48,372 nucleotides of DNA from an uncultured Eubacteriales bacterium (GTDB taxonomy: Bacteria; Bacillota; Clostridia; Lachnospirales; Lachnospiraceae), in the NCBI GenBank assembly GCA_900318405.1, contig ONKP01000018.1, forward strand, positions 1 through 48,372, written 5' to 3'. The number at the start of each line of letters is the position of its first letter. The first letter of the stretch is position 1. The position numbers and the translations under genes are program-made. Below the pieces are notes generated by a model, which ran no database searches, was not told the DNA's origin, and saw nothing but the letters and a program-made list of their open reading frames with translations. Below are positions 1-48,372 of this stretch, one piece after another.

Positions 1-47
1 TTTTTATATGCATGCCTCATTTTTGATCACATACATGAGTGTGTATA

Positions 48-317
48 TTATCCCTTAAGGCCCCGGGTCTGCCTGTCCATATCCTCTACAACGATATCAA
101 AGATCTCACCGAGAGATCTGCCGTATTCAAGGATCTTCCACGGCTCGTTGGTGTGAAAATGGATTTTGATCAGATCCTCATCACCAGCGGCGATCAGGGA
201 ATCGCCGTCGAAATGCTCTGTGATGTAATCGGCGATCTCGTCTTCATCCAGATCCTCACCCTCGATCAGGAGCTGTGTGTCATAACGATATTGCAGTGTC
301 TGTTTGGGAAGCTTCAT
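48..317 (-). CDS. Stand-alone FakA/YloV middle-domain-like protein
   Basis: This 89-residue protein resembles the middle domain of the DAK/FakA-type kinase YloV, which is encoded in full at 24343-26010. Shared features are the opening tyrosine-rich strand (RYDTQLLIEG here), an acidic helix, and the IKIHFHTNEPWKILEYG segment, which matches IKVYVRTGDPGMILTKAMSFG in the long protein. The kinase (DAK_L) and C-terminal domains are missing. The start was set at 317 because AAGGAG lies 6 bases upstream; the longer frame to 422 has no ribosome binding site. It lies downstream of scpB, separated by 177 bases. Function unknown; in related bacteria such proteins carry names like 'kinase to dihydroxyacetone kinase', but nothing here could be catalytic. 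A binding or regulatory role is only a guess. Confidence 0.75.
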   Translation of the reverse strand: MKLPKQTLQYRYDTQLLIEGEDLDEDEIADYITEHFDGDSLIAAGDEDLIKIHFHTNEPWKILEYGRSLGEIFDIVVEDMDRQTRGLKG

Positions 318-494
318 ACGTATCTCCTTTTCCTGATGGCTGTTGTTGCAGCCTGTCATATGATGATTATTAAGTCCTAACCTGATCAATGAACTGTATA
401 AGCTGCGGATCCGAAACCGCATCCAGTCTCTTACACACGCTCCGCGTGCGGCGAGCCTGTCTGCGATTCGAAGAGCTTATACACTATATATACA

Positions 495-1166
495 CTATAC
501 CTCAACTTTGACGTCAGCTTCGGCTTCCGCCTCCGCCTTGAAATCTTCAATCTGCACTTCAGAAAGCTGTGGCAGATCATCCGTGGAACTCACGCCGAAA
601 TAGCGCAGGAAATTTTCCGTCGTGGCAAAAAGAATCGGCCGACCGGGAACATTCAGTCTGCCGACTTCCTGGATCAGATCATATTCGAGAAGTTTGTTCA
701 CCGCATGATCGCAGCTCACGCCGCGGATCTGTTCGATCTGCGCCTTGGTAACAGGCTGCTTGTAGGCAATGATGGAAAGTGTCTCCATGACGGTGTCCGT
801 AAGCTGAGGTTTTCTGGGCGTTCTGGCGATGGCGATCAGGGAACCGTAATACTGCTTCTTTGTGCAAAGCTGCCATGCGTCATTGAGATCAAGCAGCATG
901 ATGCCGGAAGCCGGTGTGTTATAACGGGTCTCCTGCATATGCTCAAGAATCGATCTCGTCTCATCCGGTGTCTTGCCGATGGCCGCGGCGAGCTGCTTCA
1001 GTTCTACCGAACTTCCCATGGCAAAAAGAATCGCCTCCAGCGTTCCCTCATCAGTACACAGCTCTACGCTGGACTGGCAGGTTGTATCAGCTGTATTTGA
1101 ATCTTCTCCGGTCTGTTTTGCTGTATTGTCCATATTCAGATTTTCTTCGTTCTGCCGCTCTGTCAT
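495..1166 (-). CDS. scpB: Segregation and condensation protein B
   Basis: ScpB is the winged-helix partner of ScpA and Smc in the bacterial condensin that compacts and segregates the nucleoid. The 223-residue protein carries the expected tandem winged-helix region from about residue 38 to 195, including ETLSIIAYKQPVTKAQIEQIRG and the PGRPILFATTENFLRYFG segment typical of the family. The first 37 residues and the acidic EAEAEADVKVEV tail are variable extras. It follows scpA after 12 bases, so the two are almost surely co-transcribed. The stop codon lies in a short direct repeat (TATAGTGTATA twice, about 471-496). Identification is firm from the pairing with scpA and the motifs. Confidence 0.96.
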   Translation of the reverse strand: MTERQNEENLNMDNTAKQTGEDSNTADTTCQSSVELCTDEGTLEAILFAMGSSVELKQLAAAIGKTPDETRSILEHMQETRYNTPASGIMLLDLNDAWQLCTKKQYYGSLIAIARTPRKPQLTDTVMETLSIIAYKQPVTKAQIEQIRGVSCDHAVNKLLEYDLIQEVGRLNVPGRPILFATTENFLRYFGVSSTDDLPQLSEVQIEDFKAEAEAEADVKVEV

Positions 1167-1178
1167 TCCAGTATCTCT

Positions 1179-2000
1179 CTATGCGTAATCCGACATCACG
1201 GGTGTCTCTCCCGCTTCTGCCCTGTAGGCATCGCCGACAAGTGATGTTTCATGCTGATCTTCTGCAGAATCGATGATGATATCGCCGAAATTCGCATCCT
1301 GCTCGCATGTGATCTTTCCCAGTTTCATCAGTTCAAGAACAGCAAGAAAAGTGACGATCGTCTGCATTTTGGTGTGCTGCTTCTGCAGCAGTGAACGGAA
1401 AGAAATCCTTCGTCTTCTCCTTGCTGTGATCTGCACATAATCCAGTTTATCGGGAAGAGACACTTCTTCGCGCTCGATATGGCCGAATTTGCTTCGGATC
1501 GGGTCTACTTTTTCCTCCGATCTTCGCATGACGTCGTCAAAAATTTCCTTCAACTTCGAAAGAGTCACGCCGTCCAGAAGTTCATCCATGTCAACGGGCG
1601 GCACATATTTTTCCACTTCCTCCGGAAGACATCTGCCCCGGGTTACCACATCCCCGGCTCTTTCCGAACATTCCCTGAGTTCCTGCGAGATGGCCCGATA
1701 CTCCTTGTATTCAAGAAGCTGTCTCACCAGTTCTGCCCGGGGATCGATCTCTTCGCCCTCATCATCCACCTCTCTGGGGAGAAGCATGCGGCATTTGATA
1801 TCGATCAGGGTAGCTGCCATGACCATGAATTCACTCGTGGTCTCCAGATCCTCATGATCCATCCCGTTTACGTAAGCCAGGTACTGGTCCGTGATCTCAG
1901 CGATCGGTATGTCATAGATGTCTATTTTATTTTTATCGATCAGATGCAGAAGTAGGTCAAGCGGTCCTTCAAATACTTCCAGTTTCACTTCAATTGGCAA
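1179..2000 (-). CDS. scpA: Segregation and condensation protein A (TTG start)
   Basis: ScpA is the kleisin that bridges Smc heads and binds ScpB. The protein begins PIEVKLEVFEGPLDLLLHLI, the hallmark N-terminus that contacts the Smc neck, and ends with a winged-helix region containing VTFLAVLELMKLGKI. The open frame reaches an ATG at 2075, but that would overlap the upstream gene and add 25 unrelated residues. A TTG at 2000 sits 8 bases after GGGAGG and gives the conserved N-terminus, so I use it (273 residues). The last 25 or so residues are a variable acidic tail. It is followed at once by scpB, the usual order. Confidence 0.95.
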   Translation of the reverse strand: MPIEVKLEVFEGPLDLLLHLIDKNKIDIYDIPIAEITDQYLAYVNGMDHEDLETTSEFMVMAATLIDIKCRMLLPREVDDEGEEIDPRAELVRQLLEYKEYRAISQELRECSERAGDVVTRGRCLPEEVEKYVPPVDMDELLDGVTLSKLKEIFDDVMRRSEEKVDPIRSKFGHIEREEVSLPDKLDYVQITARRRRRISFRSLLQKQHTKMQTIVTFLAVLELMKLGKITCEQDANFGDIIIDSAEDQHETSLVGDAYRAEAGETPVMSDYA

Positions 2001-2046
2001 GCGATCTGCCTCCCTGCTGATATAACCACAGAAAAATGTCCTGTGC

Positions 2047-3090
2047 CTAATGATTCGTGTGGCCGCCGCACACATGAAGCGTGATGCTCACGATCTCTCT
2101 TGGATTTGCGATTCTGACAGGTATCGTGTGCTCGCCGGCACCGGATGTAATAATAACATGTTTTCCACCGTTTTCAAACCAGCCATAGGCATTCGGAGAG
2201 AAAATGCGGAAATCAGGTGTGACTGCGCCGCGGTGTTTTCCGATGCGCATAATACCGCCATGATAATGCCCGCTGAGGGTGAGGTCCGCGCCCCATTTCA
2301 CGCAGGCATTCCGGCAGGCGGGATTGTGTGCAAGCAGCATATTCACCGCTTCCGGATCCGGCACGCCCAGAGCTTCCCTGAGTTCCACCGGCGGCATCTC
2401 GACGTGATGCAGCCGTGCATAGTACTTCGCACGCATGGTAAACCCGTAAATACGAACGGGAATACCCCGGATATCCATCTCCGCGTTTCTGTTATCAAGA
2501 ATCGTGATATTATCCGTATGCAGGCTGTTGATAAAATCATCATACCTGTCTCCGAACCGCTCTCTCTGCGCCCGCATCCGGGTCTCGTGATTGCCAAGTG
2601 CCAGATAAAGCGGGTAGTCAGCAGCAATGCGGTTCAGCATCGATGCCATCTCCTCCAGGTGATCATCATATCCACGCTGGGCTGCGTATACATCACCCGG
2701 ATAGGTCTGATTTCCCTGTTGTGCAGTATATACATCATCGGGATGACTCTGCTTTCCCCTCCGTTCAGTGTATACATTATCTGAATGCTTCTGCATTCCC
2801 CGACTGAAAGCGAATGAGTCAGCATCGACACAGTCTCCGCCGCAGAGTACCAGATCCGGCTCTTCCTCATGCAGAATCTCCATGATTCTCTCCGGCTCTC
2901 CGTGCGTCACACAGCAGTGAATATCGGAGAAGAAGCAGATCTTCATTTCTCCCTGCGTAAGCCCGGGACGCGTGACCGTCAGATTGTAGGAAGTATCAGT
3001 GATATTCTTCGGAAAAATTTCGATCAGGTTTTGCATCACAGACGAGGATATGCACGATTTAATATTGATCATAGAGTTTCTCTCATCCAT
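2047..3090 (-). CDS. Calcineurin-like metallophosphoesterase with a 14-residue repeat insert
   Basis: The protein has the metal-ligand blocks of the calcineurin-like phosphoesterase fold in order: FFSDIH (residues 53-58), GGDCVDAD (84-91), LGNHE (about 161-165), LLAHNP and LSGHYHGG. This resembles the YkuE/YaeI-type branch, whose substrates are poorly known. Between the GGD and GNHE blocks lies an insert of three 14-residue repeats (residues 101-142, consensus near ..PDDVYTAQ.G.Q) that has no place in the fold. There is no clear signal peptide. The start is uncertain: ATG at 3090 has a weak ribosome binding site, and MINIKS six codons on is possible. It precedes scpA by 46 bases and follows an intergenic region with a long inverted repeat (3142-3232). 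Confidence 0.85.
   Translation of the reverse strand: MDERNSMINIKSCISSSVMQNLIEIFPKNITDTSYNLTVTRPGLTQGEMKICFFSDIHCCVTHGEPERIMEILHEEEPDLVLCGGDCVDADSFAFSRGMQKHSDNVYTERRGKQSHPDDVYTAQQGNQTYPGDVYAAQRGYDDHLEEMASMLNRIAADYPLYLALGNHETRMRAQRERFGDRYDDFINSLHTDNITILDNRNAEMDIRGIPVRIYGFTMRAKYYARLHHVEMPPVELREALGVPDPEAVNMLLAHNPACRNACVKWGADLTLSGHYHGGIMRIGKHRGAVTPDFRIFSPNAYGWFENGGKHVIITSGAGEHTIPVRIANPREIVSITLHVCGGHTNH
2665..2790 (-). repeat. 42-bp tandem repeat x3 inside the phosphoesterase gene
   Basis: Three copies at exactly 42-base spacing (the core tatac recurs at 2687, 2729 and 2771) encode KHSDNVYTERRGKQ, SHPDDVYTAQQGNQ and TYPGDVYAAQRGYD. The copies have diverged by several substitutions each, so the expansion is old. 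The period keeps the reading frame. Confidence 0.92.
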
Positions 3091-3141
3091 TTCATCAACT
3101 CAAACTTTTCTATAAATAGACGCTTATCATTACCTACAGGT

Positions 3142-3232
3142 CACGGCAGCCAGTTCACGGCTGACACAGATGGACCTCGAACAGAAAATCGTGCAGTGAG
3201 CCGCCCACTGTGTCAGCTGTGAACTGTGCCGG
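3142..3232. repeat. Long imperfect inverted repeat between rpsU and the phosphoesterase gene
   Basis: The arms 3142-3173 and about 3205-3232 are near-complementary (for example CAGTTCAC.GCTGACACAG against CTGTGTCAGC.GTGAACTG). They could form a stem of about 25 pairs with few mismatches around a 31-base loop. It lies past the rpsU terminator and upstream of the metallophosphoesterase. It has no T-run, so it is not an obvious terminator. It may be a transcript leader structure or a remnant of a small palindromic element. Confidence 0.7.
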
Positions 3233-3248
3233 AAGTTGATTATACGGA

Positions 3249-3282
3249 AAGAAGCTCTGGCAGTTGCCTGTCAGAGCTTCTT
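3249..3282 (-). terminator. Terminator of rpsU
   Basis: A perfect 11-bp stem (AAGAAGCTCTG / CAGAGCTTCTT) with a 12-base loop lies 24 bases past the rpsU stop on the minus strand. It is followed by a short T-rich stretch (TTTCC). The T-run is weak, but position and stem strength support a terminator. Confidence 0.75.
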
Positions 3283-3305
3283 CTTAACATTCTGAACCAA
3301 TCAGA

Positions 3306-3482
3306 TCAGTTGTATTTACGCTTTCTGGCTGCTTCGGATTTCTTCTTGCGGCGAACACTGGGTTTCTCATAGTGCTCTCTCTTGCGGATCTCCTGCTGGA
3401 TACCAGCCTTCGCACAGTTTCTCTTGAAACGGCGGAGCGCGCTGTCAAGTGTCTCGTTTTCTTTTACGATTACTGTTGCCAT
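3306..3482 (-). CDS. rpsU: 30S ribosomal protein S21
   Basis: S21 is a small basic protein of the 30S subunit near the anti-Shine-Dalgarno region. The 58 residues read [20 protein letters not shown] at the start and end in the arginine/lysine-rich [15 protein letters not shown], the normal size and shape. The start at 3482 is set by homology. The strong GGAGG lies 14 bases upstream, unusually far, while a weaker TAAGG lies closer. It has its own promoter (3563-3590), a structured leader and a terminator, so it is a separate unit downstream of alaS. Confidence 0.96.
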
Positions 3483-3550
3483 ATGCCCAAACCTTACCTC
3501 CCTCCAGTTGTGAGATTGTGCCAAATACAACTGTTTGGGTATTTGCACTA
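3483..3550 (-). promoter_or_regulatory. Structured rpsU leader with competing helices
   Basis: Read on the minus strand, GTGCAAATAC (3548-3539) pairs with GTATTTGGCAC (3528-3518), leaving the loop CCAAACAGTT. The loop can pair with either of two downstream sites. Its CCAAAC matches GTTTGG at about 3487-3492, between the Shine-Dalgarno and the ATG; its CAGTTG matches CAACTG just before GGAGG. The two pairings exclude each other, which is the form expected of a translation switch. This is inferred from base complementarity only. Confidence 0.5.
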
Positions 3551-3562
3551 AAACTGTAGTTC

Positions 3563-3590
3563 ATTATATCAGATTTATCTGATTCGTCAA
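3563..3590 (-). promoter_or_regulatory. Promoter of rpsU with a palindromic spacer
   Basis: A -35 TTGACG (3585-3590) and -10 TATAAT (3563-3568) are separated by 16 bases in the gap after alaS. The spacer contains the perfect 14-base palindrome TCAGATAAATCTGA (minus strand, 3569-3582), which could be an operator. Confidence 0.8.
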
Positions 3591-3595
3591 GGTTG

Positions 3596-6334
3596 TTATT
3601 TAGCGATCTGCTGCGCAAGCACTTCTTCTGCCTTTGCTATCGCATCCGGGATCTTTGACGCATCTCTGCCGCCGGCCTGTGCCATATTCGGACGACCGCC
3701 GCCGCCACCGCCGACAACCTTCGCCGTCTCACGGATCAGATTGCCCGCATGCGCGCCCTTCTTCATCGCGTTGTCAGAGGCCATGCACATCAGATTGACC
3801 TTGCCGCCGTTGTCTGCGATCAGCAGGATCACTCCGTCGACCTTTGCCTTCAGCTGATCACCCAGATTTCTGAGTTCTCCGCCGTCAACGTCCTTCAGCG
3901 CACGTGCAAGGAAAGGCACACCGCCTAACTCCTTCACACTGCCGGCTACATCACCGAGTGCGCTCTGCGCCGCCTTGCTCTTCAGCGACTCATTTTCACT
4001 GCGGAGTGCCTTTGTCTCCTCCTGCAGTTTGCGGATATGATCAGACAGAGATGACGGCTCAGCCTTCAGCAGTGCCGCTGCATCGCGCATCTCCTGCTCC
4101 ATCTTTTCGTAATAAGCGAGGACATTGGCACCTGTCAGTGCCTCAATTCTGCGCACGCCGGCCGCAACACCGCTCTCGGAAAGGATCTTGAAGGATCCGA
4201 TCTGCAGCGTGTTTTTCACATGGGTACCGCCGCAGAGCTCTGTGGAAAAATCGCCCATGCGGACAACGCGGACGGTATCGCCGTATTTTTCTCCGAAGAG
4301 CGCCATCGCGCCGGTCTTCTTCGCATCTTCCAGACTCATGATGTCCGTGCGGACCTCAAGGCCTTCCATGATCTTCTCATTGACCAGATCCTCGACCTTT
4401 TTGATCTCATCTGCTGTCATCGCCTGGAAATGGCTGAAGTCAAAACGCGTTCTCTCTGCATCCTGATAGGAGCCTGCCTGCTCCACGTGTGTACCGAGTA
4501 CTTCGCGGAGAGCTTTCTGCAGCAGATGCGTAGCGCTGTGGTTGCGGCAGATTGCCATACGTCTCTCCGCATCTACCTTCAGCGTCACGGCGTCACCAAC
4601 TTTGAACATGCCTCTGACTACGCGGCCGATGTGTGCGATCTTGTCGCCGGCCACATGCTCCGTTGCCTCCACCTGGAATACAGCAGCGCCCTTGCCGAGG
4701 GCAGCAGCATTATCATTTTCATCCGCATCAGGTCCTGCCATGACGATCACGCCGGTATCGCCGACCTGTCCGCCCATGGTACCGTAAAACGGTGTCTCAT
4801 CGGTGATGATCGCACCGGTATCACCGTCGGAGAGAGCCTCGACAACAGCATCCTCTTCATCGGAATCAGCCGGCGTCAGAGAAGCCATTGCGACGATTTT
4901 ACCCGGTGCTGTCAGTTTGTCATATCCGACAAATCTGGAATTGACAGCGGGATCCATCTGCTCATATACAGTTGCTGCTGCGCCCATGTAGGTCGCGGCT
5001 TTACCGGATTTCTTTCTGTCCTCGCGGGCAGCATCACGCTGCTTCTTCATCGCGGCCTCAAAGCCCTTATCATCGACCGTGTAGCCGTTCTCTTCCAGAA
5101 TTTCCTTCGTATTGTCCAGCGGGAATCCGTAGGTATCGTACAGGCGGAAAGCATTATCACCGGAAAGCTCCTTGCTGCCGGAAGCCTTCAGATCCTCTTC
5201 CATGCCGCGGAGAATATCCATTCCCTGCTCATAGGTTTTCTCAAACTTGTCTTCCTCAGCCTGGATCACCTGAAGGATAAAGTCGTGCTTCTCCTCCAGT
5301 TCCGGATAGCCGTCCTTCGATCCCTCAATAACGTTTTCAGCGAGTTTTGTCAGGAAGGATCCCTCAATGCCGAGCTTTCTTCCGTGACGGACAGCACGGC
5401 GGATGATTCTGCGGAGCACATAGCCGCGGCCGTTGTTGGAAGGCATGATGCCATCCGAGATCATAAACGTCATCGCACGTGCGTGATCGGTGCAGATACG
5501 GACAGATACATCTGTCTCTTCCGTACCGGGTTTCTCATAGCTGATGCCGCCGGCCAGCCTGCACACCTCATCGCGGAGCGACTTCACGGTATCCACGTCA
5601 AAAATAGAGCCGACTTCCTGCACCGCTACGGCCAGACGCTCAAGACCCATGCCGGTATCAATATTTTTCTGCACGAGGTCTGAATAGTTGCCATGGCCAT
5701 CGTTGTTAAACTGGGAGAATACGATGTTCCAGACCTCCATGAAGCGGTCGCCTTCACCGCCCATGACGTCCTCCGGTCCGTTGCCGAACGCCGGTCCTCT
5801 GTCGTAATAGATCTCAGAGCAGGGACCGCAGGGGCCTGAGCCGTGTTCCCAGAAGTTATCCTCTTTGCCGAACTTGTAGATTCTCTCTGCCGGCACGTGC
5901 ATATCGTTCAGCCAGATATTGTAGGCTTCGTCGTCATCCACATAGACAGACGGATACAGGCGCTCCGGATCCAGGCCGACGCGCTCCGTGAGGAATTCCC
6001 ACGCCCACGGAATGGCTTCCTTCTTGAAGTAATCGCCGAAGGAGAAATTGCCCAGCATCTCGAAATAGGTACCGTGACGCGCGGTCTTGCCGACATTCTC
6101 CAGGTCACCCGTACGGATGCACTTCTGGCAGGTTGTCACTCTGCGCCTCGGCGGAATCTCCTGACCGGTGAACCACGGTTTCATCGGTGCCATACCGGAG
6201 TTGATGATCAGAAGGGAAGTATCATTGTGCGGAACGAGCGAAAAGCTGTTCAGCCTGAGGCACCCCTTTTCCTCAAAAAATGAAAGAAACATCTCACGGA
6301 GTTCGTTTACGCCGTATTTCTTTTTCGGTGCCAT
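3596..6334 (-). CDS. alaS: Alanine--tRNA ligase
   Basis: AlaRS charges tRNA-Ala in the cytoplasm. At 912 residues it is slightly longer than the usual 870-880. The N-terminal class II catalytic core is clear (GVNELREMFLSFFEEKGC, then INSGMAPMKPWFTGQ and RHGTYFEMLGNFSFGDYFKKEA). The editing domain has the zinc-binding HSATHLL near residue 597 and CGGTH near 700. The C-terminal oligomerisation/C-Ala domain ends with the glycine run GGGGGGRPNMAQAGG near residue 870. The start has GAGGG upstream and lies 3 bases after the tyrS stop, so tyrS and alaS form an operon. No T-box is visible upstream of the pair. Confidence 0.98.
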   Translation of the reverse strand: MAPKKKYGVNELREMFLSFFEEKGCLRLNSFSLVPHNDTSLLIINSGMAPMKPWFTGQEIPPRRRVTTCQKCIRTGDLENVGKTARHGTYFEMLGNFSFGDYFKKEAIPWAWEFLTERVGLDPERLYPSVYVDDDEAYNIWLNDMHVPAERIYKFGKEDNFWEHGSGPCGPCSEIYYDRGPAFGNGPEDVMGGEGDRFMEVWNIVFSQFNNDGHGNYSDLVQKNIDTGMGLERLAVAVQEVGSIFDVDTVKSLRDEVCRLAGGISYEKPGTEETDVSVRICTDHARAMTFMISDGIMPSNNGRGYVLRRIIRRAVRHGRKLGIEGSFLTKLAENVIEGSKDGYPELEEKHDFILQVIQAEEDKFEKTYEQGMDILRGMEEDLKASGSKELSGDNAFRLYDTYGFPLDNTKEILEENGYTVDDKGFEAAMKKQRDAAREDRKKSGKAATYMGAAATVYEQMDPAVNSRFVGYDKLTAPGKIVAMASLTPADSDEEDAVVEALSDGDTGAIITDETPFYGTMGGQVGDTGVIVMAGPDADENDNAAALGKGAAVFQVEATEHVAGDKIAHIGRVVRGMFKVGDAVTLKVDAERRMAICRNHSATHLLQKALREVLGTHVEQAGSYQDAERTRFDFSHFQAMTADEIKKVEDLVNEKIMEGLEVRTDIMSLEDAKKTGAMALFGEKYGDTVRVVRMGDFSTELCGGTHVKNTLQIGSFKILSESGVAAGVRRIEALTGANVLAYYEKMEQEMRDAAALLKAEPSSLSDHIRKLQEETKALRSENESLKSKAAQSALGDVAGSVKELGGVPFLARALKDVDGGELRNLGDQLKAKVDGVILLIADNGGKVNLMCMASDNAMKKGAHAGNLIRETAKVVGGGGGGRPNMAQAGGRDASKIPDAIAKAEEVLAQQIAK

Positions 6335-6337
6335 CTG

Positions 6338-7570
6338 TCAAGCCCTCACAATCTTTTTGATATTTTTCTTGCCTTTTTTCACCAGGATACCCTCCGCAGG
6401 AATGTCATCCTTCTTCAGCTCCCAGGTAAAATCATCGATCTTCTTATCGCCGACGGTAATGCTGTGGTCCTTGGTGATGGAGCGGCGCGCGTCGGACCGG
6501 GACGAGCACTGTCCGGACTTCACCAGAACGGTGATGATATCGATCGCACCGTTCTCATTGAAATCCTCATCCTTCAGTTCAACCGACGGAACGGTGTCCA
6601 GAGAACCTGCGCCGGCAAATACTGCCTTCGCGCCGGCCTCCGCCTTCTTCGCCTCATCCTCTCCGTGAACCATGGCTGTCAGTTCATAGGCGAGAATGCG
6701 CTTGGCCTCATTGAGCTGCGATCCCTCCCATTTATCCATCTCGTCAATCTGCTCGAGCGGGAGGAAGGTCATCATCCGGAGGAACTTGAGGACATCGGCA
6801 TCGTCGACATTCCTCCAGTACTGATAGAAATCGTACGGTTTGTACTTGTCCGGATCGAGCCATACGGCACCGCCGGCCGTCTTGCCCATCTTCGTTCCGT
6901 CATGCTTGAGGAGCAGATTGATGGTCATGGCGTAAGCGTCCTTGCCATCTTTTCTGCGGATCAGGTTGATACCGCCAAGCATATTCGACCACTGATCATC
7001 GCCGCCGAACTGCATCTGGCAGCCATAATCATGATACAGGCGATAAAAATCATAGCTCTGCATCAGCATGTAGGAGAACTCCAGGAACGTCAGTCCCTGC
7101 TGCATACGGTTGACGTAGGCACGCGCGCGGAGCATGTCATTCACGCTGAAATACGATCCGATATCTCGCATGAAATCAAGAAAGTTCAGATCTCTGAGCC
7201 AGTCGGCGTTGTTGACGATCAGTGCCTTGTTATCGGAAAAATCAATGAACCGGCTCATCTGCTTCTTGAAGCATTCCACGTTGTGGTCGATGGTTTCGAC
7301 GGTCATCATTTTTCTCATATCGGTCCTGCCGGAAGGATCTCCGATCATGGCCGTGCCGCCGCCGACCAGGGCGATCGGTTTGTTGCCTGCCTGCTGGAGT
7401 CTCTTCATCAGCGTCAGCGCCATGAAGTGTCCAACGTGCAGAGAATCCGCCGTGGGGTCAAATCCGATGTAAAATGTTGCCTTTCCGTTGTTGATCAGAT
7501 CGGCAATTTCCTTTTCATCCGTCAGCTGGGCGAGCAGTCCTCTCGCCTGAAGTTCTTCATATAAAGTCAT
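6338..7570 (-). CDS. tyrS: Tyrosine--tRNA ligase
   Basis: TyrRS is a class I synthetase that charges tRNA-Tyr. The HIGH-type signature is HVGHF near residue 46, the KMSKS-type signature is GTKMGKT near residue 227, and a C-terminal S4 RNA-binding domain runs from about 345 (SSRSDARRSI to the end). Two in-frame ATGs lie two codons apart (7576 and 7570). GAGG is 8 bases before the second and only 2 before the first, so I chose 7570 (410 residues). A good promoter and a hairpin leader precede it, and alaS follows after 3 bases. Confidence 0.97.
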   Translation of the reverse strand: MTLYEELQARGLLAQLTDEKEIADLINNGKATFYIGFDPTADSLHVGHFMALTLMKRLQQAGNKPIALVGGGTAMIGDPSGRTDMRKMMTVETIDHNVECFKKQMSRFIDFSDNKALIVNNADWLRDLNFLDFMRDIGSYFSVNDMLRARAYVNRMQQGLTFLEFSYMLMQSYDFYRLYHDYGCQMQFGGDDQWSNMLGGINLIRRKDGKDAYAMTINLLLKHDGTKMGKTAGGAVWLDPDKYKPYDFYQYWRNVDDADVLKFLRMMTFLPLEQIDEMDKWEGSQLNEAKRILAYELTAMVHGEDEAKKAEAGAKAVFAGAGSLDTVPSVELKDEDFNENGAIDIITVLVKSGQCSSRSDARRSITKDHSITVGDKKIDDFTWELKKDDIPAEGILVKKGKKNIKKIVRA

Positions 7571-7610
7571 TGTCATTTCCTCGTCAGTTTATGCTGTATT
7601 ATGTCTCATA

Positions 7611-7692
7611 CAGTATGGCTCTGCCTGCCGTTTCGTATTCCATTCTCATACTTTACTGAACGGCAAATCTGCCTGTAAAGCCAGCCATACTG
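7611..7692 (-). promoter_or_regulatory. Hairpin leader of tyrS
   Basis: The outer arms CAGTATGGCT and AGCCATACTG are perfectly complementary (7611-7620 and 7683-7692). Inner segments (GCCTGCCGTTT against AACGGCAAATCTGCC) extend the pairing with gaps. It lies just downstream of the tyrS promoter, so it would form the 5' leader. I find none of the conserved T-box (GGGTGGNACCGCG-like) sequence and no T-run, so it is neither a standard T-box nor a terminator. Confidence 0.6.
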
Positions 7693-7698
7693 CATCAA

Positions 7699-7727
7699 AG
7701 TATATAATTCCATGATGATAAAATCAA
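7699..7727 (-). promoter_or_regulatory. Promoter of tyrS-alaS
   Basis: A -35 TTGATT (7722-7727) and -10 TATACT (7699-7704) are spaced by 17 bases. The -35 overlaps the stop codon of rnhA. Predicted transcription starts just before the hairpin leader. Confidence 0.8.
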
Positions 7728-8200
7728 GCGCCCGGATCCTCGAGCAGATCACTGCCGTCAGCTGCCGATGTGGCCAGCGTATCGCAGCGCTCGTTCAGAT
7801 CATTTCCATTGTGACCCCTCACCCATACAAACTGTACATGATGCGGTTCCATGGCTTTCAGCAGCCTCATCCACAGGTCCTGATTTTTCACTGGTTCTTT
7901 CTTGCTGTTCTTCCAACCCTTCTTCTGCCATCCTTCGATCCAGTGGTCGTTAAATGCCTTCACCAGATACTGCGAATCCGAGTGAAGGGTGACGTCACAG
8001 GGACGGGTGAGTGCTTCCAGACCCATGATTGCTCCCATCAGTTCCATGCGGTTGTTTGTCGTCCGTACGTAGCCCTGTGAGAGTTCCTTCTGATGAAGAA
8101 CTCCCCTTGTATCGGTGTAGCCGAGAACAGCTGCGCAGCCGCCGGGACCGTCGGGATTGCCGCGGGCAGCGCCGTCCGTATAGATTTCCACGTGCATCAT
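7724..8200 (-). CDS. rnhA: Ribonuclease HI
   Basis: RNase HI cleaves the RNA strand of RNA-DNA hybrids. The catalytic residues appear in order: Asp in VEIYTDGAARGN, Glu in TNNRMELMGA, Asp in LHSDSQYLV, and His/Asp in WVRGHNGNDLNERCDTLA. The basic handle region WIEGWQKKGWKNSKKEPVKN is present, which marks the HI type. The frame extends to 8248, but GAGGA lies upstream of the ATG pair at 8200/8197, so I use 8200 (158 residues). It follows the Met8/HemD-like gene by 71 bases and precedes the tyrS promoter. Confidence 0.94.
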   Translation of the reverse strand: MMHVEIYTDGAARGNPDGPGGCAAVLGYTDTRGVLHQKELSQGYVRTTNNRMELMGAIMGLEALTRPCDVTLHSDSQYLVKAFNDHWIEGWQKKGWKNSKKEPVKNQDLWMRLLKAMEPHHVQFVWVRGHNGNDLNERCDTLATSAADGSDLLEDPGA

Positions 8201-8271
8201 ACCTGTATCCTCATCAATAAGATAATAGTCTTTCTGAACGCCATGCAAGAACTATTATTAAATTCTTTATC

Positions 8272-9132
8272 TCAGCATAGAATGTCTGTGCGGTATTCAC
8301 GCAGCGATTTCTGAAAGAATACGCTTTCTTCCGGTGTACAGAATACGAGGATCCTGCCGTCTTCAGGCCTGCCGCCTTTTTTCTGCGCATGACGGCGCAG
8401 GTGATCATAAAAGTACTGCCGTGCTTCTTCCGACGGATCCTGCTGTTCAGGATCATCTTTTGTCAGTTTCTTCTCTTCAGCGCTTTGTGCGGTATGATCA
8501 GATGGCTCACCAGAATGCGTACCCTGATCATTCAGCGGTACGGCGGGCAGACAGAGATCCGGACAGATATGCTCTGTTCTCAGGCTTTCTGCTGTTTCCC
8601 TGCCGACAGCGGCAACCATCACACCGGCCATGTTCCGCATATCGATTTCCTGCGTCTGCATCTCTGCCATCACACGGCGGACTGCTGCAGGCGAAGTAAA
8701 AATCACCAGATCATATACGCTGATCTTCTGCAGACTCATGATCAGGCGGAGATCCCTGACTGTGTCTGCTGCATCCTCTTCCGCATTTTCCTGCGTAAGG
8801 AAGAAATCGCACTTGGCCGGTTCGCCTTCCGTGAAGACCGGAATACCAAGGCAGCGGCACGCTGCGTAAATATCACGATTGACCGTTTTTTCGGAACATG
8901 CAAAGACCATGCCCGCATCAAGGATCTGTTCTCTTCTGTAAGGTTCTCTGATCAGACGGATCAGACCGTTCTTGACCATGCTTTCAAGACCCGGATAAGG
9001 TCTCTCAGAGATCACGGTAATGCTGCATCCGCAGGGGAGCAGCGCACGAACAGCCTGCATCGCCATATCATCTTCGCCGACGACAAAGACCTGCCGACCG
9101 GAAATATCCACACTGATATCAAGCCTTTTCAT
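8272..9132 (-). CDS. Met8-like NAD-domain / HemD-like hybrid, apparently degenerate
   Basis: Residues 1-115 resemble the precorrin-2 dehydrogenase domain of Met8/CysG: strand-glycine turn (FVVGEDDMAMQAV), VKNGLIRLIREPY and VFACSEKTVNRDIYAACRCLGIPVF. However, the glycine motif, normally VGGGxVA, is VGEDDMA, and the Asp corresponding to CysG D104 is Gly in TEGEPAKCDF. Residues about 140-195 resemble uroporphyrinogen III synthase (LVIFTSPAAVRRVM and VAAVGRETAESL..EHICPDLCLP). A polar stretch and a short tail follow. The chelatase/dimer domain of Met8 is absent. The ATG overlaps the stop of the his fusion gene (TGATG), so it is translationally coupled to histidine genes, and no other tetrapyrrole gene is present here. 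Function not established. Confidence 0.65.
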   Translation of the reverse strand: MKRLDISVDISGRQVFVVGEDDMAMQAVRALLPCGCSITVISERPYPGLESMVKNGLIRLIREPYRREQILDAGMVFACSEKTVNRDIYAACRCLGIPVFTEGEPAKCDFFLTQENAEEDAADTVRDLRLIMSLQKISVYDLVIFTSPAAVRRVMAEMQTQEIDMRNMAGVMVAAVGRETAESLRTEHICPDLCLPAVPLNDQGTHSGEPSDHTAQSAEEKKLTKDDPEQQDPSEEARQYFYDHLRRHAQKKGGRPEDGRILVFCTPEESVFFQKSLREYRTDILC

Positions 9133-10334
9133 CAGTTTTTCTCCGCAAGCTCCGCGGCGACATCCTCCCAGGTCAGTCCTTTTTCCGCCATCAGCATCAT
9201 GCTGTCATACAGCACATCCGCCACGCGGTCAATGATGCCACTCTTCGTTCCTCCGGCTGCTTCCAGGATCAGCGCTGTATCGTCCGCGCCGAGTTTCTGA
9301 AGTACATTCTTTGTAGCATCTTCCGTGCTTTCCGCATCCACCGGACGGCTGTTTCTTTGTTCGCAGATAGCGTCAAATGTCTTCTGCAGCACATGCGTCG
9401 GCGGTACATAGCTTTCTTCCCGGCTGACGATTGTCCGGTAAAAACAGGAATAATGTCCGGTGTGACAGGCGGCGCCCACCTGGGCCACTTTGGCCAGAAG
9501 CGTGTCATTATCGCAGTCGAGCCTCAGTTCCTTCAGATACTGAAAATGACCGCTCGTAAGTCCTTTCATCCAGAGCTCCTGACGGCTTCTGCTCCAGTAC
9601 GTCATCCTTCCCGTCCTCAGCGTCGTCAGGAAGGCTTCCTCATTCATGTAAGCTACCATGAGGACCTTATCCGTCCTGAAATCCTGTACAACGCAGGGAA
9701 TCATGCCGTCGCTGTTCAGCTTCAGATCTTTCCAGCTGACCTCGGACTCAAAATCCTTTTTTCTGTAATTTGCTTCCAGACATACACTCTGCTGATCATC
9801 ATGCAGAAGGACCGCCAGCTCCGTCTCCTCGACGATCTTTTCATCGTCATCATCATCACGGTCCGTGAGTATCATGGACGCCAGTTTTTCAATGTCTTCC
9901 TTCTGCATCAGAAAATCATTGTAATCGGACACATATACACCGATCCGCTTCTTTCCGAATCTCCTGGAAACGTCGGCCAGAATCTCACGGTTGGAATCCT
10001 TCACGGAATTCAGGATCACCCTGGCACAGCCCGCGCTCAGGTAGTCCTTCACATCATCCGCCGTGTGCACAGCGCCTGCTGCAAAGACGCGCATCTGCGC
10101 ATTCCTGCAGATGGCCTTGATCATCTCCAGAGATGCCGCATGTCCGCTTTTTTCCTCGGAAAAATCAAAGATCATGAGTCCCTGCGCATCCGTCTGAGCG
10201 CACAGTTTCTCCGCCTTTGCAATGGGATCCGTGCCGCCGTCCTTCGGCGCATCTTCATCGCTCACGCCGAAGTAATAGCCCTCGACATCCTTACCGTTGT
10301 TGAGATACAGACAGGGTATGCTGATCGTGTCCAT
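9132..10334 (-). CDS. hisI: HisF/HisA-like half-barrel + HisI + HisE fusion
   Basis: Three parts are visible. Residues 1-150 look like the first half of a HisF/HisA barrel ([12 protein letters not shown], then [26 protein letters not shown]), but the catalytic Asp of IPCLDV is Tyr and the GGGI phosphate turn is AAGA. An acidic linker (DRDDDDDE) follows. Residues about 215-310 are a complete PR-AMP cyclohydrolase ([41 protein letters not shown]). Residues about 320-400 are a PR-ATP pyrophosphatase-like (HisE) domain in which the usual GEEAxE reads GADDTA, and the ExxD before LYH reads RVAD. HisI should work; HisE looks impaired. TGATG overlaps join it to hisB and to the next gene. Confidence 0.88.
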
Positions 10335-10924
10335 CAGAGTGTTCCTTTCGTTGACAGGACGTCCTGTATTCTGGGATCCAGCGACACCGCCTGATCCAGT
10401 GATTTGGCAAAAGATTTGAACAGAGCCTCCGCTTTGTGATGGTCGTTCATGCCGTCGAGCACCTTCATATGCAGATTCATCTGCGCAGAGTAAGATATGG
10501 CATAGAAAAATTCACGCACCATCTGCGTACTCATGTCCCCGATCCTGTCGGAGGCAAAGGAAGCATCATAGGAAAAATACGGCCGTCCCGACAGATCAAT
10601 GGCAGTCAGAACCAGCGTCTCATCCATCGGAAGGATACAGCTGCCGAACCGGCGGATGCCCTTCTTATCTCCTGCCGCCTTCAGGATCGCCTGCCCGAGA
10701 ACAATGCCGGTATCCTCGATCGTGTGATGATCATCCACGCGCAGATCACCGGTCACCTTCACCTGCAGATCGAACAGGCCATGCCGTGCAAATCCGTCCA
10801 GCATATGATCAAAAAATCCGACACCCGTATCGATCTCCGCTTTACCCGTGCCATCGAGGCTAAGCGTGAGGGAAATCTGCGTCTCTCTTGTATTTCGCGT
10901 CACCGAGGCTGTTCTGCCTTCCAT
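10334..10924 (-). CDS. hisB: Imidazoleglycerol-phosphate dehydratase
   Basis: HisB dehydrates imidazole glycerol phosphate to imidazole acetol phosphate using a di-manganese site. The paired metal motifs are seen: [31 protein letters not shown], and the second-half [14 protein letters not shown]. No phosphatase domain is fused. The open frame reaches 10978 inside hisD, but AAAGGAG lies 6 bases before the ATG at 10924, which begins [12 protein letters not shown] as expected (196 residues). It lies 10 bases after hisD and overlaps the next gene by one base. Confidence 0.97.
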
Positions 10925-10934
10925 GATTTCTCCT

Positions 10935-12236
10935 TTACTCCTTGTCATTTTCAAAGCGAACCGCAATCGAATTGGCATGCGCCGTCAGCTGCTCGCACTT
11001 TGCAAACTGCTCGATATCCTTATGCACAGCCTTCAGAGCCTCCCGTGAATAGTGGATGATGCTCGATTTCTTCACGAAATCATCCACAGAGAGCGGTGAG
11101 AAAAATCTGGCCGTTCCGCTCGTAGGCAGAATGTGGTTCGGGCCGGCAAAGTAATCGCCGAGCGGCTCGCTGCTGTATTCGCCGATGAAGATCGCACCTG
11201 CGTTGCGGATCTTTGTCATCACCTCAAAGCCGTCCTTCATGACGATCTCCATGTGCTCCGGTGCAAATTCATTCGCCGCATCGATCGCTGTCTCGCGGTC
11301 CGGCGCCACAAGAATACGTCCGTAGTTATCCAGAGATTTCTGAATGATCTCACGGCGGGAGAGTTCTTTGACAAAACCGTCGACTTCACGGCTCACATCC
11401 TCCGCAAGCTTCCGGCTCGTCGTAATCATGAGCGCCGTAGCCATCTCGTCATGCTCTGCCTGTGAGAGAAGATCCGCAGCAACGTATCTGGCATTGGCCG
11501 TCTCGTCAGCCAGCACGAGGATCTCACTCGGTCCTGCGATGGAATCAATGGACACGCTGCCATACACAGCTTTTTTCGCCAGGGCGACAAAAATATTGCC
11601 CGGCCCTACGATCTTGTCCACCTTCGGCACGCTCTCTGTCCCGTATGCCATGGCAGCGATTGCCTGTGCGCCGCCTGCCTTGAACACACGGTCAGCGCCC
11701 GCCTCATGAGCAGCCACCAGAACAGCGGGGTTGACTTTTCCCTCCCTGTTGCAGGGCGTCATCATGATAACCTCATCGACACCGGCCGTCTTCGCCGGAA
11801 CGATATTCATGAGCACGGAAGACGGGTAAGCAGCTTTTCCGCCGGGAACGTATACGCCCACGCGCTGCATGGGTGTGATCTTCTGTCCGAGGATCGTGCC
11901 CTCAGGCGTTGTTGTGATCCAGCTGTTCTGCTTCTGTTTCTCATGAAAATCACGGATATTGCGGAGCGCTTTCCTGATCACACTGACCAGCTCCGGTGCA
12001 ACGTTGTCATAGGCCTCACGGATCTCTTCCTCTGTTACTTCGAAATTATCCGCATGAATATCCGCGTGATCAAACTTCGCCGTATAGGCAAAAAGTGCAC
12101 TGTCTCCATTTTCCTTCACGTCCGAAATGATCTCACGGACGGTCTTCTCCTGATCGCCGAACTGTGTGGGCGTTCTGTCGAGGATTGTTTTTCTGACAGC
12201 CTCTCTGTTCTCTTCGTTCAGTTCAATAATCTGCAT
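10935..12236 (-). CDS. hisD: Histidinol dehydrogenase
   Basis: HisD makes the last two NAD-dependent oxidations to L-histidine with a zinc ion. Conserved segments include VYVPGGKAAYPSSVLMN, GPGNIFVALAKKAVYG, GPSEILVLADETANARYVAADLLSQAEHD and AIFIGEYSSEPLGDYFAGPNH (zinc and substrate residues). The length of 433 is normal. AAAGGAGG stands 6 bases before the ATG and overlaps the stop codon of the duplicated hisG tail, so ribosome entry for hisD lies right at the edge of that duplication. It is in the operon hisZ-hisG-hisD-hisB. Confidence 0.98.
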   Translation of the reverse strand: MQIIELNEENREAVRKTILDRTPTQFGDQEKTVREIISDVKENGDSALFAYTAKFDHADIHADNFEVTEEEIREAYDNVAPELVSVIRKALRNIRDFHEKQKQNSWITTTPEGTILGQKITPMQRVGVYVPGGKAAYPSSVLMNIVPAKTAGVDEVIMMTPCNREGKVNPAVLVAAHEAGADRVFKAGGAQAIAAMAYGTESVPKVDKIVGPGNIFVALAKKAVYGSVSIDSIAGPSEILVLADETANARYVAADLLSQAEHDEMATALMITTSRKLAEDVSREVDGFVKELSRREIIQKSLDNYGRILVAPDRETAIDAANEFAPEHMEIVMKDGFEVMTKIRNAGAIFIGEYSSEPLGDYFAGPNHILPTSGTARFFSPLSVDDFVKKSSIIHYSREALKAVHKDIEQFAKCEQLTAHANSIAVRFENDKE

Positions 12237-12247
12237 AGAAGCCTCCT

Positions 12248-12367
12248 TTATGAAACTGCATCCTTCAGACGAAGGATCAGATCGCGCGTCCTCTCACTGT
12301 CCATCCGTTATGAAACCGCATCCTTCAGCCGAAGGATCAGATCGCGTATCCTGTCATTGTCCATCCG
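12248..12367 (-). repeat. 60-bp tandem duplication of the hisG 3' end, stop codon included
   Basis: The coding copy (12308-12367) ends [18 protein letters not shown] plus TAA. The next 60 bases (12248-12307) in the same frame read [18 protein letters not shown] plus TAA. Because the first copy kept its stop, the second is an untranslated tail. The hisD ribosome binding site begins inside the last stop codon, which suggests this was the ancestral end of hisG and that the extra copy arose upstream of it. Confidence 0.95.
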
Positions 12368-12946
12368 CATGCTCACGGGATTCACAACAAGTCTGGCGGA
12401 CAGGGGACATACCTCCTCCAGCACTGTCAGCCCGTTTTCCCTGAGCGTACTGCCCGTCTCCACGATATCCACGATCACCTCAGACAGCCCGACAATCGGT
12501 GCAAGCTCGATCGAACCGTTCAGCTTGATGATCTCTACGTTCTGATTTTTCTGGTTATAGAAAAAGTCACGCGCAATATTCGGGTATTTGGTCGCCACAC
12601 GGATCATCTGATTGTGCTCCAGATAACTCCTTGCCGACGCCGGACCGCATACACACATGCGGCATTTACCGTAGCCAAGGTCCAGGACTTCATAGATCTT
12701 TCTGTTTTCCTCAAGGATCGTGTCCTTGCCAACAATACCCAGATCAGCAGCGCCGTACTCCACGTAGGTCGGTACATCCGGCCCCTTGGCGAGGAAAAAC
12801 CGCACGCCGTATTCTTCATTGGTAAAAATCAGCTTGCGGGTATCCTTATCCTTCATCTCATCACAGCGGATACCGATTTTTTCAAACAGCTCCATCGTCT
12901 TCGAAGCCAGACGCCCCTTCGTGAGGGCAATGGTAAGCTCACGCAT
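12308..12946 (-). CDS. hisG: ATP phosphoribosyltransferase, short form
   Basis: HisG catalyses the first step of histidine synthesis, joining ATP and PRPP. At 212 residues it is the short form, which needs the regulatory partner HisZ, encoded just upstream. The conserved opening [25 protein letters not shown], and the PRPP-loop region [17 protein letters not shown] (written here as [12 protein letters not shown]) are clear. Either a GTG (12949) or the ATG at 12946 may start it; the ATG forms a TGATG overlap with hisZ and has GGAGG 9 bases upstream. The last 60 bases are duplicated after the stop codon. Confidence 0.97.
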
Positions 12947-14355
12947 CACTGTTCACCTCCGTCCGCTGTGCCTGTCATTTTTACTGCGGCGGCATTGCCT
13001 GCCGCTTTTGCTGTCGCGGTATTTCCTGCCATGGTGGTATTGTCTGACATACCGTCTCTGTCTGCCCTCATGGCTGTCCCGTCATTTGATTCGCTGTCGC
13101 AATCCTCTGCAAACGATGCGATCATCTCCTCGCTTCCGTCATTCAGCCGGATCAGCTTTGCATCCTCTTTCGAAGAAAAATAACGGATCTCGCGGAACTG
13201 GTTTCTCTTTCCATAGGCGATGTAATCCGAAAGCTCTCTCTCATCGTCAAAACGCACACACGCGGCATCATTGCCCTCATCGCGAAGCCTGTCCGCATAA
13301 TGGACTGCTTCTTTTTCCATCTTCTCCGGATAGAGGATCATGATCTTGATATCCGTCACCGGCAGGCTGAGCTTCTGACGCTCGATCGCGGTCAGCAGAG
13401 AATCGATGTCGGCCGCAAAACCGACGGCCGCCGCCTTTTTGCCGAAATGCTCGATCAGGCGGTTATAGCGTCCGCCGCTGATCAGCGCATCACCGGAACC
13501 ATAGGTGTATGCCTGAAAAATAATTCCCGTATAGTATTTATACTCCGTAACCATGCCGAGATCATACATCACATAATCTCTCAGGCCGTACATATCCAGG
13601 ACATGATCGATCTTTCGGAGTCTGGCAATTGCTTTTTCCGCCTTCTTGCCGACAGCAGATTTCTCCGCGCGGTCCAGCACATCCCGTCCCCCGTACAGGT
13701 CCGTCATGCTGTTGAATGCATTTTTGAGCTTGTCCGATATCGGAAGTCCCTCGATCAGTTCCTGTGCGCCGAAACGGTTTCTGGTCTTGAGCAGTGTCCG
13801 GAGCTCATCAACGGTATCACTGTCCAGATCGGCTTCCTTTACCAGCGAATGAAAATATCCCACGTGGCCGATGCTCACCTGAAAGTTCTCCAGACCCGCG
13901 CGCTTCATCGTACGCACGACCAGAGCAATCACCTCGGCATCTGCCTCCGCGCTGTCATCATTCAGATACTCCACGCCCATCTGGGTGCTCTCGCGGAGAC
14001 GGCCCTGCAGCGAATGATTATTGCGGTAAACGTTGCCGTGATAGCAGAATCTGAGCGGCATGTCCTCTTCCGCGAAGTACATGGAGACCGACCGCGCCAC
14101 GGAAGGTGTGAAATCGGGGCGCAGAACAAGCGTGGACCCGTCTCTGTCGATTACCTTGTACAGATCCTTCGTCGATGTTGTTCCCACTTCCTCCGAAAAT
14201 ACGCGGAAAAATTCAAAGGCCGGCGTCTCGATCGACTGATAGCCGTAGGAGCGGTAGAGCTTTTCGATCCTGCGCTCCAGATATCGCTTCCGGTCGCATT
14301 CAATGCCAAAAATATCCCGGAATCCCTCCGGTGTGTGAATCAGTTTTTTCTTCAT
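12946..14355 (-). CDS. hisZ: ATP phosphoribosyltransferase regulatory subunit HisZ with extended tail
   Basis: HisZ is a histidyl-tRNA-synthetase paralog that activates short HisG. The fold is clear from [59 protein letters not shown] and the glycine-rich [21 protein letters not shown]. Being followed directly by hisG separates it from true HisRS, though a histidine-tRNA ligase cannot be wholly excluded from one window. Residues about 420-469 are a low-complexity tail ([26 protein letters not shown]) of alanine, threonine and asparagine, absent from typical family members. The operon promoter is at 14401-14428. Confidence 0.92.
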
Positions 14356-14400
14356 CTGCCGAAATATCTCCTGTTTTGATTTGCACTTTAGTACGGTGAT

Positions 14401-14428
14401 ATATTACCAGATAAAACTTTCCTGTCAA
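14401..14428 (-). promoter_or_regulatory. Promoter of the his operon
   Basis: A -35 TTGACA (14423-14428) and -10 TAATAT (14401-14406) are spaced by 16 bases. The leader to the hisZ ATG is about 40 bases, too short for a T-box or a leader-peptide attenuator. Confidence 0.78.
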
Positions 14429-14477
14429 GTCTGTGCTGCCTCTTACATTAGTATTTCAGAATATTCTCCTCTTAATC

Positions 14478-15014
14478 TCAGTCTTCCCGGGTCTGCAGGT
14501 CACGGTTCAGACCGACCAGATAGGGAACAAGAATGCCGGGCGAACGCGGCAGGTAGTATGCCGGTGCCAGCTCACTGACCGTGAAGTGCTTCGGTCCGCC
14601 TTCCTCCGCACGCCGCCAAAAGTGATCAAGCTCGGAAAAGCGCATGTAGTAGATCTCATCCCTTGCGGTAAACATGATCAGCAGAAAAGCCATGCCCTGC
14701 TGTTTTTCAAAATCCCTCATGAATACATACTGGTGTTCATGGATATTGGCGAGCGGAAATGTATCGGAAGCGCACTCCTTGGCGTCGAAGCAGACCGGTA
14801 TGCCCTGTACGGCACCGATGTAGTCGACCGTGCTCTTTTTGTCGAAGTACGCGAGTGTGATCTGCCTCGTCTCCTTGTCCATGCGGACGGGCGTAATCGG
14901 TGTCGGCACCTTCTGTATCAGCGCCAGACCCTGCTCTCTGTACTGTTCATTGGACCTGTTGATCATTTCCTCCAGGGTCGATCCCCTGAGGCCTCTTGTC
15001 TTCCATGCTGTCAC
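14478..15014 (-). CDS. recU: Holliday junction resolvase RecU (GTG start)
   Basis: RecU cuts Holliday junctions in Firmicutes and works with RuvAB, encoded at 35249-36921. The protein shows TRGLRGSTLEEMINRSNEQY, KVPTPITPV, the nuclease core STVDYIGAVQG...CFDAKE, then FPLANIHEHQ and FSELDHFWRRAEEGG, all matching the family. It is 178 residues, a little shorter than Bacillus RecU, which has a longer N-terminal arm. The GTG start at 15014 lies 3 bases after the lepB stop and gives the conserved RG motif; the ribosome binding site (AAGGG) is within lepB. RecU is usually beside a penicillin-binding protein gene, but here it follows lepB. Confidence 0.93.
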   Translation of the reverse strand: MTAWKTRGLRGSTLEEMINRSNEQYREQGLALIQKVPTPITPVRMDKETRQITLAYFDKKSTVDYIGAVQGIPVCFDAKECASDTFPLANIHEHQYVFMRDFEKQQGMAFLLIMFTARDEIYYMRFSELDHFWRRAEEGGPKHFTVSELAPAYYLPRSPGILVPYLVGLNRDLQTRED

Positions 15015-15017
15015 GGA

Positions 15018-15875
15018 TCAGCTATTCCCTTCATACAGCGGATTGGTGGATTCATCCGGCTCATAATAACTGTCTTCCGCCCCATGAATCACGCTGATCT
15101 TGTTCAGCGGCCAGTAACGGAAAATGGCTTTGCCGACGATTTCATCCTTTGTCACGAATGTATTCGTCCAGTAGCGCGCATCATGAGAATTCATCCTGTT
15201 GTCGCCGAGCACAAAATAGGAATTTTCCGGTACCGTGATCGGGTAGACGAGATCTCCGCCTGCCGTGGAATCCGGCAGTGCACAGAAGTCATCAGACAGC
15301 GGTGTAGGATCACCGTTGATGTAGACATCGCCGTCATGAACATCTACCACATCACCGGGCAGTCCGATCACACGCTTGATAAACAGTTCGCTTTCATTGT
15401 CCGGATATTTAAAAATGATGATGTCGTATCTCTTTACATCAGAATTGTTATACGCAAGACGGTTGCCGAAGATCTGATCATTCGTCATGATCGTTGGCTC
15501 CATGGATTCACTGGGAATTTTTGCATTGACGAGAAAAAAAGTGAAGATGACGATCATGGCTGCAATGACACAGCCAAAAACAAGGATGTCACTGATGATT
15601 TCTCTCTTCCATCCGCCCTTTCCGTTGTTTTTTTCTTCGTGACTGCTGTCCGACATTTTTTCTTCTGTCATACCTGCATCGTCTCCGACGGCTGACCCTG
15701 TATACTTTTTCTCCGCATCCTCAGCATCATGTCCGGCAGAACTTTCTGCATCCGCAGCATCACGTCCGGCAGAACCTTCTGCATCCGCAGCATCACGTCT
15801 GGTATAACCTTCTGCATCCGTCAGATCGTGTGCCTGTGCGGTTTCAAATTCTGTATCATGTTCATGACGGTTCAT
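15018..15875 (-). CDS. lepB: Type I signal peptidase with repeat-rich cytoplasmic N-terminus
   Basis: Signal peptidase I removes signal peptides from exported proteins at the outer face of the membrane. The catalytic serine lies in SESMEPT (about residue 123) and the lysine in KRVIGLPGD (about 166); GDNRMNSHDARYWT is the conserved box E. A single membrane helix (ILVFGCVIAAMIVIFTFFLV) precedes the serine. The first 90 residues are unusual: acidic, alanine-rich and built on 11-residue repeats (residues 19-60). The start overlaps the upstream pseudouridine synthase gene by 14 bases. At 285 residues it is longer than typical Gram-positive SipS (about 185). Confidence 0.95.
   Translation of the reverse strand: MNRHEHDTEFETAQAHDLTDAEGYTRRDAADAEGSAGRDAADAESSAGHDAEDAEKKYTGSAVGDDAGMTEEKMSDSSHEEKNNGKGGWKREIISDILVFGCVIAAMIVIFTFFLVNAKIPSESMEPTIMTNDQIFGNRLAYNNSDVKRYDIIIFKYPDNESELFIKRVIGLPGDVVDVHDGDVYINGDPTPLSDDFCALPDSTAGGDLVYPITVPENSYFVLGDNRMNSHDARYWTNTFVTKDEIVGKAIFRYWPLNKISVIHGAEDSYYEPDESTNPLYEGNS
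15696..15821 (-). repeat. 33-bp tandem repeats in the lepB N-terminal region
   Basis: Units of 11 residues read TDAEGYTRRDA, ADAEGSAGRDA, ADAESSAGHDA and a partial EDAEKKYTG. At DNA level the period is 33 bases (gcatcaYgtcYggYaKaac.ttctgcatccg on the plus strand). The middle copies differ at few positions, so this is among the younger repeats in the window. Confidence 0.92.
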
Positions 15876-16971
15876 CTGTCATGTCCTCCCCTGCATCCAG
15901 TATTGTCCGGAGTTCTTCCGGAAGCTGTGCTGTCAGCGCTCCGCCGGGAACCCATGGCGCACTGCCCGGTTCCGGGTCCGGAAAAACCATGCGGTGTGCA
16001 TGCAGAAACTGGCGCTTCAGCCCATAATGTTCCCGCAGCACGCGGTTTGCATCACTAAGGCCATATTTTACATCCCCCGCTATCGGATGTCCAATAAAAG
16101 ATAGGTGCGCCCTGATCTGGTGCGTCTTTCCCGTGATCAGTTCAACGTTCAGCAGTGTGTAAGGTCTGCCACAGAGTCTCAATACCCGCACGGGTTCAAA
16201 GGCTGTACGGATATGCGAAGCTCCCTCTTCCTCTTCTGCCGCGACACGGACAGTATTGGTTTTCCGGTCCCTGATCAGCCAGGCGTCCATCTGTCCACTT
16301 TTTCTGCAAATGCCACTGACGAGCGCCATGTAATATTTCCTGACCGTTCGGTCTCTGATCATGCAGGACAGTTCCTGCGCAGCCGGAAGCGTTTTGGCTG
16401 CCAGGATCAGGCCGCTTGTATTCCTGTCAAGACGGTTTACTGTACCCGGACGGTATCGGCGGAAATCCTCTTCCGTCTTCTGCCCGCTCCTGAGAAGATA
16501 ATCCCTGACCATACTGTCGATGGATACATCTCCCTGCGCAGACGCCTGCGAGAGAACGCCGGCCGGCTTGTTCACTGCGATCAGTCTGCTGTCCTCATAA
16601 ATGATCCAATCCGATGGCAGCGCATTTCCGAAAAAGCCTTTATGTTCTGTCACTGCCCCTGCATTCAGTATACCTGACTGCTGTTTTTCAGATTGTGCAT
16701 TCCCGAACCGTGTATTTCCAATCTGTGCATTCCCGGTTCCGGGTTTAGCCAGCCCCATGAACTTTCGCACGGTTTCATCCGAAAACCACAGCGTGACAAC
16801 ATCACCGTCACACAGTATTTCGCTGCCGGATGCCTTTTTTCCGTTCAGGACAATATTCTTTTTTCTCAGCTGTTTATACAGAAAACTGCCTCCCGCTTCC
16901 GGCAGATATCTTCTCAGAAATTTGTCCAGACGCTGGGAGGCCTCTTCAGATGTAATCGTTATTTTTTTCAT
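15862..16971 (-). CDS. RluA-family pseudouridine synthase
   Basis: This enzyme converts uridine to pseudouridine in rRNA or tRNA. An N-terminal S4 domain (EEASQRLDKFLRRYLPEAG, residues 9-70) is followed by the catalytic domain with NRLDRNTSGLIL holding the catalytic Asp, VRKYYMALVSG, and GKTHQIRAHLSFIGHPIAGDVKYG. It fits RluC/RluD-type proteins; the exact target base cannot be told. Between S4 and catalytic domains is an insert with 5-residue repeats (GNAQI, GNTRF, GNAQS; residues 80-94). Length 369, longer than the usual 300-320 mainly because of that insert. It overlaps lepB by 14 bases. Confidence 0.93.
   Translation of the reverse strand: MKKITITSEEASQRLDKFLRRYLPEAGGSFLYKQLRKKNIVLNGKKASGSEILCDGDVVTLWFSDETVRKFMGLAKPGTGNAQIGNTRFGNAQSEKQQSGILNAGAVTEHKGFFGNALPSDWIIYEDSRLIAVNKPAGVLSQASAQGDVSIDSMVRDYLLRSGQKTEEDFRRYRPGTVNRLDRNTSGLILAAKTLPAAQELSCMIRDRTVRKYYMALVSGICRKSGQMDAWLIRDRKTNTVRVAAEEEEGASHIRTAFEPVRVLRLCGRPYTLLNVELITGKTHQIRAHLSFIGHPIAGDVKYGLSDANRVLREHYGLKRQFLHAHRMVFPDPEPGSAPWVPGGALTAQLPEELRTILDAGEDMTDEPS
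16690..16734 (-). repeat. 15-bp tandem repeat x3 in the pseudouridine synthase gene
   Basis: The plus strand shows gtgcattcccgaacc, gtgtatttccaatct and gtgcattcccggttc-like units in register, encoding GNAQS, GNTRF and GNAQI. They lie in the linker between the S4 and catalytic domains. Confidence 0.85.
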
Positions 16972-16972
16972 T

Positions 16973-17167
16973 TTCAGTCATTGCAGGTACATGATTACCA
17001 GTACTGTCATTTGAAAATCTGGTTGACAGTGACATGGTTACCCATACTGCTGCCATTCTTAAGTCTGATTGACAGGATCGCTGTTTCCAGTTCTGTCGCC
17101 ACTCGAGAGTCCGGTTGATATTGCATCCCGCGGTTTACAGGCTGATTGCCATGAGTACTGCCTCGAC
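16973..17167 (-). repeat. Degenerate ~46-bp tandem repeats downstream of, and including, the 17135 gene's 3' end
   Basis: On the plus strand, the core tctgRttgacag recurs at 17018 and 17064 and as tccggttgatat at 17110 (46-base steps). A further copy begins near 16978. The coding end (ctgattgccatgagtactgcctc, 17142 on) is a related copy with a gap. Copies D and C share a residue pattern in one frame (NGSSMGNHVTVNQ, SGDRTGNSDPVNQ). This fills the gap between two genes. Confidence 0.7.
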
Positions 17168-17707
17168 CTTGTCATCTCGGCCCTTCTCAAATGACTCACG
17201 TTTCTCCGCAAGCTGATCTGCCCGCTCCAGGAAGTTTTTCAGATTGTCGAAGATCTTGACAGTGACCTTATAGCCATCCTGCAGGACATGCTTCCGGATA
17301 TGTTTCTCCATGAACGCCAGGTCCTGCTGCGAAGGATGGGTACTCGTATAGCAGGTGACGTAATCCCCGCAGATAATGGTCGCATCGACGAACATATTTT
17401 TCTCATAGCTTGTGAAATAGAGCTCGTACAGAACGCGCAGTCCTTTGGTGTGCTCACGGATGGTTTCATATTCCTCGCGCTTCATGCCGGGCACGCGGAT
17501 ATACATAATGATATAGACCACTGACAGAGCACCCGGGATCGCGCCGACAGCAGCAATGATCGTCCAGATATTTCCTCTGTCCCCATTGTTCAGGTACAAT
17601 CCGAACAAAAATAATGCGAAGTCTACGGCAAAAATAATGATCGTCCGCAGAATACTCATTTTTCTCTGGTGTCTGACAGATCCGTAATTTCCCTTATATA
17701 TCTTCAC
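17135..17707 (-). CDS. Small membrane protein of unknown function (GTG start)
   Basis: I do not recognise the family. The 190-residue protein has a basic N-terminus (YGSVRHQRKMSIL), two hydrophobic helices (about residues 20-42, TIIIFAVDFALFLFGLYL, and 48-68, WTIIAAVGAIPGALSVVYII) and a soluble C-terminal half with TYTSTHPSQQDLAFMEKHI and KVTVKIFDNLKNFLERADQL. It looks like an inner-membrane protein with a cytoplasmic domain. The GTG at 17707 has AAGGAA upstream. It follows the alarmone synthetase gene by 24 bases and probably shares its transcript. Its 3' end is part of a tandem repeat array that runs to the next gene. Confidence 0.75.
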   Translation of the reverse strand: MKIYKGNYGSVRHQRKMSILRTIIIFAVDFALFLFGLYLNNGDRGNIWTIIAAVGAIPGALSVVYIIMYIRVPGMKREEYETIREHTKGLRVLYELYFTSYEKNMFVDATIICGDYVTCYTSTHPSQQDLAFMEKHIRKHVLQDGYKVTVKIFDNLKNFLERADQLAEKRESFEKGRDDKVEAVLMAISL

Positions 17708-17731
17708 TCTTTATATTCCTTATCCCGGGGA

Positions 17732-18565
17732 TTAATCCTCGCTCTTTTTGATTCCCTCTCCCTGACGGTTGCTCTGTGCCTTGTAAGCCTGTGCGATCAG
17801 ATCCAGCTGATCATGATAACGGATCAGCTCCTCCATGTCATCCTGCTGGTAGACACGGTAAAACTCATCCTGAATTTTCTCCACCTCTCTGGTCGTCGTC
17901 AGTGAATACATGTTTTCGATCGTGCTGACGATATCCTCTACCAGACTGTATTTCATCTTCGAGGAGAGCTGGGCATCCATAATTTCATCCCTTACCGCAG
18001 ACATCTCGCTGTCCAGGGAGATAATGGCATTGGCTGCGTTGGAAAGTCTCGCTCCAACCCTTTCAGGAATTTTCCCCTGATATTTATACTGGAGAGAATG
18101 CTCTGTCGTCGCCCAGAAATCCATGGCCATGGTCCGGATCTGGATCTCCGCCTGGACCTTCTTCGGACCGTCGATCGTATTGACCTCGTAATCGACAATC
18201 ATATGATAGCTCCGGTAGCCGCTCTCCTTCTGGTTGCGCACATAATCCTTGATCTCACGCACTTCCATATCGGTGCGACGGGAGATCATATTCGCCACGC
18301 GCTCGATATCCTCAACGAACTGGCAGATAATGCGGATTCCGGCAATATCCTCGATATCCTGCTCCATCCGCTCCATGGGAATGTTCTTTTTCTGCATCTT
18401 GTCCAGAATACTGGATATGCTCTTGACTCTGCCTGTTACATGCTCGATCGGACAGTAACGTCCGCATCGCTCATATTCTTCTTTCATATGACGGAATTTA
18501 AGGATGAGCTCGTCTACCGCCATTTCGTACGGCTCGAGGATTCTGTGCCACAATATAATGTCCAT
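17732..18565 (-). CDS. Small alarmone synthetase (RelQ/YjbM-type (p)ppGpp synthase)
   Basis: The protein is a single-domain (p)ppGpp synthetase without the hydrolase, TGS or ACT domains of Rel. The synthetase signature is seen in DIEDIAGIRIICQFVEDIE, then GYRSYHMIVDYEV and VQAEIQIRTMAMDFWATTEHSL. The C-terminal helices (RVGARLSNAANAIISLDSEMSAVRDEI) fit the RelQ oligomerisation region. At 277 residues it is longer than Bacillus RelQ (211), with a C-terminal extension. The ribosome binding site AGGAG lies before ATG 18565. Upstream stands a strong terminator, so it may be expressed by readthrough or an unseen promoter. Confidence 0.92.
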   Translation of the reverse strand: MDIILWHRILEPYEMAVDELILKFRHMKEEYERCGRYCPIEHVTGRVKSISSILDKMQKKNIPMERMEQDIEDIAGIRIICQFVEDIERVANMISRRTDMEVREIKDYVRNQKESGYRSYHMIVDYEVNTIDGPKKVQAEIQIRTMAMDFWATTEHSLQYKYQGKIPERVGARLSNAANAIISLDSEMSAVRDEIMDAQLSSKMKYSLVEDIVSTIENMYSLTTTREVEKIQDEFYRVYQQDDMEELIRYHDQLDLIAQAYKAQSNRQGEGIKKSED

Positions 18566-18593
18566 GGTTTTCTCCTGCCTGACTCTCTGCCCG

Positions 18594-18633
18594 CGTAAAA
18601 AGAAAGCAGCCCATTCAAAATTGAACGGGCTGC
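18594..18633 (-). terminator. Terminator downstream of the coiled-coil gene
   Basis: GCAGCCC.TTCAA / TTGAA.GGGCTGC forms a 12-bp stem with one mismatch, followed on the minus strand by TTTCTTTTTA. It is a clear Rho-independent terminator just past the stop at 18650. Confidence 0.92.
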
Positions 18634-18649
18634 CTCTGCATGTCCTGAA

Positions 18650-19267
18650 TTACTCGTTATCCGCATCCTCAGAATTGTCATTATTTGCTTCGTCATCGGA
18701 TGCAGCCTGCTGATGTGCATTGTTCTGCATCGGTGAAAGCTCGCTTCTGTTTTCGTTCACAAGATCGTAGTAGCTCTGGATCGATGTAGCGAATTCGTTG
18801 TACTTTTCACCTACATCCGCGATGGCATTGCCCATAATCGTAGATATATTGCTGAGGATCTGATCAGTATAATTGATGGCGCTGGATCGGATATTCTCTG
18901 CATCACTCTCAGCCGAATCAAGAATCCCCTGTGCCTGCTTATTGGCTTCGTTTACTGTGTCATTGGCCTGCGCATAAGCCGCCTTCATGATCTCCGTATC
19001 CTGAACCAGCTTCTGTGCCTGCTTTTTGGCATCCTCGATGATATTGTTTGCCTTTGACTGAGCATCAGCGAGAATGGCATCTTTGTTGCCGATGATCTTC
19101 TGATATCTCTTTATCTCATCAGGTGTCTTAAGTCTGAGCTCGCGCAGCAATTCTTCGAGCTCCTCCTTGTTGACGATGATCTTCGTCGTCGACAGTGGCT
19201 GATACCTGCAGTTCTCTACATATTCCTCAATCTCTTCAATAATCTGTTCAATTCTGCTGCTGCTCAT
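18650..19267 (-). CDS. Coiled-coil protein (ATP synthase subunit-like helix pattern), function unknown
   Basis: The 205 residues are almost wholly helical and charged. An N-terminal block (IEQIIEEIEEYVENCRYQPLSTTKIIVNKEELEELLRELR) with a conserved look is followed by a long coiled coil (DAILADAQSKANNIIEDAKKQAQKLV and NEANKQAQGILDSAESDAENI). The C-terminus is a disordered acidic tail (ASDDEANNDNSEDADNE). The coiled coil resembles ATP synthase stator subunits and DivIVA-like proteins, and automatic pipelines often name such proteins 'ATPase', but no ATPase motif exists. A scaffold or cell-division role is only inference. It lies between coaD and the alarmone synthetase, with a terminator on both sides. 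Confidence 0.75.
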   Translation of the reverse strand: MSSSRIEQIIEEIEEYVENCRYQPLSTTKIIVNKEELEELLRELRLKTPDEIKRYQKIIGNKDAILADAQSKANNIIEDAKKQAQKLVQDTEIMKAAYAQANDTVNEANKQAQGILDSAESDAENIRSSAINYTDQILSNISTIMGNAIADVGEKYNEFATSIQSYYDLVNENRSELSPMQNNAHQQAASDDEANNDNSEDADNE

Positions 19268-19332
19268 GATCCTGACTCCTTACCCTTATTTATCATCCCT
19301 GAATTCTGTAACGAGGTGCCCGGATGCTGTAC

Positions 19333-19373
19333 AAAAAAATGCCTTCCGGCAGGTCCTCCCCGACCTACGGAAG
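19333..19373 (-). terminator. Terminator of the rsmD-coaD transcript
   Basis: CTTCCG.AGGTC / GACCT..CGGAAG forms an interrupted stem with a GGGGAG loop, followed by GCATTTTTTT on the minus strand. It lies 18 bases past the coaD stop. Confidence 0.9.
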
Positions 19374-19390
19374 TTTCCCGTTCAGATCTC

Positions 19391-19870
19391 TCACTTCTTC
19401 AGCTTTTCATGGATCGCGTCTGCAACAAAACCGGGTACGAATTCGCTGATATCGCCCCCGAATTCAGCTACTTCCTTGACCGTTGTAGAGCTGAGATAAG
19501 AATACTGCAGAGAAGTGAACAGGAATGTTGTATCAACATCAGGTGCAAGCTTCCTGTTTGTCTGCGCCATCTGAAGTTCATATTCAAAATCAGTAATCAG
19601 GCGCAATCCCCTGACAATGACATTTGCTTTGCACGCTTTGGCAAAATCGACGGAAAGTCCTTCAAACGATCTTACTTCAACATTGCTGATGTTTTCCGTC
19701 GCTTTCTTAAGTATATTAACACGTTCATCTACAGAAAACAACGGAGTTTTTGCCGAATTGTGCAACACTCCGATGATGACTTTATCGAATAATTTACTGG
19801 ATCTGCTGATGATATCAAGGTGTCCGTTGGTCACCGGATCGAATGTACCCGGGTATACTGCGATTTTCAT
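19391..19870 (-). CDS. coaD: Phosphopantetheine adenylyltransferase
   Basis: CoaD transfers AMP to 4'-phosphopantetheine, the penultimate step of coenzyme A synthesis. The nucleotidyltransferase motif is [14 protein letters not shown] (residues 8-21), with [24 protein letters not shown] in the middle and [20 protein letters not shown] near the end, all standard. The length of 159 is normal. Its ATG overlaps the rsmD stop (ATGA), the classic rsmD-coaD arrangement of Firmicutes, so translation is coupled. Confidence 0.98.
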
Positions 19871-20433
19871 GTGCTCTCTCCATCCCGAAATCTCAGAAAG
19901 AGATGTTCATTGGTTTTGTATGTCTTCCATTTAATGCACAGATAATCTGACTTGTCAAGCCAGCTGAAATCATTCTCTCTGGACGCTTCCACAACAAATA
20001 ACGTATCCGGTGTTACGATGGATGAGTGAGCGAGCAGCCCGAGCGCATCGCGTTCGAGATCCTTCAGATAAGGCGGATCCATGAAGACAACATCAAATGC
20101 CTGCTTCCCCTCCATTCCGCGGATCGCCGACATGACATCCATCTGAAGGACCTCGGCTCTGTCATAAAGCTTTGTAAAACGTAAGTTGTCACGGATCACC
20201 GACACAGCCTGTCTGTTCTGCTCCACAAAGCAGGCCGAAACCGCGCCGCGGCTCAGTGCCTCGATACCGATGGCTCCGCTTCCCGCAAAGAGATCAAGGA
20301 AACGACATCCCGGAATGTAATTCTGCAGTATATTGAACAGGGTTTCTTTGATCCTGTCGGTCGTCGGCCGCGTATCCCGGCCTGGCAGCGTTTTCAGCGG
20401 CATGCTGCGGCAAGTACCTGCAATGACTCTCAT
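19867..20433 (-). CDS. rsmD: 16S rRNA (guanine(966)-N2)-methyltransferase
   Basis: RsmD methylates G966 of 16S rRNA in the 30S subunit. The opening [18 protein letters not shown], the substrate loop [17 protein letters not shown], the SAM-binding [20 protein letters not shown] and the catalytic VFMDPPY are all present. The open frame runs to 20547, but ATG 20433 has AAGGAAG upstream and gives the conserved N-terminus (188 residues). It is followed by coaD with an ATGA overlap. The 114 bases upstream hold a TATAAT at 20459-20464, without a convincing -35. Confidence 0.96.
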
Positions 20434-20547
20434 GTGGTATCTTCCTTTCGTCAGTTTAATTATACTGTATAAGTCTACGCGAAGAAAGTCCATGAAAAGG
20501 ATTTCCTTCCGGCTACCCATACCAGTATGACACTGGAATATCTGCAT

Positions 20548-20955
20548 TCAGAAATTGTCTTCCCGGCTCTGTTTGCGCCAGTCGAGATCTCCGCGGTCGA
20601 GACCCAGGATGAGCATCTCCGCTGTCGCAATATTCGTGGCAACAGGTATATTGTACTGATCACAGCACCTTACGATCTTGACGACATCCGGCTCTGAAGT
20701 ATTGATGATCGCAGGATTGTAGAAAAATATAACCATGTCCATATCATTCCTCTCGATCATCTCCGTGAACTGCTTGTCACCGCCCAGACTTCCGGCCAGG
20801 AATTTATGGATATGAAGATTGGTCACTTCTTCTATTCTCCGACCGGTGGTTCCTGTCGCATAGATCTCATGTTTAGCCAGTATGCCCTTATATGCGATGC
20901 AAAAATCCTCTATCAGACTCTTCTTGCTGTTATGTGCAATGATTCCAATATTCAT
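20548..20955 (-). CDS. Methylglyoxal synthase-like protein with altered active site
   Basis: The fold and family are clear: IGIIAHNSKK, YATGTTGRRI, GSLGGDKQ, MVIFFYNPAIINTSEPDVVKIVR and IPVATNIATAEMLI follow methylglyoxal synthase, which turns dihydroxyacetone phosphate into methylglyoxal. By alignment with E. coli MgsA, H19, D71 and D101 are kept, but D20 is Asn (AHN), D91 is Asn (FFYNP) and H98 is Ser (TSEPDV); Q72 is Lys. These positions line the substrate pocket, so activity is doubtful. Length 135 is normal. It has its own strong promoter and is followed by rsmD. The gene symbol mgsA is withheld because of these changes. Confidence 0.85.
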   Translation of the reverse strand: MNIGIIAHNSKKSLIEDFCIAYKGILAKHEIYATGTTGRRIEEVTNLHIHKFLAGSLGGDKQFTEMIERNDMDMVIFFYNPAIINTSEPDVVKIVRCCDQYNIPVATNIATAEMLILGLDRGDLDWRKQSREDNF

Positions 20956-20995
20956 CAGGCAGGCTCCTTATGATGTAATATCCAATTGCAAGAAC

Positions 20996-21024
20996 ATTAT
21001 AACAAGTGACTAAAGTTTTCGCAA
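20996..21024 (-). promoter_or_regulatory. Promoter of the mgsA-like gene
   Basis: A -35 TTGCGA (21019-21024) and consensus -10 TATAAT (20996-21001) are spaced by 17 bases. AAGGAG precedes the ATG at 20955. Confidence 0.87.
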
Positions 21025-21196
21025 TAAATTTTGTTTTTTTGTGCAAAACTAATGTTGATTGCGGTTACTCACGGAAGCCTGTCAGCGATCATGGAACCTT
21101 TTTAAGAGGATAAAATGCGCTTCTATCCCGTTAATGTGACGTTCGCCGAGCCCGATCACCTCGTGAGCGGCTCCGGCTCTCTGTTCGCGCAGATAC

Positions 21197-21231
21197 GAAA
21201 ATCCCGCAGTTCTCATAAAGAGGCTGCGGGA
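21197..21231 (-). terminator. Terminator of the DUF6465 gene
   Basis: TCCCGCAG / CTGCGGGA (8 bp, 14-base loop) is followed by TTTTC on the minus strand, 85 bases past the stop codon. The T-run is short. Confidence 0.65.
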
Positions 21232-21315
21232 CCTGTCTGCTTATAAAATGAATAAGTCTGCGCGTCGCTTCACAATTTGTTTACACGACGCTGCCGGCAG
21301 CAGATAAAACGCTGA

Positions 21316-21990
21316 TCAGAAGTCAAATGTCTCGTCTACCGGCTCACCGTCGATGACGAAATAAGCCTTTCCGTCTTCGGGTTTTACATAAATGGTTGCG
21401 GAAACCTTTGCAGGATCCTTGCCCATTGCCTTAGCGATCTCTTCTGCTCTGGCGGTGAAATCATGGAAACTGATCTCTCTGCCCTGTACCTGAAGCACAA
21501 TGCTGGTCTCAGCCTTTACAGCTGCTTTGGCAGCTGCCTTCTTCGCAGGAGCTTTCTTTCCGGATGCCTTCTTTTCTGTCGTCTTCTTGGCCGGAGCAGC
21601 CTTCGGAGCCTCTTTGGCGCTCTTTGCAGCTTCTTTAGCCGGAGCCTTCGGAGCTTCTTTAACGGTCTTCGCAGCTTCCTTAGCCGGAGCCTTTGCTGCA
21701 GCTTTTGCCGGCTTTGCTGTTTCCTTCGCCGGAGCCTTCGGAGCTTCTTTGGCTGCCTTTGCAGCTTCCTTAGCCGGAGTCTTTGCAGCAGCAACAGTCT
21801 TCTTTTCAGCAGCCGGAGCTTTCTTTGCTGCTTCCGTTGCCTTTGCTTCCTTCACTTCCCTGGCAGCGGCTGCTGTTGCCTTTGCGCCACCCTTTTTGAT
21901 CTCAGCGGTGGCATCATTGATCCTTGCAGTCTTTTCTTTCTCACTGGCTGCAGTTGTTTTTGCCGCAGCTGTTTTCTTTGTCTCTGACAT
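21316..21990 (-). CDS. Histone H1-like Lys/Ala-rich protein with DUF6465 domain
   Basis: Residues 1-160 are almost only lysine, alanine, proline and glutamate, in repeats of about 16 residues (KAPAKEAAKTVKEAP). This resembles bacterial histone H1-like proteins that bind DNA through basic tails. The last 60 residues form a compact domain (SIVLQVQGREISFHDFTAR, KVSATIYVKPEDGKAYFVIDGEPV) that I recognise as DUF6465, typical of Lachnospiraceae. GGAGG lies 7 bases before ATG 21990; an upstream in-frame ATG at 22011 has no such site. A strong promoter precedes it. A nucleoid role is inferred from composition alone. Confidence 0.82.
   Translation of the reverse strand: MSETKKTAAAKTTAASEKEKTARINDATAEIKKGGAKATAAAAREVKEAKATEAAKKAPAAEKKTVAAAKTPAKEAAKAAKEAPKAPAKETAKPAKAAAKAPAKEAAKTVKEAPKAPAKEAAKSAKEAPKAAPAKKTTEKKASGKKAPAKKAAAKAAVKAETSIVLQVQGREISFHDFTARAEEIAKAMGKDPAKVSATIYVKPEDGKAYFVIDGEPVDETFDF
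21560..21790 (-). repeat. ~48-bp imperfect repeats coding the Lys/Ala/Pro tail
   Basis: Units such as ttagccggagccttcggagcttctttaRc recur at multiples of about 48 bases. They encode EAPKAPAKEAAK-type units, at least four recognisable. Low-complexity codon use limits exact borders. Confidence 0.75.
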
Positions 21991-22060
21991 ATCAGTTCCT
22001 CCAAAACACAAGAAAAAGAAATTGAATTAAACACGCAATTCATGCAACTTAATCAAATGT

Positions 22061-22089
22061 ATATTATTCTCTTTATCTTGTATTTTCAA
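22061..22089 (-). promoter_or_regulatory. Promoter of the DUF6465 gene
   Basis: A -35 TTGAAA (22084-22089) and -10 TAATAT (22061-22066) are spaced by 17 bases, in an AT-rich gap after recG. Confidence 0.82.
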
Positions 22090-22128
22090 GTAACCCTCTT
22101 TTTTTCGTAAGTTTGTCCTATGTCAAAT

Positions 22129-24267
22129 TCAAAATTCCTGATCGGAATATGCAAATTGACGTTGAAACTGTGCTTCAACCCTGTTTTTCAGGGCACTGTT
22201 CTGCGGAAGATCCAGTCCCGGGTCCAGTTCTCTGAGATCCTTTGCGGCCGCATCCGCTTTTTCCAGGATATCGTGATCGCGATAAATATCCGCCACATGG
22301 AATATTGCCTCACCGCTCTGTCTGACACCGAAAAGATCGCCCGGGCCTCTCAGCTTCAGATCCTCTTCCGCGATCTGCATGCCGTCGTTGCATGTGTTCA
22401 GAACTTTCAGCCTTGGCGAGATTTCTTTTTTTCCATTGCCCTGTATAAAAATACAATATGCCTGATCCTTTCCTCTTCCCACGCGGCCGCGGAGCTGATG
22501 GAGCTGTGCCAGTCCGAAGCGCTCGGCGTTTTCGATCATCATGACCGTTGCAGCCGGCACGTTGACACCGACCTCGACAACTGTCGTGGATACAAGGACA
22601 TCGATCTCTCCGGCGGAAAAAGCTTCCATGATCTCATGCTTCTGCTCTGCTTTCATTCTTCCGTGCAGCATGCCGACTGTGATATTTTTTCCGCGGAATC
22701 TTGCCTTCAGCTTCTCCGTATACTCTGTGACATTCTCACACGGGAGCTCATCGTTCGGCTCCACCATCGGACAGATGACATACGCCTGATGTTTCTCTGC
22801 CACCTGTTTTTCGATGAAACGATAGGCAGTTTCCCGGTATTCCGGTCCTACCACACAGTTTTTCACCGGAAGACGGCCGGCCGGCATATCATCCAGCAGA
22901 GAGATATCCTGATCACCGTACAGGATCATGGCCAGTGTTCTCGGGATCGGTGTGGCACTCATGACAAGCACGTGCGGCGTATAGCCTTTTTCTGTCAGCC
23001 TCTCTCTCTGGCGGACGCCGAACCGGTGCTGTTCATCTGTAACGACAAATCCCAGGCGGTTGTATGTCACCGCGTCCTGAATGAGTGCGTGCGTACCGAC
23101 AACCATGGCAGCGCGTCCGGTTGCAATCTCCTCGCGGATTTTTTTCTTCTCTGCCGCCGTACAGCTTCCGCGCAGGAGGACAGGATGCACATCTTCGAGC
23201 ATTCCGTTTTCCTCCAGCAGCTTTGACAGGGAAGCAAACTGCTGTTCTGCCAGCACCTCCGTCGGAACCATCATGGCACTCTGGAAGCCGTTTTCATAAG
23301 CCATGATCATGCCGAGAAAAGCGAGAATGGTCTTGCCGCTTCCCACATCGCCCTGGATCAGCCGGCTCATCAGATGCGGAGAGGCCATGTCTTTTTCCAT
23401 TTCTCCCCACACGCGGTCCTGCGCAGGCGTCAGACGATATGGAAGTCCGCTGATCACACGCTCCGTTTTCCACACCGCCTTCATGGGAAAATGATTGGCT
23501 TCCCGCTCTCTGGCGGAACGCATCTGCGATACCCCGAGCAGAAAAAGAAAGAATTCATCAAACGCCAGACGGTTTCTCGCTGTATAACACGCCTCTCGGC
23601 TGTCCGGGAAATGGATCTGCGTCAGCGCATAGTTGATCTCACAGAGGCCATATGTCTCCCGGATCTCATCCGGCAGAAATTCCGCCTCTTCCTGCTTTTC
23701 TTTCAGCAGTTCGGCGACAGCACGGCGGACCATGTTGTTGCTTAGTCCGGCCGTCAGGGAATAGATCGGCATCAGAAGACCGGTCATGCCGCTGTATTTT
23801 TCCGGGGACAGGAGTTCGGGATGTTCCATCGTCAGACGGCCGTTTTTCTCCACGACAAGTCCGCGGAACACATACCATTCCCCGATGCGCAGCGAATTAC
23901 GCAGAAACGGCATGTGAAACCAGTTGACCGTGATGCTGCCGGTCTCATCGGATACCTCCGCGATCGTAATGGAGTTGCTGCCAAAGGTGCGCACGGACGG
24001 TTTTCGCGTGATCCGGCCGATGACGGCATTTTTTTGTCCGGGAATGGCTTCACCGGGTTTCACAGGAGGATCACAGGCATCATAATCCCGGGGATAATCG
24101 TGAAGCAGATCGTCCCTTGTTTCGATGCCGGCGCGGCGGAACAGCTCCTCGGTTTTGGGTCCGATCCCCTTCAGCGTGTGCAGAGGTCGGCTGTCGCCCG
24201 CTGTACTGTTCACGCCGATCTCACTATGCAGATCGGATCTGTTTTTTTCAGTCTTTTTTCCGTTCAT
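22129..24267 (-). CDS. recG: ATP-dependent DNA helicase RecG
   Basis: RecG remodels stalled replication forks and branched DNA. The N-terminal wedge/OB region includes LHTLKGIGPKTEELFRRAGI and TEVSDETGSITVNWF-like strands. Helicase motifs follow: Walker A GDVGSGKT near residue 310, DEQHRFG near 410, VLVMSATPIPRTLA, and in the second RecA lobe LHGRMKAEQKHEIM and QLRGRVGRG. Length 712 is normal. It stands last in asp23-yloV-recG, an order long conserved in Firmicutes. The ATG has AAGGG upstream, separated from yloV by 75 bases that hold a duplicated yloV tail. Confidence 0.98.
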   Translation of the reverse strand: MNGKKTEKNRSDLHSEIGVNSTAGDSRPLHTLKGIGPKTEELFRRAGIETRDDLLHDYPRDYDACDPPVKPGEAIPGQKNAVIGRITRKPSVRTFGSNSITIAEVSDETGSITVNWFHMPFLRNSLRIGEWYVFRGLVVEKNGRLTMEHPELLSPEKYSGMTGLLMPIYSLTAGLSNNMVRRAVAELLKEKQEEAEFLPDEIRETYGLCEINYALTQIHFPDSREACYTARNRLAFDEFFLFLLGVSQMRSAREREANHFPMKAVWKTERVISGLPYRLTPAQDRVWGEMEKDMASPHLMSRLIQGDVGSGKTILAFLGMIMAYENGFQSAMMVPTEVLAEQQFASLSKLLEENGMLEDVHPVLLRGSCTAAEKKKIREEIATGRAAMVVGTHALIQDAVTYNRLGFVVTDEQHRFGVRQRERLTEKGYTPHVLVMSATPIPRTLAMILYGDQDISLLDDMPAGRLPVKNCVVGPEYRETAYRFIEKQVAEKHQAYVICPMVEPNDELPCENVTEYTEKLKARFRGKNITVGMLHGRMKAEQKHEIMEAFSAGEIDVLVSTTVVEVGVNVPAATVMMIENAERFGLAQLHQLRGRVGRGKDQAYCIFIQGNGKKEISPRLKVLNTCNDGMQIAEEDLKLRGPGDLFGVRQSGEAIFHVADIYRDHDILEKADAAAKDLRELDPGLDLPQNSALKNRVEAQFQRQFAYSDQEF

Positions 24268-24300
24268 TCGGACTGCCCTTCTTACGTCTGAGCCATCCGT

Positions 24301-24386
24301 TTACTCCACAGATACAGGCAGCACTGCCATTCTGCCCGCCGTTTATTCCACGGAAATAATGCAGTAGTACACAGGCTGTCCGCCGT
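24301..24386 (-). repeat. 42-bp duplication of the yloV 3' end, stop codon included
   Basis: The coding end (GGCGGACAG..., ending in TCCGTGGAATAAACGG) is followed at once by a diverged copy (GGCGGGCAG..., ending in TCTGTGGAGTAAACGG). The two TAA codons lie exactly 42 bases apart (24343 and 24301), in frame. The second copy ends PVSVE plus stop, against CIISVE plus stop in the real gene. Confidence 0.85.
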
Positions 24387-26010
24387 TCTCCACCGCCACA
24401 TCGATATCCGGATGCTTCTCCTGAATATCCCTGGCGATCCGATTGGCATTTTCTTCAGAATACTCCTTGCCGAAATAAATGCTCACAAGTTCCGAGTCAT
24501 CCGTAAGCATCCGGTCCACGGCCTGCATGGCCGCCTCACGGATATCCTTGCTGACAGCAAGAAGTCCATTGTCACCGACCGCCATAATATCGCCCTGATG
24601 GATCTCCACCTGATCGATGGTCGTGTCACGGACGGCATAGGTGATCTCTGCGGTCTTCACAGCGGATACCGCTTCATTCATCGTTGCCTGGTTGTCCACC
24701 GGTGATCTGTCAGGCTCCAGCGCCAGAAGCGCGGAAATGCCCTGCGGCACCGTCTTCGTCTCAATGATGATGATGCTCTTCTCCTGTACCAGTTCCTTTA
24801 CCTGTCTGGCAGCCATGATGATATTTTTGTTATTCGGGAAAATAAATACGGTCCGCGCATTAACCTTGTCAATAGCACCAATCAGATCTTCGGTACTCGG
24901 GTTCATCGTCTGTCCGCCGGATACGATGCAGTCAGCGCCGAGGCCTTTGAAGATCTCATCGAATCCTTCTCCGCACGACACAACGACAAAGCCCATTTCC
25001 TTCATCGGTGCCTGCTGGGCTGCCCGCTCTTCCTGCTGTTCTTTCAGAACCTTTTCAGGGTCACGGATCAGACGGTTGCTGTGCTTTTCCATGGACAGAT
25101 TCGTCACCTGAATATGAGATAGCGAGCCGAAGGACATGGCCTTTGTGAGGATCATGCCGGGATCTCCTGTGCGCACATACACCTTGATGGTCTTTCCCTC
25201 GGAAACCACAACAGGACATTCGCCTGATGTGCCCAGGAACGACCGGAATTCATCAAGGACAGCCTCTGACACAGGCCGATCCATATGGATCTGAAACTCT
25301 TCACAGTAACCGAACCGGAGCTTCGGCTGCACAGGCGTTTCCTCTTCCGCCTGATTCTTTGCAGTGTCTTCGGTAATGGTGAGACGGATCTCTTTGCCGA
25401 TGAAGGCATCAAAGCAGCCCTCCATCACAGTCATCAGTCCCTTGCCGCCGGAATCGACCACGCCGGCTTCCTTCAGTACCGGAAGCATCTCCGGTGTCTT
25501 CTGAAGGACCTCATTTCCGTAATCGATGATATTTTTCAGATATTCCTCCAGAGGCATCTGCGCATCAACGAGCTTTCTCGAGATCTCCGCCATGCCTTTG
25601 GCCACGGTGAGAATGGTGCCCTCCTTGGGCTTGATCACCGCCTTGTATGCCGTTTCCACAGCCTTTTCCATACCATCGGCGATCATGGGGATATCAATGG
25701 AATCCGACCCCTTGACCACCTTGGTAAAACCACGGAGAAGCTGTGAAAGAATAACACCGGAATTTCCTCTGGCTCCGCGCAGGCTGCCGGAAGAAATGCA
25801 TTTGCACAGGCTCTTCATGTCCGGATTCGTCTGCGCCTGTATTTCGTGTACTGCAGACATGATAGTGAGCGTCATGTTCGTACCGGTATCACCATCCGGT
25901 ACCGGAAATACATTCAGCTCATTGATAATATCTTTGTTATCACTGAGATTCTGAGCACCTGCCATGAACATTCTGGATAAAAGTGCCGCATCAATATGAT
26001 CAGCTGCCAA
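24343..26010 (-). CDS. yloV: DAK/FakA-type kinase, YloV family (TTG start)
   Basis: This three-domain protein resembles fatty acid kinase FakA/YloV, which phosphorylates a fatty acid presented by a DegV-type FakB. The N-terminal DAK_L domain (1-200) carries FPVPDGDTGTNM and SLRGARGNSGVILSQLLRGF, the nucleotide and magnesium site. A middle domain follows (KLRFGYCEEFQIHM..., about 228-320), then a DegV-like C-terminal domain (VVSCGEGFDEIFKGLGAD, FIFPNNKNIIMAA). Length 555 fits. The start codon is TTG at 26010, with AGGAGG 8 bases upstream. It lies 18 bases after asp23/yloU, the standard pair. No FakB is in the window. Confidence 0.95.
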   Translation of the reverse strand: MAADHIDAALLSRMFMAGAQNLSDNKDIINELNVFPVPDGDTGTNMTLTIMSAVHEIQAQTNPDMKSLCKCISSGSLRGARGNSGVILSQLLRGFTKVVKGSDSIDIPMIADGMEKAVETAYKAVIKPKEGTILTVAKGMAEISRKLVDAQMPLEEYLKNIIDYGNEVLQKTPEMLPVLKEAGVVDSGGKGLMTVMEGCFDAFIGKEIRLTITEDTAKNQAEEETPVQPKLRFGYCEEFQIHMDRPVSEAVLDEFRSFLGTSGECPVVVSEGKTIKVYVRTGDPGMILTKAMSFGSLSHIQVTNLSMEKHSNRLIRDPEKVLKEQQEERAAQQAPMKEMGFVVVSCGEGFDEIFKGLGADCIVSGGQTMNPSTEDLIGAIDKVNARTVFIFPNNKNIIMAARQVKELVQEKSIIIIETKTVPQGISALLALEPDRSPVDNQATMNEAVSAVKTAEITYAVRDTTIDQVEIHQGDIMAVGDNGLLAVSKDIREAAMQAVDRMLTDDSELVSIYFGKEYSEENANRIARDIQEKHPDIDVAVENGGQPVYYCIISVE

Positions 26011-26028
26011 AACAGATTCCTCCTGGAA

Positions 26029-26385
26029 TTAATCTATGACCCGAACGCCCTCTACAAGGACCTTCACCCTCACGACCTTCATACCGGTAAATTCCTCGAG
26101 TTTGTATCTAACACTTTCGATCAGGTTCTGAGCTATCGTTGAAACGTTCACTCCATACGCTACGATGACATGAAAATCAAGAGAGATTTCATTGTTATCG
26201 ATCTGTACATTGATGCCATGCTTGAGGCTGTTTCTTTTCAGAATTTTGACAAGACCATCCTTCATGTTGACGGCTGCCATACCGACAATGCCGAAGCATT
26301 CCACAGCAACGCTTCCGGCATAAGTTGCGATCACATCAGGGCTGATGATGACTTCGCCATATTCGGAATTAACATGTCCTTTCAT
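26029..26385 (-). CDS. yloU: Asp23/Gls24 family protein (YloU)
   Basis: Asp23/Gls24 proteins are small, abundant envelope-stress-linked proteins in Gram-positive bacteria, and YloU is the one always found before YloV. The sequence MKGHVNSEYGEVIISPDVIATYAGSVAVECFGIVGMA and VIVAYGVNVSTIAQNLIESVRYKLEEFTGMKV is typical. The frame extends to 26463, but AAAGGAG is 8 bases before ATG 26385 (118 residues). A promoter lies at 26426-26454, between the rpmB terminator and the gene, so the operon starts here. Confidence 0.95.
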   Translation of the reverse strand: MKGHVNSEYGEVIISPDVIATYAGSVAVECFGIVGMAAVNMKDGLVKILKRNSLKHGINVQIDNNEISLDFHVIVAYGVNVSTIAQNLIESVRYKLEEFTGMKVVRVKVLVEGVRVID

Positions 26386-26425
26386 AGACAGACTCCTTTC
26401 CCGCTGTCTCAACAACGACGATATC

Positions 26426-26454
26426 AGTATAAACAATTCGCGGCAAATTGAAAA
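26426..26454 (-). promoter_or_regulatory. Promoter of yloU-yloV-recG
   Basis: A -35 TTTTCA (26449-26454) and -10 TATACT (26426-26431) are spaced by 17 bases, just downstream of the rpmB terminator. Confidence 0.7.
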
Positions 26455-26461
26455 GACGCGC

Positions 26462-26513
26462 AAAAAAGAAAACAGACTGCCGCGCTAATTCAGAGATTAA
26501 CACGGCAGTCTGT
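26462..26513 (-). terminator. Terminator of rpmB
   Basis: A perfect 11-bp stem (ACAGACTGCCG / CGGCAGTCTGT) with a 20-base loop is followed by TTTTCTTTTTT on the minus strand, 37 bases past the rpmB stop. Confidence 0.95.
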
Positions 26514-26549
26514 TCATCTGTACAGATATGTAACGCTGACTGCGTAGAG

Positions 26550-26738
26550 TTATGCGCGCTCAACTTTGCCGCTTCTGAGGCAGCTGGTGCAAACGTACAT
26601 CTTCTTAACGCCGCCTTCCGGAGTCTTAACACGGACAGCCTTAACGTTAGCTTTCCACATATGATTGGATCTTCTATGAGAATGGCTGACATTGTTACCG
26701 AAGTATACAGCCTTATCACAAATTTCGCACTTTGCCAT
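26550..26738 (-). CDS. rpmB: 50S ribosomal protein L28
   Basis: L28 is a small basic protein of the 50S subunit. The 62 residues begin AKCEICDKAVYFGNNVSHSHRRSNHMWKAN-like and end YVCTSCLRSGKVERA (quoted in parts here; the whole protein fits the family). Two CxxC pairs (CEIC and CTSC) mark the zinc-binding form. AAGGAGG lies before the ATG. It is a single-gene unit with its own promoter, a leader able to form alternative helices, and a strong terminator, next to the yloU-yloV operon as in Bacillus. Confidence 0.98.
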   Translation of the reverse strand: MAKCEICDKAVYFGNNVSHSHRRSNHMWKANVKAVRVKTPEGGVKKMYVCTSCLRSGKVERA

Positions 26739-26764
26739 CGGAACCCACCTCCTTAATGCTGATT

Positions 26765-26808
26765 TCAGGCCGATTTCCTGTCGTGAATGACCTACGGCCC
26801 GACACGAC
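26765..26808 (-). promoter_or_regulatory. rpmB leader with two interleaved helices
   Basis: On the minus strand GTCGTG (26808-26803) pairs with CACGAC (26785-26780). TCGGGCCG (26802-26795) pairs with CGGCCTGA (26772-26765) with one mismatch. The helices interleave, so they form either a tight pseudoknot or two exclusive folds, about 16 bases upstream of the ribosome binding site. This fits translational control by a ribosomal protein, but is inferred from complementarity only. Confidence 0.5.
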
Positions 26809-26812
26809 TGCT

Positions 26813-26841
26813 ATTGTATCAAAGCCGCTCATTAAATGCAA
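26813..26841 (-). promoter_or_regulatory. Promoter of rpmB
   Basis: A -35 TTGCAT (26836-26841) and -10 TACAAT (26813-26818) are spaced by 17 bases, in the gap after gerW. Confidence 0.85.
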
Positions 26842-26877
26842 GCATTTTCTGCATCAGCTCAACAAATCGGTTACTGT

Positions 26878-27264
26878 TCACTCTTCAAACTCTGTCGTGT
26901 CCGATTCCGCCTCATCGCCTTCTCCACCAACCGCATTGCGAATCTTGGTGATGATATCCGGTGCCATATCGATGATCTTGCTCACGGCGTCTTCATCCTT
27001 CATGGAGATCAGCTTGGTTGTCCCGTCCTTTGCGATCAGAAGGACAGCTGCCGGACTCATTTTTGCACCGATACCGCCGGCTCCGTTGTCCTTCGCATTT
27101 CCGCCGAATGCGCCGGCTCCCATGCCGAAAGAGACATCCGCCAGAGGGATCATGGTGCAGTCACCCGCCTGTACAGGCTGGCCTACCACGGATTTTGTAG
27201 TGAGAAAGTTCTGCAGTCCCTTGTACAGAGAACTGATATTGTTTTCAAACGTGTTATCTGCCAT
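26878..27264 (-). CDS. gerW: GerW/YtfJ family sporulation protein
   Basis: YtfJ/GerW is a spore protein of Firmicutes linked to L-alanine germination in Bacillus. The sequence NNISSLYKGLQNFLTTKSVVGQPV, MIPLADVSFGMGAGAFGG, GAGGIGAKMSPAAVLLI and TKLISMKDEDAVSKIIDMAPDI fits the family through its 128 residues. The final residues are an acidic tail. AGGAGG precedes the ATG. It follows the DUF2953 gene by 23 bases, as YtfJ follows YtfI in Bacillus. Its presence suggests that the organism, or its ancestor, forms spores, though family members occur in some non-spore-formers. Confidence 0.93.
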   Translation of the reverse strand: MADNTFENNISSLYKGLQNFLTTKSVVGQPVQAGDCTMIPLADVSFGMGAGAFGGNAKDNGAGGIGAKMSPAAVLLIAKDGTTKLISMKDEDAVSKIIDMAPDIITKIRNAVGGEGDEAESDTTEFEE

Positions 27265-27287
27265 GAGCTGTTCCTCCTGTTTCTGAT

Positions 27288-28457
27288 TCAGGCCGCCTGC
27301 CCGGCGTCCTTTCTGCTGCGGCGGAAAATTCTCTTTGCGCCTTTTTCTTTCTTTGTCTCTTCTGAAGTGCTGTCGGAAGCCGTCCCGGTGTTTTTCGCCC
27401 GGCTGATCCTCTTCCGCAATGCTTTGAAATCTCTGTTAAACCAGATCTTCAGTCCTCTTACAAGAACGACGATCAGGAAAAAATGACCGGCAGCCTTTAC
27501 ATCCGCTTCGAGCTTTTTTTCCGTAAAATCCGGTTGGATCTCCAGTCCCTCCGGCATCACGGGATACAGTGCCGCGACGAGGCCCAGGATCTTTCCTGTG
27601 TCTGACGGGTCCTCTGCACCGAATTCCACATATCCTGTGATCCTCCGCGGAAGGATATGTCTCAGAATGCCGCCGCCCTGACGGATCAGCAGCTCTTTCA
27701 CCCGGGAAAAATCATCCGTTCCGAAATATCTGAGCCATTCGCCAATCTCTTTCAGCTTTTTCACTGTCTGACCGATCTTCTTTTTGATCTTCCCGATCAG
27801 GGCAGCCAGCCTCGCATATAATTTCTTCGCAGGTGAGGGGCTTTTTCTGTGATAAACGCCGGGGCGCATATCCGTTTTTTCTGCGGACGCATCCGGCATG
27901 TATTTCCATCTGCCCGGTTCGACCACAGGTTTCTTCTTTGCACTTCCGTCGGCATTTCTGCCTGAGGGCATCCGGCTCTGCTGTTCCCTGCCGGTACCCG
28001 GGTCCTGCCTGCTGTTATCTGCAGTCTCTCCGTTTTCTATCCGGCCGTTATCCCCGGCCTCTCCGTTTTCTGTCCGGCCGTTATCCCCGACCTCTCCGCT
28101 TTCTGTCCGGCCATTATCCCCGGCCCTGACGGCTGAAGAAGCAGCCTGTGATCCGGAAGGTTCACCTGTCTTCTCTCTGTGCTTACGGATCAGGCGAATC
28201 AGCGGGATGCCAAAAATCCTTACTTCGCCACCCTTTTTATTTTTTCCATCAGTTCGATGAAAAAATCCCGTCGCATGCACGGCATGAAACAGCCACCAGA
28301 TCCTGCCGTCGGCCTTTATCTCATCTCCATGCTTCGTAAATGTCCCGCTGTAACAAAAGGGAAAGAAAAGCAGGAGTGCGACCAGAATTGCCAGGATGAT
28401 CAGGATAACCAGCAATACCTTCCCGATCCCCAGTAAAACCATCAAGAACACTGCCAT
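27288..28457 (-). CDS. DUF2953 membrane protein (YtfI-like) with 11-residue repeats
   Basis: One N-terminal membrane helix (residues 5-35, leucine- and isoleucine-rich) is followed by WWLFHAVHATGFFHRTDG and RIFGIPLIRLI. A variable region comes next, then the DUF2953 core toward the end (KVKELLIRQGGGILRHILPRRITGYVEFGAEDPSDTG is the key block, quoted only as HILPRRITGYVEFG). The tail is basic. Residues 112-154 are tandem repeats rich in Asp, Asn and Gly (AGDNGRTESGE type). Pairing with gerW matches ytfI-ytfJ in Bacillus. The biochemical role is unknown; a part in spore or envelope assembly is inferred from context. Confidence 0.85.
   Translation of the reverse strand: MAVFLMVLLGIGKVLLVILIILAILVALLLFFPFCYSGTFTKHGDEIKADGRIWWLFHAVHATGFFHRTDGKNKKGGEVRIFGIPLIRLIRKHREKTGEPSGSQAASSAVRAGDNGRTESGEVGDNGRTENGEAGDNGRIENGETADNSRQDPGTGREQQSRMPSGRNADGSAKKKPVVEPGRWKYMPDASAEKTDMRPGVYHRKSPSPAKKLYARLAALIGKIKKKIGQTVKKLKEIGEWLRYFGTDDFSRVKELLIRQGGGILRHILPRRITGYVEFGAEDPSDTGKILGLVAALYPVMPEGLEIQPDFTEKKLEADVKAAGHFFLIVVLVRGLKIWFNRDFKALRKRISRAKNTGTASDSTSEETKKEKGAKRIFRRSRKDAGQAA
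27996..28124 (-). repeat. 33-bp tandem repeat x3.9 in the DUF2953 gene
   Basis: Units AGDNGRTESGE, VGDNGRTENGE, AGDNGRIENGE and a diverged TADNSRQDPG lie in the variable linker. On the plus strand, gccRttatccccgRcctctccg recurs every 33 bases with few changes, so the expansion is fairly recent. Confidence 0.93.
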
Positions 28458-28487
28458 AACATTTCTCCATCATCTGCGGTCATCAGT

Positions 28488-28829
28488 TTACGCGTCTGCC
28501 TCATCGCGCTTTTTGAGATACGAAACCATATCACCCGTCCCCGTATCCCGGTACGTGTCCTCCGCGATTCGTCTTACCGTCTCAAAGGCCTCAGGTCTTC
28601 CGATCGCCAGTCCGACGATTTCAGGCAGTGATGCACTGATCCGCTCATCTGACAGATATCTGGTCTCCAGAATATCCAGCTGATCCACGCCATTGGAAGC
28701 AAATGTGATCAGGTAAAGATGCGGAAAAGGGGCATCCCGGTCAACTGCCCGCAATATTTTTTCCCGTACAGCGGCAGCTTTGTCACCCAGATAAAGTTTT
28801 TTCAGGTATTTCTTTCTGCCGGAACCCAT
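28488..28829 (-). CDS. Small conserved-looking protein of unknown function
   Basis: I do not recognise this 113-residue soluble protein. It starts basic (GSGRKKYLKKLYLGD), has a mixed middle (PFPHLYLITFASNGVDQLDI) and a helical end (AFETVRRIAEDTYRDT). There is no signal peptide or membrane helix. It overlaps the Nudix gene end by 28 bases and precedes the DUF2953 gene by 30, so it is part of that operon and is probably real. Its ribosome binding site is weak, within the Nudix coding region, which suggests translational coupling. Confidence 0.75.
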   Translation of the reverse strand: MGSGRKKYLKKLYLGDKAAAVREKILRAVDRDAPFPHLYLITFASNGVDQLDILETRYLSDERISASLPEIVGLAIGRPEAFETVRRIAEDTYRDTGTGDMVSYLKKRDEADA

Positions 28830-29257
28830 AACCCCGCTTTCTTCATTTCCAGATACATGGAAAAACCTTTTTCAAGAATCTGTCTCTCATTGGCAAATTT
28901 CAGCAGATGATACGCCTCATGATATTTATAGTAACCGGAATCGATAAAATATTCTTCCCACTGAGGCTTGCTGTAATAATTTCCGGATTTCATCAGGAAC
29001 CAGTGGACTTCCTTTTCAACCTCGCCCTCCGGTACGCTGAAACTGTATCGGCTCGTACCGATAAATTTTTCTATAACGGCTTTTGCCCCTGATTCCTCTC
29101 TTACTTCTCTGAGAGCGGTTTCCTCGTAGCTCTCTCCCTCTTCCACGGTGCCCTTTGGCAGCACCCATCCTTCATACCGACTTCTGTAGTTTTTATACAG
29201 GACGAGTATCTTGCCGCGAAAAATCACAAGGCCGCCGCAGCTTGTCGCGTGTAACAC
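28802..29257 (-). CDS. Nudix hydrolase (GTG start)
   Basis: Nudix enzymes hydrolyse nucleoside diphosphates linked to other groups. The full Nudix box reads GTVEEGESYEETALREVREESG-like (residues 36-57, with the catalytic REVREESG). The N-terminus SCGGLVIFRGKILVLYKNYRSRYEGWVLP has the usual strand pattern, and WFLMKSGNYYSKPQWEEYFIDSGYY follows. Substrate unknown. The GTG at 29257 has GGGAGAG 8 bases upstream. It heads an operon Nudix - 113-residue protein - DUF2953 - gerW with a good promoter. Confidence 0.92.
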   Translation of the reverse strand: MLHATSCGGLVIFRGKILVLYKNYRSRYEGWVLPKGTVEEGESYEETALREVREESGAKAVIEKFIGTSRYSFSVPEGEVEKEVHWFLMKSGNYYSKPQWEEYFIDSGYYKYHEAYHLLKFANERQILEKGFSMYLEMKKAGLWVPAERNT

Positions 29258-29314
29258 AGTGCAGCTCTCCCAACCAGGTTTTTTTCAAATCTTTACTCTT
29301 CTACCTGTTCTGAA

Positions 29315-29343
29315 ATTATACGCTTTTTCACAGTCTGCCGCAA
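29315..29343 (-). promoter_or_regulatory. Promoter of the Nudix-gerW operon
   Basis: A -35 TTGCGG (29338-29343) and consensus -10 TATAAT (29315-29320) are spaced by 17 bases. The -35 lies in a small inverted repeat (CCGCA/TGCGG, 29338-29353). Confidence 0.8.
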
Positions 29344-29456
29344 CCGTCTGCGGTAAACATCCATATCCTGCACTTACCGTTCAGGCACTGCCACAGCCAC
29401 GGAATACATGGATGGCAAAGATTAAACAGTAACTATCCTGCAGGAGAACATCACGG

Positions 29457-30950
29457 TCAGCCTCCGAAATAGGCACTGAACATCTGACCCGCGAGCGGCG
29501 CCGCCGGGTATACACCGTTGCCGCCGCCCTCAACGAGCACGCAGACCACGATATCGTTATTGCCGGTATTCGACCAGCCGACAAACCAGGAATGTGCGGT
29601 GTCGGCTGATACATCTCCGTACTCCGCGGTTCCCGTTTTTCCGATAATGTTATAGGGCAGGGATGAAAGTTCACTGGCCGTTCCGTACGTCGTGACACCC
29701 TGCATGACAGAAGCCAGCGCAGATGCTTCATCTGACGTCATGACCTGACCATAGGATTTCGAACCCGATCCGCTCACCTGCAGACCGTCTGCGCTCATGA
29801 CACGGGATACAAAATTCGGCAGCATCATATTGCCGCCATTGGCGATCGCATCCGCGATCATGCACATCTGCATCGGCGACGCCTTCGTGTCTCCCTGACC
29901 GATCGCCGTCTGCATATACAGAGCCGTCGGTGAATCCGCGGTCAGGCTGAATGTACTCTCGGAGCAAGGCAGGAGCACATTCATCTCCTGATTGAATCCC
30001 AGAGACTCCGCCGTCTCCCGGAGGATTTCCGGATCGATCATGTTGACAGCCATATAGGCGAAAGCGCAGTTGCAGGAATTGGCCATGGCATCCTTGAAAT
30101 CCTCCTGCCCATGCTGCTCATATCCCGCGCAATGGATCGTAAAACCGGATTCCTCATAGGAACCTGTGCAGTTATAGTGAAAATTATCGAACGTCCCGTA
30201 CTGTCGGTAATAAGCAAGCGCCGTGACCATCTTGAATGTCGATCCCGGAGGATAGAGTCCCTGCATGGCACGGTTCATGAAGACACCGTTATCGCTGGAA
30301 ACCAGTGTATCCCAGTTTTCCTCTACCGTATTGGCATCGAAGCTCGGATTGCTCCAGTCGACGAGCACATCACCGGTATCCTCATCCATGACAAAGACAG
30401 CGCCCTGCATATTGCCGAGGAGATTCTGCGCCTCCTGCTGCAGCGACGGATTGAGTGTTGTCACCAGTGAATCGCCCTGTTTTTTTTCTTCCTGCAGATC
30501 ATTCTGCACCTGCGTCACGATATTGGCATGGGAAGTCGTCAGCACACTGTTCTGTGCCAGTTCCAGCCCACTTCCGCCGTACACCTCGTAGCCGACAGTA
30601 TGGGCAAAAAGGCTGTTGTACGGATACTGACGCGTCTCATTGCCGTCCGCATCCGTCACGGTATCCGCCAGCACGGTTGTGCCGTCTGAAGCGAGAATCG
30701 GTCCTCTTGTCACCTGGGCCTCCGCCTCCTGCTGCCGCATATTGTAGGAATTATTGCTGTATTTGTCCTTCTCATTCAGCTGAAAATAGACAATATACGC
30801 GATCAGGGAGACAAAAAGGATAATACTGAACCAGGATACGATCCTGTATGGTCTCGTCGCGGTCCTGCGTGAAACCTTATTTTCCTGATCCGTGTTTTCG
30901 GAGGGCGAGGTCTTCTCTTGCCTGTTTTTCGATTTTTTCTGATAGGTCAT
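29457..30950 (-). CDS. Class B penicillin-binding protein (transpeptidase)
   Basis: The protein cross-links peptidoglycan outside the membrane. A cytoplasmic basic start and one membrane helix (IVSWFSIILFVSLIAYIVYF, about 34-53) lead to the transpeptidase domain: SxxK in PPGSTFKMV (about 234), SxN in NSCNCAF (about 291) and KTG in KTGTAEYG (about 435). At 497 residues it lacks the long dimerisation domain of PBP2/FtsI, and resembles the short PbpA type of Actinobacteria, whose gene also sits beside a rodA-like gene. The ATG at 30950 has GGGAGA upstream and overlaps the FtsW/RodA gene by 74 bases, so the two are likely coupled partners. Confidence 0.93.
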   Translation of the reverse strand: MTYQKKSKNRQEKTSPSENTDQENKVSRRTATRPYRIVSWFSIILFVSLIAYIVYFQLNEKDKYSNNSYNMRQQEAEAQVTRGPILASDGTTVLADTVTDADGNETRQYPYNSLFAHTVGYEVYGGSGLELAQNSVLTTSHANIVTQVQNDLQEEKKQGDSLVTTLNPSLQQEAQNLLGNMQGAVFVMDEDTGDVLVDWSNPSFDANTVEENWDTLVSSDNGVFMNRAMQGLYPPGSTFKMVTALAYYRQYGTFDNFHYNCTGSYEESGFTIHCAGYEQHGQEDFKDAMANSCNCAFAYMAVNMIDPEILRETAESLGFNQEMNVLLPCSESTFSLTADSPTALYMQTAIGQGDTKASPMQMCMIADAIANGGNMMLPNFVSRVMSADGLQVSGSGSKSYGQVMTSDEASALASVMQGVTTYGTASELSSLPYNIIGKTGTAEYGDVSADTAHSWFVGWSNTGNNDIVVCVLVEGGGNGVYPAAPLAGQMFSAYFGG

Positions 30951-32541
30951 CGCTTTCTCCCGACTGATTTGCTACATCCTGCATATATGCGTCCTGCTGT
31001 GTTCTGTCACGGCTCAGATCATAGGTATTGCGCACAGGTTTCTTTCTGCGGTCGCGGCCGTTCACGTTCTGCCGGAGATCATCCGCAGCTCCTGCGCCAT
31101 ATGCCCTGCCGTTCTGTGCTCCGTAGCTGTCCTGCGGACCATAGCCGTTCTGCGGTCCGTAACCGTTCTGCGGTCCATAGCCCATCTGTGCCTCACGGGC
31201 ACGCCTTTCCTCTTCTCTTCTCCTTCTTCTGATCTCTTCATCCTCATCATGCCGGATCATATACAGCCCCTGGATGATGGAGATCATAATGATGGTACAG
31301 ACAAGCGAACTTCCGCCGTAACTGATGAGAGGCAGCGTGATGCCGGTCATGGGGATGAATTTGGTCGTACCGCCGACTGTCAGAAATACCTGAAACATGT
31401 ATTCGGTACCGAGACCCATAGCGACGAGCTTGTAGAACGTACGGTCAAGCCGGAACGCGATGTTGACGATCAACAGATACATACCCATGCAGAGGATGAT
31501 CAGACAGATGCCGAACAGGATGCCGAACTCCTCACAGATTGCCGCAAACGTGAAGTCCTCAAAGGCAAGCGGTATCATGTCCGGGTGTCCCTGACAGAGT
31601 CCTGTTCCGAACCAGCCACCCGCACAGATGCCGAAGAGAGCCTGCGCCAGCTGATATCCGTTCCCCTGGTAATCGGAAAGCGGATCCTTCCATATCTCCA
31701 CGCGGACGCGGATATGATCGAACATGCGATAGCCGATCACAGATGCCCCCGCCATTCCGCCTACGCCGAGGGCAGCATACGCCGGCTGTCTCGTCGCTAC
31801 GAATACCATGACGATCCATGCGACAAAATAAATGAGTGCCGCACCCAGGTCTGCAGATAATGCGAGGATTCCCACATGAATGGCAGCCACGATCGTTACG
31901 ATGACAACACGCCGGAAGTCATGTCTCTCCTGCAGCATGCCGGCGACAAAAAGCACGAAGGTGATCTTGACAAATTCCGAAAAAGCGAAGGTTACGCCGC
32001 CGATCGAAACTGACAGATTCGCGCCGCCGGATATCCGTCCGAAAAGAAGGACGACGCCCAGCAGGCACACACCGACAATGGCATAAAGCCATGTCAGCTT
32101 TGACACCCATCGCACACGTCTGATGAACACCGGTATGATGAAGCATATCATCGTGGATCCGGCAGCGATGATAAACTGTTTTCTGGCCGTATCCATATCC
32201 AGTCTCGACTGAATAACCATGCCGATGGAAAGCATCATGCACATGGTGTTCAGAAGAATCAGCGACGCCCTGCGGTAAATGATCCTGTAAAGGACCTGAA
32301 CGACCAGCAGATACAGCAGCATGCAGACAAGCATCACGAACATCAGGGGATCCATGGTGTTCAGGAACATCACGCCATAGCAGACGATGTTCAGCAGGAC
32401 CATAAGTCCGATCTGCTTCCGCATGATCCGCCGTCTGGATTCCTCACTCTGTCTGCGGAGCACCATGAAAGTCTCCACTGTAAACAGCACCATGAGGATG
32501 AGCAGCACATATTTAGCTATCTGAGATACAACTGCAGCCAT
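30877..32541 (-). CDS. FtsW/RodA/SpoVE-type glycosyltransferase
   Basis: SEDS proteins polymerise lipid II into glycan strands. About ten to twelve membrane helices fill residues 1-440, with the family blocks GADLGAALIYFVAW-like (seen as LSADLGAALIYFVAWIVM), WKDPLSDYQGNGYQLAQALFGI, FAAICEEFGILFGICLIIL and the closing IPMTGITLPLISYGGSSLV. The C-terminal 110 residues are a charged cytoplasmic tail with the repeats GYGPQN (31111-31191) that the core family lacks. Which of FtsW, RodA or SpoVE it serves as is not decidable; pairing with a short class B PBP favours RodA-like. AAGGA lies before the ATG. Confidence 0.94.
   Translation of the reverse strand: MAAVVSQIAKYVLLILMVLFTVETFMVLRRQSEESRRRIMRKQIGLMVLLNIVCYGVMFLNTMDPLMFVMLVCMLLYLLVVQVLYRIIYRRASLILLNTMCMMLSIGMVIQSRLDMDTARKQFIIAAGSTMICFIIPVFIRRVRWVSKLTWLYAIVGVCLLGVVLLFGRISGGANLSVSIGGVTFAFSEFVKITFVLFVAGMLQERHDFRRVVIVTIVAAIHVGILALSADLGAALIYFVAWIVMVFVATRQPAYAALGVGGMAGASVIGYRMFDHIRVRVEIWKDPLSDYQGNGYQLAQALFGICAGGWFGTGLCQGHPDMIPLAFEDFTFAAICEEFGILFGICLIILCMGMYLLIVNIAFRLDRTFYKLVAMGLGTEYMFQVFLTVGGTTKFIPMTGITLPLISYGGSSLVCTIIMISIIQGLYMIRHDEDEEIRRRRREEERRAREAQMGYGPQNGYGPQNGYGPQDSYGAQNGRAYGAGAADDLRQNVNGRDRRKKPVRNTYDLSRDRTQQDAYMQDVANQSGESDDLSEKIEKQAREDLALRKHGSGK
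31111..31191 (-). repeat. 18-bp tandem repeat x4 in the FtsW/RodA C-terminal tail
   Basis: On the plus strand ccgttctgcggtccRtaR recurs with an 18-base period, encoding GYGPQN, GYGPQN, GYGPQD and SYGAQN. It lies in the cytoplasmic tail after the last membrane helix. Confidence 0.9.
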
Positions 32542-32602
32542 AAGCTTCGGTTTTTTCCTTCCTCAGTAATCAACAGAATACAGATGCCTCCACCCGCTCT
32601 GC

Positions 32603-34864
32603 TTATTCGACCCCGCGGCGGAAATGTCCGCGCGTTGTCTCCGGCATGCGGAAATCTGTCACATCTTCAAATCCTTCAAACAGATGAAGAAACAGGCCGG
32701 CGATATTTCTGACTTCCTCACCGCTTTCCACGGTAAACATGACACGCACAGATGCCGGGCGAAGACGTCTCACCGCCTCCACCTCTGTATGAAGACTCGC
32801 GGGTATACTGTTATAGATGATATTGAAACAGGAATCGCACACGCATTCGACAGGGAAAGAGGCCCCTCTGCGGTCTGTCATCGAAAGACGCGCATGACGA
32901 TGATCACAGCCGTCCAGTGTTTTTTTCAGGCAGTGCGTACTGATCATCATGGGCGTCCGTCCGTAGACGATCAGTTCTGTCGATCCGCCTCTCCTGTCTT
33001 TCAGTTCTCCCGCGTTCAGTTCCCACGGCGCCGTAAAACGCATAACACCGCTGCGCATGAGAAAACGCACGGCACGCGAATTCATCGTGTAAAGTCCGGC
33101 GTCAGCGACTGCCAGACCGGACATGCCCATGGAACAGAGCAGACCGTATTCCTCGAGATTCTTTACGAGGATACCGTCCTCATCCGACCCACTGCGATAC
33201 CTGTCATAGGAAGCACAGGCACGGCGAATTCTGTCTTCGTCCGAATGTCTCATAACAAAGGGAAGCTCCAGCCGGATATTTTTTCCGGCAGCATCCGCCA
33301 GATCCGTATCCGTCAGATAGCTCTGCAGATACAGCCTGTCTGCTCCCCGGACCTCTGACAGTGCCGCAAGCTGTTCCTTCGTCCTGCAGGAAAACCACAC
33401 CGGGATATATTCGTCATGATAACCGGATATCACCTGTCTCTGTTCAGTATCAGTGTCCGGCTGGCTGTCGGACGGCCTTTTCCTTGCAAAAAGTTCATCG
33501 ATCTGTTCTGACAGTCCCCGGAATGCCTCCCGCCGCAGCTCATTCAGCATTTTTACCGGCACGAACAGATCATCTGTCATATGGATATCCAGTGACAGAA
33601 AGAAAAATTCACTGCCGCCCGTCCGGTCAATCTGTTTTCTCACACGCTCTTCGGTCACCGGACATTTTTCCGCCTTCTGCACACCGCTCATGCGGCAGCT
33701 GTACGAAGCATGGCGACCGTCTCTGTCTTCCCATGTGCAGTTGAGAACGGCCTCTCCGGAATCCTCTGAGAGAGTAAGATCGCCACGGATGCCGGCCTGC
33801 AGTTTTGCCAGTGCTTCCTGACTCTGTATAACCGAGCGCATCTGCTCCGTGAGGTCCTGCGCACGTTTCTGTCGTACATCATTCAGTTTTTCATTGTGTA
33901 AAGCCACCATGGAGCGGCCGTTATGTTCAAGGAAACATCCGCAGCTGAAACCGTCGCGGTTAAACAGATCCCAGAGCATCTGATGATCCTCCGGGGATAC
34001 CTGATAGGACGATGTATGGCCGGAAGCCATTAGTTCCTGCGCCAGGTCCAGATATTTTCTGTACACGGAAACAACGCCATAGGTATAGGCAGGCTTTTTC
34101 ATCCGGCCTTCGATCTTAAAGGAAATAATACCGGCCTTCAGCATGTCCGGCAGGATATCGACAGCACACATATCCTTCAGATTGAGCGGATATCGTTCAT
34201 CCGGGCAGTTCAGTCTGCGTTTTTCCTGATACACATCAAAGGGCAGACGGCAGACGCCCGCACATCTTCCCCTGTTTCCGCTTCTTCCGCCGATCATACT
34301 GCTCATGAGGCACTGCCCCGAGTAGCTGTAGCACATGGCACCGTGAACAAAAGCCTCGATCTCCATATGCGTCTGATCATAGATTTCGCGGATTTCCCGC
34401 AGGCTGAGTTCTCTGGCGGGCACGACGCGGACAAGTCCTTCCTTCCGAAGAAAAGATGCACCAAGAGGTCCCGTCACGGTCATCTGCGTACTGGCGTGCA
34501 GCGGAAGGTCCGGCCATAGATCGCGAAGCATACTTATGGCACCGAAATCCTGAATGATGACGCCATCCAGTCCGCTCTCCACATACGGCCGGATCCAGGA
34601 TGCCAGATCCCTCTCCAGTTCATCTTCCTTCATGAGCGTATTGACCGTGAGATAAAGTTTTCTTCCCAGTCTGTGTGCCAGGCGAATAGCACCGACCAGT
34701 TCTTTTCTTCCCGGATTGTCGGCATACGCTCTCGCTCCGAACCTGTCGCCGCCGATATAAACAGCATCTGCGCCCGCCTCAAAGGCAGCCCGCATGGCTT
34801 CTGTGGATCCGGCAGGCGCGAGAAGCTCAGCGTCTTCCTTCAAGCTGATTTCTGAGTTTTTCAT
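32603..34864 (-). CDS. Peptidase U32 family protein (with DUF3656-like region)
   Basis: The N-terminal half is a U32 domain: ELLAPAGSTEAMRAAFEAGADAVYIGG, then the signature EAFVHGAMCYSYSGQCLMSS and GNRGRCAGVCRLPF with its cysteines. Members include collagenase-like proteins and the RNA-modifying RlhA/TrhP group that need iron-sulphur clusters, so a tRNA or rRNA hydroxylation role is possible. The central region (about 370-490) fits DUF3656. The C-terminal third repeats a barrel-like pattern and ends with CVCDSCFNIIYNS. Length 753 is usual for this subtype. The ATG overlaps the zapA end by 38 bases and has a weak ribosome binding site, implying coupling. Confidence 0.9.
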   Translation of the reverse strand: MKNSEISLKEDAELLAPAGSTEAMRAAFEAGADAVYIGGDRFGARAYADNPGRKELVGAIRLAHRLGRKLYLTVNTLMKEDELERDLASWIRPYVESGLDGVIIQDFGAISMLRDLWPDLPLHASTQMTVTGPLGASFLRKEGLVRVVPARELSLREIREIYDQTHMEIEAFVHGAMCYSYSGQCLMSSMIGGRSGNRGRCAGVCRLPFDVYQEKRRLNCPDERYPLNLKDMCAVDILPDMLKAGIISFKIEGRMKKPAYTYGVVSVYRKYLDLAQELMASGHTSSYQVSPEDHQMLWDLFNRDGFSCGCFLEHNGRSMVALHNEKLNDVRQKRAQDLTEQMRSVIQSQEALAKLQAGIRGDLTLSEDSGEAVLNCTWEDRDGRHASYSCRMSGVQKAEKCPVTEERVRKQIDRTGGSEFFFLSLDIHMTDDLFVPVKMLNELRREAFRGLSEQIDELFARKRPSDSQPDTDTEQRQVISGYHDEYIPVWFSCRTKEQLAALSEVRGADRLYLQSYLTDTDLADAAGKNIRLELPFVMRHSDEDRIRRACASYDRYRSGSDEDGILVKNLEEYGLLCSMGMSGLAVADAGLYTMNSRAVRFLMRSGVMRFTAPWELNAGELKDRRGGSTELIVYGRTPMMISTHCLKKTLDGCDHRHARLSMTDRRGASFPVECVCDSCFNIIYNSIPASLHTEVEAVRRLRPASVRVMFTVESGEEVRNIAGLFLHLFEGFEDVTDFRMPETTRGHFRRGVE

Positions 34865-35189
34865 TTTCTTTTTTCAGTCTCTCAACTTCCATCTGGGCAG
34901 CGATCAGGTCATGTTTGACATCATATGCACTCTGATCCCTGTTCTCAATATCCTGCTCCATGGCATCCGCCTGTTCCTTCGCCTTGAAATAATCGTCGGC
35001 GATGTTCAGTGAGAGCAGGGTGGATTTCATATCCTGCGTGAGATGGCCGTATCCTCTGGACGCTGCCAGTTCGCTGATCTTGTTATTCAGATAAAAAGCC
35101 ACTCTCTGCAGATATTCCTCGCTCTCATAGCCGCTGAGGGTGACTGCCTTTCCGTCAATCAGAACTTTCACTGCATGTTTCTCTGCCAT
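34827..35189 (-). CDS. zapA: Cell division protein ZapA
   Basis: ZapA binds FtsZ and bundles its filaments at the Z-ring. The N-terminal globular part (KHAVKVLIDGKAVTLSGYESEEYLQRVAFYLNNKI, given in parts) with LLSLNIADDYFKAKEQAD is typical. A long coiled coil follows (NRDQSAYDVKHDLIAAQMEV, LKKENEKLRNQLEG). Length 120 is slightly above average. AAGGAG stands before the ATG. Its position before a U32 peptidase gene is common in Firmicutes and supports the call. Confidence 0.92.
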   Translation of the reverse strand: MAEKHAVKVLIDGKAVTLSGYESEEYLQRVAFYLNNKISELAASRGYGHLTQDMKSTLLSLNIADDYFKAKEQADAMEQDIENRDQSAYDVKHDLIAAQMEVERLKKENEKLRNQLEGRR

Positions 35190-35248
35190 GATGTTCTCCT
35201 TCTACTGTGTTTTTTCATCCATGGATTGGTGCGCACATAGCACACCTG

Positions 35249-36262
35249 TCAGTTTCCCTCAGCGGACGACGGCATCGGAATGCCCATATGACTGTAGGCT
35301 CTGGCAGTCGCCACCCGTCCGCCGTGTGTGCGGTTGATAAATCCGTTCTTGATCAGATACGGCTCGATGACATCCATGATCGTTCCCGCATCCTCTCCTA
35401 CAGCCGCCGCCAGGGTATCCAGTCCTACGGGGCCGCCGTCAAATTTCTGAATGATTGTGCGCAGGATCATCCTGTCCGTCTGATCAAGTCCGGACGTATC
35501 GATCTCCAGAAAATCAAGAGCCATCCGGGCTACATCCGCCGTGATCCTGCCATTATACTGCACCATGGCAAAATCGCGAACTCTCTTCAGAAGCCGGTTG
35601 GCGATTCTGGGCGTACCTCTCGATCGCCGCGCGATCTCGTCAGCCCCCTGATCATCGATTCTGACTTCCAGAATATCCGCCGAGTGCAGAATGATCTCCG
35701 AGAGTTCTTCTACGGAATAAAATTCCAGGTGCTCGACCACGCCAAACCTGTCGCGAAGCGGAGCCGTGAGCAGTCCCGCTCTTGTCGTCGCTCCCACGAG
35801 CGTAAATTTTGGCAGTTCAAGTCGAATGGATCTGGCTGACGAACCCTTCCCGATCATAATATCAATCGCATAGTCCTCCATGGCCGGGTAAAGCACTTCC
35901 TCCACCTGCCGGTTCAGCCTGTGGATCTCATCCACAAAGAGCACATCGCCCTCCTGCAGACCGTTCAGGATCGCCGCCATATCTCCCGGCTTCTCAATGG
36001 CCGGACCGGAGGTGATCTTCATATGTGTTCCCATCTCGTTGGCAATGATACCTGCCAGCGTTGTTTTCCCAAGCCCCGGAGGGCCGTAGAAAAGCACATG
36101 ATCCAGCACATCGCCGCGCTGCTTTGCGGCTTCTATGTAAACGCGCAGATTGTTTTTCGCGCGTTCCTGCCCGATGTATTCATCCAGTGTACGGGGCCGG
36201 AGGCTTTTCTCCACCGGTTCGTCTTCTTTTGTAACCTCTGTCTGTATTATCCTTTTTTCCAT
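35249..36262 (-). CDS. ruvB: Holliday junction branch migration helicase RuvB
   Basis: RuvB is the AAA+ motor that drives branch migration with RuvA. Walker A is [16 protein letters not shown] (about residues 59-74), Walker B VDEIHRL (about 111), and [18 protein letters not shown] holds sensor residues. The C-terminal winged helix includes [28 protein letters not shown]. Length 337 is normal. The start [10 protein letters not shown] is conserved in the family, but no good ribosome binding site is seen within 15 bases. It follows ruvA by 44 bases. Confidence 0.98.
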
Positions 36263-36306
36263 ATCTGATCAAAGCGTTAATAGCTCAGCAAACCCGTTTT
36301 ACAGGT

Positions 36307-36921
36307 TTACAGACTCAAATGTCTCAATGCCGCCTTCAGCACAGCCTCTGTGTCCATTTCAGGACTGATATCCGCTTTCTTTACCGCCTGCAGCGCCTCC
36401 GTTCCGGAGTAGCCAAGAGCGATGAGCGCCTGAACGGCGTCGTCAGCCGCGGATCCCTCACCGGCAGACACGCTGCTGTTCTGCTGCACATGCGCCAGTT
36501 TCTTTTCAAACGCATCATCCAGAGCAAACTTGTCCTTCAGCTCAAGAACGATCTTCTGCGCTGTCTTCTTTCCGATACCCGGTGCTTTTGCGATCGCCGC
36601 GGCGTCATCTGCCAGCACAGCAAAGCGCAGGTTATCACTGCCGAGCGCTCCCAGCACACCAAGCGCCCCTTTGGGACCGATGCCGCTGACATTCAGCAGC
36701 ATGCGGAATACTTCCAGATCATCCCTGGTAAAAAAGCCGTACAGGCCAATGGCATTCTCCGAAACCGACAGATAGGTGTACAGTTTCACTTCATCGCCCT
36801 GGTGTATGTTTCCGTCGAGCAGACTGCCCGGCACATAGATCTGCCAGCCCATGCCGTTATTGTCTATGATGAGGCTGTCCTCCATGATCTCATCGACAGT
36901 GCCTCTGATAAAACCGATCAT
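36307..36921 (-). CDS. ruvA: Holliday junction branch migration protein RuvA
   Basis: RuvA forms the tetramer that holds the junction for RuvB. Domain I (MIGFIRGTVDEIMEDSLIID), the helix-hairpin-helix domain (FRMLLNVSGIGPKGALGVLG and APGIGKKTAQKIVLELKDK) and the C-terminal RuvB-binding domain (DAVQALIALGYSGTEALQAVKK) are all present. Length 204 is normal. AGGAG lies before the ATG. It heads ruvAB with a probable promoter at about 36959. I see no typical Gram-positive LexA site. Confidence 0.98.
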   Translation of the reverse strand: MIGFIRGTVDEIMEDSLIIDNNGMGWQIYVPGSLLDGNIHQGDEVKLYTYLSVSENAIGLYGFFTRDDLEVFRMLLNVSGIGPKGALGVLGALGSDNLRFAVLADDAAAIAKAPGIGKKTAQKIVLELKDKFALDDAFEKKLAHVQQNSSVSAGEGSAADDAVQALIALGYSGTEALQAVKKADISPEMDTEAVLKAALRHLSL

Positions 36922-36958
36922 CCACTATACTCCTGTCCGTTTTTACATATTCTTTAAC

Positions 36959-36967
36959 ATCATACCA
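36959..36967 (-). promoter_or_regulatory. Extended -10 promoter of ruvAB
   Basis: The minus strand reads TGGTATGAT, an extended -10, 37 bases upstream of the ruvA ATG. No good -35 lies 17 bases further, as is allowed for extended -10 promoters. Confidence 0.5.
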
Positions 36968-37092
36968 CGTTCGGAATCTCTGTGCTATAGTAACAGAGTC
37001 AGGCGACTGTCTGCGGACAGTTGCGGTGTGAAAGCATCTGTATCTCTTCATATTCTGGCTTAAATATTTTTCACAGAAAGGTAATCTGACAT

Positions 37093-38355
37093 ATGCTGGA
37101 AACTAACGAACCGCTGAACAGCAGGGCTGCAGCCGTTCTTGACGAATGGTTTGCTGACGGGAACGCTGTTCTTTTCGATATAGAGACAACCGGACTTTCT
37201 CACAGAAGAACGCAGCTGTACCTGATCGGCGCCATCGCCAGGGAAAACGGGCTCTGGACACTGCGCCAGTGGTTTCTGGACGATGCAAAGGAAGAAAAAG
37301 AGCTGCTCATTGCTTTTTCAGCCTATATCCGACAATTCTCCGGAACTTCATCCGATCCGCCGCTCCTCGTGCACTTCAACGGAGATACTTTCGATATTCC
37401 CTATGTACACAGTAAATGCGACTGCTATGGCCTGCCGGACCCTTTTGACGGCATGATCAGTCTTGACCTGTACCGGAAGCTCCGGCCGTACCGTCATCTG
37501 TTCGGGCTCGAAAAAATGCGTCAGAAGGACCTGGAACAATACCTGGGCATCGGCAGAGAAGACAGCATGGACGGCGGTGAGCTGATCCGCGTCTATCAGT
37601 CATTTCTTCGCACGAAGGACGGCGAAGCTCTTCGTCTGCTGCTCCTTCACAACCATGATGATGTGACCGGTATGGCAGAACTCGTGTCGGCACTTGCCAT
37701 CGCCGATTTCTTTTCATCCCCGGCCTCATGCAGCAAGCCTGTTGTCGACGGCGATTCCCTTGTATTCACCGTTTGTTCCCATCATGCACTGCCGGATCAT
37801 TTTCTGCAGCAGGCACTGCCTCTGAAGGTTCTCATGGGCAGGCCCTCGTCATCTGCAATGACACGCGCCGCCCTGCCGGCAGCTGATCCGGTTTCAATTA
37901 CTCTGAAGTGGCAGCCTTTAGAATCCGACGGGCAGAAAAGCGATGCGTTACACTCCTCCGAATCCGACCTGCAAAACAATGATGCGTTGCAGCCCTCCGA
38001 ATCCAACCTGCAAAAAAATGATACGCTGCAACTGTCAGTTCCGTTATTCCGGGGTACATTGCTTCACTTTTTCCCGGATTACAGGAACTACTGGTATTTC
38101 CCTGCACAGGACGGTGTGATCCACAAAGATCTCGCCATCTACGCAGATGCCGGGCACAGAGAAAAAGCCCGTCCGGAGAACTGCTATCAGCGCGTAACCA
38201 GCGTATTCTGTCCTCAACCGGAAGAAATCTACACACCCGTTTGCTGCCGTTCCTACAAATCATTTCCCTCCTGGTTTGTTTATTCAGAAGATGTTTTCAA
38301 GGACGAAGTTAAACGCCTCTCTTACATTCACTCACTGCTGCAGCAGATACTGTAG
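37093..38355 (+). CDS. RNase H-fold exonuclease-like protein (YprB family)
   Basis: This is the only plus-strand gene. The core has the DEDD exonuclease pattern: VLFDIETTGLS (about 27-37), VHFNGDTFDIPYVHSKC, and LLLHNHDDVTGMAELV near residue 190. FGLEKMRQKDLEQYLGIGR matches the YprB/RNase_H_2 family, predicted 3'-5' exonucleases of unclear substrate. The C-terminal half (240-420) is variable, with three 13-residue repeats at 277-315, then a moderately conserved block (HFFPDYRNYWYFPAQDGVIHKD). GAAAGG lies before the ATG. It is divergent from ruvA and convergent with the S1 gene, sharing a bidirectional terminator. Confidence 0.85.
   Translation: MLETNEPLNSRAAAVLDEWFADGNAVLFDIETTGLSHRRTQLYLIGAIARENGLWTLRQWFLDDAKEEKELLIAFSAYIRQFSGTSSDPPLLVHFNGDTFDIPYVHSKCDCYGLPDPFDGMISLDLYRKLRPYRHLFGLEKMRQKDLEQYLGIGREDSMDGGELIRVYQSFLRTKDGEALRLLLLHNHDDVTGMAELVSALAIADFFSSPASCSKPVVDGDSLVFTVCSHHALPDHFLQQALPLKVLMGRPSSSAMTRAALPAADPVSITLKWQPLESDGQKSDALHSSESDLQNNDALQPSESNLQKNDTLQLSVPLFRGTLLHFFPDYRNYWYFPAQDGVIHKDLAIYADAGHREKARPENCYQRVTSVFCPQPEEIYTPVCCRSYKSFPSWFVYSEDVFKDEVKRLSYIHSLLQQIL
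37921..38037 (+). repeat. 39-bp tandem repeat x3 in the YprB-family gene
   Basis: gaatccRac recurs at 37921, 37960 and 37999, exactly 39 bases apart. Units encode ESDGQKSDALHSS, ESDLQNNDALQPS and ESNLQKNDTLQLS, in a linker. This is the same style of in-frame expansion as in the minus-strand genes. Confidence 0.93.
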
Positions 38356-38411
38356 TGGGTGGAGGCATCTGTATTCCAAAATCTTATAAACATCTTATAA
38401 ACATACTAATA

Positions 38412-38446
38412 GAAATAAAGGGCTGCCGTAATATTTACGACAGCCC
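38412..38446. terminator. Bidirectional terminator between the YprB-like and S1 genes
   Basis: GGGCTG.CGTAA / TTACG.CAGCCC forms an 11-bp stem with one mismatch. On the minus strand it is followed by TTTATTTC, ending the S1 gene. On the plus strand it is followed by CTTATCATTATT, so it may also serve the convergent gene. An 11-base direct repeat (atcttataaac x2) lies at about 38381-38402. Confidence 0.85.
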
Positions 38447-38491
38447 CTTATCATTATTCATTATGACGTCTGCATACAGACAACGACTTCA

Positions 38492-39595
38492 TTATTCAGC
38501 GTCGTCACCCTGCTCAGCTTCCTCATCCAGCTCAAGTGCCTTCTTGCTCAGGCTGATCTTGTGATCCTCACCGTTGAAATCAACAACCTTTGCTGTGATC
38601 TCATCGCCTACCTGAAGCACATCGGACGGCTTGTTGACATGCTCTCTGGAGATCTGAGATACATGAAGAAGAGCATCGATGCCAGGCTCAAGCTCTACAA
38701 ATGCGCCGAAATCCGTCATGCGGGCAACTTTGCCTGTAACGATTGTTCCGACGGCATACTTCTCTGCAGCTGTGCGCCACGGGTTCTGATCCTCAAACTT
38801 CAGGGACAGCGCGATACGGTCGCCCTTGATGTCCTTGATCAGGACTCTGATCTTCTGGCCAACAGAAACGATGGACCTCGGATTGTCTACACGGCCCCAG
38901 CTCATCTCGGAGATGTGAAGCAGTCCGTCAGCTCCGCCCAGATCGATGAATGCACCGAAATCGGTGATGTTCTTGACAACGCCCTCAACGGCATCGCCTA
39001 CATGGATGCGGCTGAACAGCTCTTCCTGTGCCTGCTTCTTCTCAGCAACAACAAGCTGCTTGCGGTCGCCGATGATTCTTCTCTTGCGGGGATTGAACTC
39101 GATAACCTTGAACTCAATCTCCTGATCCATATATTTATTGAGGTCTCTCTCATAAGTATCGGAAACAAGGCTTGCCGGGATGAATACTCTCGCACCCTCA
39201 ACGTTTACGCTGAGTCCGCCATTCATTACACGTACGACTTTAGCCTTGAGAACCTCACCGTTCTCATAAGCCTCTTCCAGTCTCTTGTTGCCCTTCTCAG
39301 CGGCAAGTCTCTTGTAGGTCAGAAGAATCTGTCCCTCACCGTCGTTGACCTTGATGATCTTGACTTCCATCTTGTCACCGACTTTGACAACCGTCGTGAG
39401 ATCTACTGAGTTGTCATTGGAATACTCGTTTCTCGTCAGAATGCCATCTGCCTTCGCGCCGATGTTGAGAATGATCTGATCCGGTTTTACGTCAATAACC
39501 GTACCCTCAACGACTTCACCATTGTGAACGGGCTTAAAAGTCGCGTCCAGCATTTTCCCAAAATCACTCTCTTCAACATTCATTTCGTCTGACAT
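38492..39595 (-). CDS. rpsA: S1-domain RNA-binding protein (ribosomal protein S1-like)
   Basis: Four S1 (OB-fold) domains fill the 367 residues: GEVVEGTVIDVKPDQIILNIG, NGEVLKAKVVRVMNGGLSVNV, VGDAVEGVVKNITDFGAFIDLGGADGLLHISEM and VGTIVTGKVARMTDFGAFVELEPGIDALLHVSQI (last two quoted in part). Such short S1 proteins of Firmicutes bind mRNA, and whether they act as true ribosomal S1 varies. The ATG at 39595 has GAGGAGG upstream and lies inside the end of ispH (23-base overlap, different frame). In many Clostridia ispH and S1 are one fused gene, which makes this split version notable. The C-terminus is acidic. Confidence 0.93.
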   Translation of the reverse strand: MSDEMNVEESDFGKMLDATFKPVHNGEVVEGTVIDVKPDQIILNIGAKADGILTRNEYSNDNSVDLTTVVKVGDKMEVKIIKVNDGEGQILLTYKRLAAEKGNKRLEEAYENGEVLKAKVVRVMNGGLSVNVEGARVFIPASLVSDTYERDLNKYMDQEIEFKVIEFNPRKRRIIGDRKQLVVAEKKQAQEELFSRIHVGDAVEGVVKNITDFGAFIDLGGADGLLHISEMSWGRVDNPRSIVSVGQKIRVLIKDIKGDRIALSLKFEDQNPWRTAAEKYAVGTIVTGKVARMTDFGAFVELEPGIDALLHVSQISREHVNKPSDVLQVGDEITAKVVDFNGEDHKISLSKKALELDEEAEQGDDAE

Positions 39596-40427
39596 GTAAT
39601 GTAACCTCCTCAATTAAACTTTTAGGAGTAGATGCTCCAGCTGTGATACCTACACGTGAGAATGATTGAAAAGGTCTCATATCCAAATCATCGGGTGTCT
39701 CAATGAAGTAAGTATGCCTGCACTTTTCGCTGCTAATCTGATACAGCTTCTGTGTATTTGAACTATGCCTGCCTCCTATGACAACCATAGCATCTACTTT
39801 TGACGCGATATCCCGCGTCTCTGTCTGCCGCCTGTCAGTCGCACTGCAAACAGTGTTTTTAACGCTAATACTATATTCCTTTTTCGTAAAAATAGCAACA
39901 ATATCTTCAAATTTCGTCTTATTGTATGTCGTCTGTGCGACAAGTACTGCCCGACTGCCCGGCGCGAGCTCCAGATCAGCCATTTCCTTCTCATCGCGGA
40001 CCACATGTACTTCTCCGTCCGTCCATCCCATGATGCCCTGCACTTCTGGATGATCAGGATTACCCGCAATGATCAGAACTTCTCCGTTTTTGCCGGCTTC
40101 TTCCGCTATGCCGTGTATTTTTTTCACAAAAGGGCAGGTGGCGTCGATGATGTCTGCGCCGCTGTGTTCCATGATATTCTGAATTCTTCTCGCCACACCG
40201 TGCGAACGGATGATGATGGTACCCTCATGGATGCCGCGCAGTTCTTCCTCAGAATGTATGACAATGACGCCGCACGCGGCTAGTGAATCCACAACCTGCT
40301 GATTGTGAATGATCGGTCCGTAGGTATAAACCGGTTTCTTTCCGCTGACGATCTGCTTCTGTACCTCATCAACGGCTCTCTGTACACCAAAACAGAATCC
40401 GGCGCTCTGTGCTGTAATGATCTCCAT
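39573..40427 (-). CDS. ispH: 4-hydroxy-3-methylbut-2-enyl diphosphate reductase
   Basis: IspH makes IPP and DMAPP in the last step of the MEP isoprenoid pathway with a 4Fe-4S cluster. The three cluster cysteines are in SAGFCFGVQRA, IDATCPFVKKIH and KNTVCSATDRRQTETRDIA. Substrate-binding segments SHGVARRIQ, VIIAGNPDHPEVQGIMGW-like and GGRHSSNTQKLY are present. Length 284 is normal for the unfused enzyme. AAGGAA lies before the ATG. It ends 23 bases inside the S1 gene. Confidence 0.98.
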   Translation of the reverse strand: MEIITAQSAGFCFGVQRAVDEVQKQIVSGKKPVYTYGPIIHNQQVVDSLAACGVIVIHSEEELRGIHEGTIIIRSHGVARRIQNIMEHSGADIIDATCPFVKKIHGIAEEAGKNGEVLIIAGNPDHPEVQGIMGWTDGEVHVVRDEKEMADLELAPGSRAVLVAQTTYNKTKFEDIVAIFTKKEYSISVKNTVCSATDRRQTETRDIASKVDAMVVIGGRHSSNTQKLYQISSEKCRHTYFIETPDDLDMRPFQSFSRVGITAGASTPKSLIEEVTLHVRRNEC

Positions 40428-40443
40428 TGTTCCTTATCTCCGA

Positions 40444-41130
40444 TCAGTATTTCCGTCTCTTTTCCTTTATTCCCATGACCAGGTCATACAGAAAAGATCC
40501 TGTTTCTCCGACAGCCGGATATTCATCCGGTCCGATCTCCAGCTCATACCGCTTATAAGCATTGATCAGAACGGTGCCGCTCTCGTGTTTTTCCCTGCGG
40601 ATGAACGCCCTGTTCGAATAGGTGGCGTGGACATGCCCGTAAAACATATATTTGGGTTTCTGTTCCATGAGCAGGGTATTAAAACATTCGAATCCGCGGT
40701 GCGGCAGATCCGTGAGATCGCCGTGTCCGGCCGCCGGTGCATGCGTCACCAGCACATCAAATCCGTTTCGAAGCGTGATCTCGCGATTGACCTTTTTGAT
40801 CCTGCTCTTCATATCTTCCTCTGTGTACTGGTCGTACCGATACGGCAGATAACGCATGGAGCCACCGAGGCCGAGAATCCGCAGTCCCTTATAGTCAAAC
40901 ACCTTATCCTCGATGCAGATGCAGCCTTCCGGAGGCTCTTTCCGCAGACTCTCGTCATGGTTACCCCGCACGTACAGAAGCGGACAGCTGGCCATGGTGA
41001 CGATAAATTCCAGGTAGCTCCTGTGCAGATCACCGCAGGAAATGATCAGGTCGTAGTCTTTCAGAACGCCGGGTTTGTAGAAATCCCAGAGCGCCTTATC
41101 TTCTTCATCAGCCAAGAGCAGCACTTTCAT
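40444..41130 (-). CDS. Metallophosphoesterase
   Basis: A second calcineurin-like phosphoesterase, 228 residues, soluble. Motifs are ISCGDLHRSYLEF, YVRGNHDESL, VLVTHAPAAGHGDL and YMFYGHVHATYS; the first DxH motif is weaker (LLADEEDK), so one metal site may be altered. IRREKHESGTVLINAYKRYELEI closes the core. The substrate is unknown. It lies between cmk and ispH, where many Firmicutes have plsC, and follows the cmk tail repeat. It precedes ispH by 16 bases and probably shares its transcript. Confidence 0.88.
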   Translation of the reverse strand: MKVLLLADEEDKALWDFYKPGVLKDYDLIISCGDLHRSYLEFIVTMASCPLLYVRGNHDESLRKEPPEGCICIEDKVFDYKGLRILGLGGSMRYLPYRYDQYTEEDMKSRIKKVNREITLRNGFDVLVTHAPAAGHGDLTDLPHRGFECFNTLLMEQKPKYMFYGHVHATYSNRAFIRREKHESGTVLINAYKRYELEIGPDEYPAVGETGSFLYDLVMGIKEKRRKY

Positions 41131-41197
41131 TGGATATCCGTTTCCTCTCTCACTCAGACCGCCTGTTCCCCTCCGGCCGTTTATATCATCCGTCTGC

Positions 41198-41312
41198 TTA
41201 CTTCTGCATTCTGTCTCGCGTTACTTCTGGATTCTGTCTCGCGATACTTCTGCATTCTGACTTGCGTTACTTCTGCATGCAGCCTCTCGTTACTTCTGCA
41301 TTCTGTCTCGCG
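41198..41312 (-). repeat. 23-bp tandem repeat x5 formed from the cmk 3' end and stop codon
   Basis: Five head-to-tail units start at 41198, 41221, 41244, 41267 and 41290. The last (41290-41312) is the coding end of cmk, reading RDRMQK plus TAA on the minus strand. Four of the five units keep a TTA/TAA at this position; the 41244 copy has ata. Since 23 is not a multiple of three, the extra copies are out of frame and lie after the stop. Confidence 0.96.
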
Positions 41313-41961
41313 CCATGGCAACGATCCTGTCGGCCGCTTCCTCCGCTGTCATATCCGAAGTATCGAGGAGGACAGCATCCTCTGCCTGACGCAGCGGTGC
41401 CGTCGCCCGATGCATGTCTGCATAGTCTCTCGCTTCAATATCACTGATAATCTTTTCAAGATCAGCCGTCTCTCCACGGGTGATCAGCTCACGGTATCTC
41501 CGTTCCGCGCGCGTTCTGGCACTCGCCGTCAGATAAATCTTCAGCGGTGCCTCCGGAAGCACGACGGTTCCGATGTCACGGCCATCCATGATAACGTTAT
41601 TTGCTGCCGCAATCTCCTGCTGCATGGCGGTCATTTTTTTCCTGTTCTCCGGATAACGGCTGGTTTTTGAGGCCATCATGCCGGCCTGCTCCGTACGGAT
41701 TCTGTCCGATACATCCGTACCGTTCAGCCAGACATGCTGTGTGCCGTCCTGCATCGTCAGCGCAACATTCGCACCCGGCAGAGAGGCATTGATTTCCTCT
41801 TCCGAATCCGTGTCGACGCCGCTGTCCAGAAAATACAGACCCATGGCGCGATACATGGCGCCGGTATCCACATAGATAAATCCCAGTCTGGCAGCAGCCA
41901 TTTTCGCTGCTGTGCTCTTGCCGGCTCCTGCCGGACCGTCGATTGCGATCTGAAATCCCAT
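41290..41961 (-). CDS. cmk: Cytidylate kinase
   Basis: Cmk phosphorylates CMP and dCMP. The P-loop is DGPAGAGKSTAAKMAA (residues 6-21), followed by YVDTGAMYRAMGLYFLD, VIMDGRDIGTVVLPEAPLKIYLTASARTRAERRYREL (in parts) and RDYADMHRATAPLRQAEDAVLLDTSDMT. Length 223 is normal. GGGAGA lies before the ATG. The last eight codons form the unit of a 23-base tandem repeat that continues past the stop codon. Confidence 0.98.
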   Translation of the reverse strand: MGFQIAIDGPAGAGKSTAAKMAAARLGFIYVDTGAMYRAMGLYFLDSGVDTDSEEEINASLPGANVALTMQDGTQHVWLNGTDVSDRIRTEQAGMMASKTSRYPENRKKMTAMQQEIAAANNVIMDGRDIGTVVLPEAPLKIYLTASARTRAERRYRELITRGETADLEKIISDIEARDYADMHRATAPLRQAEDAVLLDTSDMTAEEAADRIVAMARDRMQK

Positions 41962-42129
41962 ACTGTTCTCCCATCTTTCCTGTTGCCATATACGCTGTTA
42001 TGTTCCCACAGCGGGTGCTGCTTCTGATCAGCACCTTCATCTGACCGCCGCAGGCATCCCGGCAGTATTCTCCTGTCGGCCCTGCTTATCCGACTGTCAG
42101 CATCCTGTCCCAAACGAATGCTTCATATC

Positions 42130-43368
42130 TCACTGTGCGTTGCTGCACATACCCTCTGCCGCCGCGCGCGCCGTGGCCCATGCGATCTGCAGGTTAAAAC
42201 CGCCCGTCAGGGCATCCGTGTCGATCACCTCGCCGGCAAAATACAGGCCGGGTATTTTTTTTGACTGCATGGTTCGCGGATCAATCTCTCTGACGCTGAC
42301 GCCGCCCTGTGTGATGACGGCCTCCTGATAGCCCCGGGTGCCGGTAATCGTCAGCGGAAAGGCCTTTACCAGCCGGCCGAATGCCTGCCGCTGTTCCTTT
42401 GTGACAGCGTGTACCGGCGTGTCTCCGTCAATGCCTGAGAGCCGGATCATCACGGGACGAAGTTTTGCCGGAAACAGCGGTGCCACGGCATTTTTGAATT
42501 CACGATTCTGTGATTCTCCGAATTCTCTCAGAATCCTGGCATCCAGCTGATCCGGTGTGAGTACCGGTTTCAGATCGATCTCCGCAGGAAGCGGACCCTT
42601 TTCCAGCCTTTCCGCGAGATAAGAGCTGGCCTTCAGGACAATCGGACCGCTGATGCCGAAATGGGTAAAAAGCATTTCACCGAAAGCTGTGAATTTTTTC
42701 TTCTTTCCCAGCGGAACCGTCAGCGTGACATTTTTCAGGGAAAGACCCTGCAATTCCGTGATATAGCTCTCCTCTGTCTCAAGCGGCACGAGTGCCGGGC
42801 GGGTCTCCGTTACGGCAAGACCGCAGGATGCCGCCATGCGCAGGCCGTCTCCTGTCGATCCCGTGGATGGATACGACAGACCGCCGGTCGCCAGGAGTAC
42901 ACTGTCGCAGAGGTATTTTTCACCCTTTTCGAGCTGAACGCCTCTGACAGCGCCATCTGTCAGGATCAGGCCGGTCACTCTGGTGTGCAGCCTCACCTGC
43001 ACGCCGAGCGCTTCCATCCGCCGGTTCAGTGCACGGATGATGTCTGAGGAATGATCCGATGCGGGAAACGCGCGGTTACCGCGTTCAACCTTTGTTTTTA
43101 CGCCGAGTGCCTCAAAAAACTGTATGGTCTGCTGACTGTTCCATCCGCTGACTGCACTGTACAGAAATTTGGGGTTGGTCACAACGCTGGACAGAAAGGT
43201 CTCCTGATCGCAGTCGTTGGTAAAATTACATCTGCCCTTTCCGGTGATGAAAAGCTTCTTTCCTGTTTTTCCATTCTGCTCGAACAGGCACACATCCGCG
43301 CCCAGCTCCGCAGCCCGCACGGCAGCCATCATGCCGGCGGCACCGCCGCCGATAATGCCGATCTTCAT
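42130..43368 (-). CDS. NAD(P)/FAD-dependent oxidoreductase, HI0933/BaiN family
   Basis: This flavoprotein family is widespread but functionally vague; BaiN of bile-acid-transforming Clostridia is one named member, so no bile role should be read from it. The FAD dinucleotide motif is IGIIGGGAAGMMAAVRAAE (residues 3-21), then GKKLFITGKGRCNFTND, ATGGLSYPSTGSTGDG and the closing GLYFAGEVIDTDALTGGFNLQIAWATARAA. Length 412 is standard. GGAAGG lies upstream of the ATG. It lies between a BMP-family gene and cmk; there is a 168-base gap to cmk in which I see nothing more than the cmk ribosome binding site. Confidence 0.93.
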   Translation of the reverse strand: MKIGIIGGGAAGMMAAVRAAELGADVCLFEQNGKTGKKLFITGKGRCNFTNDCDQETFLSSVVTNPKFLYSAVSGWNSQQTIQFFEALGVKTKVERGNRAFPASDHSSDIIRALNRRMEALGVQVRLHTRVTGLILTDGAVRGVQLEKGEKYLCDSVLLATGGLSYPSTGSTGDGLRMAASCGLAVTETRPALVPLETEESYITELQGLSLKNVTLTVPLGKKKKFTAFGEMLFTHFGISGPIVLKASSYLAERLEKGPLPAEIDLKPVLTPDQLDARILREFGESQNREFKNAVAPLFPAKLRPVMIRLSGIDGDTPVHAVTKEQRQAFGRLVKAFPLTITGTRGYQEAVITQGGVSVREIDPRTMQSKKIPGLYFAGEVIDTDALTGGFNLQIAWATARAAAEGMCSNAQ

Positions 43369-43386
43369 ATGTTTTGTTTCCTTCCC

Positions 43387-45342
43387 TCAGACATTATTCC
43401 CGCCGTCCGGAACGATCACTTCGGCGACGCCGCTCGTCATCAGCGTCTTCTGTATGCTGTCCTGCATCTCAGAAGCCCTCGGGATCTCCCCGATGATATT
43501 GTCATTGAGCCAGTCCATCCCGATGATCTGTTCATAGGAAAGCGTATGTGCCCCCTCTTCGCTGATCTGACGGGTCTGACTGTGCAGCTCCCCGCGGAAC
43601 GGATCCGCAGTGCCGTCAATGACAGCCTGCCTGAGCAGCCGGATCATCTTGCGCGAGTAGTACGGGAGTTCATCGGAAAAAATAACGTCGACCGCTCCGG
43701 TCCTGATCCCGAACCAGTAGTTGAGCGGCTGCGTCTTATCCGTTTTCTCCCTCTCATTATACGTGCCGTCGAGGATACTCTGAATGATCGCCGTGTAAAA
43801 TCTTCCCCAGTGTGTGATCGGCGCGGCGATACCCTTGACATTTCCCTGGTCATCGGTTCTGTACAGACCGTATTTCCGACTGCCGCTTTCGGGAATAATG
43901 GTATCGGGACCGGAGATCACGTACAGCCCGAGATCCTTTTCAAGCTCTTTTTCAAAATCGGCGCCCTTTTTCCCCGTCCAGGTGAGATAGATCTTTGCCT
44001 GCGGATCCACCGTACCGGCGCCGATGGCAAAAGCATTGATGCCGGCGATATTGCCGTTCAGCGGATAGTCAGCCACATATCCGATCCTGTGATCCGGCGA
44101 ATAGCTGGCCGCCAGTGCGCCCATGAGGTACTTGGCCTCATACATCTTCGGATAATAGGTCCGCACGGCGCTGCTCTTCAGATTGACCGAGCAGTTCAGG
44201 ATCTTCATTTTCGGATAGCGGATGGCTGCCCGGACAGAAGCGGCCATCAGATCCGGCGACGTCGTAAAAACAACCTCGTCCAGATCAGCCGCAGCTGCTT
44301 CAAAAGCCTCTTCTAATTTCTGATCTGTATCAATACCGGTGAGGCTGATGGCCTCAACCGTCCCGCCAAACTTCTCGTTGACCTCATTGATACCGAGTTC
44401 GTGCGCATAGATCCAGCGCGATCTTCCCGGCTCCTTCGTGTGAATGAAGGCCACCCGGAGCGGTTTCTCCTTCGAGTAGTTTCTGAATCCGAACAGTACG
44501 CGCTCGGAGGGATTCTGATCCGTTCCCTTCGGGTCCTCCACAACCGCGATCTCTCTGTTGCTGAAAGCCCGGCTGACCAGTTCATTCCAGATCTTCTGAA
44601 TCTTATGCGAAATGTCGGCGTTGCTTTCCAGGAGCAGATCACTACCGGGATAAAGCGTCAGATACATATAGAAAGCATCGCCGGCAGACATCTGCAGACG
44701 GTCTCCGCCGAGATGCAGATATATTTTTTCAAAGGCACGATAATCGGAACGCAGCTGATAAACCACATCTTCCGGCCACGGATCCGTCAGATTCTGATGA
44801 TACAGAGCTGCCAGCCTGCCGTAGCTGCCCAGCTCCGTCAGATAGACATCATACAGCTTCGTCACCCCGAAAAAGCGGAGAAACTCATCATATACGGCTA
44901 TCTCCGGGTCGTCTGATCTGGGCGGCATGATCCTCTGAATATCCGCCGCGATGGAATAAGCTTCCACATAGTTCAGGACGGATACGCGCTTATTGCCCTC
45001 CTCCACGTAAAAGCGATGCAGATATTCATAGCATTTGATCGAGTCATGAATACCCTCTTCCTCCTGCGCATCGTAGAGATTGGACCATTTCTGCGCAAAT
45101 TCGGATTCCACGTCAAACACCGGCATGAAATTCCAAGCAAAAGCGTTCTGCCGGTCATCATTTACGGTTCCCGCGATCATCCGCAGCGGGATCTCCATCA
45201 CACCGACCGGTACCTTGGGCAGTTTGCGGAAATCCGGAAGAAAGCCCTGCAGGGAAGGCAGATAGGGATACCGTCCGTCGCTTTCTGCCCTGCGGACAGC
45301 TTTGTCTCCGCGTTTTTTTGCCTTCTCATAGTCTTCTCGCAT
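43387..45342 (-). CDS. BMP-family ligand-binding protein lacking a signal peptide, with unknown N-terminal region
   Basis: Residues about 300-560 match the BMP/Med substrate-binding family (purine nucleoside receptors): LRVAFIHTKEPGRSRWIYAHELGI, TGIDTDQKLEEAFEAAAADLDEVVFTTSP, GALAASYSPDHRIGYVADYPLNGNIAGINAFAIGA, in parts. But the protein starts MREDYEKAKKRGDKAVRRAE with no signal peptide or lipobox, so it should be cytoplasmic. Residues 1-300 are unfamiliar; FYVEEGNKRVSVLNYVEAYSI near residue 110 recalls the ParB/Srx-type GxxR motif. No ABC transporter genes are near. The C-terminal 90 residues are extra. It may be a sensor or regulator; this is inference. Confidence 0.8.
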   Translation of the reverse strand: MREDYEKAKKRGDKAVRRAESDGRYPYLPSLQGFLPDFRKLPKVPVGVMEIPLRMIAGTVNDDRQNAFAWNFMPVFDVESEFAQKWSNLYDAQEEEGIHDSIKCYEYLHRFYVEEGNKRVSVLNYVEAYSIAADIQRIMPPRSDDPEIAVYDEFLRFFGVTKLYDVYLTELGSYGRLAALYHQNLTDPWPEDVVYQLRSDYRAFEKIYLHLGGDRLQMSAGDAFYMYLTLYPGSDLLLESNADISHKIQKIWNELVSRAFSNREIAVVEDPKGTDQNPSERVLFGFRNYSKEKPLRVAFIHTKEPGRSRWIYAHELGINEVNEKFGGTVEAISLTGIDTDQKLEEAFEAAAADLDEVVFTTSPDLMAASVRAAIRYPKMKILNCSVNLKSSAVRTYYPKMYEAKYLMGALAASYSPDHRIGYVADYPLNGNIAGINAFAIGAGTVDPQAKIYLTWTGKKGADFEKELEKDLGLYVISGPDTIIPESGSRKYGLYRTDDQGNVKGIAAPITHWGRFYTAIIQSILDGTYNEREKTDKTQPLNYWFGIRTGAVDVIFSDELPYYSRKMIRLLRQAVIDGTADPFRGELHSQTRQISEEGAHTLSYEQIIGMDWLNDNIIGEIPRASEMQDSIQKTLMTSGVAEVIVPDGGNNV

Positions 45343-45393
45343 GGTTCATTCCCTCATATCATGATACAGTTGTTCTGTTATTACCAGTGTTCG

Positions 45394-45906
45394 TTATGCC
45401 AGCGACGCAAGGACAGGCTCCAGTCTCTGATAATGCAGGAACTTCCCCTCTTTTCCAAGTCTCCGGATCTCATCCGCACCGCAGATCCGAAAGTCCTCTG
45501 TCTCTTCTTCCTGTATATGCACATCTGTTTCACCGAAGGACAGCCGCACTTCGTAGATATCCGTAAAATAATTGTTCTGCTCTTCCGGGCTGTCATTCCG
45601 GTAAGTCGTGAGCAGTGTGACGGAAGCATTTGAGAGATCCAGCCCTGTCTCCTCCGACACCTCACGGATGACAGCCTGCTCTGAGGTTTCTCCTGCTTTG
45701 ACACCGCCGCCGGATACTTCCCAGGAGAGCGGCGCCCATTCCTTGTCTGCTTTCCGCTGTGTGATCAGGAATCCGCCTTCGCCGTCCGTAACGATCCCGA
45801 GCACCGTGAGATGGTATTCTCCGGGCTTCATATGCCAGTCGTTCCGAACCATGGTCCTGCCTGTCAGTTTTCTGTTCACATCATATATATCCCATAGTTC
45901 CGCCAT
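45394..45906 (-). CDS. Nudix hydrolase
   Basis: The Nudix box is GGGVKAGETSEQAVIREVSEETG (residues 67-89, catalytic REVSEETG). The N-terminus ELWDIYDVNRKLTGRTMVR and HLTVLGIVTDGEGGFLITQRKADKEW resembles the isopentenyl-diphosphate isomerase-like or YfcD branch, which is common but poorly defined. Length 170. AAAGGTG precedes the ATG. It lies 51 bases upstream of the BMP-family gene. The substrate cannot be told. Confidence 0.9.
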   Translation of the reverse strand: MAELWDIYDVNRKLTGRTMVRNDWHMKPGEYHLTVLGIVTDGEGGFLITQRKADKEWAPLSWEVSGGGVKAGETSEQAVIREVSEETGLDLSNASVTLLTTYRNDSPEEQNNYFTDIYEVRLSFGETDVHIQEEETEDFRICGADEIRRLGKEGKFLHYQRLEPVLASLA

Positions 45907-45959
45907 TTTTCATCACCTTTTTCCGTCTGAATACCTGCATGACATGATAGCAGTGTCAA

Positions 45960-46006
45960 AAGTCATCAACCCACGTTGCACTTGTGCAAAAGCGGGTGAA
46001 TGACTT
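45960..46006 (-). terminator. Terminator of the ricin-repeat/C39 gene
   Basis: AAGTCATtCACCC / GGGTTGATGACTT forms a long stem, with an inner TTGCAC/GTGCAA helix, followed by TTTTGAC on the minus strand. It lies 15 bases past the stop codon. Confidence 0.75.
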
Positions 46007-46020
46007 ATGCAGGTTCACAA

Positions 46021-48372
46021 TTACATGATCACGACGGCATTCTGCCCTGCCATATTGTAAATATTCTCAAAAGCATTCCAGTTGCGCTTCACGATGCCAT
46101 CAAGGGAATCATTGATGATAAGCTCCGAATGATCCGTCTTATATCCGCTGATGACGACACAATGCTCCGACCGGTACCAGTTGTAGGTTTTCCCCTGATA
46201 GGTAACCGACGATCCCGTGAAGCTGACCGGCCGCATGTACATCGACGACCAGACAATGACCGGGATGCCCTTGTCAATGTAGGACATCAGATCCGTCTGA
46301 CTCGTGCCTGAGATGTTATACGCCCGTTTGCTGCTGCCGTGTTCTGTCAGAAAAGCATTGGCCGTATTCGTAATACACGGTGCAAAGCAGCCCCATCCGA
46401 AGCCGTGCGGATTACCTGGAAATTCTATGGCATAATTTGATCCCTTCGGCAGGTAATGATCGGCGATCGTCGTTTTGGACAGGGAATATCCCAGACTGTT
46501 CAGCACCATCGTCAAAGCCACAGATTCGCAGCCTGTCGGGAGCTCAGGGTTCTGAAGAATCAGCGGTACATCCACCTGTACATAAGTGACTTCCGAGAAA
46601 TAATCGATCGGCTCGCTGTCCGTTCCCGTCGTATCCTGAAGAACAAATCGCTGTGCCGTACTGCCGTTGTATGTGTACTGCTGGACATTGACTCCATTCT
46701 GTATCAAACCGTTGGTGACATCCAGCGCTTTGCTGCTGTGTGCGTTGATAAAAGTATAGGATCCGTCACTGTTCCGATGAGCGATCCATTTCTGTGCCAT
46801 CGAACCGGAATCCCTGTACTGCCAGACATTGGCTGCATCAGCCATAGACGAACCGCAGATATCCAGACAGTGCTTTGACTGCACATTGCTGATCGTCACG
46901 AACCCGTCGCCATCATCACGAATGATAAACTTCTGGGCATTGGAGCCGTTGGCACTGTAGATCTGAAGATTCCCCAGCATTTTTCTCGAGCCGGAGGCAA
47001 TATCCAGCACTTCGCCAGTATTACCGGCACAGGCCATGGTGAATTCACCTGTGACCGGATGATAATCCAGTCTGTGAAAATAAAATTTCTGCGCGGTTGT
47101 ACCGTTTTCCCTGTATGTCTGTACGTTCGTACCATCTGCGGTAGAAGCGCCGGCGACATCCAAAACTCTGTTCGGCGAAGAAGCAGAGACCATATAGGCC
47201 GTCCCATCGCCAGTATTTCTGAGGTACCATTTCTGTGAGGCAGCACCGGAACCCGACTGCTGATTCACGTTGCCATCGGCGCCGTCAGCTTTCTTGCCGG
47301 AATTCAGATTTGTCACCTGCCAGGTGCCATCACCCATATCGGTCAGTATGAATTTCTGGGCATCTGAACCGTTTCGTGTATAAAGCTGAATATTTGCACC
47401 GGAAGACATGTCGGCGCTATTCACATCCAGCACCTTATCCTCACGAAGTGCACTCTGAATTTCATAAACGCCGTTGCTGAATGAAATACTGTTGCCGGAC
47501 AGAAGGAATGCAAATTTCTGGGCTGCTGTTCCATTGCTGCTGTACAGCTGGATATTGGTGCCGTCAGCCGTCGAACCACAGCTTACATCCACCGCTTTTT
47601 CGCAGAATACCGACAGGATTGTGTACAGACCGTTTCCGGCCGGAACAATGTACCATTTCTGGGCATTCGTCCCGTTGCCGTCATACTGCTGAATGTTGGC
47701 ACCATCCTGAGAACTTCCGCCCGTCACATCCAGGTATTTTCCTGACTGATAATTCCGGATCGTATAATAGCTTCCCTCGCTGTTCCATGCGATCTGAAAT
47801 TTCTGGGCATTGGAACCGTTAGCGCTGTAAAGCTGTGCGTTGGCGCCGGCTTTCCCGCTCCCGCCCGCGATATCGATCGTCTTGAACTGATCAAGAGATG
47901 AAGCAATCACATACAGTCCGTCCTGCAACGACTGTGCATATCCTGACTGACCGGCTGACACTGTCATGACAGAATTGTCAGATGATACCGTCGTTTCTTC
48001 CATGGAAGACGGCTGCGGATCTGTGGCTGTCGGCTCTTCTTCCGGAACATCCATCTGCGATCCGGATTCATCTCCGGTATTTTCGGTGTCCTTCCCGTCA
48101 GAGATCATATCGTCTGACGTATCCGTATTCACAGGTATTTCATCAGCTGACATATCACTGCGCGTACTGTCCGCAGCGGTTTCATCTGCTGTGTCCGCCG
48201 TATTTTTTCCAGGAAGATAATCAGATGAATTTTCGATGCTCTCCCCGGTATCATCCGCGGAAGGCATCAGATTTTCAGAAGATGCCTGCTGCAGAGTCTC
48301 ACAATACACAGAGCCCCTGGCAGCTTCTGAAGCATCACTGTCTGTATCTGCTTTTACAATCATCTGTGAAAA
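46021..48372 (-). CDS. Secreted multi-ricin-domain protein with C39-like peptidase domain (5' end outside window)
   Basis: The frame is open to the window edge, so the start and any signal peptide lie beyond 48372. A Ser/Thr/Asp-rich linker of about 140 residues is followed by nine copies of a 45-50 residue repeat ending AQKF or AQKW (QKFQIAW, QKWYIVP, QKFAFLL, QKFILTD, QKWYLRN, QKFYFHR, QKFIIRD, QKWIAHR, QRFVLQD), i.e. three ricin-type beta-trefoils that would bind sugars. The C-terminal 190 residues match Peptidase_C39_2: catalytic Cys in ELPTGCESVALTMVLNSLGY, His in EHCVVISGY, and an Asp in IINDSLDG. A surface hydrolase acting on glycans or peptides is inferred. The terminator lies just downstream. 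Confidence 0.88.
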   Translation of the reverse strand, partial: FSQMIVKADTDSDASEAARGSVYCETLQQASSENLMPSADDTGESIENSSDYLPGKNTADTADETAADSTRSDMSADEIPVNTDTSDDMISDGKDTENTGDESGSQMDVPEEEPTATDPQPSSMEETTVSSDNSVMTVSAGQSGYAQSLQDGLYVIASSLDQFKTIDIAGGSGKAGANAQLYSANGSNAQKFQIAWNSEGSYYTIRNYQSGKYLDVTGGSSQDGANIQQYDGNGTNAQKWYIVPAGNGLYTILSVFCEKAVDVSCGSTADGTNIQLYSSNGTAAQKFAFLLSGNSISFSNGVYEIQSALREDKVLDVNSADMSSGANIQLYTRNGSDAQKFILTDMGDGTWQVTNLNSGKKADGADGNVNQQSGSGAASQKWYLRNTGDGTAYMVSASSPNRVLDVAGASTADGTNVQTYRENGTTAQKFYFHRLDYHPVTGEFTMACAGNTGEVLDIASGSRKMLGNLQIYSANGSNAQKFIIRDDGDGFVTISNVQSKHCLDICGSSMADAANVWQYRDSGSMAQKWIAHRNSDGSYTFINAHSSKALDVTNGLIQNGVNVQQYTYNGSTAQRFVLQDTTGTDSEPIDYFSEVTYVQVDVPLILQNPELPTGCESVALTMVLNSLGYSLSKTTIADHYLPKGSNYAIEFPGNPHGFGWGCFAPCITNTANAFLTEHGSSKRAYNISGTSQTDLMSYIDKGIPVIVWSSMYMRPVSFTGSSVTYQGKTYNWYRSEHCVVISGYKTDHSELIINDSLDGIVKRNWNAFENIYNMAGQNAVVIM

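Follow-up and report, generated by a model that had tools for sequence, protein, structure and literature searches.

Short tandem duplications in excess in an uncultured Lachnospiraceae genome, with positions largely accounted for by a reading-frame filter

How does a window of 48,372 nucleotides, which is the whole stretch of DNA analysed here, come to carry so many short tandem repeat arrays, and do they reflect a process acting on the genome or a transposed element? TRF reports 14 merged arrays in the window at a score of at least 40 and 10 at our main threshold of at least 50, against means of 1.06 and 0.14 arrays in 100 dinucleotide-preserving shuffles. A sequence-only reading of this DNA had named eleven genes with arrays, and eight of them hold up at a score of at least 50. 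Seven of these arrays are on the minus strand: a 42-bp unit in 2.8 copies in the calcineurin-like phosphoesterase gene (2047–3090; array 2687–2802, residues 97–135, score 106); a 60-bp unit in 2.1 copies at the hisG 3′ end, where the last 19 codons and the stop are duplicated into the hisG–hisD gap (12244–12367, score 199); a 33-bp unit in 3.2 copies in the N-terminal part of lepB, ahead of the peptidase domain (gene 15018–15875; array 15715–15820, score 170); a 45/90-bp array in the DUF6465 gene (21316–22011; array 21598–21792, scores 223 and 265); a 33-bp unit in 3.0 copies ahead of the domain of the DUF2953 gene (27288–28457; array 28026–28125, residues 111–144, score 172); an 18/36-bp array in the C-terminal tail of an FtsW/RodA-type gene (30877–32541; array 31108–31191, score 112), at residues 451–478 where the Pfam match ends at residue 425; and a 23-bp unit in 5.0 copies at cmk (41290–41961), whose identity was checked by a cytidylate kinase structure search and whose last codons and TAA are repeated 3′ of the stop (41198–41312, score 174). 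The eighth, a 39-bp unit in 2.6 copies, is on the plus strand and follows the RNase_H_2 domain of a YprB-like gene (37093–38355; array 37921–38022, score 134). The remaining three named genes fell away: the pseudouridine synthase gene shows only a single pair of 21 nt, spaced by 30 bp (81%), and yloV has, next to its stop, a pair of 12 nt spaced by 44 bp, both very weak and below a score of 50, and the region of gene 17135 shows nothing.

Two further minus-strand arrays were absent from that earlier list, namely a 27-bp unit in 1.9 copies in the C-terminal tail of hisZ (12946–14355; array 12979–13030, score 69), at residues 442–459, beyond the best match to a hisZ model, which stops at residue 325, and an 18-bp unit in 2.2 copies in the final residues of an S1-domain gene (38492–39613; array 38496–38534, score 50). 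Perfect 11-bp arrays below the main threshold occur at the 3′ end of gene 495–1166, which is on the minus strand (478–499, 2.0 copies, score 44), and in the gap between convergent genes that follows the YprB-like gene (38381–38404, 2.2 copies, score 48). As had been proposed, the consensus units in the window differ from each other when compared by eye, and all eight arrays wholly inside window genes have periods that are multiples of three. The placement of such arrays in linkers is borne out for six of the eight, which lie outside the family-model match, but not for the DUF6465 array, which straddles the N-terminal edge of the Pfam domain match, nor for the phosphoesterase array, which lies within the Pfam Metallophos match.

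The excess extends to the genome. In our sample of it (G000; 779,223 bases from 52 of 61 stretches, nine masked stretches being dropped), TRF at a score of at least 50 finds 135 arrays, or 17.3 per 100 kb, compared with 85 arrays in 1,424,535 bases (6.0 per 100 kb) in 80 Lachnospiraceae hisD loci, all of which represent one genomic region, and with 65 arrays in 1,381,946 bases (4.7 per 100 kb) in the 78 loci that are left without the two richest. The excess persists against 19 GC-matched loci (Mann–Whitney p 1.7e-5, with arrays treated as independent). A high density of unrelated arrays relative to relatives, the mark of a VNTR-rich genome, is present (17.3 vs 6.0 per 100 kb), and we found no report of such a duplication excess in Lachnospiraceae in the literature searched. 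Within the genus, the trait is patchy, with densities per 100 kb of 17.6 in G002, 16.7 in G004, 8.1 in G003, and 4.3 in G008; G011 has one array in 28 kb. Over the hisD locus, four of the loci match congeners exactly: L133 is identical to G002, L134 to G012, L135 to G006, and L191 to G001. The earlier proposal of a high duplication rate in the lineage thus stands as regards density, which is well above that of the sampled Lachnospiraceae, but not as regards a raised rate as such, since the density also fits slower loss. That a process is at work and not a transposed element agrees with the genome-wide spread of the arrays and the unrelated units in the window. At the level of the lineage, short tandem duplications are in excess and pass a filter of selection. 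They are several times more frequent than in most sampled relatives, fall without regard to sequence, and are retained mostly where no gene is broken, which points to a tendency of the lineage to make or keep them rather than to any single genetic element.

Comparison of the same sites among congeners points in the same direction. Our 60-bp hisG–hisD array is absent from the 13 other genus loci examined, and different arrays of their own occupy this gap in G002, G011, and, weakly, G012, the periods being 60 bp here, 48 bp in G002, 15 bp in G011, and 37 bp in L180. In lepB, L133 has an unrelated 36-bp array at the place matching our 33-bp array, hisZ tails carry 27-bp or 42-bp arrays in different genomes, and G005 has an 18-bp array in place of the 45/90-bp one in the DUF6465 gene. 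No array was found at the cmk 3′ end in 14 other genus loci, of which G012 is covered only in part; in G005, a contig end truncates the gene. A small 12-bp array in gene 18650 is common to our genome and G005, so not all arrays are independent. In general, congeners carry arrays of independent origin at shared spots.

The positions at which arrays survive are well predicted by random placement combined with a reading-frame filter, the stop codons apart. Periods are multiples of three in 73 of the 75 in-gene arrays of the sample, compared with 20 of the 60 arrays outside genes or across gene ends, which equals chance expectation, and this supports a filtering of the arrays by selection; in the 78 reference loci, the in-gene figure is 34 of 39. 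The model predicts 86 in-gene, 35 intergenic, 6.8 start-spanning, and 1.1 both-spanning arrays, and 75, 35, 5, and 2 are observed. It predicts only 6.5 arrays that span a stop codon, whereas 18 are found, so the suspected enrichment at 3′ ends with stop codons is real and is not matched at start codons. The simplest reason is that a duplication across the stop leaves the protein unchanged. A similar tilt is seen among the 65 arrays of the 78 other loci (6 stop-spanning, 0 start-spanning), and it therefore looks like tolerance rather than a lineage trait. We discarded a special targeting of 3′ ends because start-spanning duplications are not raised and the other loci show a like tilt; selection suffices.

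We propose, with a probability of roughly 60%, that the arrays are the scars left by a mutational tendency, acting across the genome, to copy unrelated sites head to tail, followed by decay. Stretches of about 12–80 bp would be copied head to tail at sites without common sequence, some copies would then expand, and the arrays would decay by point mutation. Birth would most likely come about when strands misalign, during replication or during repair synthesis, at direct repeats of a few bases that occur by chance; a minority of junctions would need no homology, and ordinary slippage between copies would follow after birth. The proposal draws on what the sample displays: a density above that of relatives, units without common sequence, same-site arrays of independent origin in congeners, and agreement with random placement plus a frame filter. 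Copy identities, which range from below 70% to 100%, also speak for it. We infer a raised birth rate rather than a lowered loss rate, although density by itself does not tell a higher number of births apart from slower loss or from weaker selection, and the simple frame model does not predict the stop-codon excess, which counts against our reading. Its rivals of a mutator and of slower loss differ from it only in the birth or the loss step and partly overlap with it.

A repeat-independent mutator, which would fill in breaks or paired nicks and rejoin the ends with no need of homology, as may occur in E. coli topA R168C, is a tentative alternative that we consider rather unlikely. Among the 22 perfect two-copy duplications, 15 have junctions with 0–1 bp of homology, near the 82% of a no-homology null. 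However, six of these 15 blunt duplications are found no more than 600 bp from a contig end, where 6.2% are expected, and two (L045 and L126) extend further once mismatches are allowed. The diverged two-copy arrays of our genome (n = 47) are mixed, with homologies of at most 1 bp in 13, 2–5 bp in 10, 6–12 bp in 10, and more than 12 bp in 14, whereas 80% of simulated blunt events read blunt. We therefore rejected homology-free junctions as the main signature. The idea stays a rival because 11 of 20 diverged junctions in G002, G004, and L133 are blunt (at most 1 bp), which favours it, and it would also agree with the edges, where a search of 15 events (11 in the case of inverted repeats) and of 35 near-clean arrays gave no clear breakpoint motif, hairpin, or inverted repeat. 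Contig ends also raise the concern of an artefact of metagenome assembly, in which overlapping contig ends are joined end to end. Ten of the 22 perfect two-copy duplications are located 600 bp or less from such an end, and some of them may be assembly artefacts, but 121 of the 135 arrays are below 99% identity and are not clustered there (9 of 121), and the in-gene periods keep the reading frame, so that as a general explanation an artefact is highly improbable.

Slower loss or weaker purifying selection, as with a small effective population size, would let duplications born at an ordinary rate persist longer. In its favour, density reflects an equilibrium between birth and loss, and all four junction classes are raised relative to the 78 other loci and to family and order samples, but the very strong frame filter (73 of 75 here, 34 of 39 in the reference loci) and an ordinary coding density of 87% in the sample indicate that selection works. 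Perfect duplications, being young, are likewise overrepresented, with 22 in 0.78 Mb against 11 in 2.64 Mb of the comparison, even if some are suspect and slower loss could yield the same; on balance, we regard this explanation as doubtful. In other bacteria, tandem repeats play linker, length- or phase-variation, or regulatory roles. Selection for such functions here, as flexible linkers, for length or phase variation, or as 3′ regulatory units, would suit the six window arrays in tails or linkers; 60 of the 135 arrays lie outside or across gene ends, no sequence common to the window units is apparent by eye, and in most of the loci compared the congeners carry, at the same place, an unrelated unit or none, which makes it very unlikely.

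None of the repair and replication genes checked was found to be responsible. Weak mismatch repair, as had been suggested, is not supported: mutS, searched for in our genome only, scores 1018 bits over the full model in an open frame of 892 aa, and mutL is an open frame of 732 aa over its model. Mismatch repair handles small loops, not 14–80 bp. According to the discussion of Bachar et al. (PMC6954433), indels of mismatch-repair-deficient cells are mostly single nucleotides. Inspection of the recombination and polymerase genes, which had likewise been advised, found recJ, xseA, and polA present and sbcC present but weak-scoring, and MutS, MutL, RecJ, XseA, and the PolA flap nuclease appear intact. 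The PolA 5′–3′ nuclease domain (PF01367) was found, and its conserved acidic motifs align with those of nine other genomes (nine of twenty polA loci). For sbcC, there are no or trace matches in G001, G003, G005, G010, and G013, rich and poor genomes alike and some of them incomplete, and none of 41 genomes reaches the model cut-off. A Ku gene is found in none of 16 genus genomes nor in that of L180, and in two of 41 overall, both outside the family, and no PF01068 ligase was found in the 16 genus genomes, which speaks against a mutator that rejoins ends, as do the intact TopA arginines matching R35 and R168 in G000; the same TopA motifs occur in low-density G008. Ku end joining, the PF01068 ligase, SbcC, RecJ, XseA, PolA, MutS/MutL, and TopA were dismissed as causes, none having been seen missing or broken in step with repeat density.

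Among known systems, defects in flap processing (yeast rad27, E. coli polA 5′-nuclease mutants) give duplications, tens of bases long, that have short direct repeats at their flanks. This type would fit the 2–12 bp junction class, but PolA retains its nuclease domain and acidic motifs here. The E. coli topA R168C mutator, in which short head-to-tail duplications arise independently of existing repeats (Bachar et al., PMC6954433), offers the precedent for a repeat-independent mutator, and, as presented there, is also a bacterial lineage with an excess of such duplications not caused by mismatch repair. In that mutator a TopA residue is changed and the duplications described in galK span 2–19 bp (PMC6954433); in our genome the matching residues are intact, the duplications are mostly 14–80 bp, and the junctions are mixed and not clearly repeat-independent. 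With the VNTR-rich genomes used for typing, as exemplified in PMC1853098, our genome has in common many unrelated tandem arrays, but most of ours consist of two or three diverged copies with independent same-site births among congeners, and one genome per species was compared here.

The discussion of PMC6954433 (2019) describes as unknown how tandem repeats first emerge from DNA that has none, and the genus, with its rich and poor members, provides a natural comparison for finding the responsible gene. It could conceivably harbor a naturally occurring, inherited mutator state for tandem duplications, with a cause other than mismatch repair, long carried by part of the genus and separately arisen in UBA7729 (L180), which would continuously supply in-frame linker insertions and duplicated gene ends; we consider this speculative and rather improbable. 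The genome also offers a worked case in which random birth and a frame filter explain most of the positions of surviving tandem duplications, and in which their gathering at stop codons calls for no reason beyond harmlessness.

TRF detected 10 merged arrays with a score of at least 50 in the window, and 14 with a score of at least 40, compared with means of 0.14 and 1.06 and maxima of 1 and 4 in 100 dinucleotide shuffles. Eight of the eleven genes in which the sequence-only reading had seen arrays carry one of score at least 50; pseudouridine synthase and yloV show faint pairs only, the window search found no repeat in the gene 17135 region, and unlisted arrays lie in the tails of hisZ and an S1-domain gene. 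As claimed, all eight arrays wholly within window genes have periods that are multiples of three. Their assignment to linkers holds for the six that lie outside the family match used, but not for the phosphoesterase array, which lies inside it, and the DUF6465 array straddles the edge. The hisG and cmk arrays span stop codons.

As contig C35, the window belongs to a fragmented genome (G000; 2,183,952 bases, 91 contigs, 91.7% complete) that hisD matches place among the Lachnospiraceae. Its nearest named records at hisD are MAGs with 77–82% protein identity, whose isolate names suggest what we take to be a ruminant or gut origin. In 779,223 bases of G000 (52 stretches including the window, after removal of nine masked ones from a set of 61), we found 135 arrays of score at least 50, or 17.3 per 100 kb, of which 62 score at least 100. 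Among the 15 other genomes of the genus set, samples of 100 kb each gave 18 arrays in G002, 18 in G004, 8 in G003 and 4 in G008 (17.6, 16.7, 8.1 and 4.3 per 100 kb with small loci added and without double counting); small samples gave 12.8 for G005 (31 kb) and 3.6 for G011 (28 kb), and the nine remaining genomes, sampled at 5.5 to 16 kb, are too thinly covered for a density call. Five family and five order genomes (80 kb each) had 5.0–11.2 and 1.2–7.5 arrays per 100 kb. The reference set, 80 Lachnospiraceae loci around hisD (1,424,535 bases), has densities of 6.0 at score at least 50 and 2.0 at score at least 100, and of 4.7 and 1.2 in the 78 loci that exclude the two richest, L133 (from G002) and L180, the exclusion of L180 having been decided after its richness was seen; the same-genus loci L134, L135 and L191 were kept. 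G000 exceeds the reference 3.7-fold and 6.9-fold without these two loci, and 2.9-fold and 3.9-fold with them. For lengths of at least 15 kb, the median per 20 kb is 3.1 arrays in G000 stretches (n = 31) versus 0.9 in the reference loci (n = 55, p = 4e-10), and p is 1.7e-5 against 19 GC-matched loci, values that serve as guides because all reference loci come from one region of the genome and individual arrays are incompletely independent. Array density by itself cannot tell faster birth from slower loss.

L180, from the more distant Lachnospiraceae UBA7729, is even richer, with 12 arrays of score at least 50 in 21 kb, nine scoring at least 100 and some at gene ends. Diplocloster agilis strain ASD5720 (L147), whose genome carries Ku, shows six weak arrays over 21 kb, all scoring below 100; as this is a named strain, moderate richness perhaps extends beyond MAGs.

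With genes called by a home-made caller (661 in the 779-kb sample), we counted 75 in-gene and 35 intergenic arrays, 18 that cross a stop, 5 that cross a start and 2 that do both. A null model that places one unit per array at random and lets one third of in-gene placements survive predicts 86, 35, 6.5, 6.8 and 1.1, respectively. The suspected enrichment of stop codons at 3' ends is real, with stop-spanning arrays exceeding the model 2.8-fold (Poisson p = 1.5e-4). Whatever its length, a duplication across the stop does not alter the protein provided that the gene-side unit holds the stop, which it does in 18 of 20 cases, so no 3'-end targeting is needed for this excess. Periods are divisible by three in 73 of 75 in-gene arrays and 20 of 60 others in G000, and in 34 of 39 in-gene arrays of the 78 reference loci, where the stop tilt is seen as well (6 stop-spanning and no start-spanning arrays among 65). 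Selection explains most array positions, and the proposal that selection has shaped an unusually heavy load of short tandem duplications in this lineage is upheld by the density and by this reading-frame filter.

Slippage, one of the origins suggested for the arrays, is possible. Perfect two-copy duplications (period at least 14) number 22 in 0.78 Mb of G000 and 11 in 2.64 Mb elsewhere, and 15 of the 22 have 0–1 bp of junction homology, close to the no-homology expectation of 82%. Such homology-free junctions would point away from slippage, but we dropped them as main evidence because of contig-end clustering and mixed diverged junctions. Of the 22 perfect duplications, 10 are no more than 600 bp from a contig end, as are 6 of the 15 blunt ones (6.2% expected), whereas only 9 of 121 diverged arrays are so placed; 2 of the 15 blunt duplications reach further with mismatches allowed. 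Blunt copies of precisely this kind would result from end-to-end joining of overlapping contigs, but assembly may just as well break off at such young repeats. This clustering matters for surveys of young duplications in MAGs. Junction overlaps of 47 diverged two-copy arrays (≤1, 2–5, 6–12 and >12 bp: 13, 10, 10 and 14) form a mixture, given that simulated blunt events fall into these classes at 80, 17, 3 and 0% and simulated events at 5-bp repeats at 13, 51, 34 and 3%; the diverged junctions of G002, G004 and L133 are blunter (11, 2, 3 and 4 of 20). G000 has raised densities in all four classes relative to the 78 loci and to the family-level and order-level samples, whereas the ≤1 bp class is barely raised against G003 and G008 (1.67 vs. 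1.50 per 100 kb). At the array edges, neither motifs nor hairpins nor inverted repeats stood out.

Weak mismatch repair, also proposed, is not supported, as G000 has both mutS and mutL. It also has recJ, xseA, topA, a weakly scoring sbcC-like gene and the PolA 5'-3' nuclease, whose motifs we aligned with nine relatives. Searches of the 16 genus genomes yielded neither Ku nor a PF01068-type ligase, and the L180 genome likewise gave no Ku match. The closest experimental precedent is the E. coli topA mutator (PMC6954433), but TopA R35 and R168 (numbered on the 1ecl alignment, checked with Tyr319) are intact in G000 and in low-density G008. Separately, we observed that G000 PolA (L318), with an open frame among the longest found (957 aa), has Glu just before the GDxxDNIPG motif where all nine relatives have Met, and that a near-perfect 30-bp x3.1 array lies between the two model matches of the sbcC-like gene (L122:16279-16372, contig C45).

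Different arrays recur at shared sites. Between hisG and hisD, the last 19 hisG codons and the stop are duplicated in G000 (60 bp), and separate arrays occur in G002 (48 bp) and the more distant L180 (37 bp); in G011 (L257), a perfect 15-bp duplication directly upstream of hisD doubles the ribosome-binding sequence. Of 11 further congeners, G012 has a 14-bp array there (score 42), and the other ten have none at score 35. Units at lepB are unrelated (33 bp in G000, 36 bp in G002), and periods differ at the hisZ tail (27 bp vs. 42 bp in G012, L134) and DUF6465 (45/90 bp vs. 18 bp in G005). The cmk 3' array has no counterpart in 14 other genus loci, one of them covered in part. Gene 18650 has a small array (12 bp) common to G000 and G005, which counts against pure turnover. 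Copy identities range from below 70% to 100%, and, judged from these sequence comparisons, the arrays look like continuing birth and decay, not the inheritance of an element.
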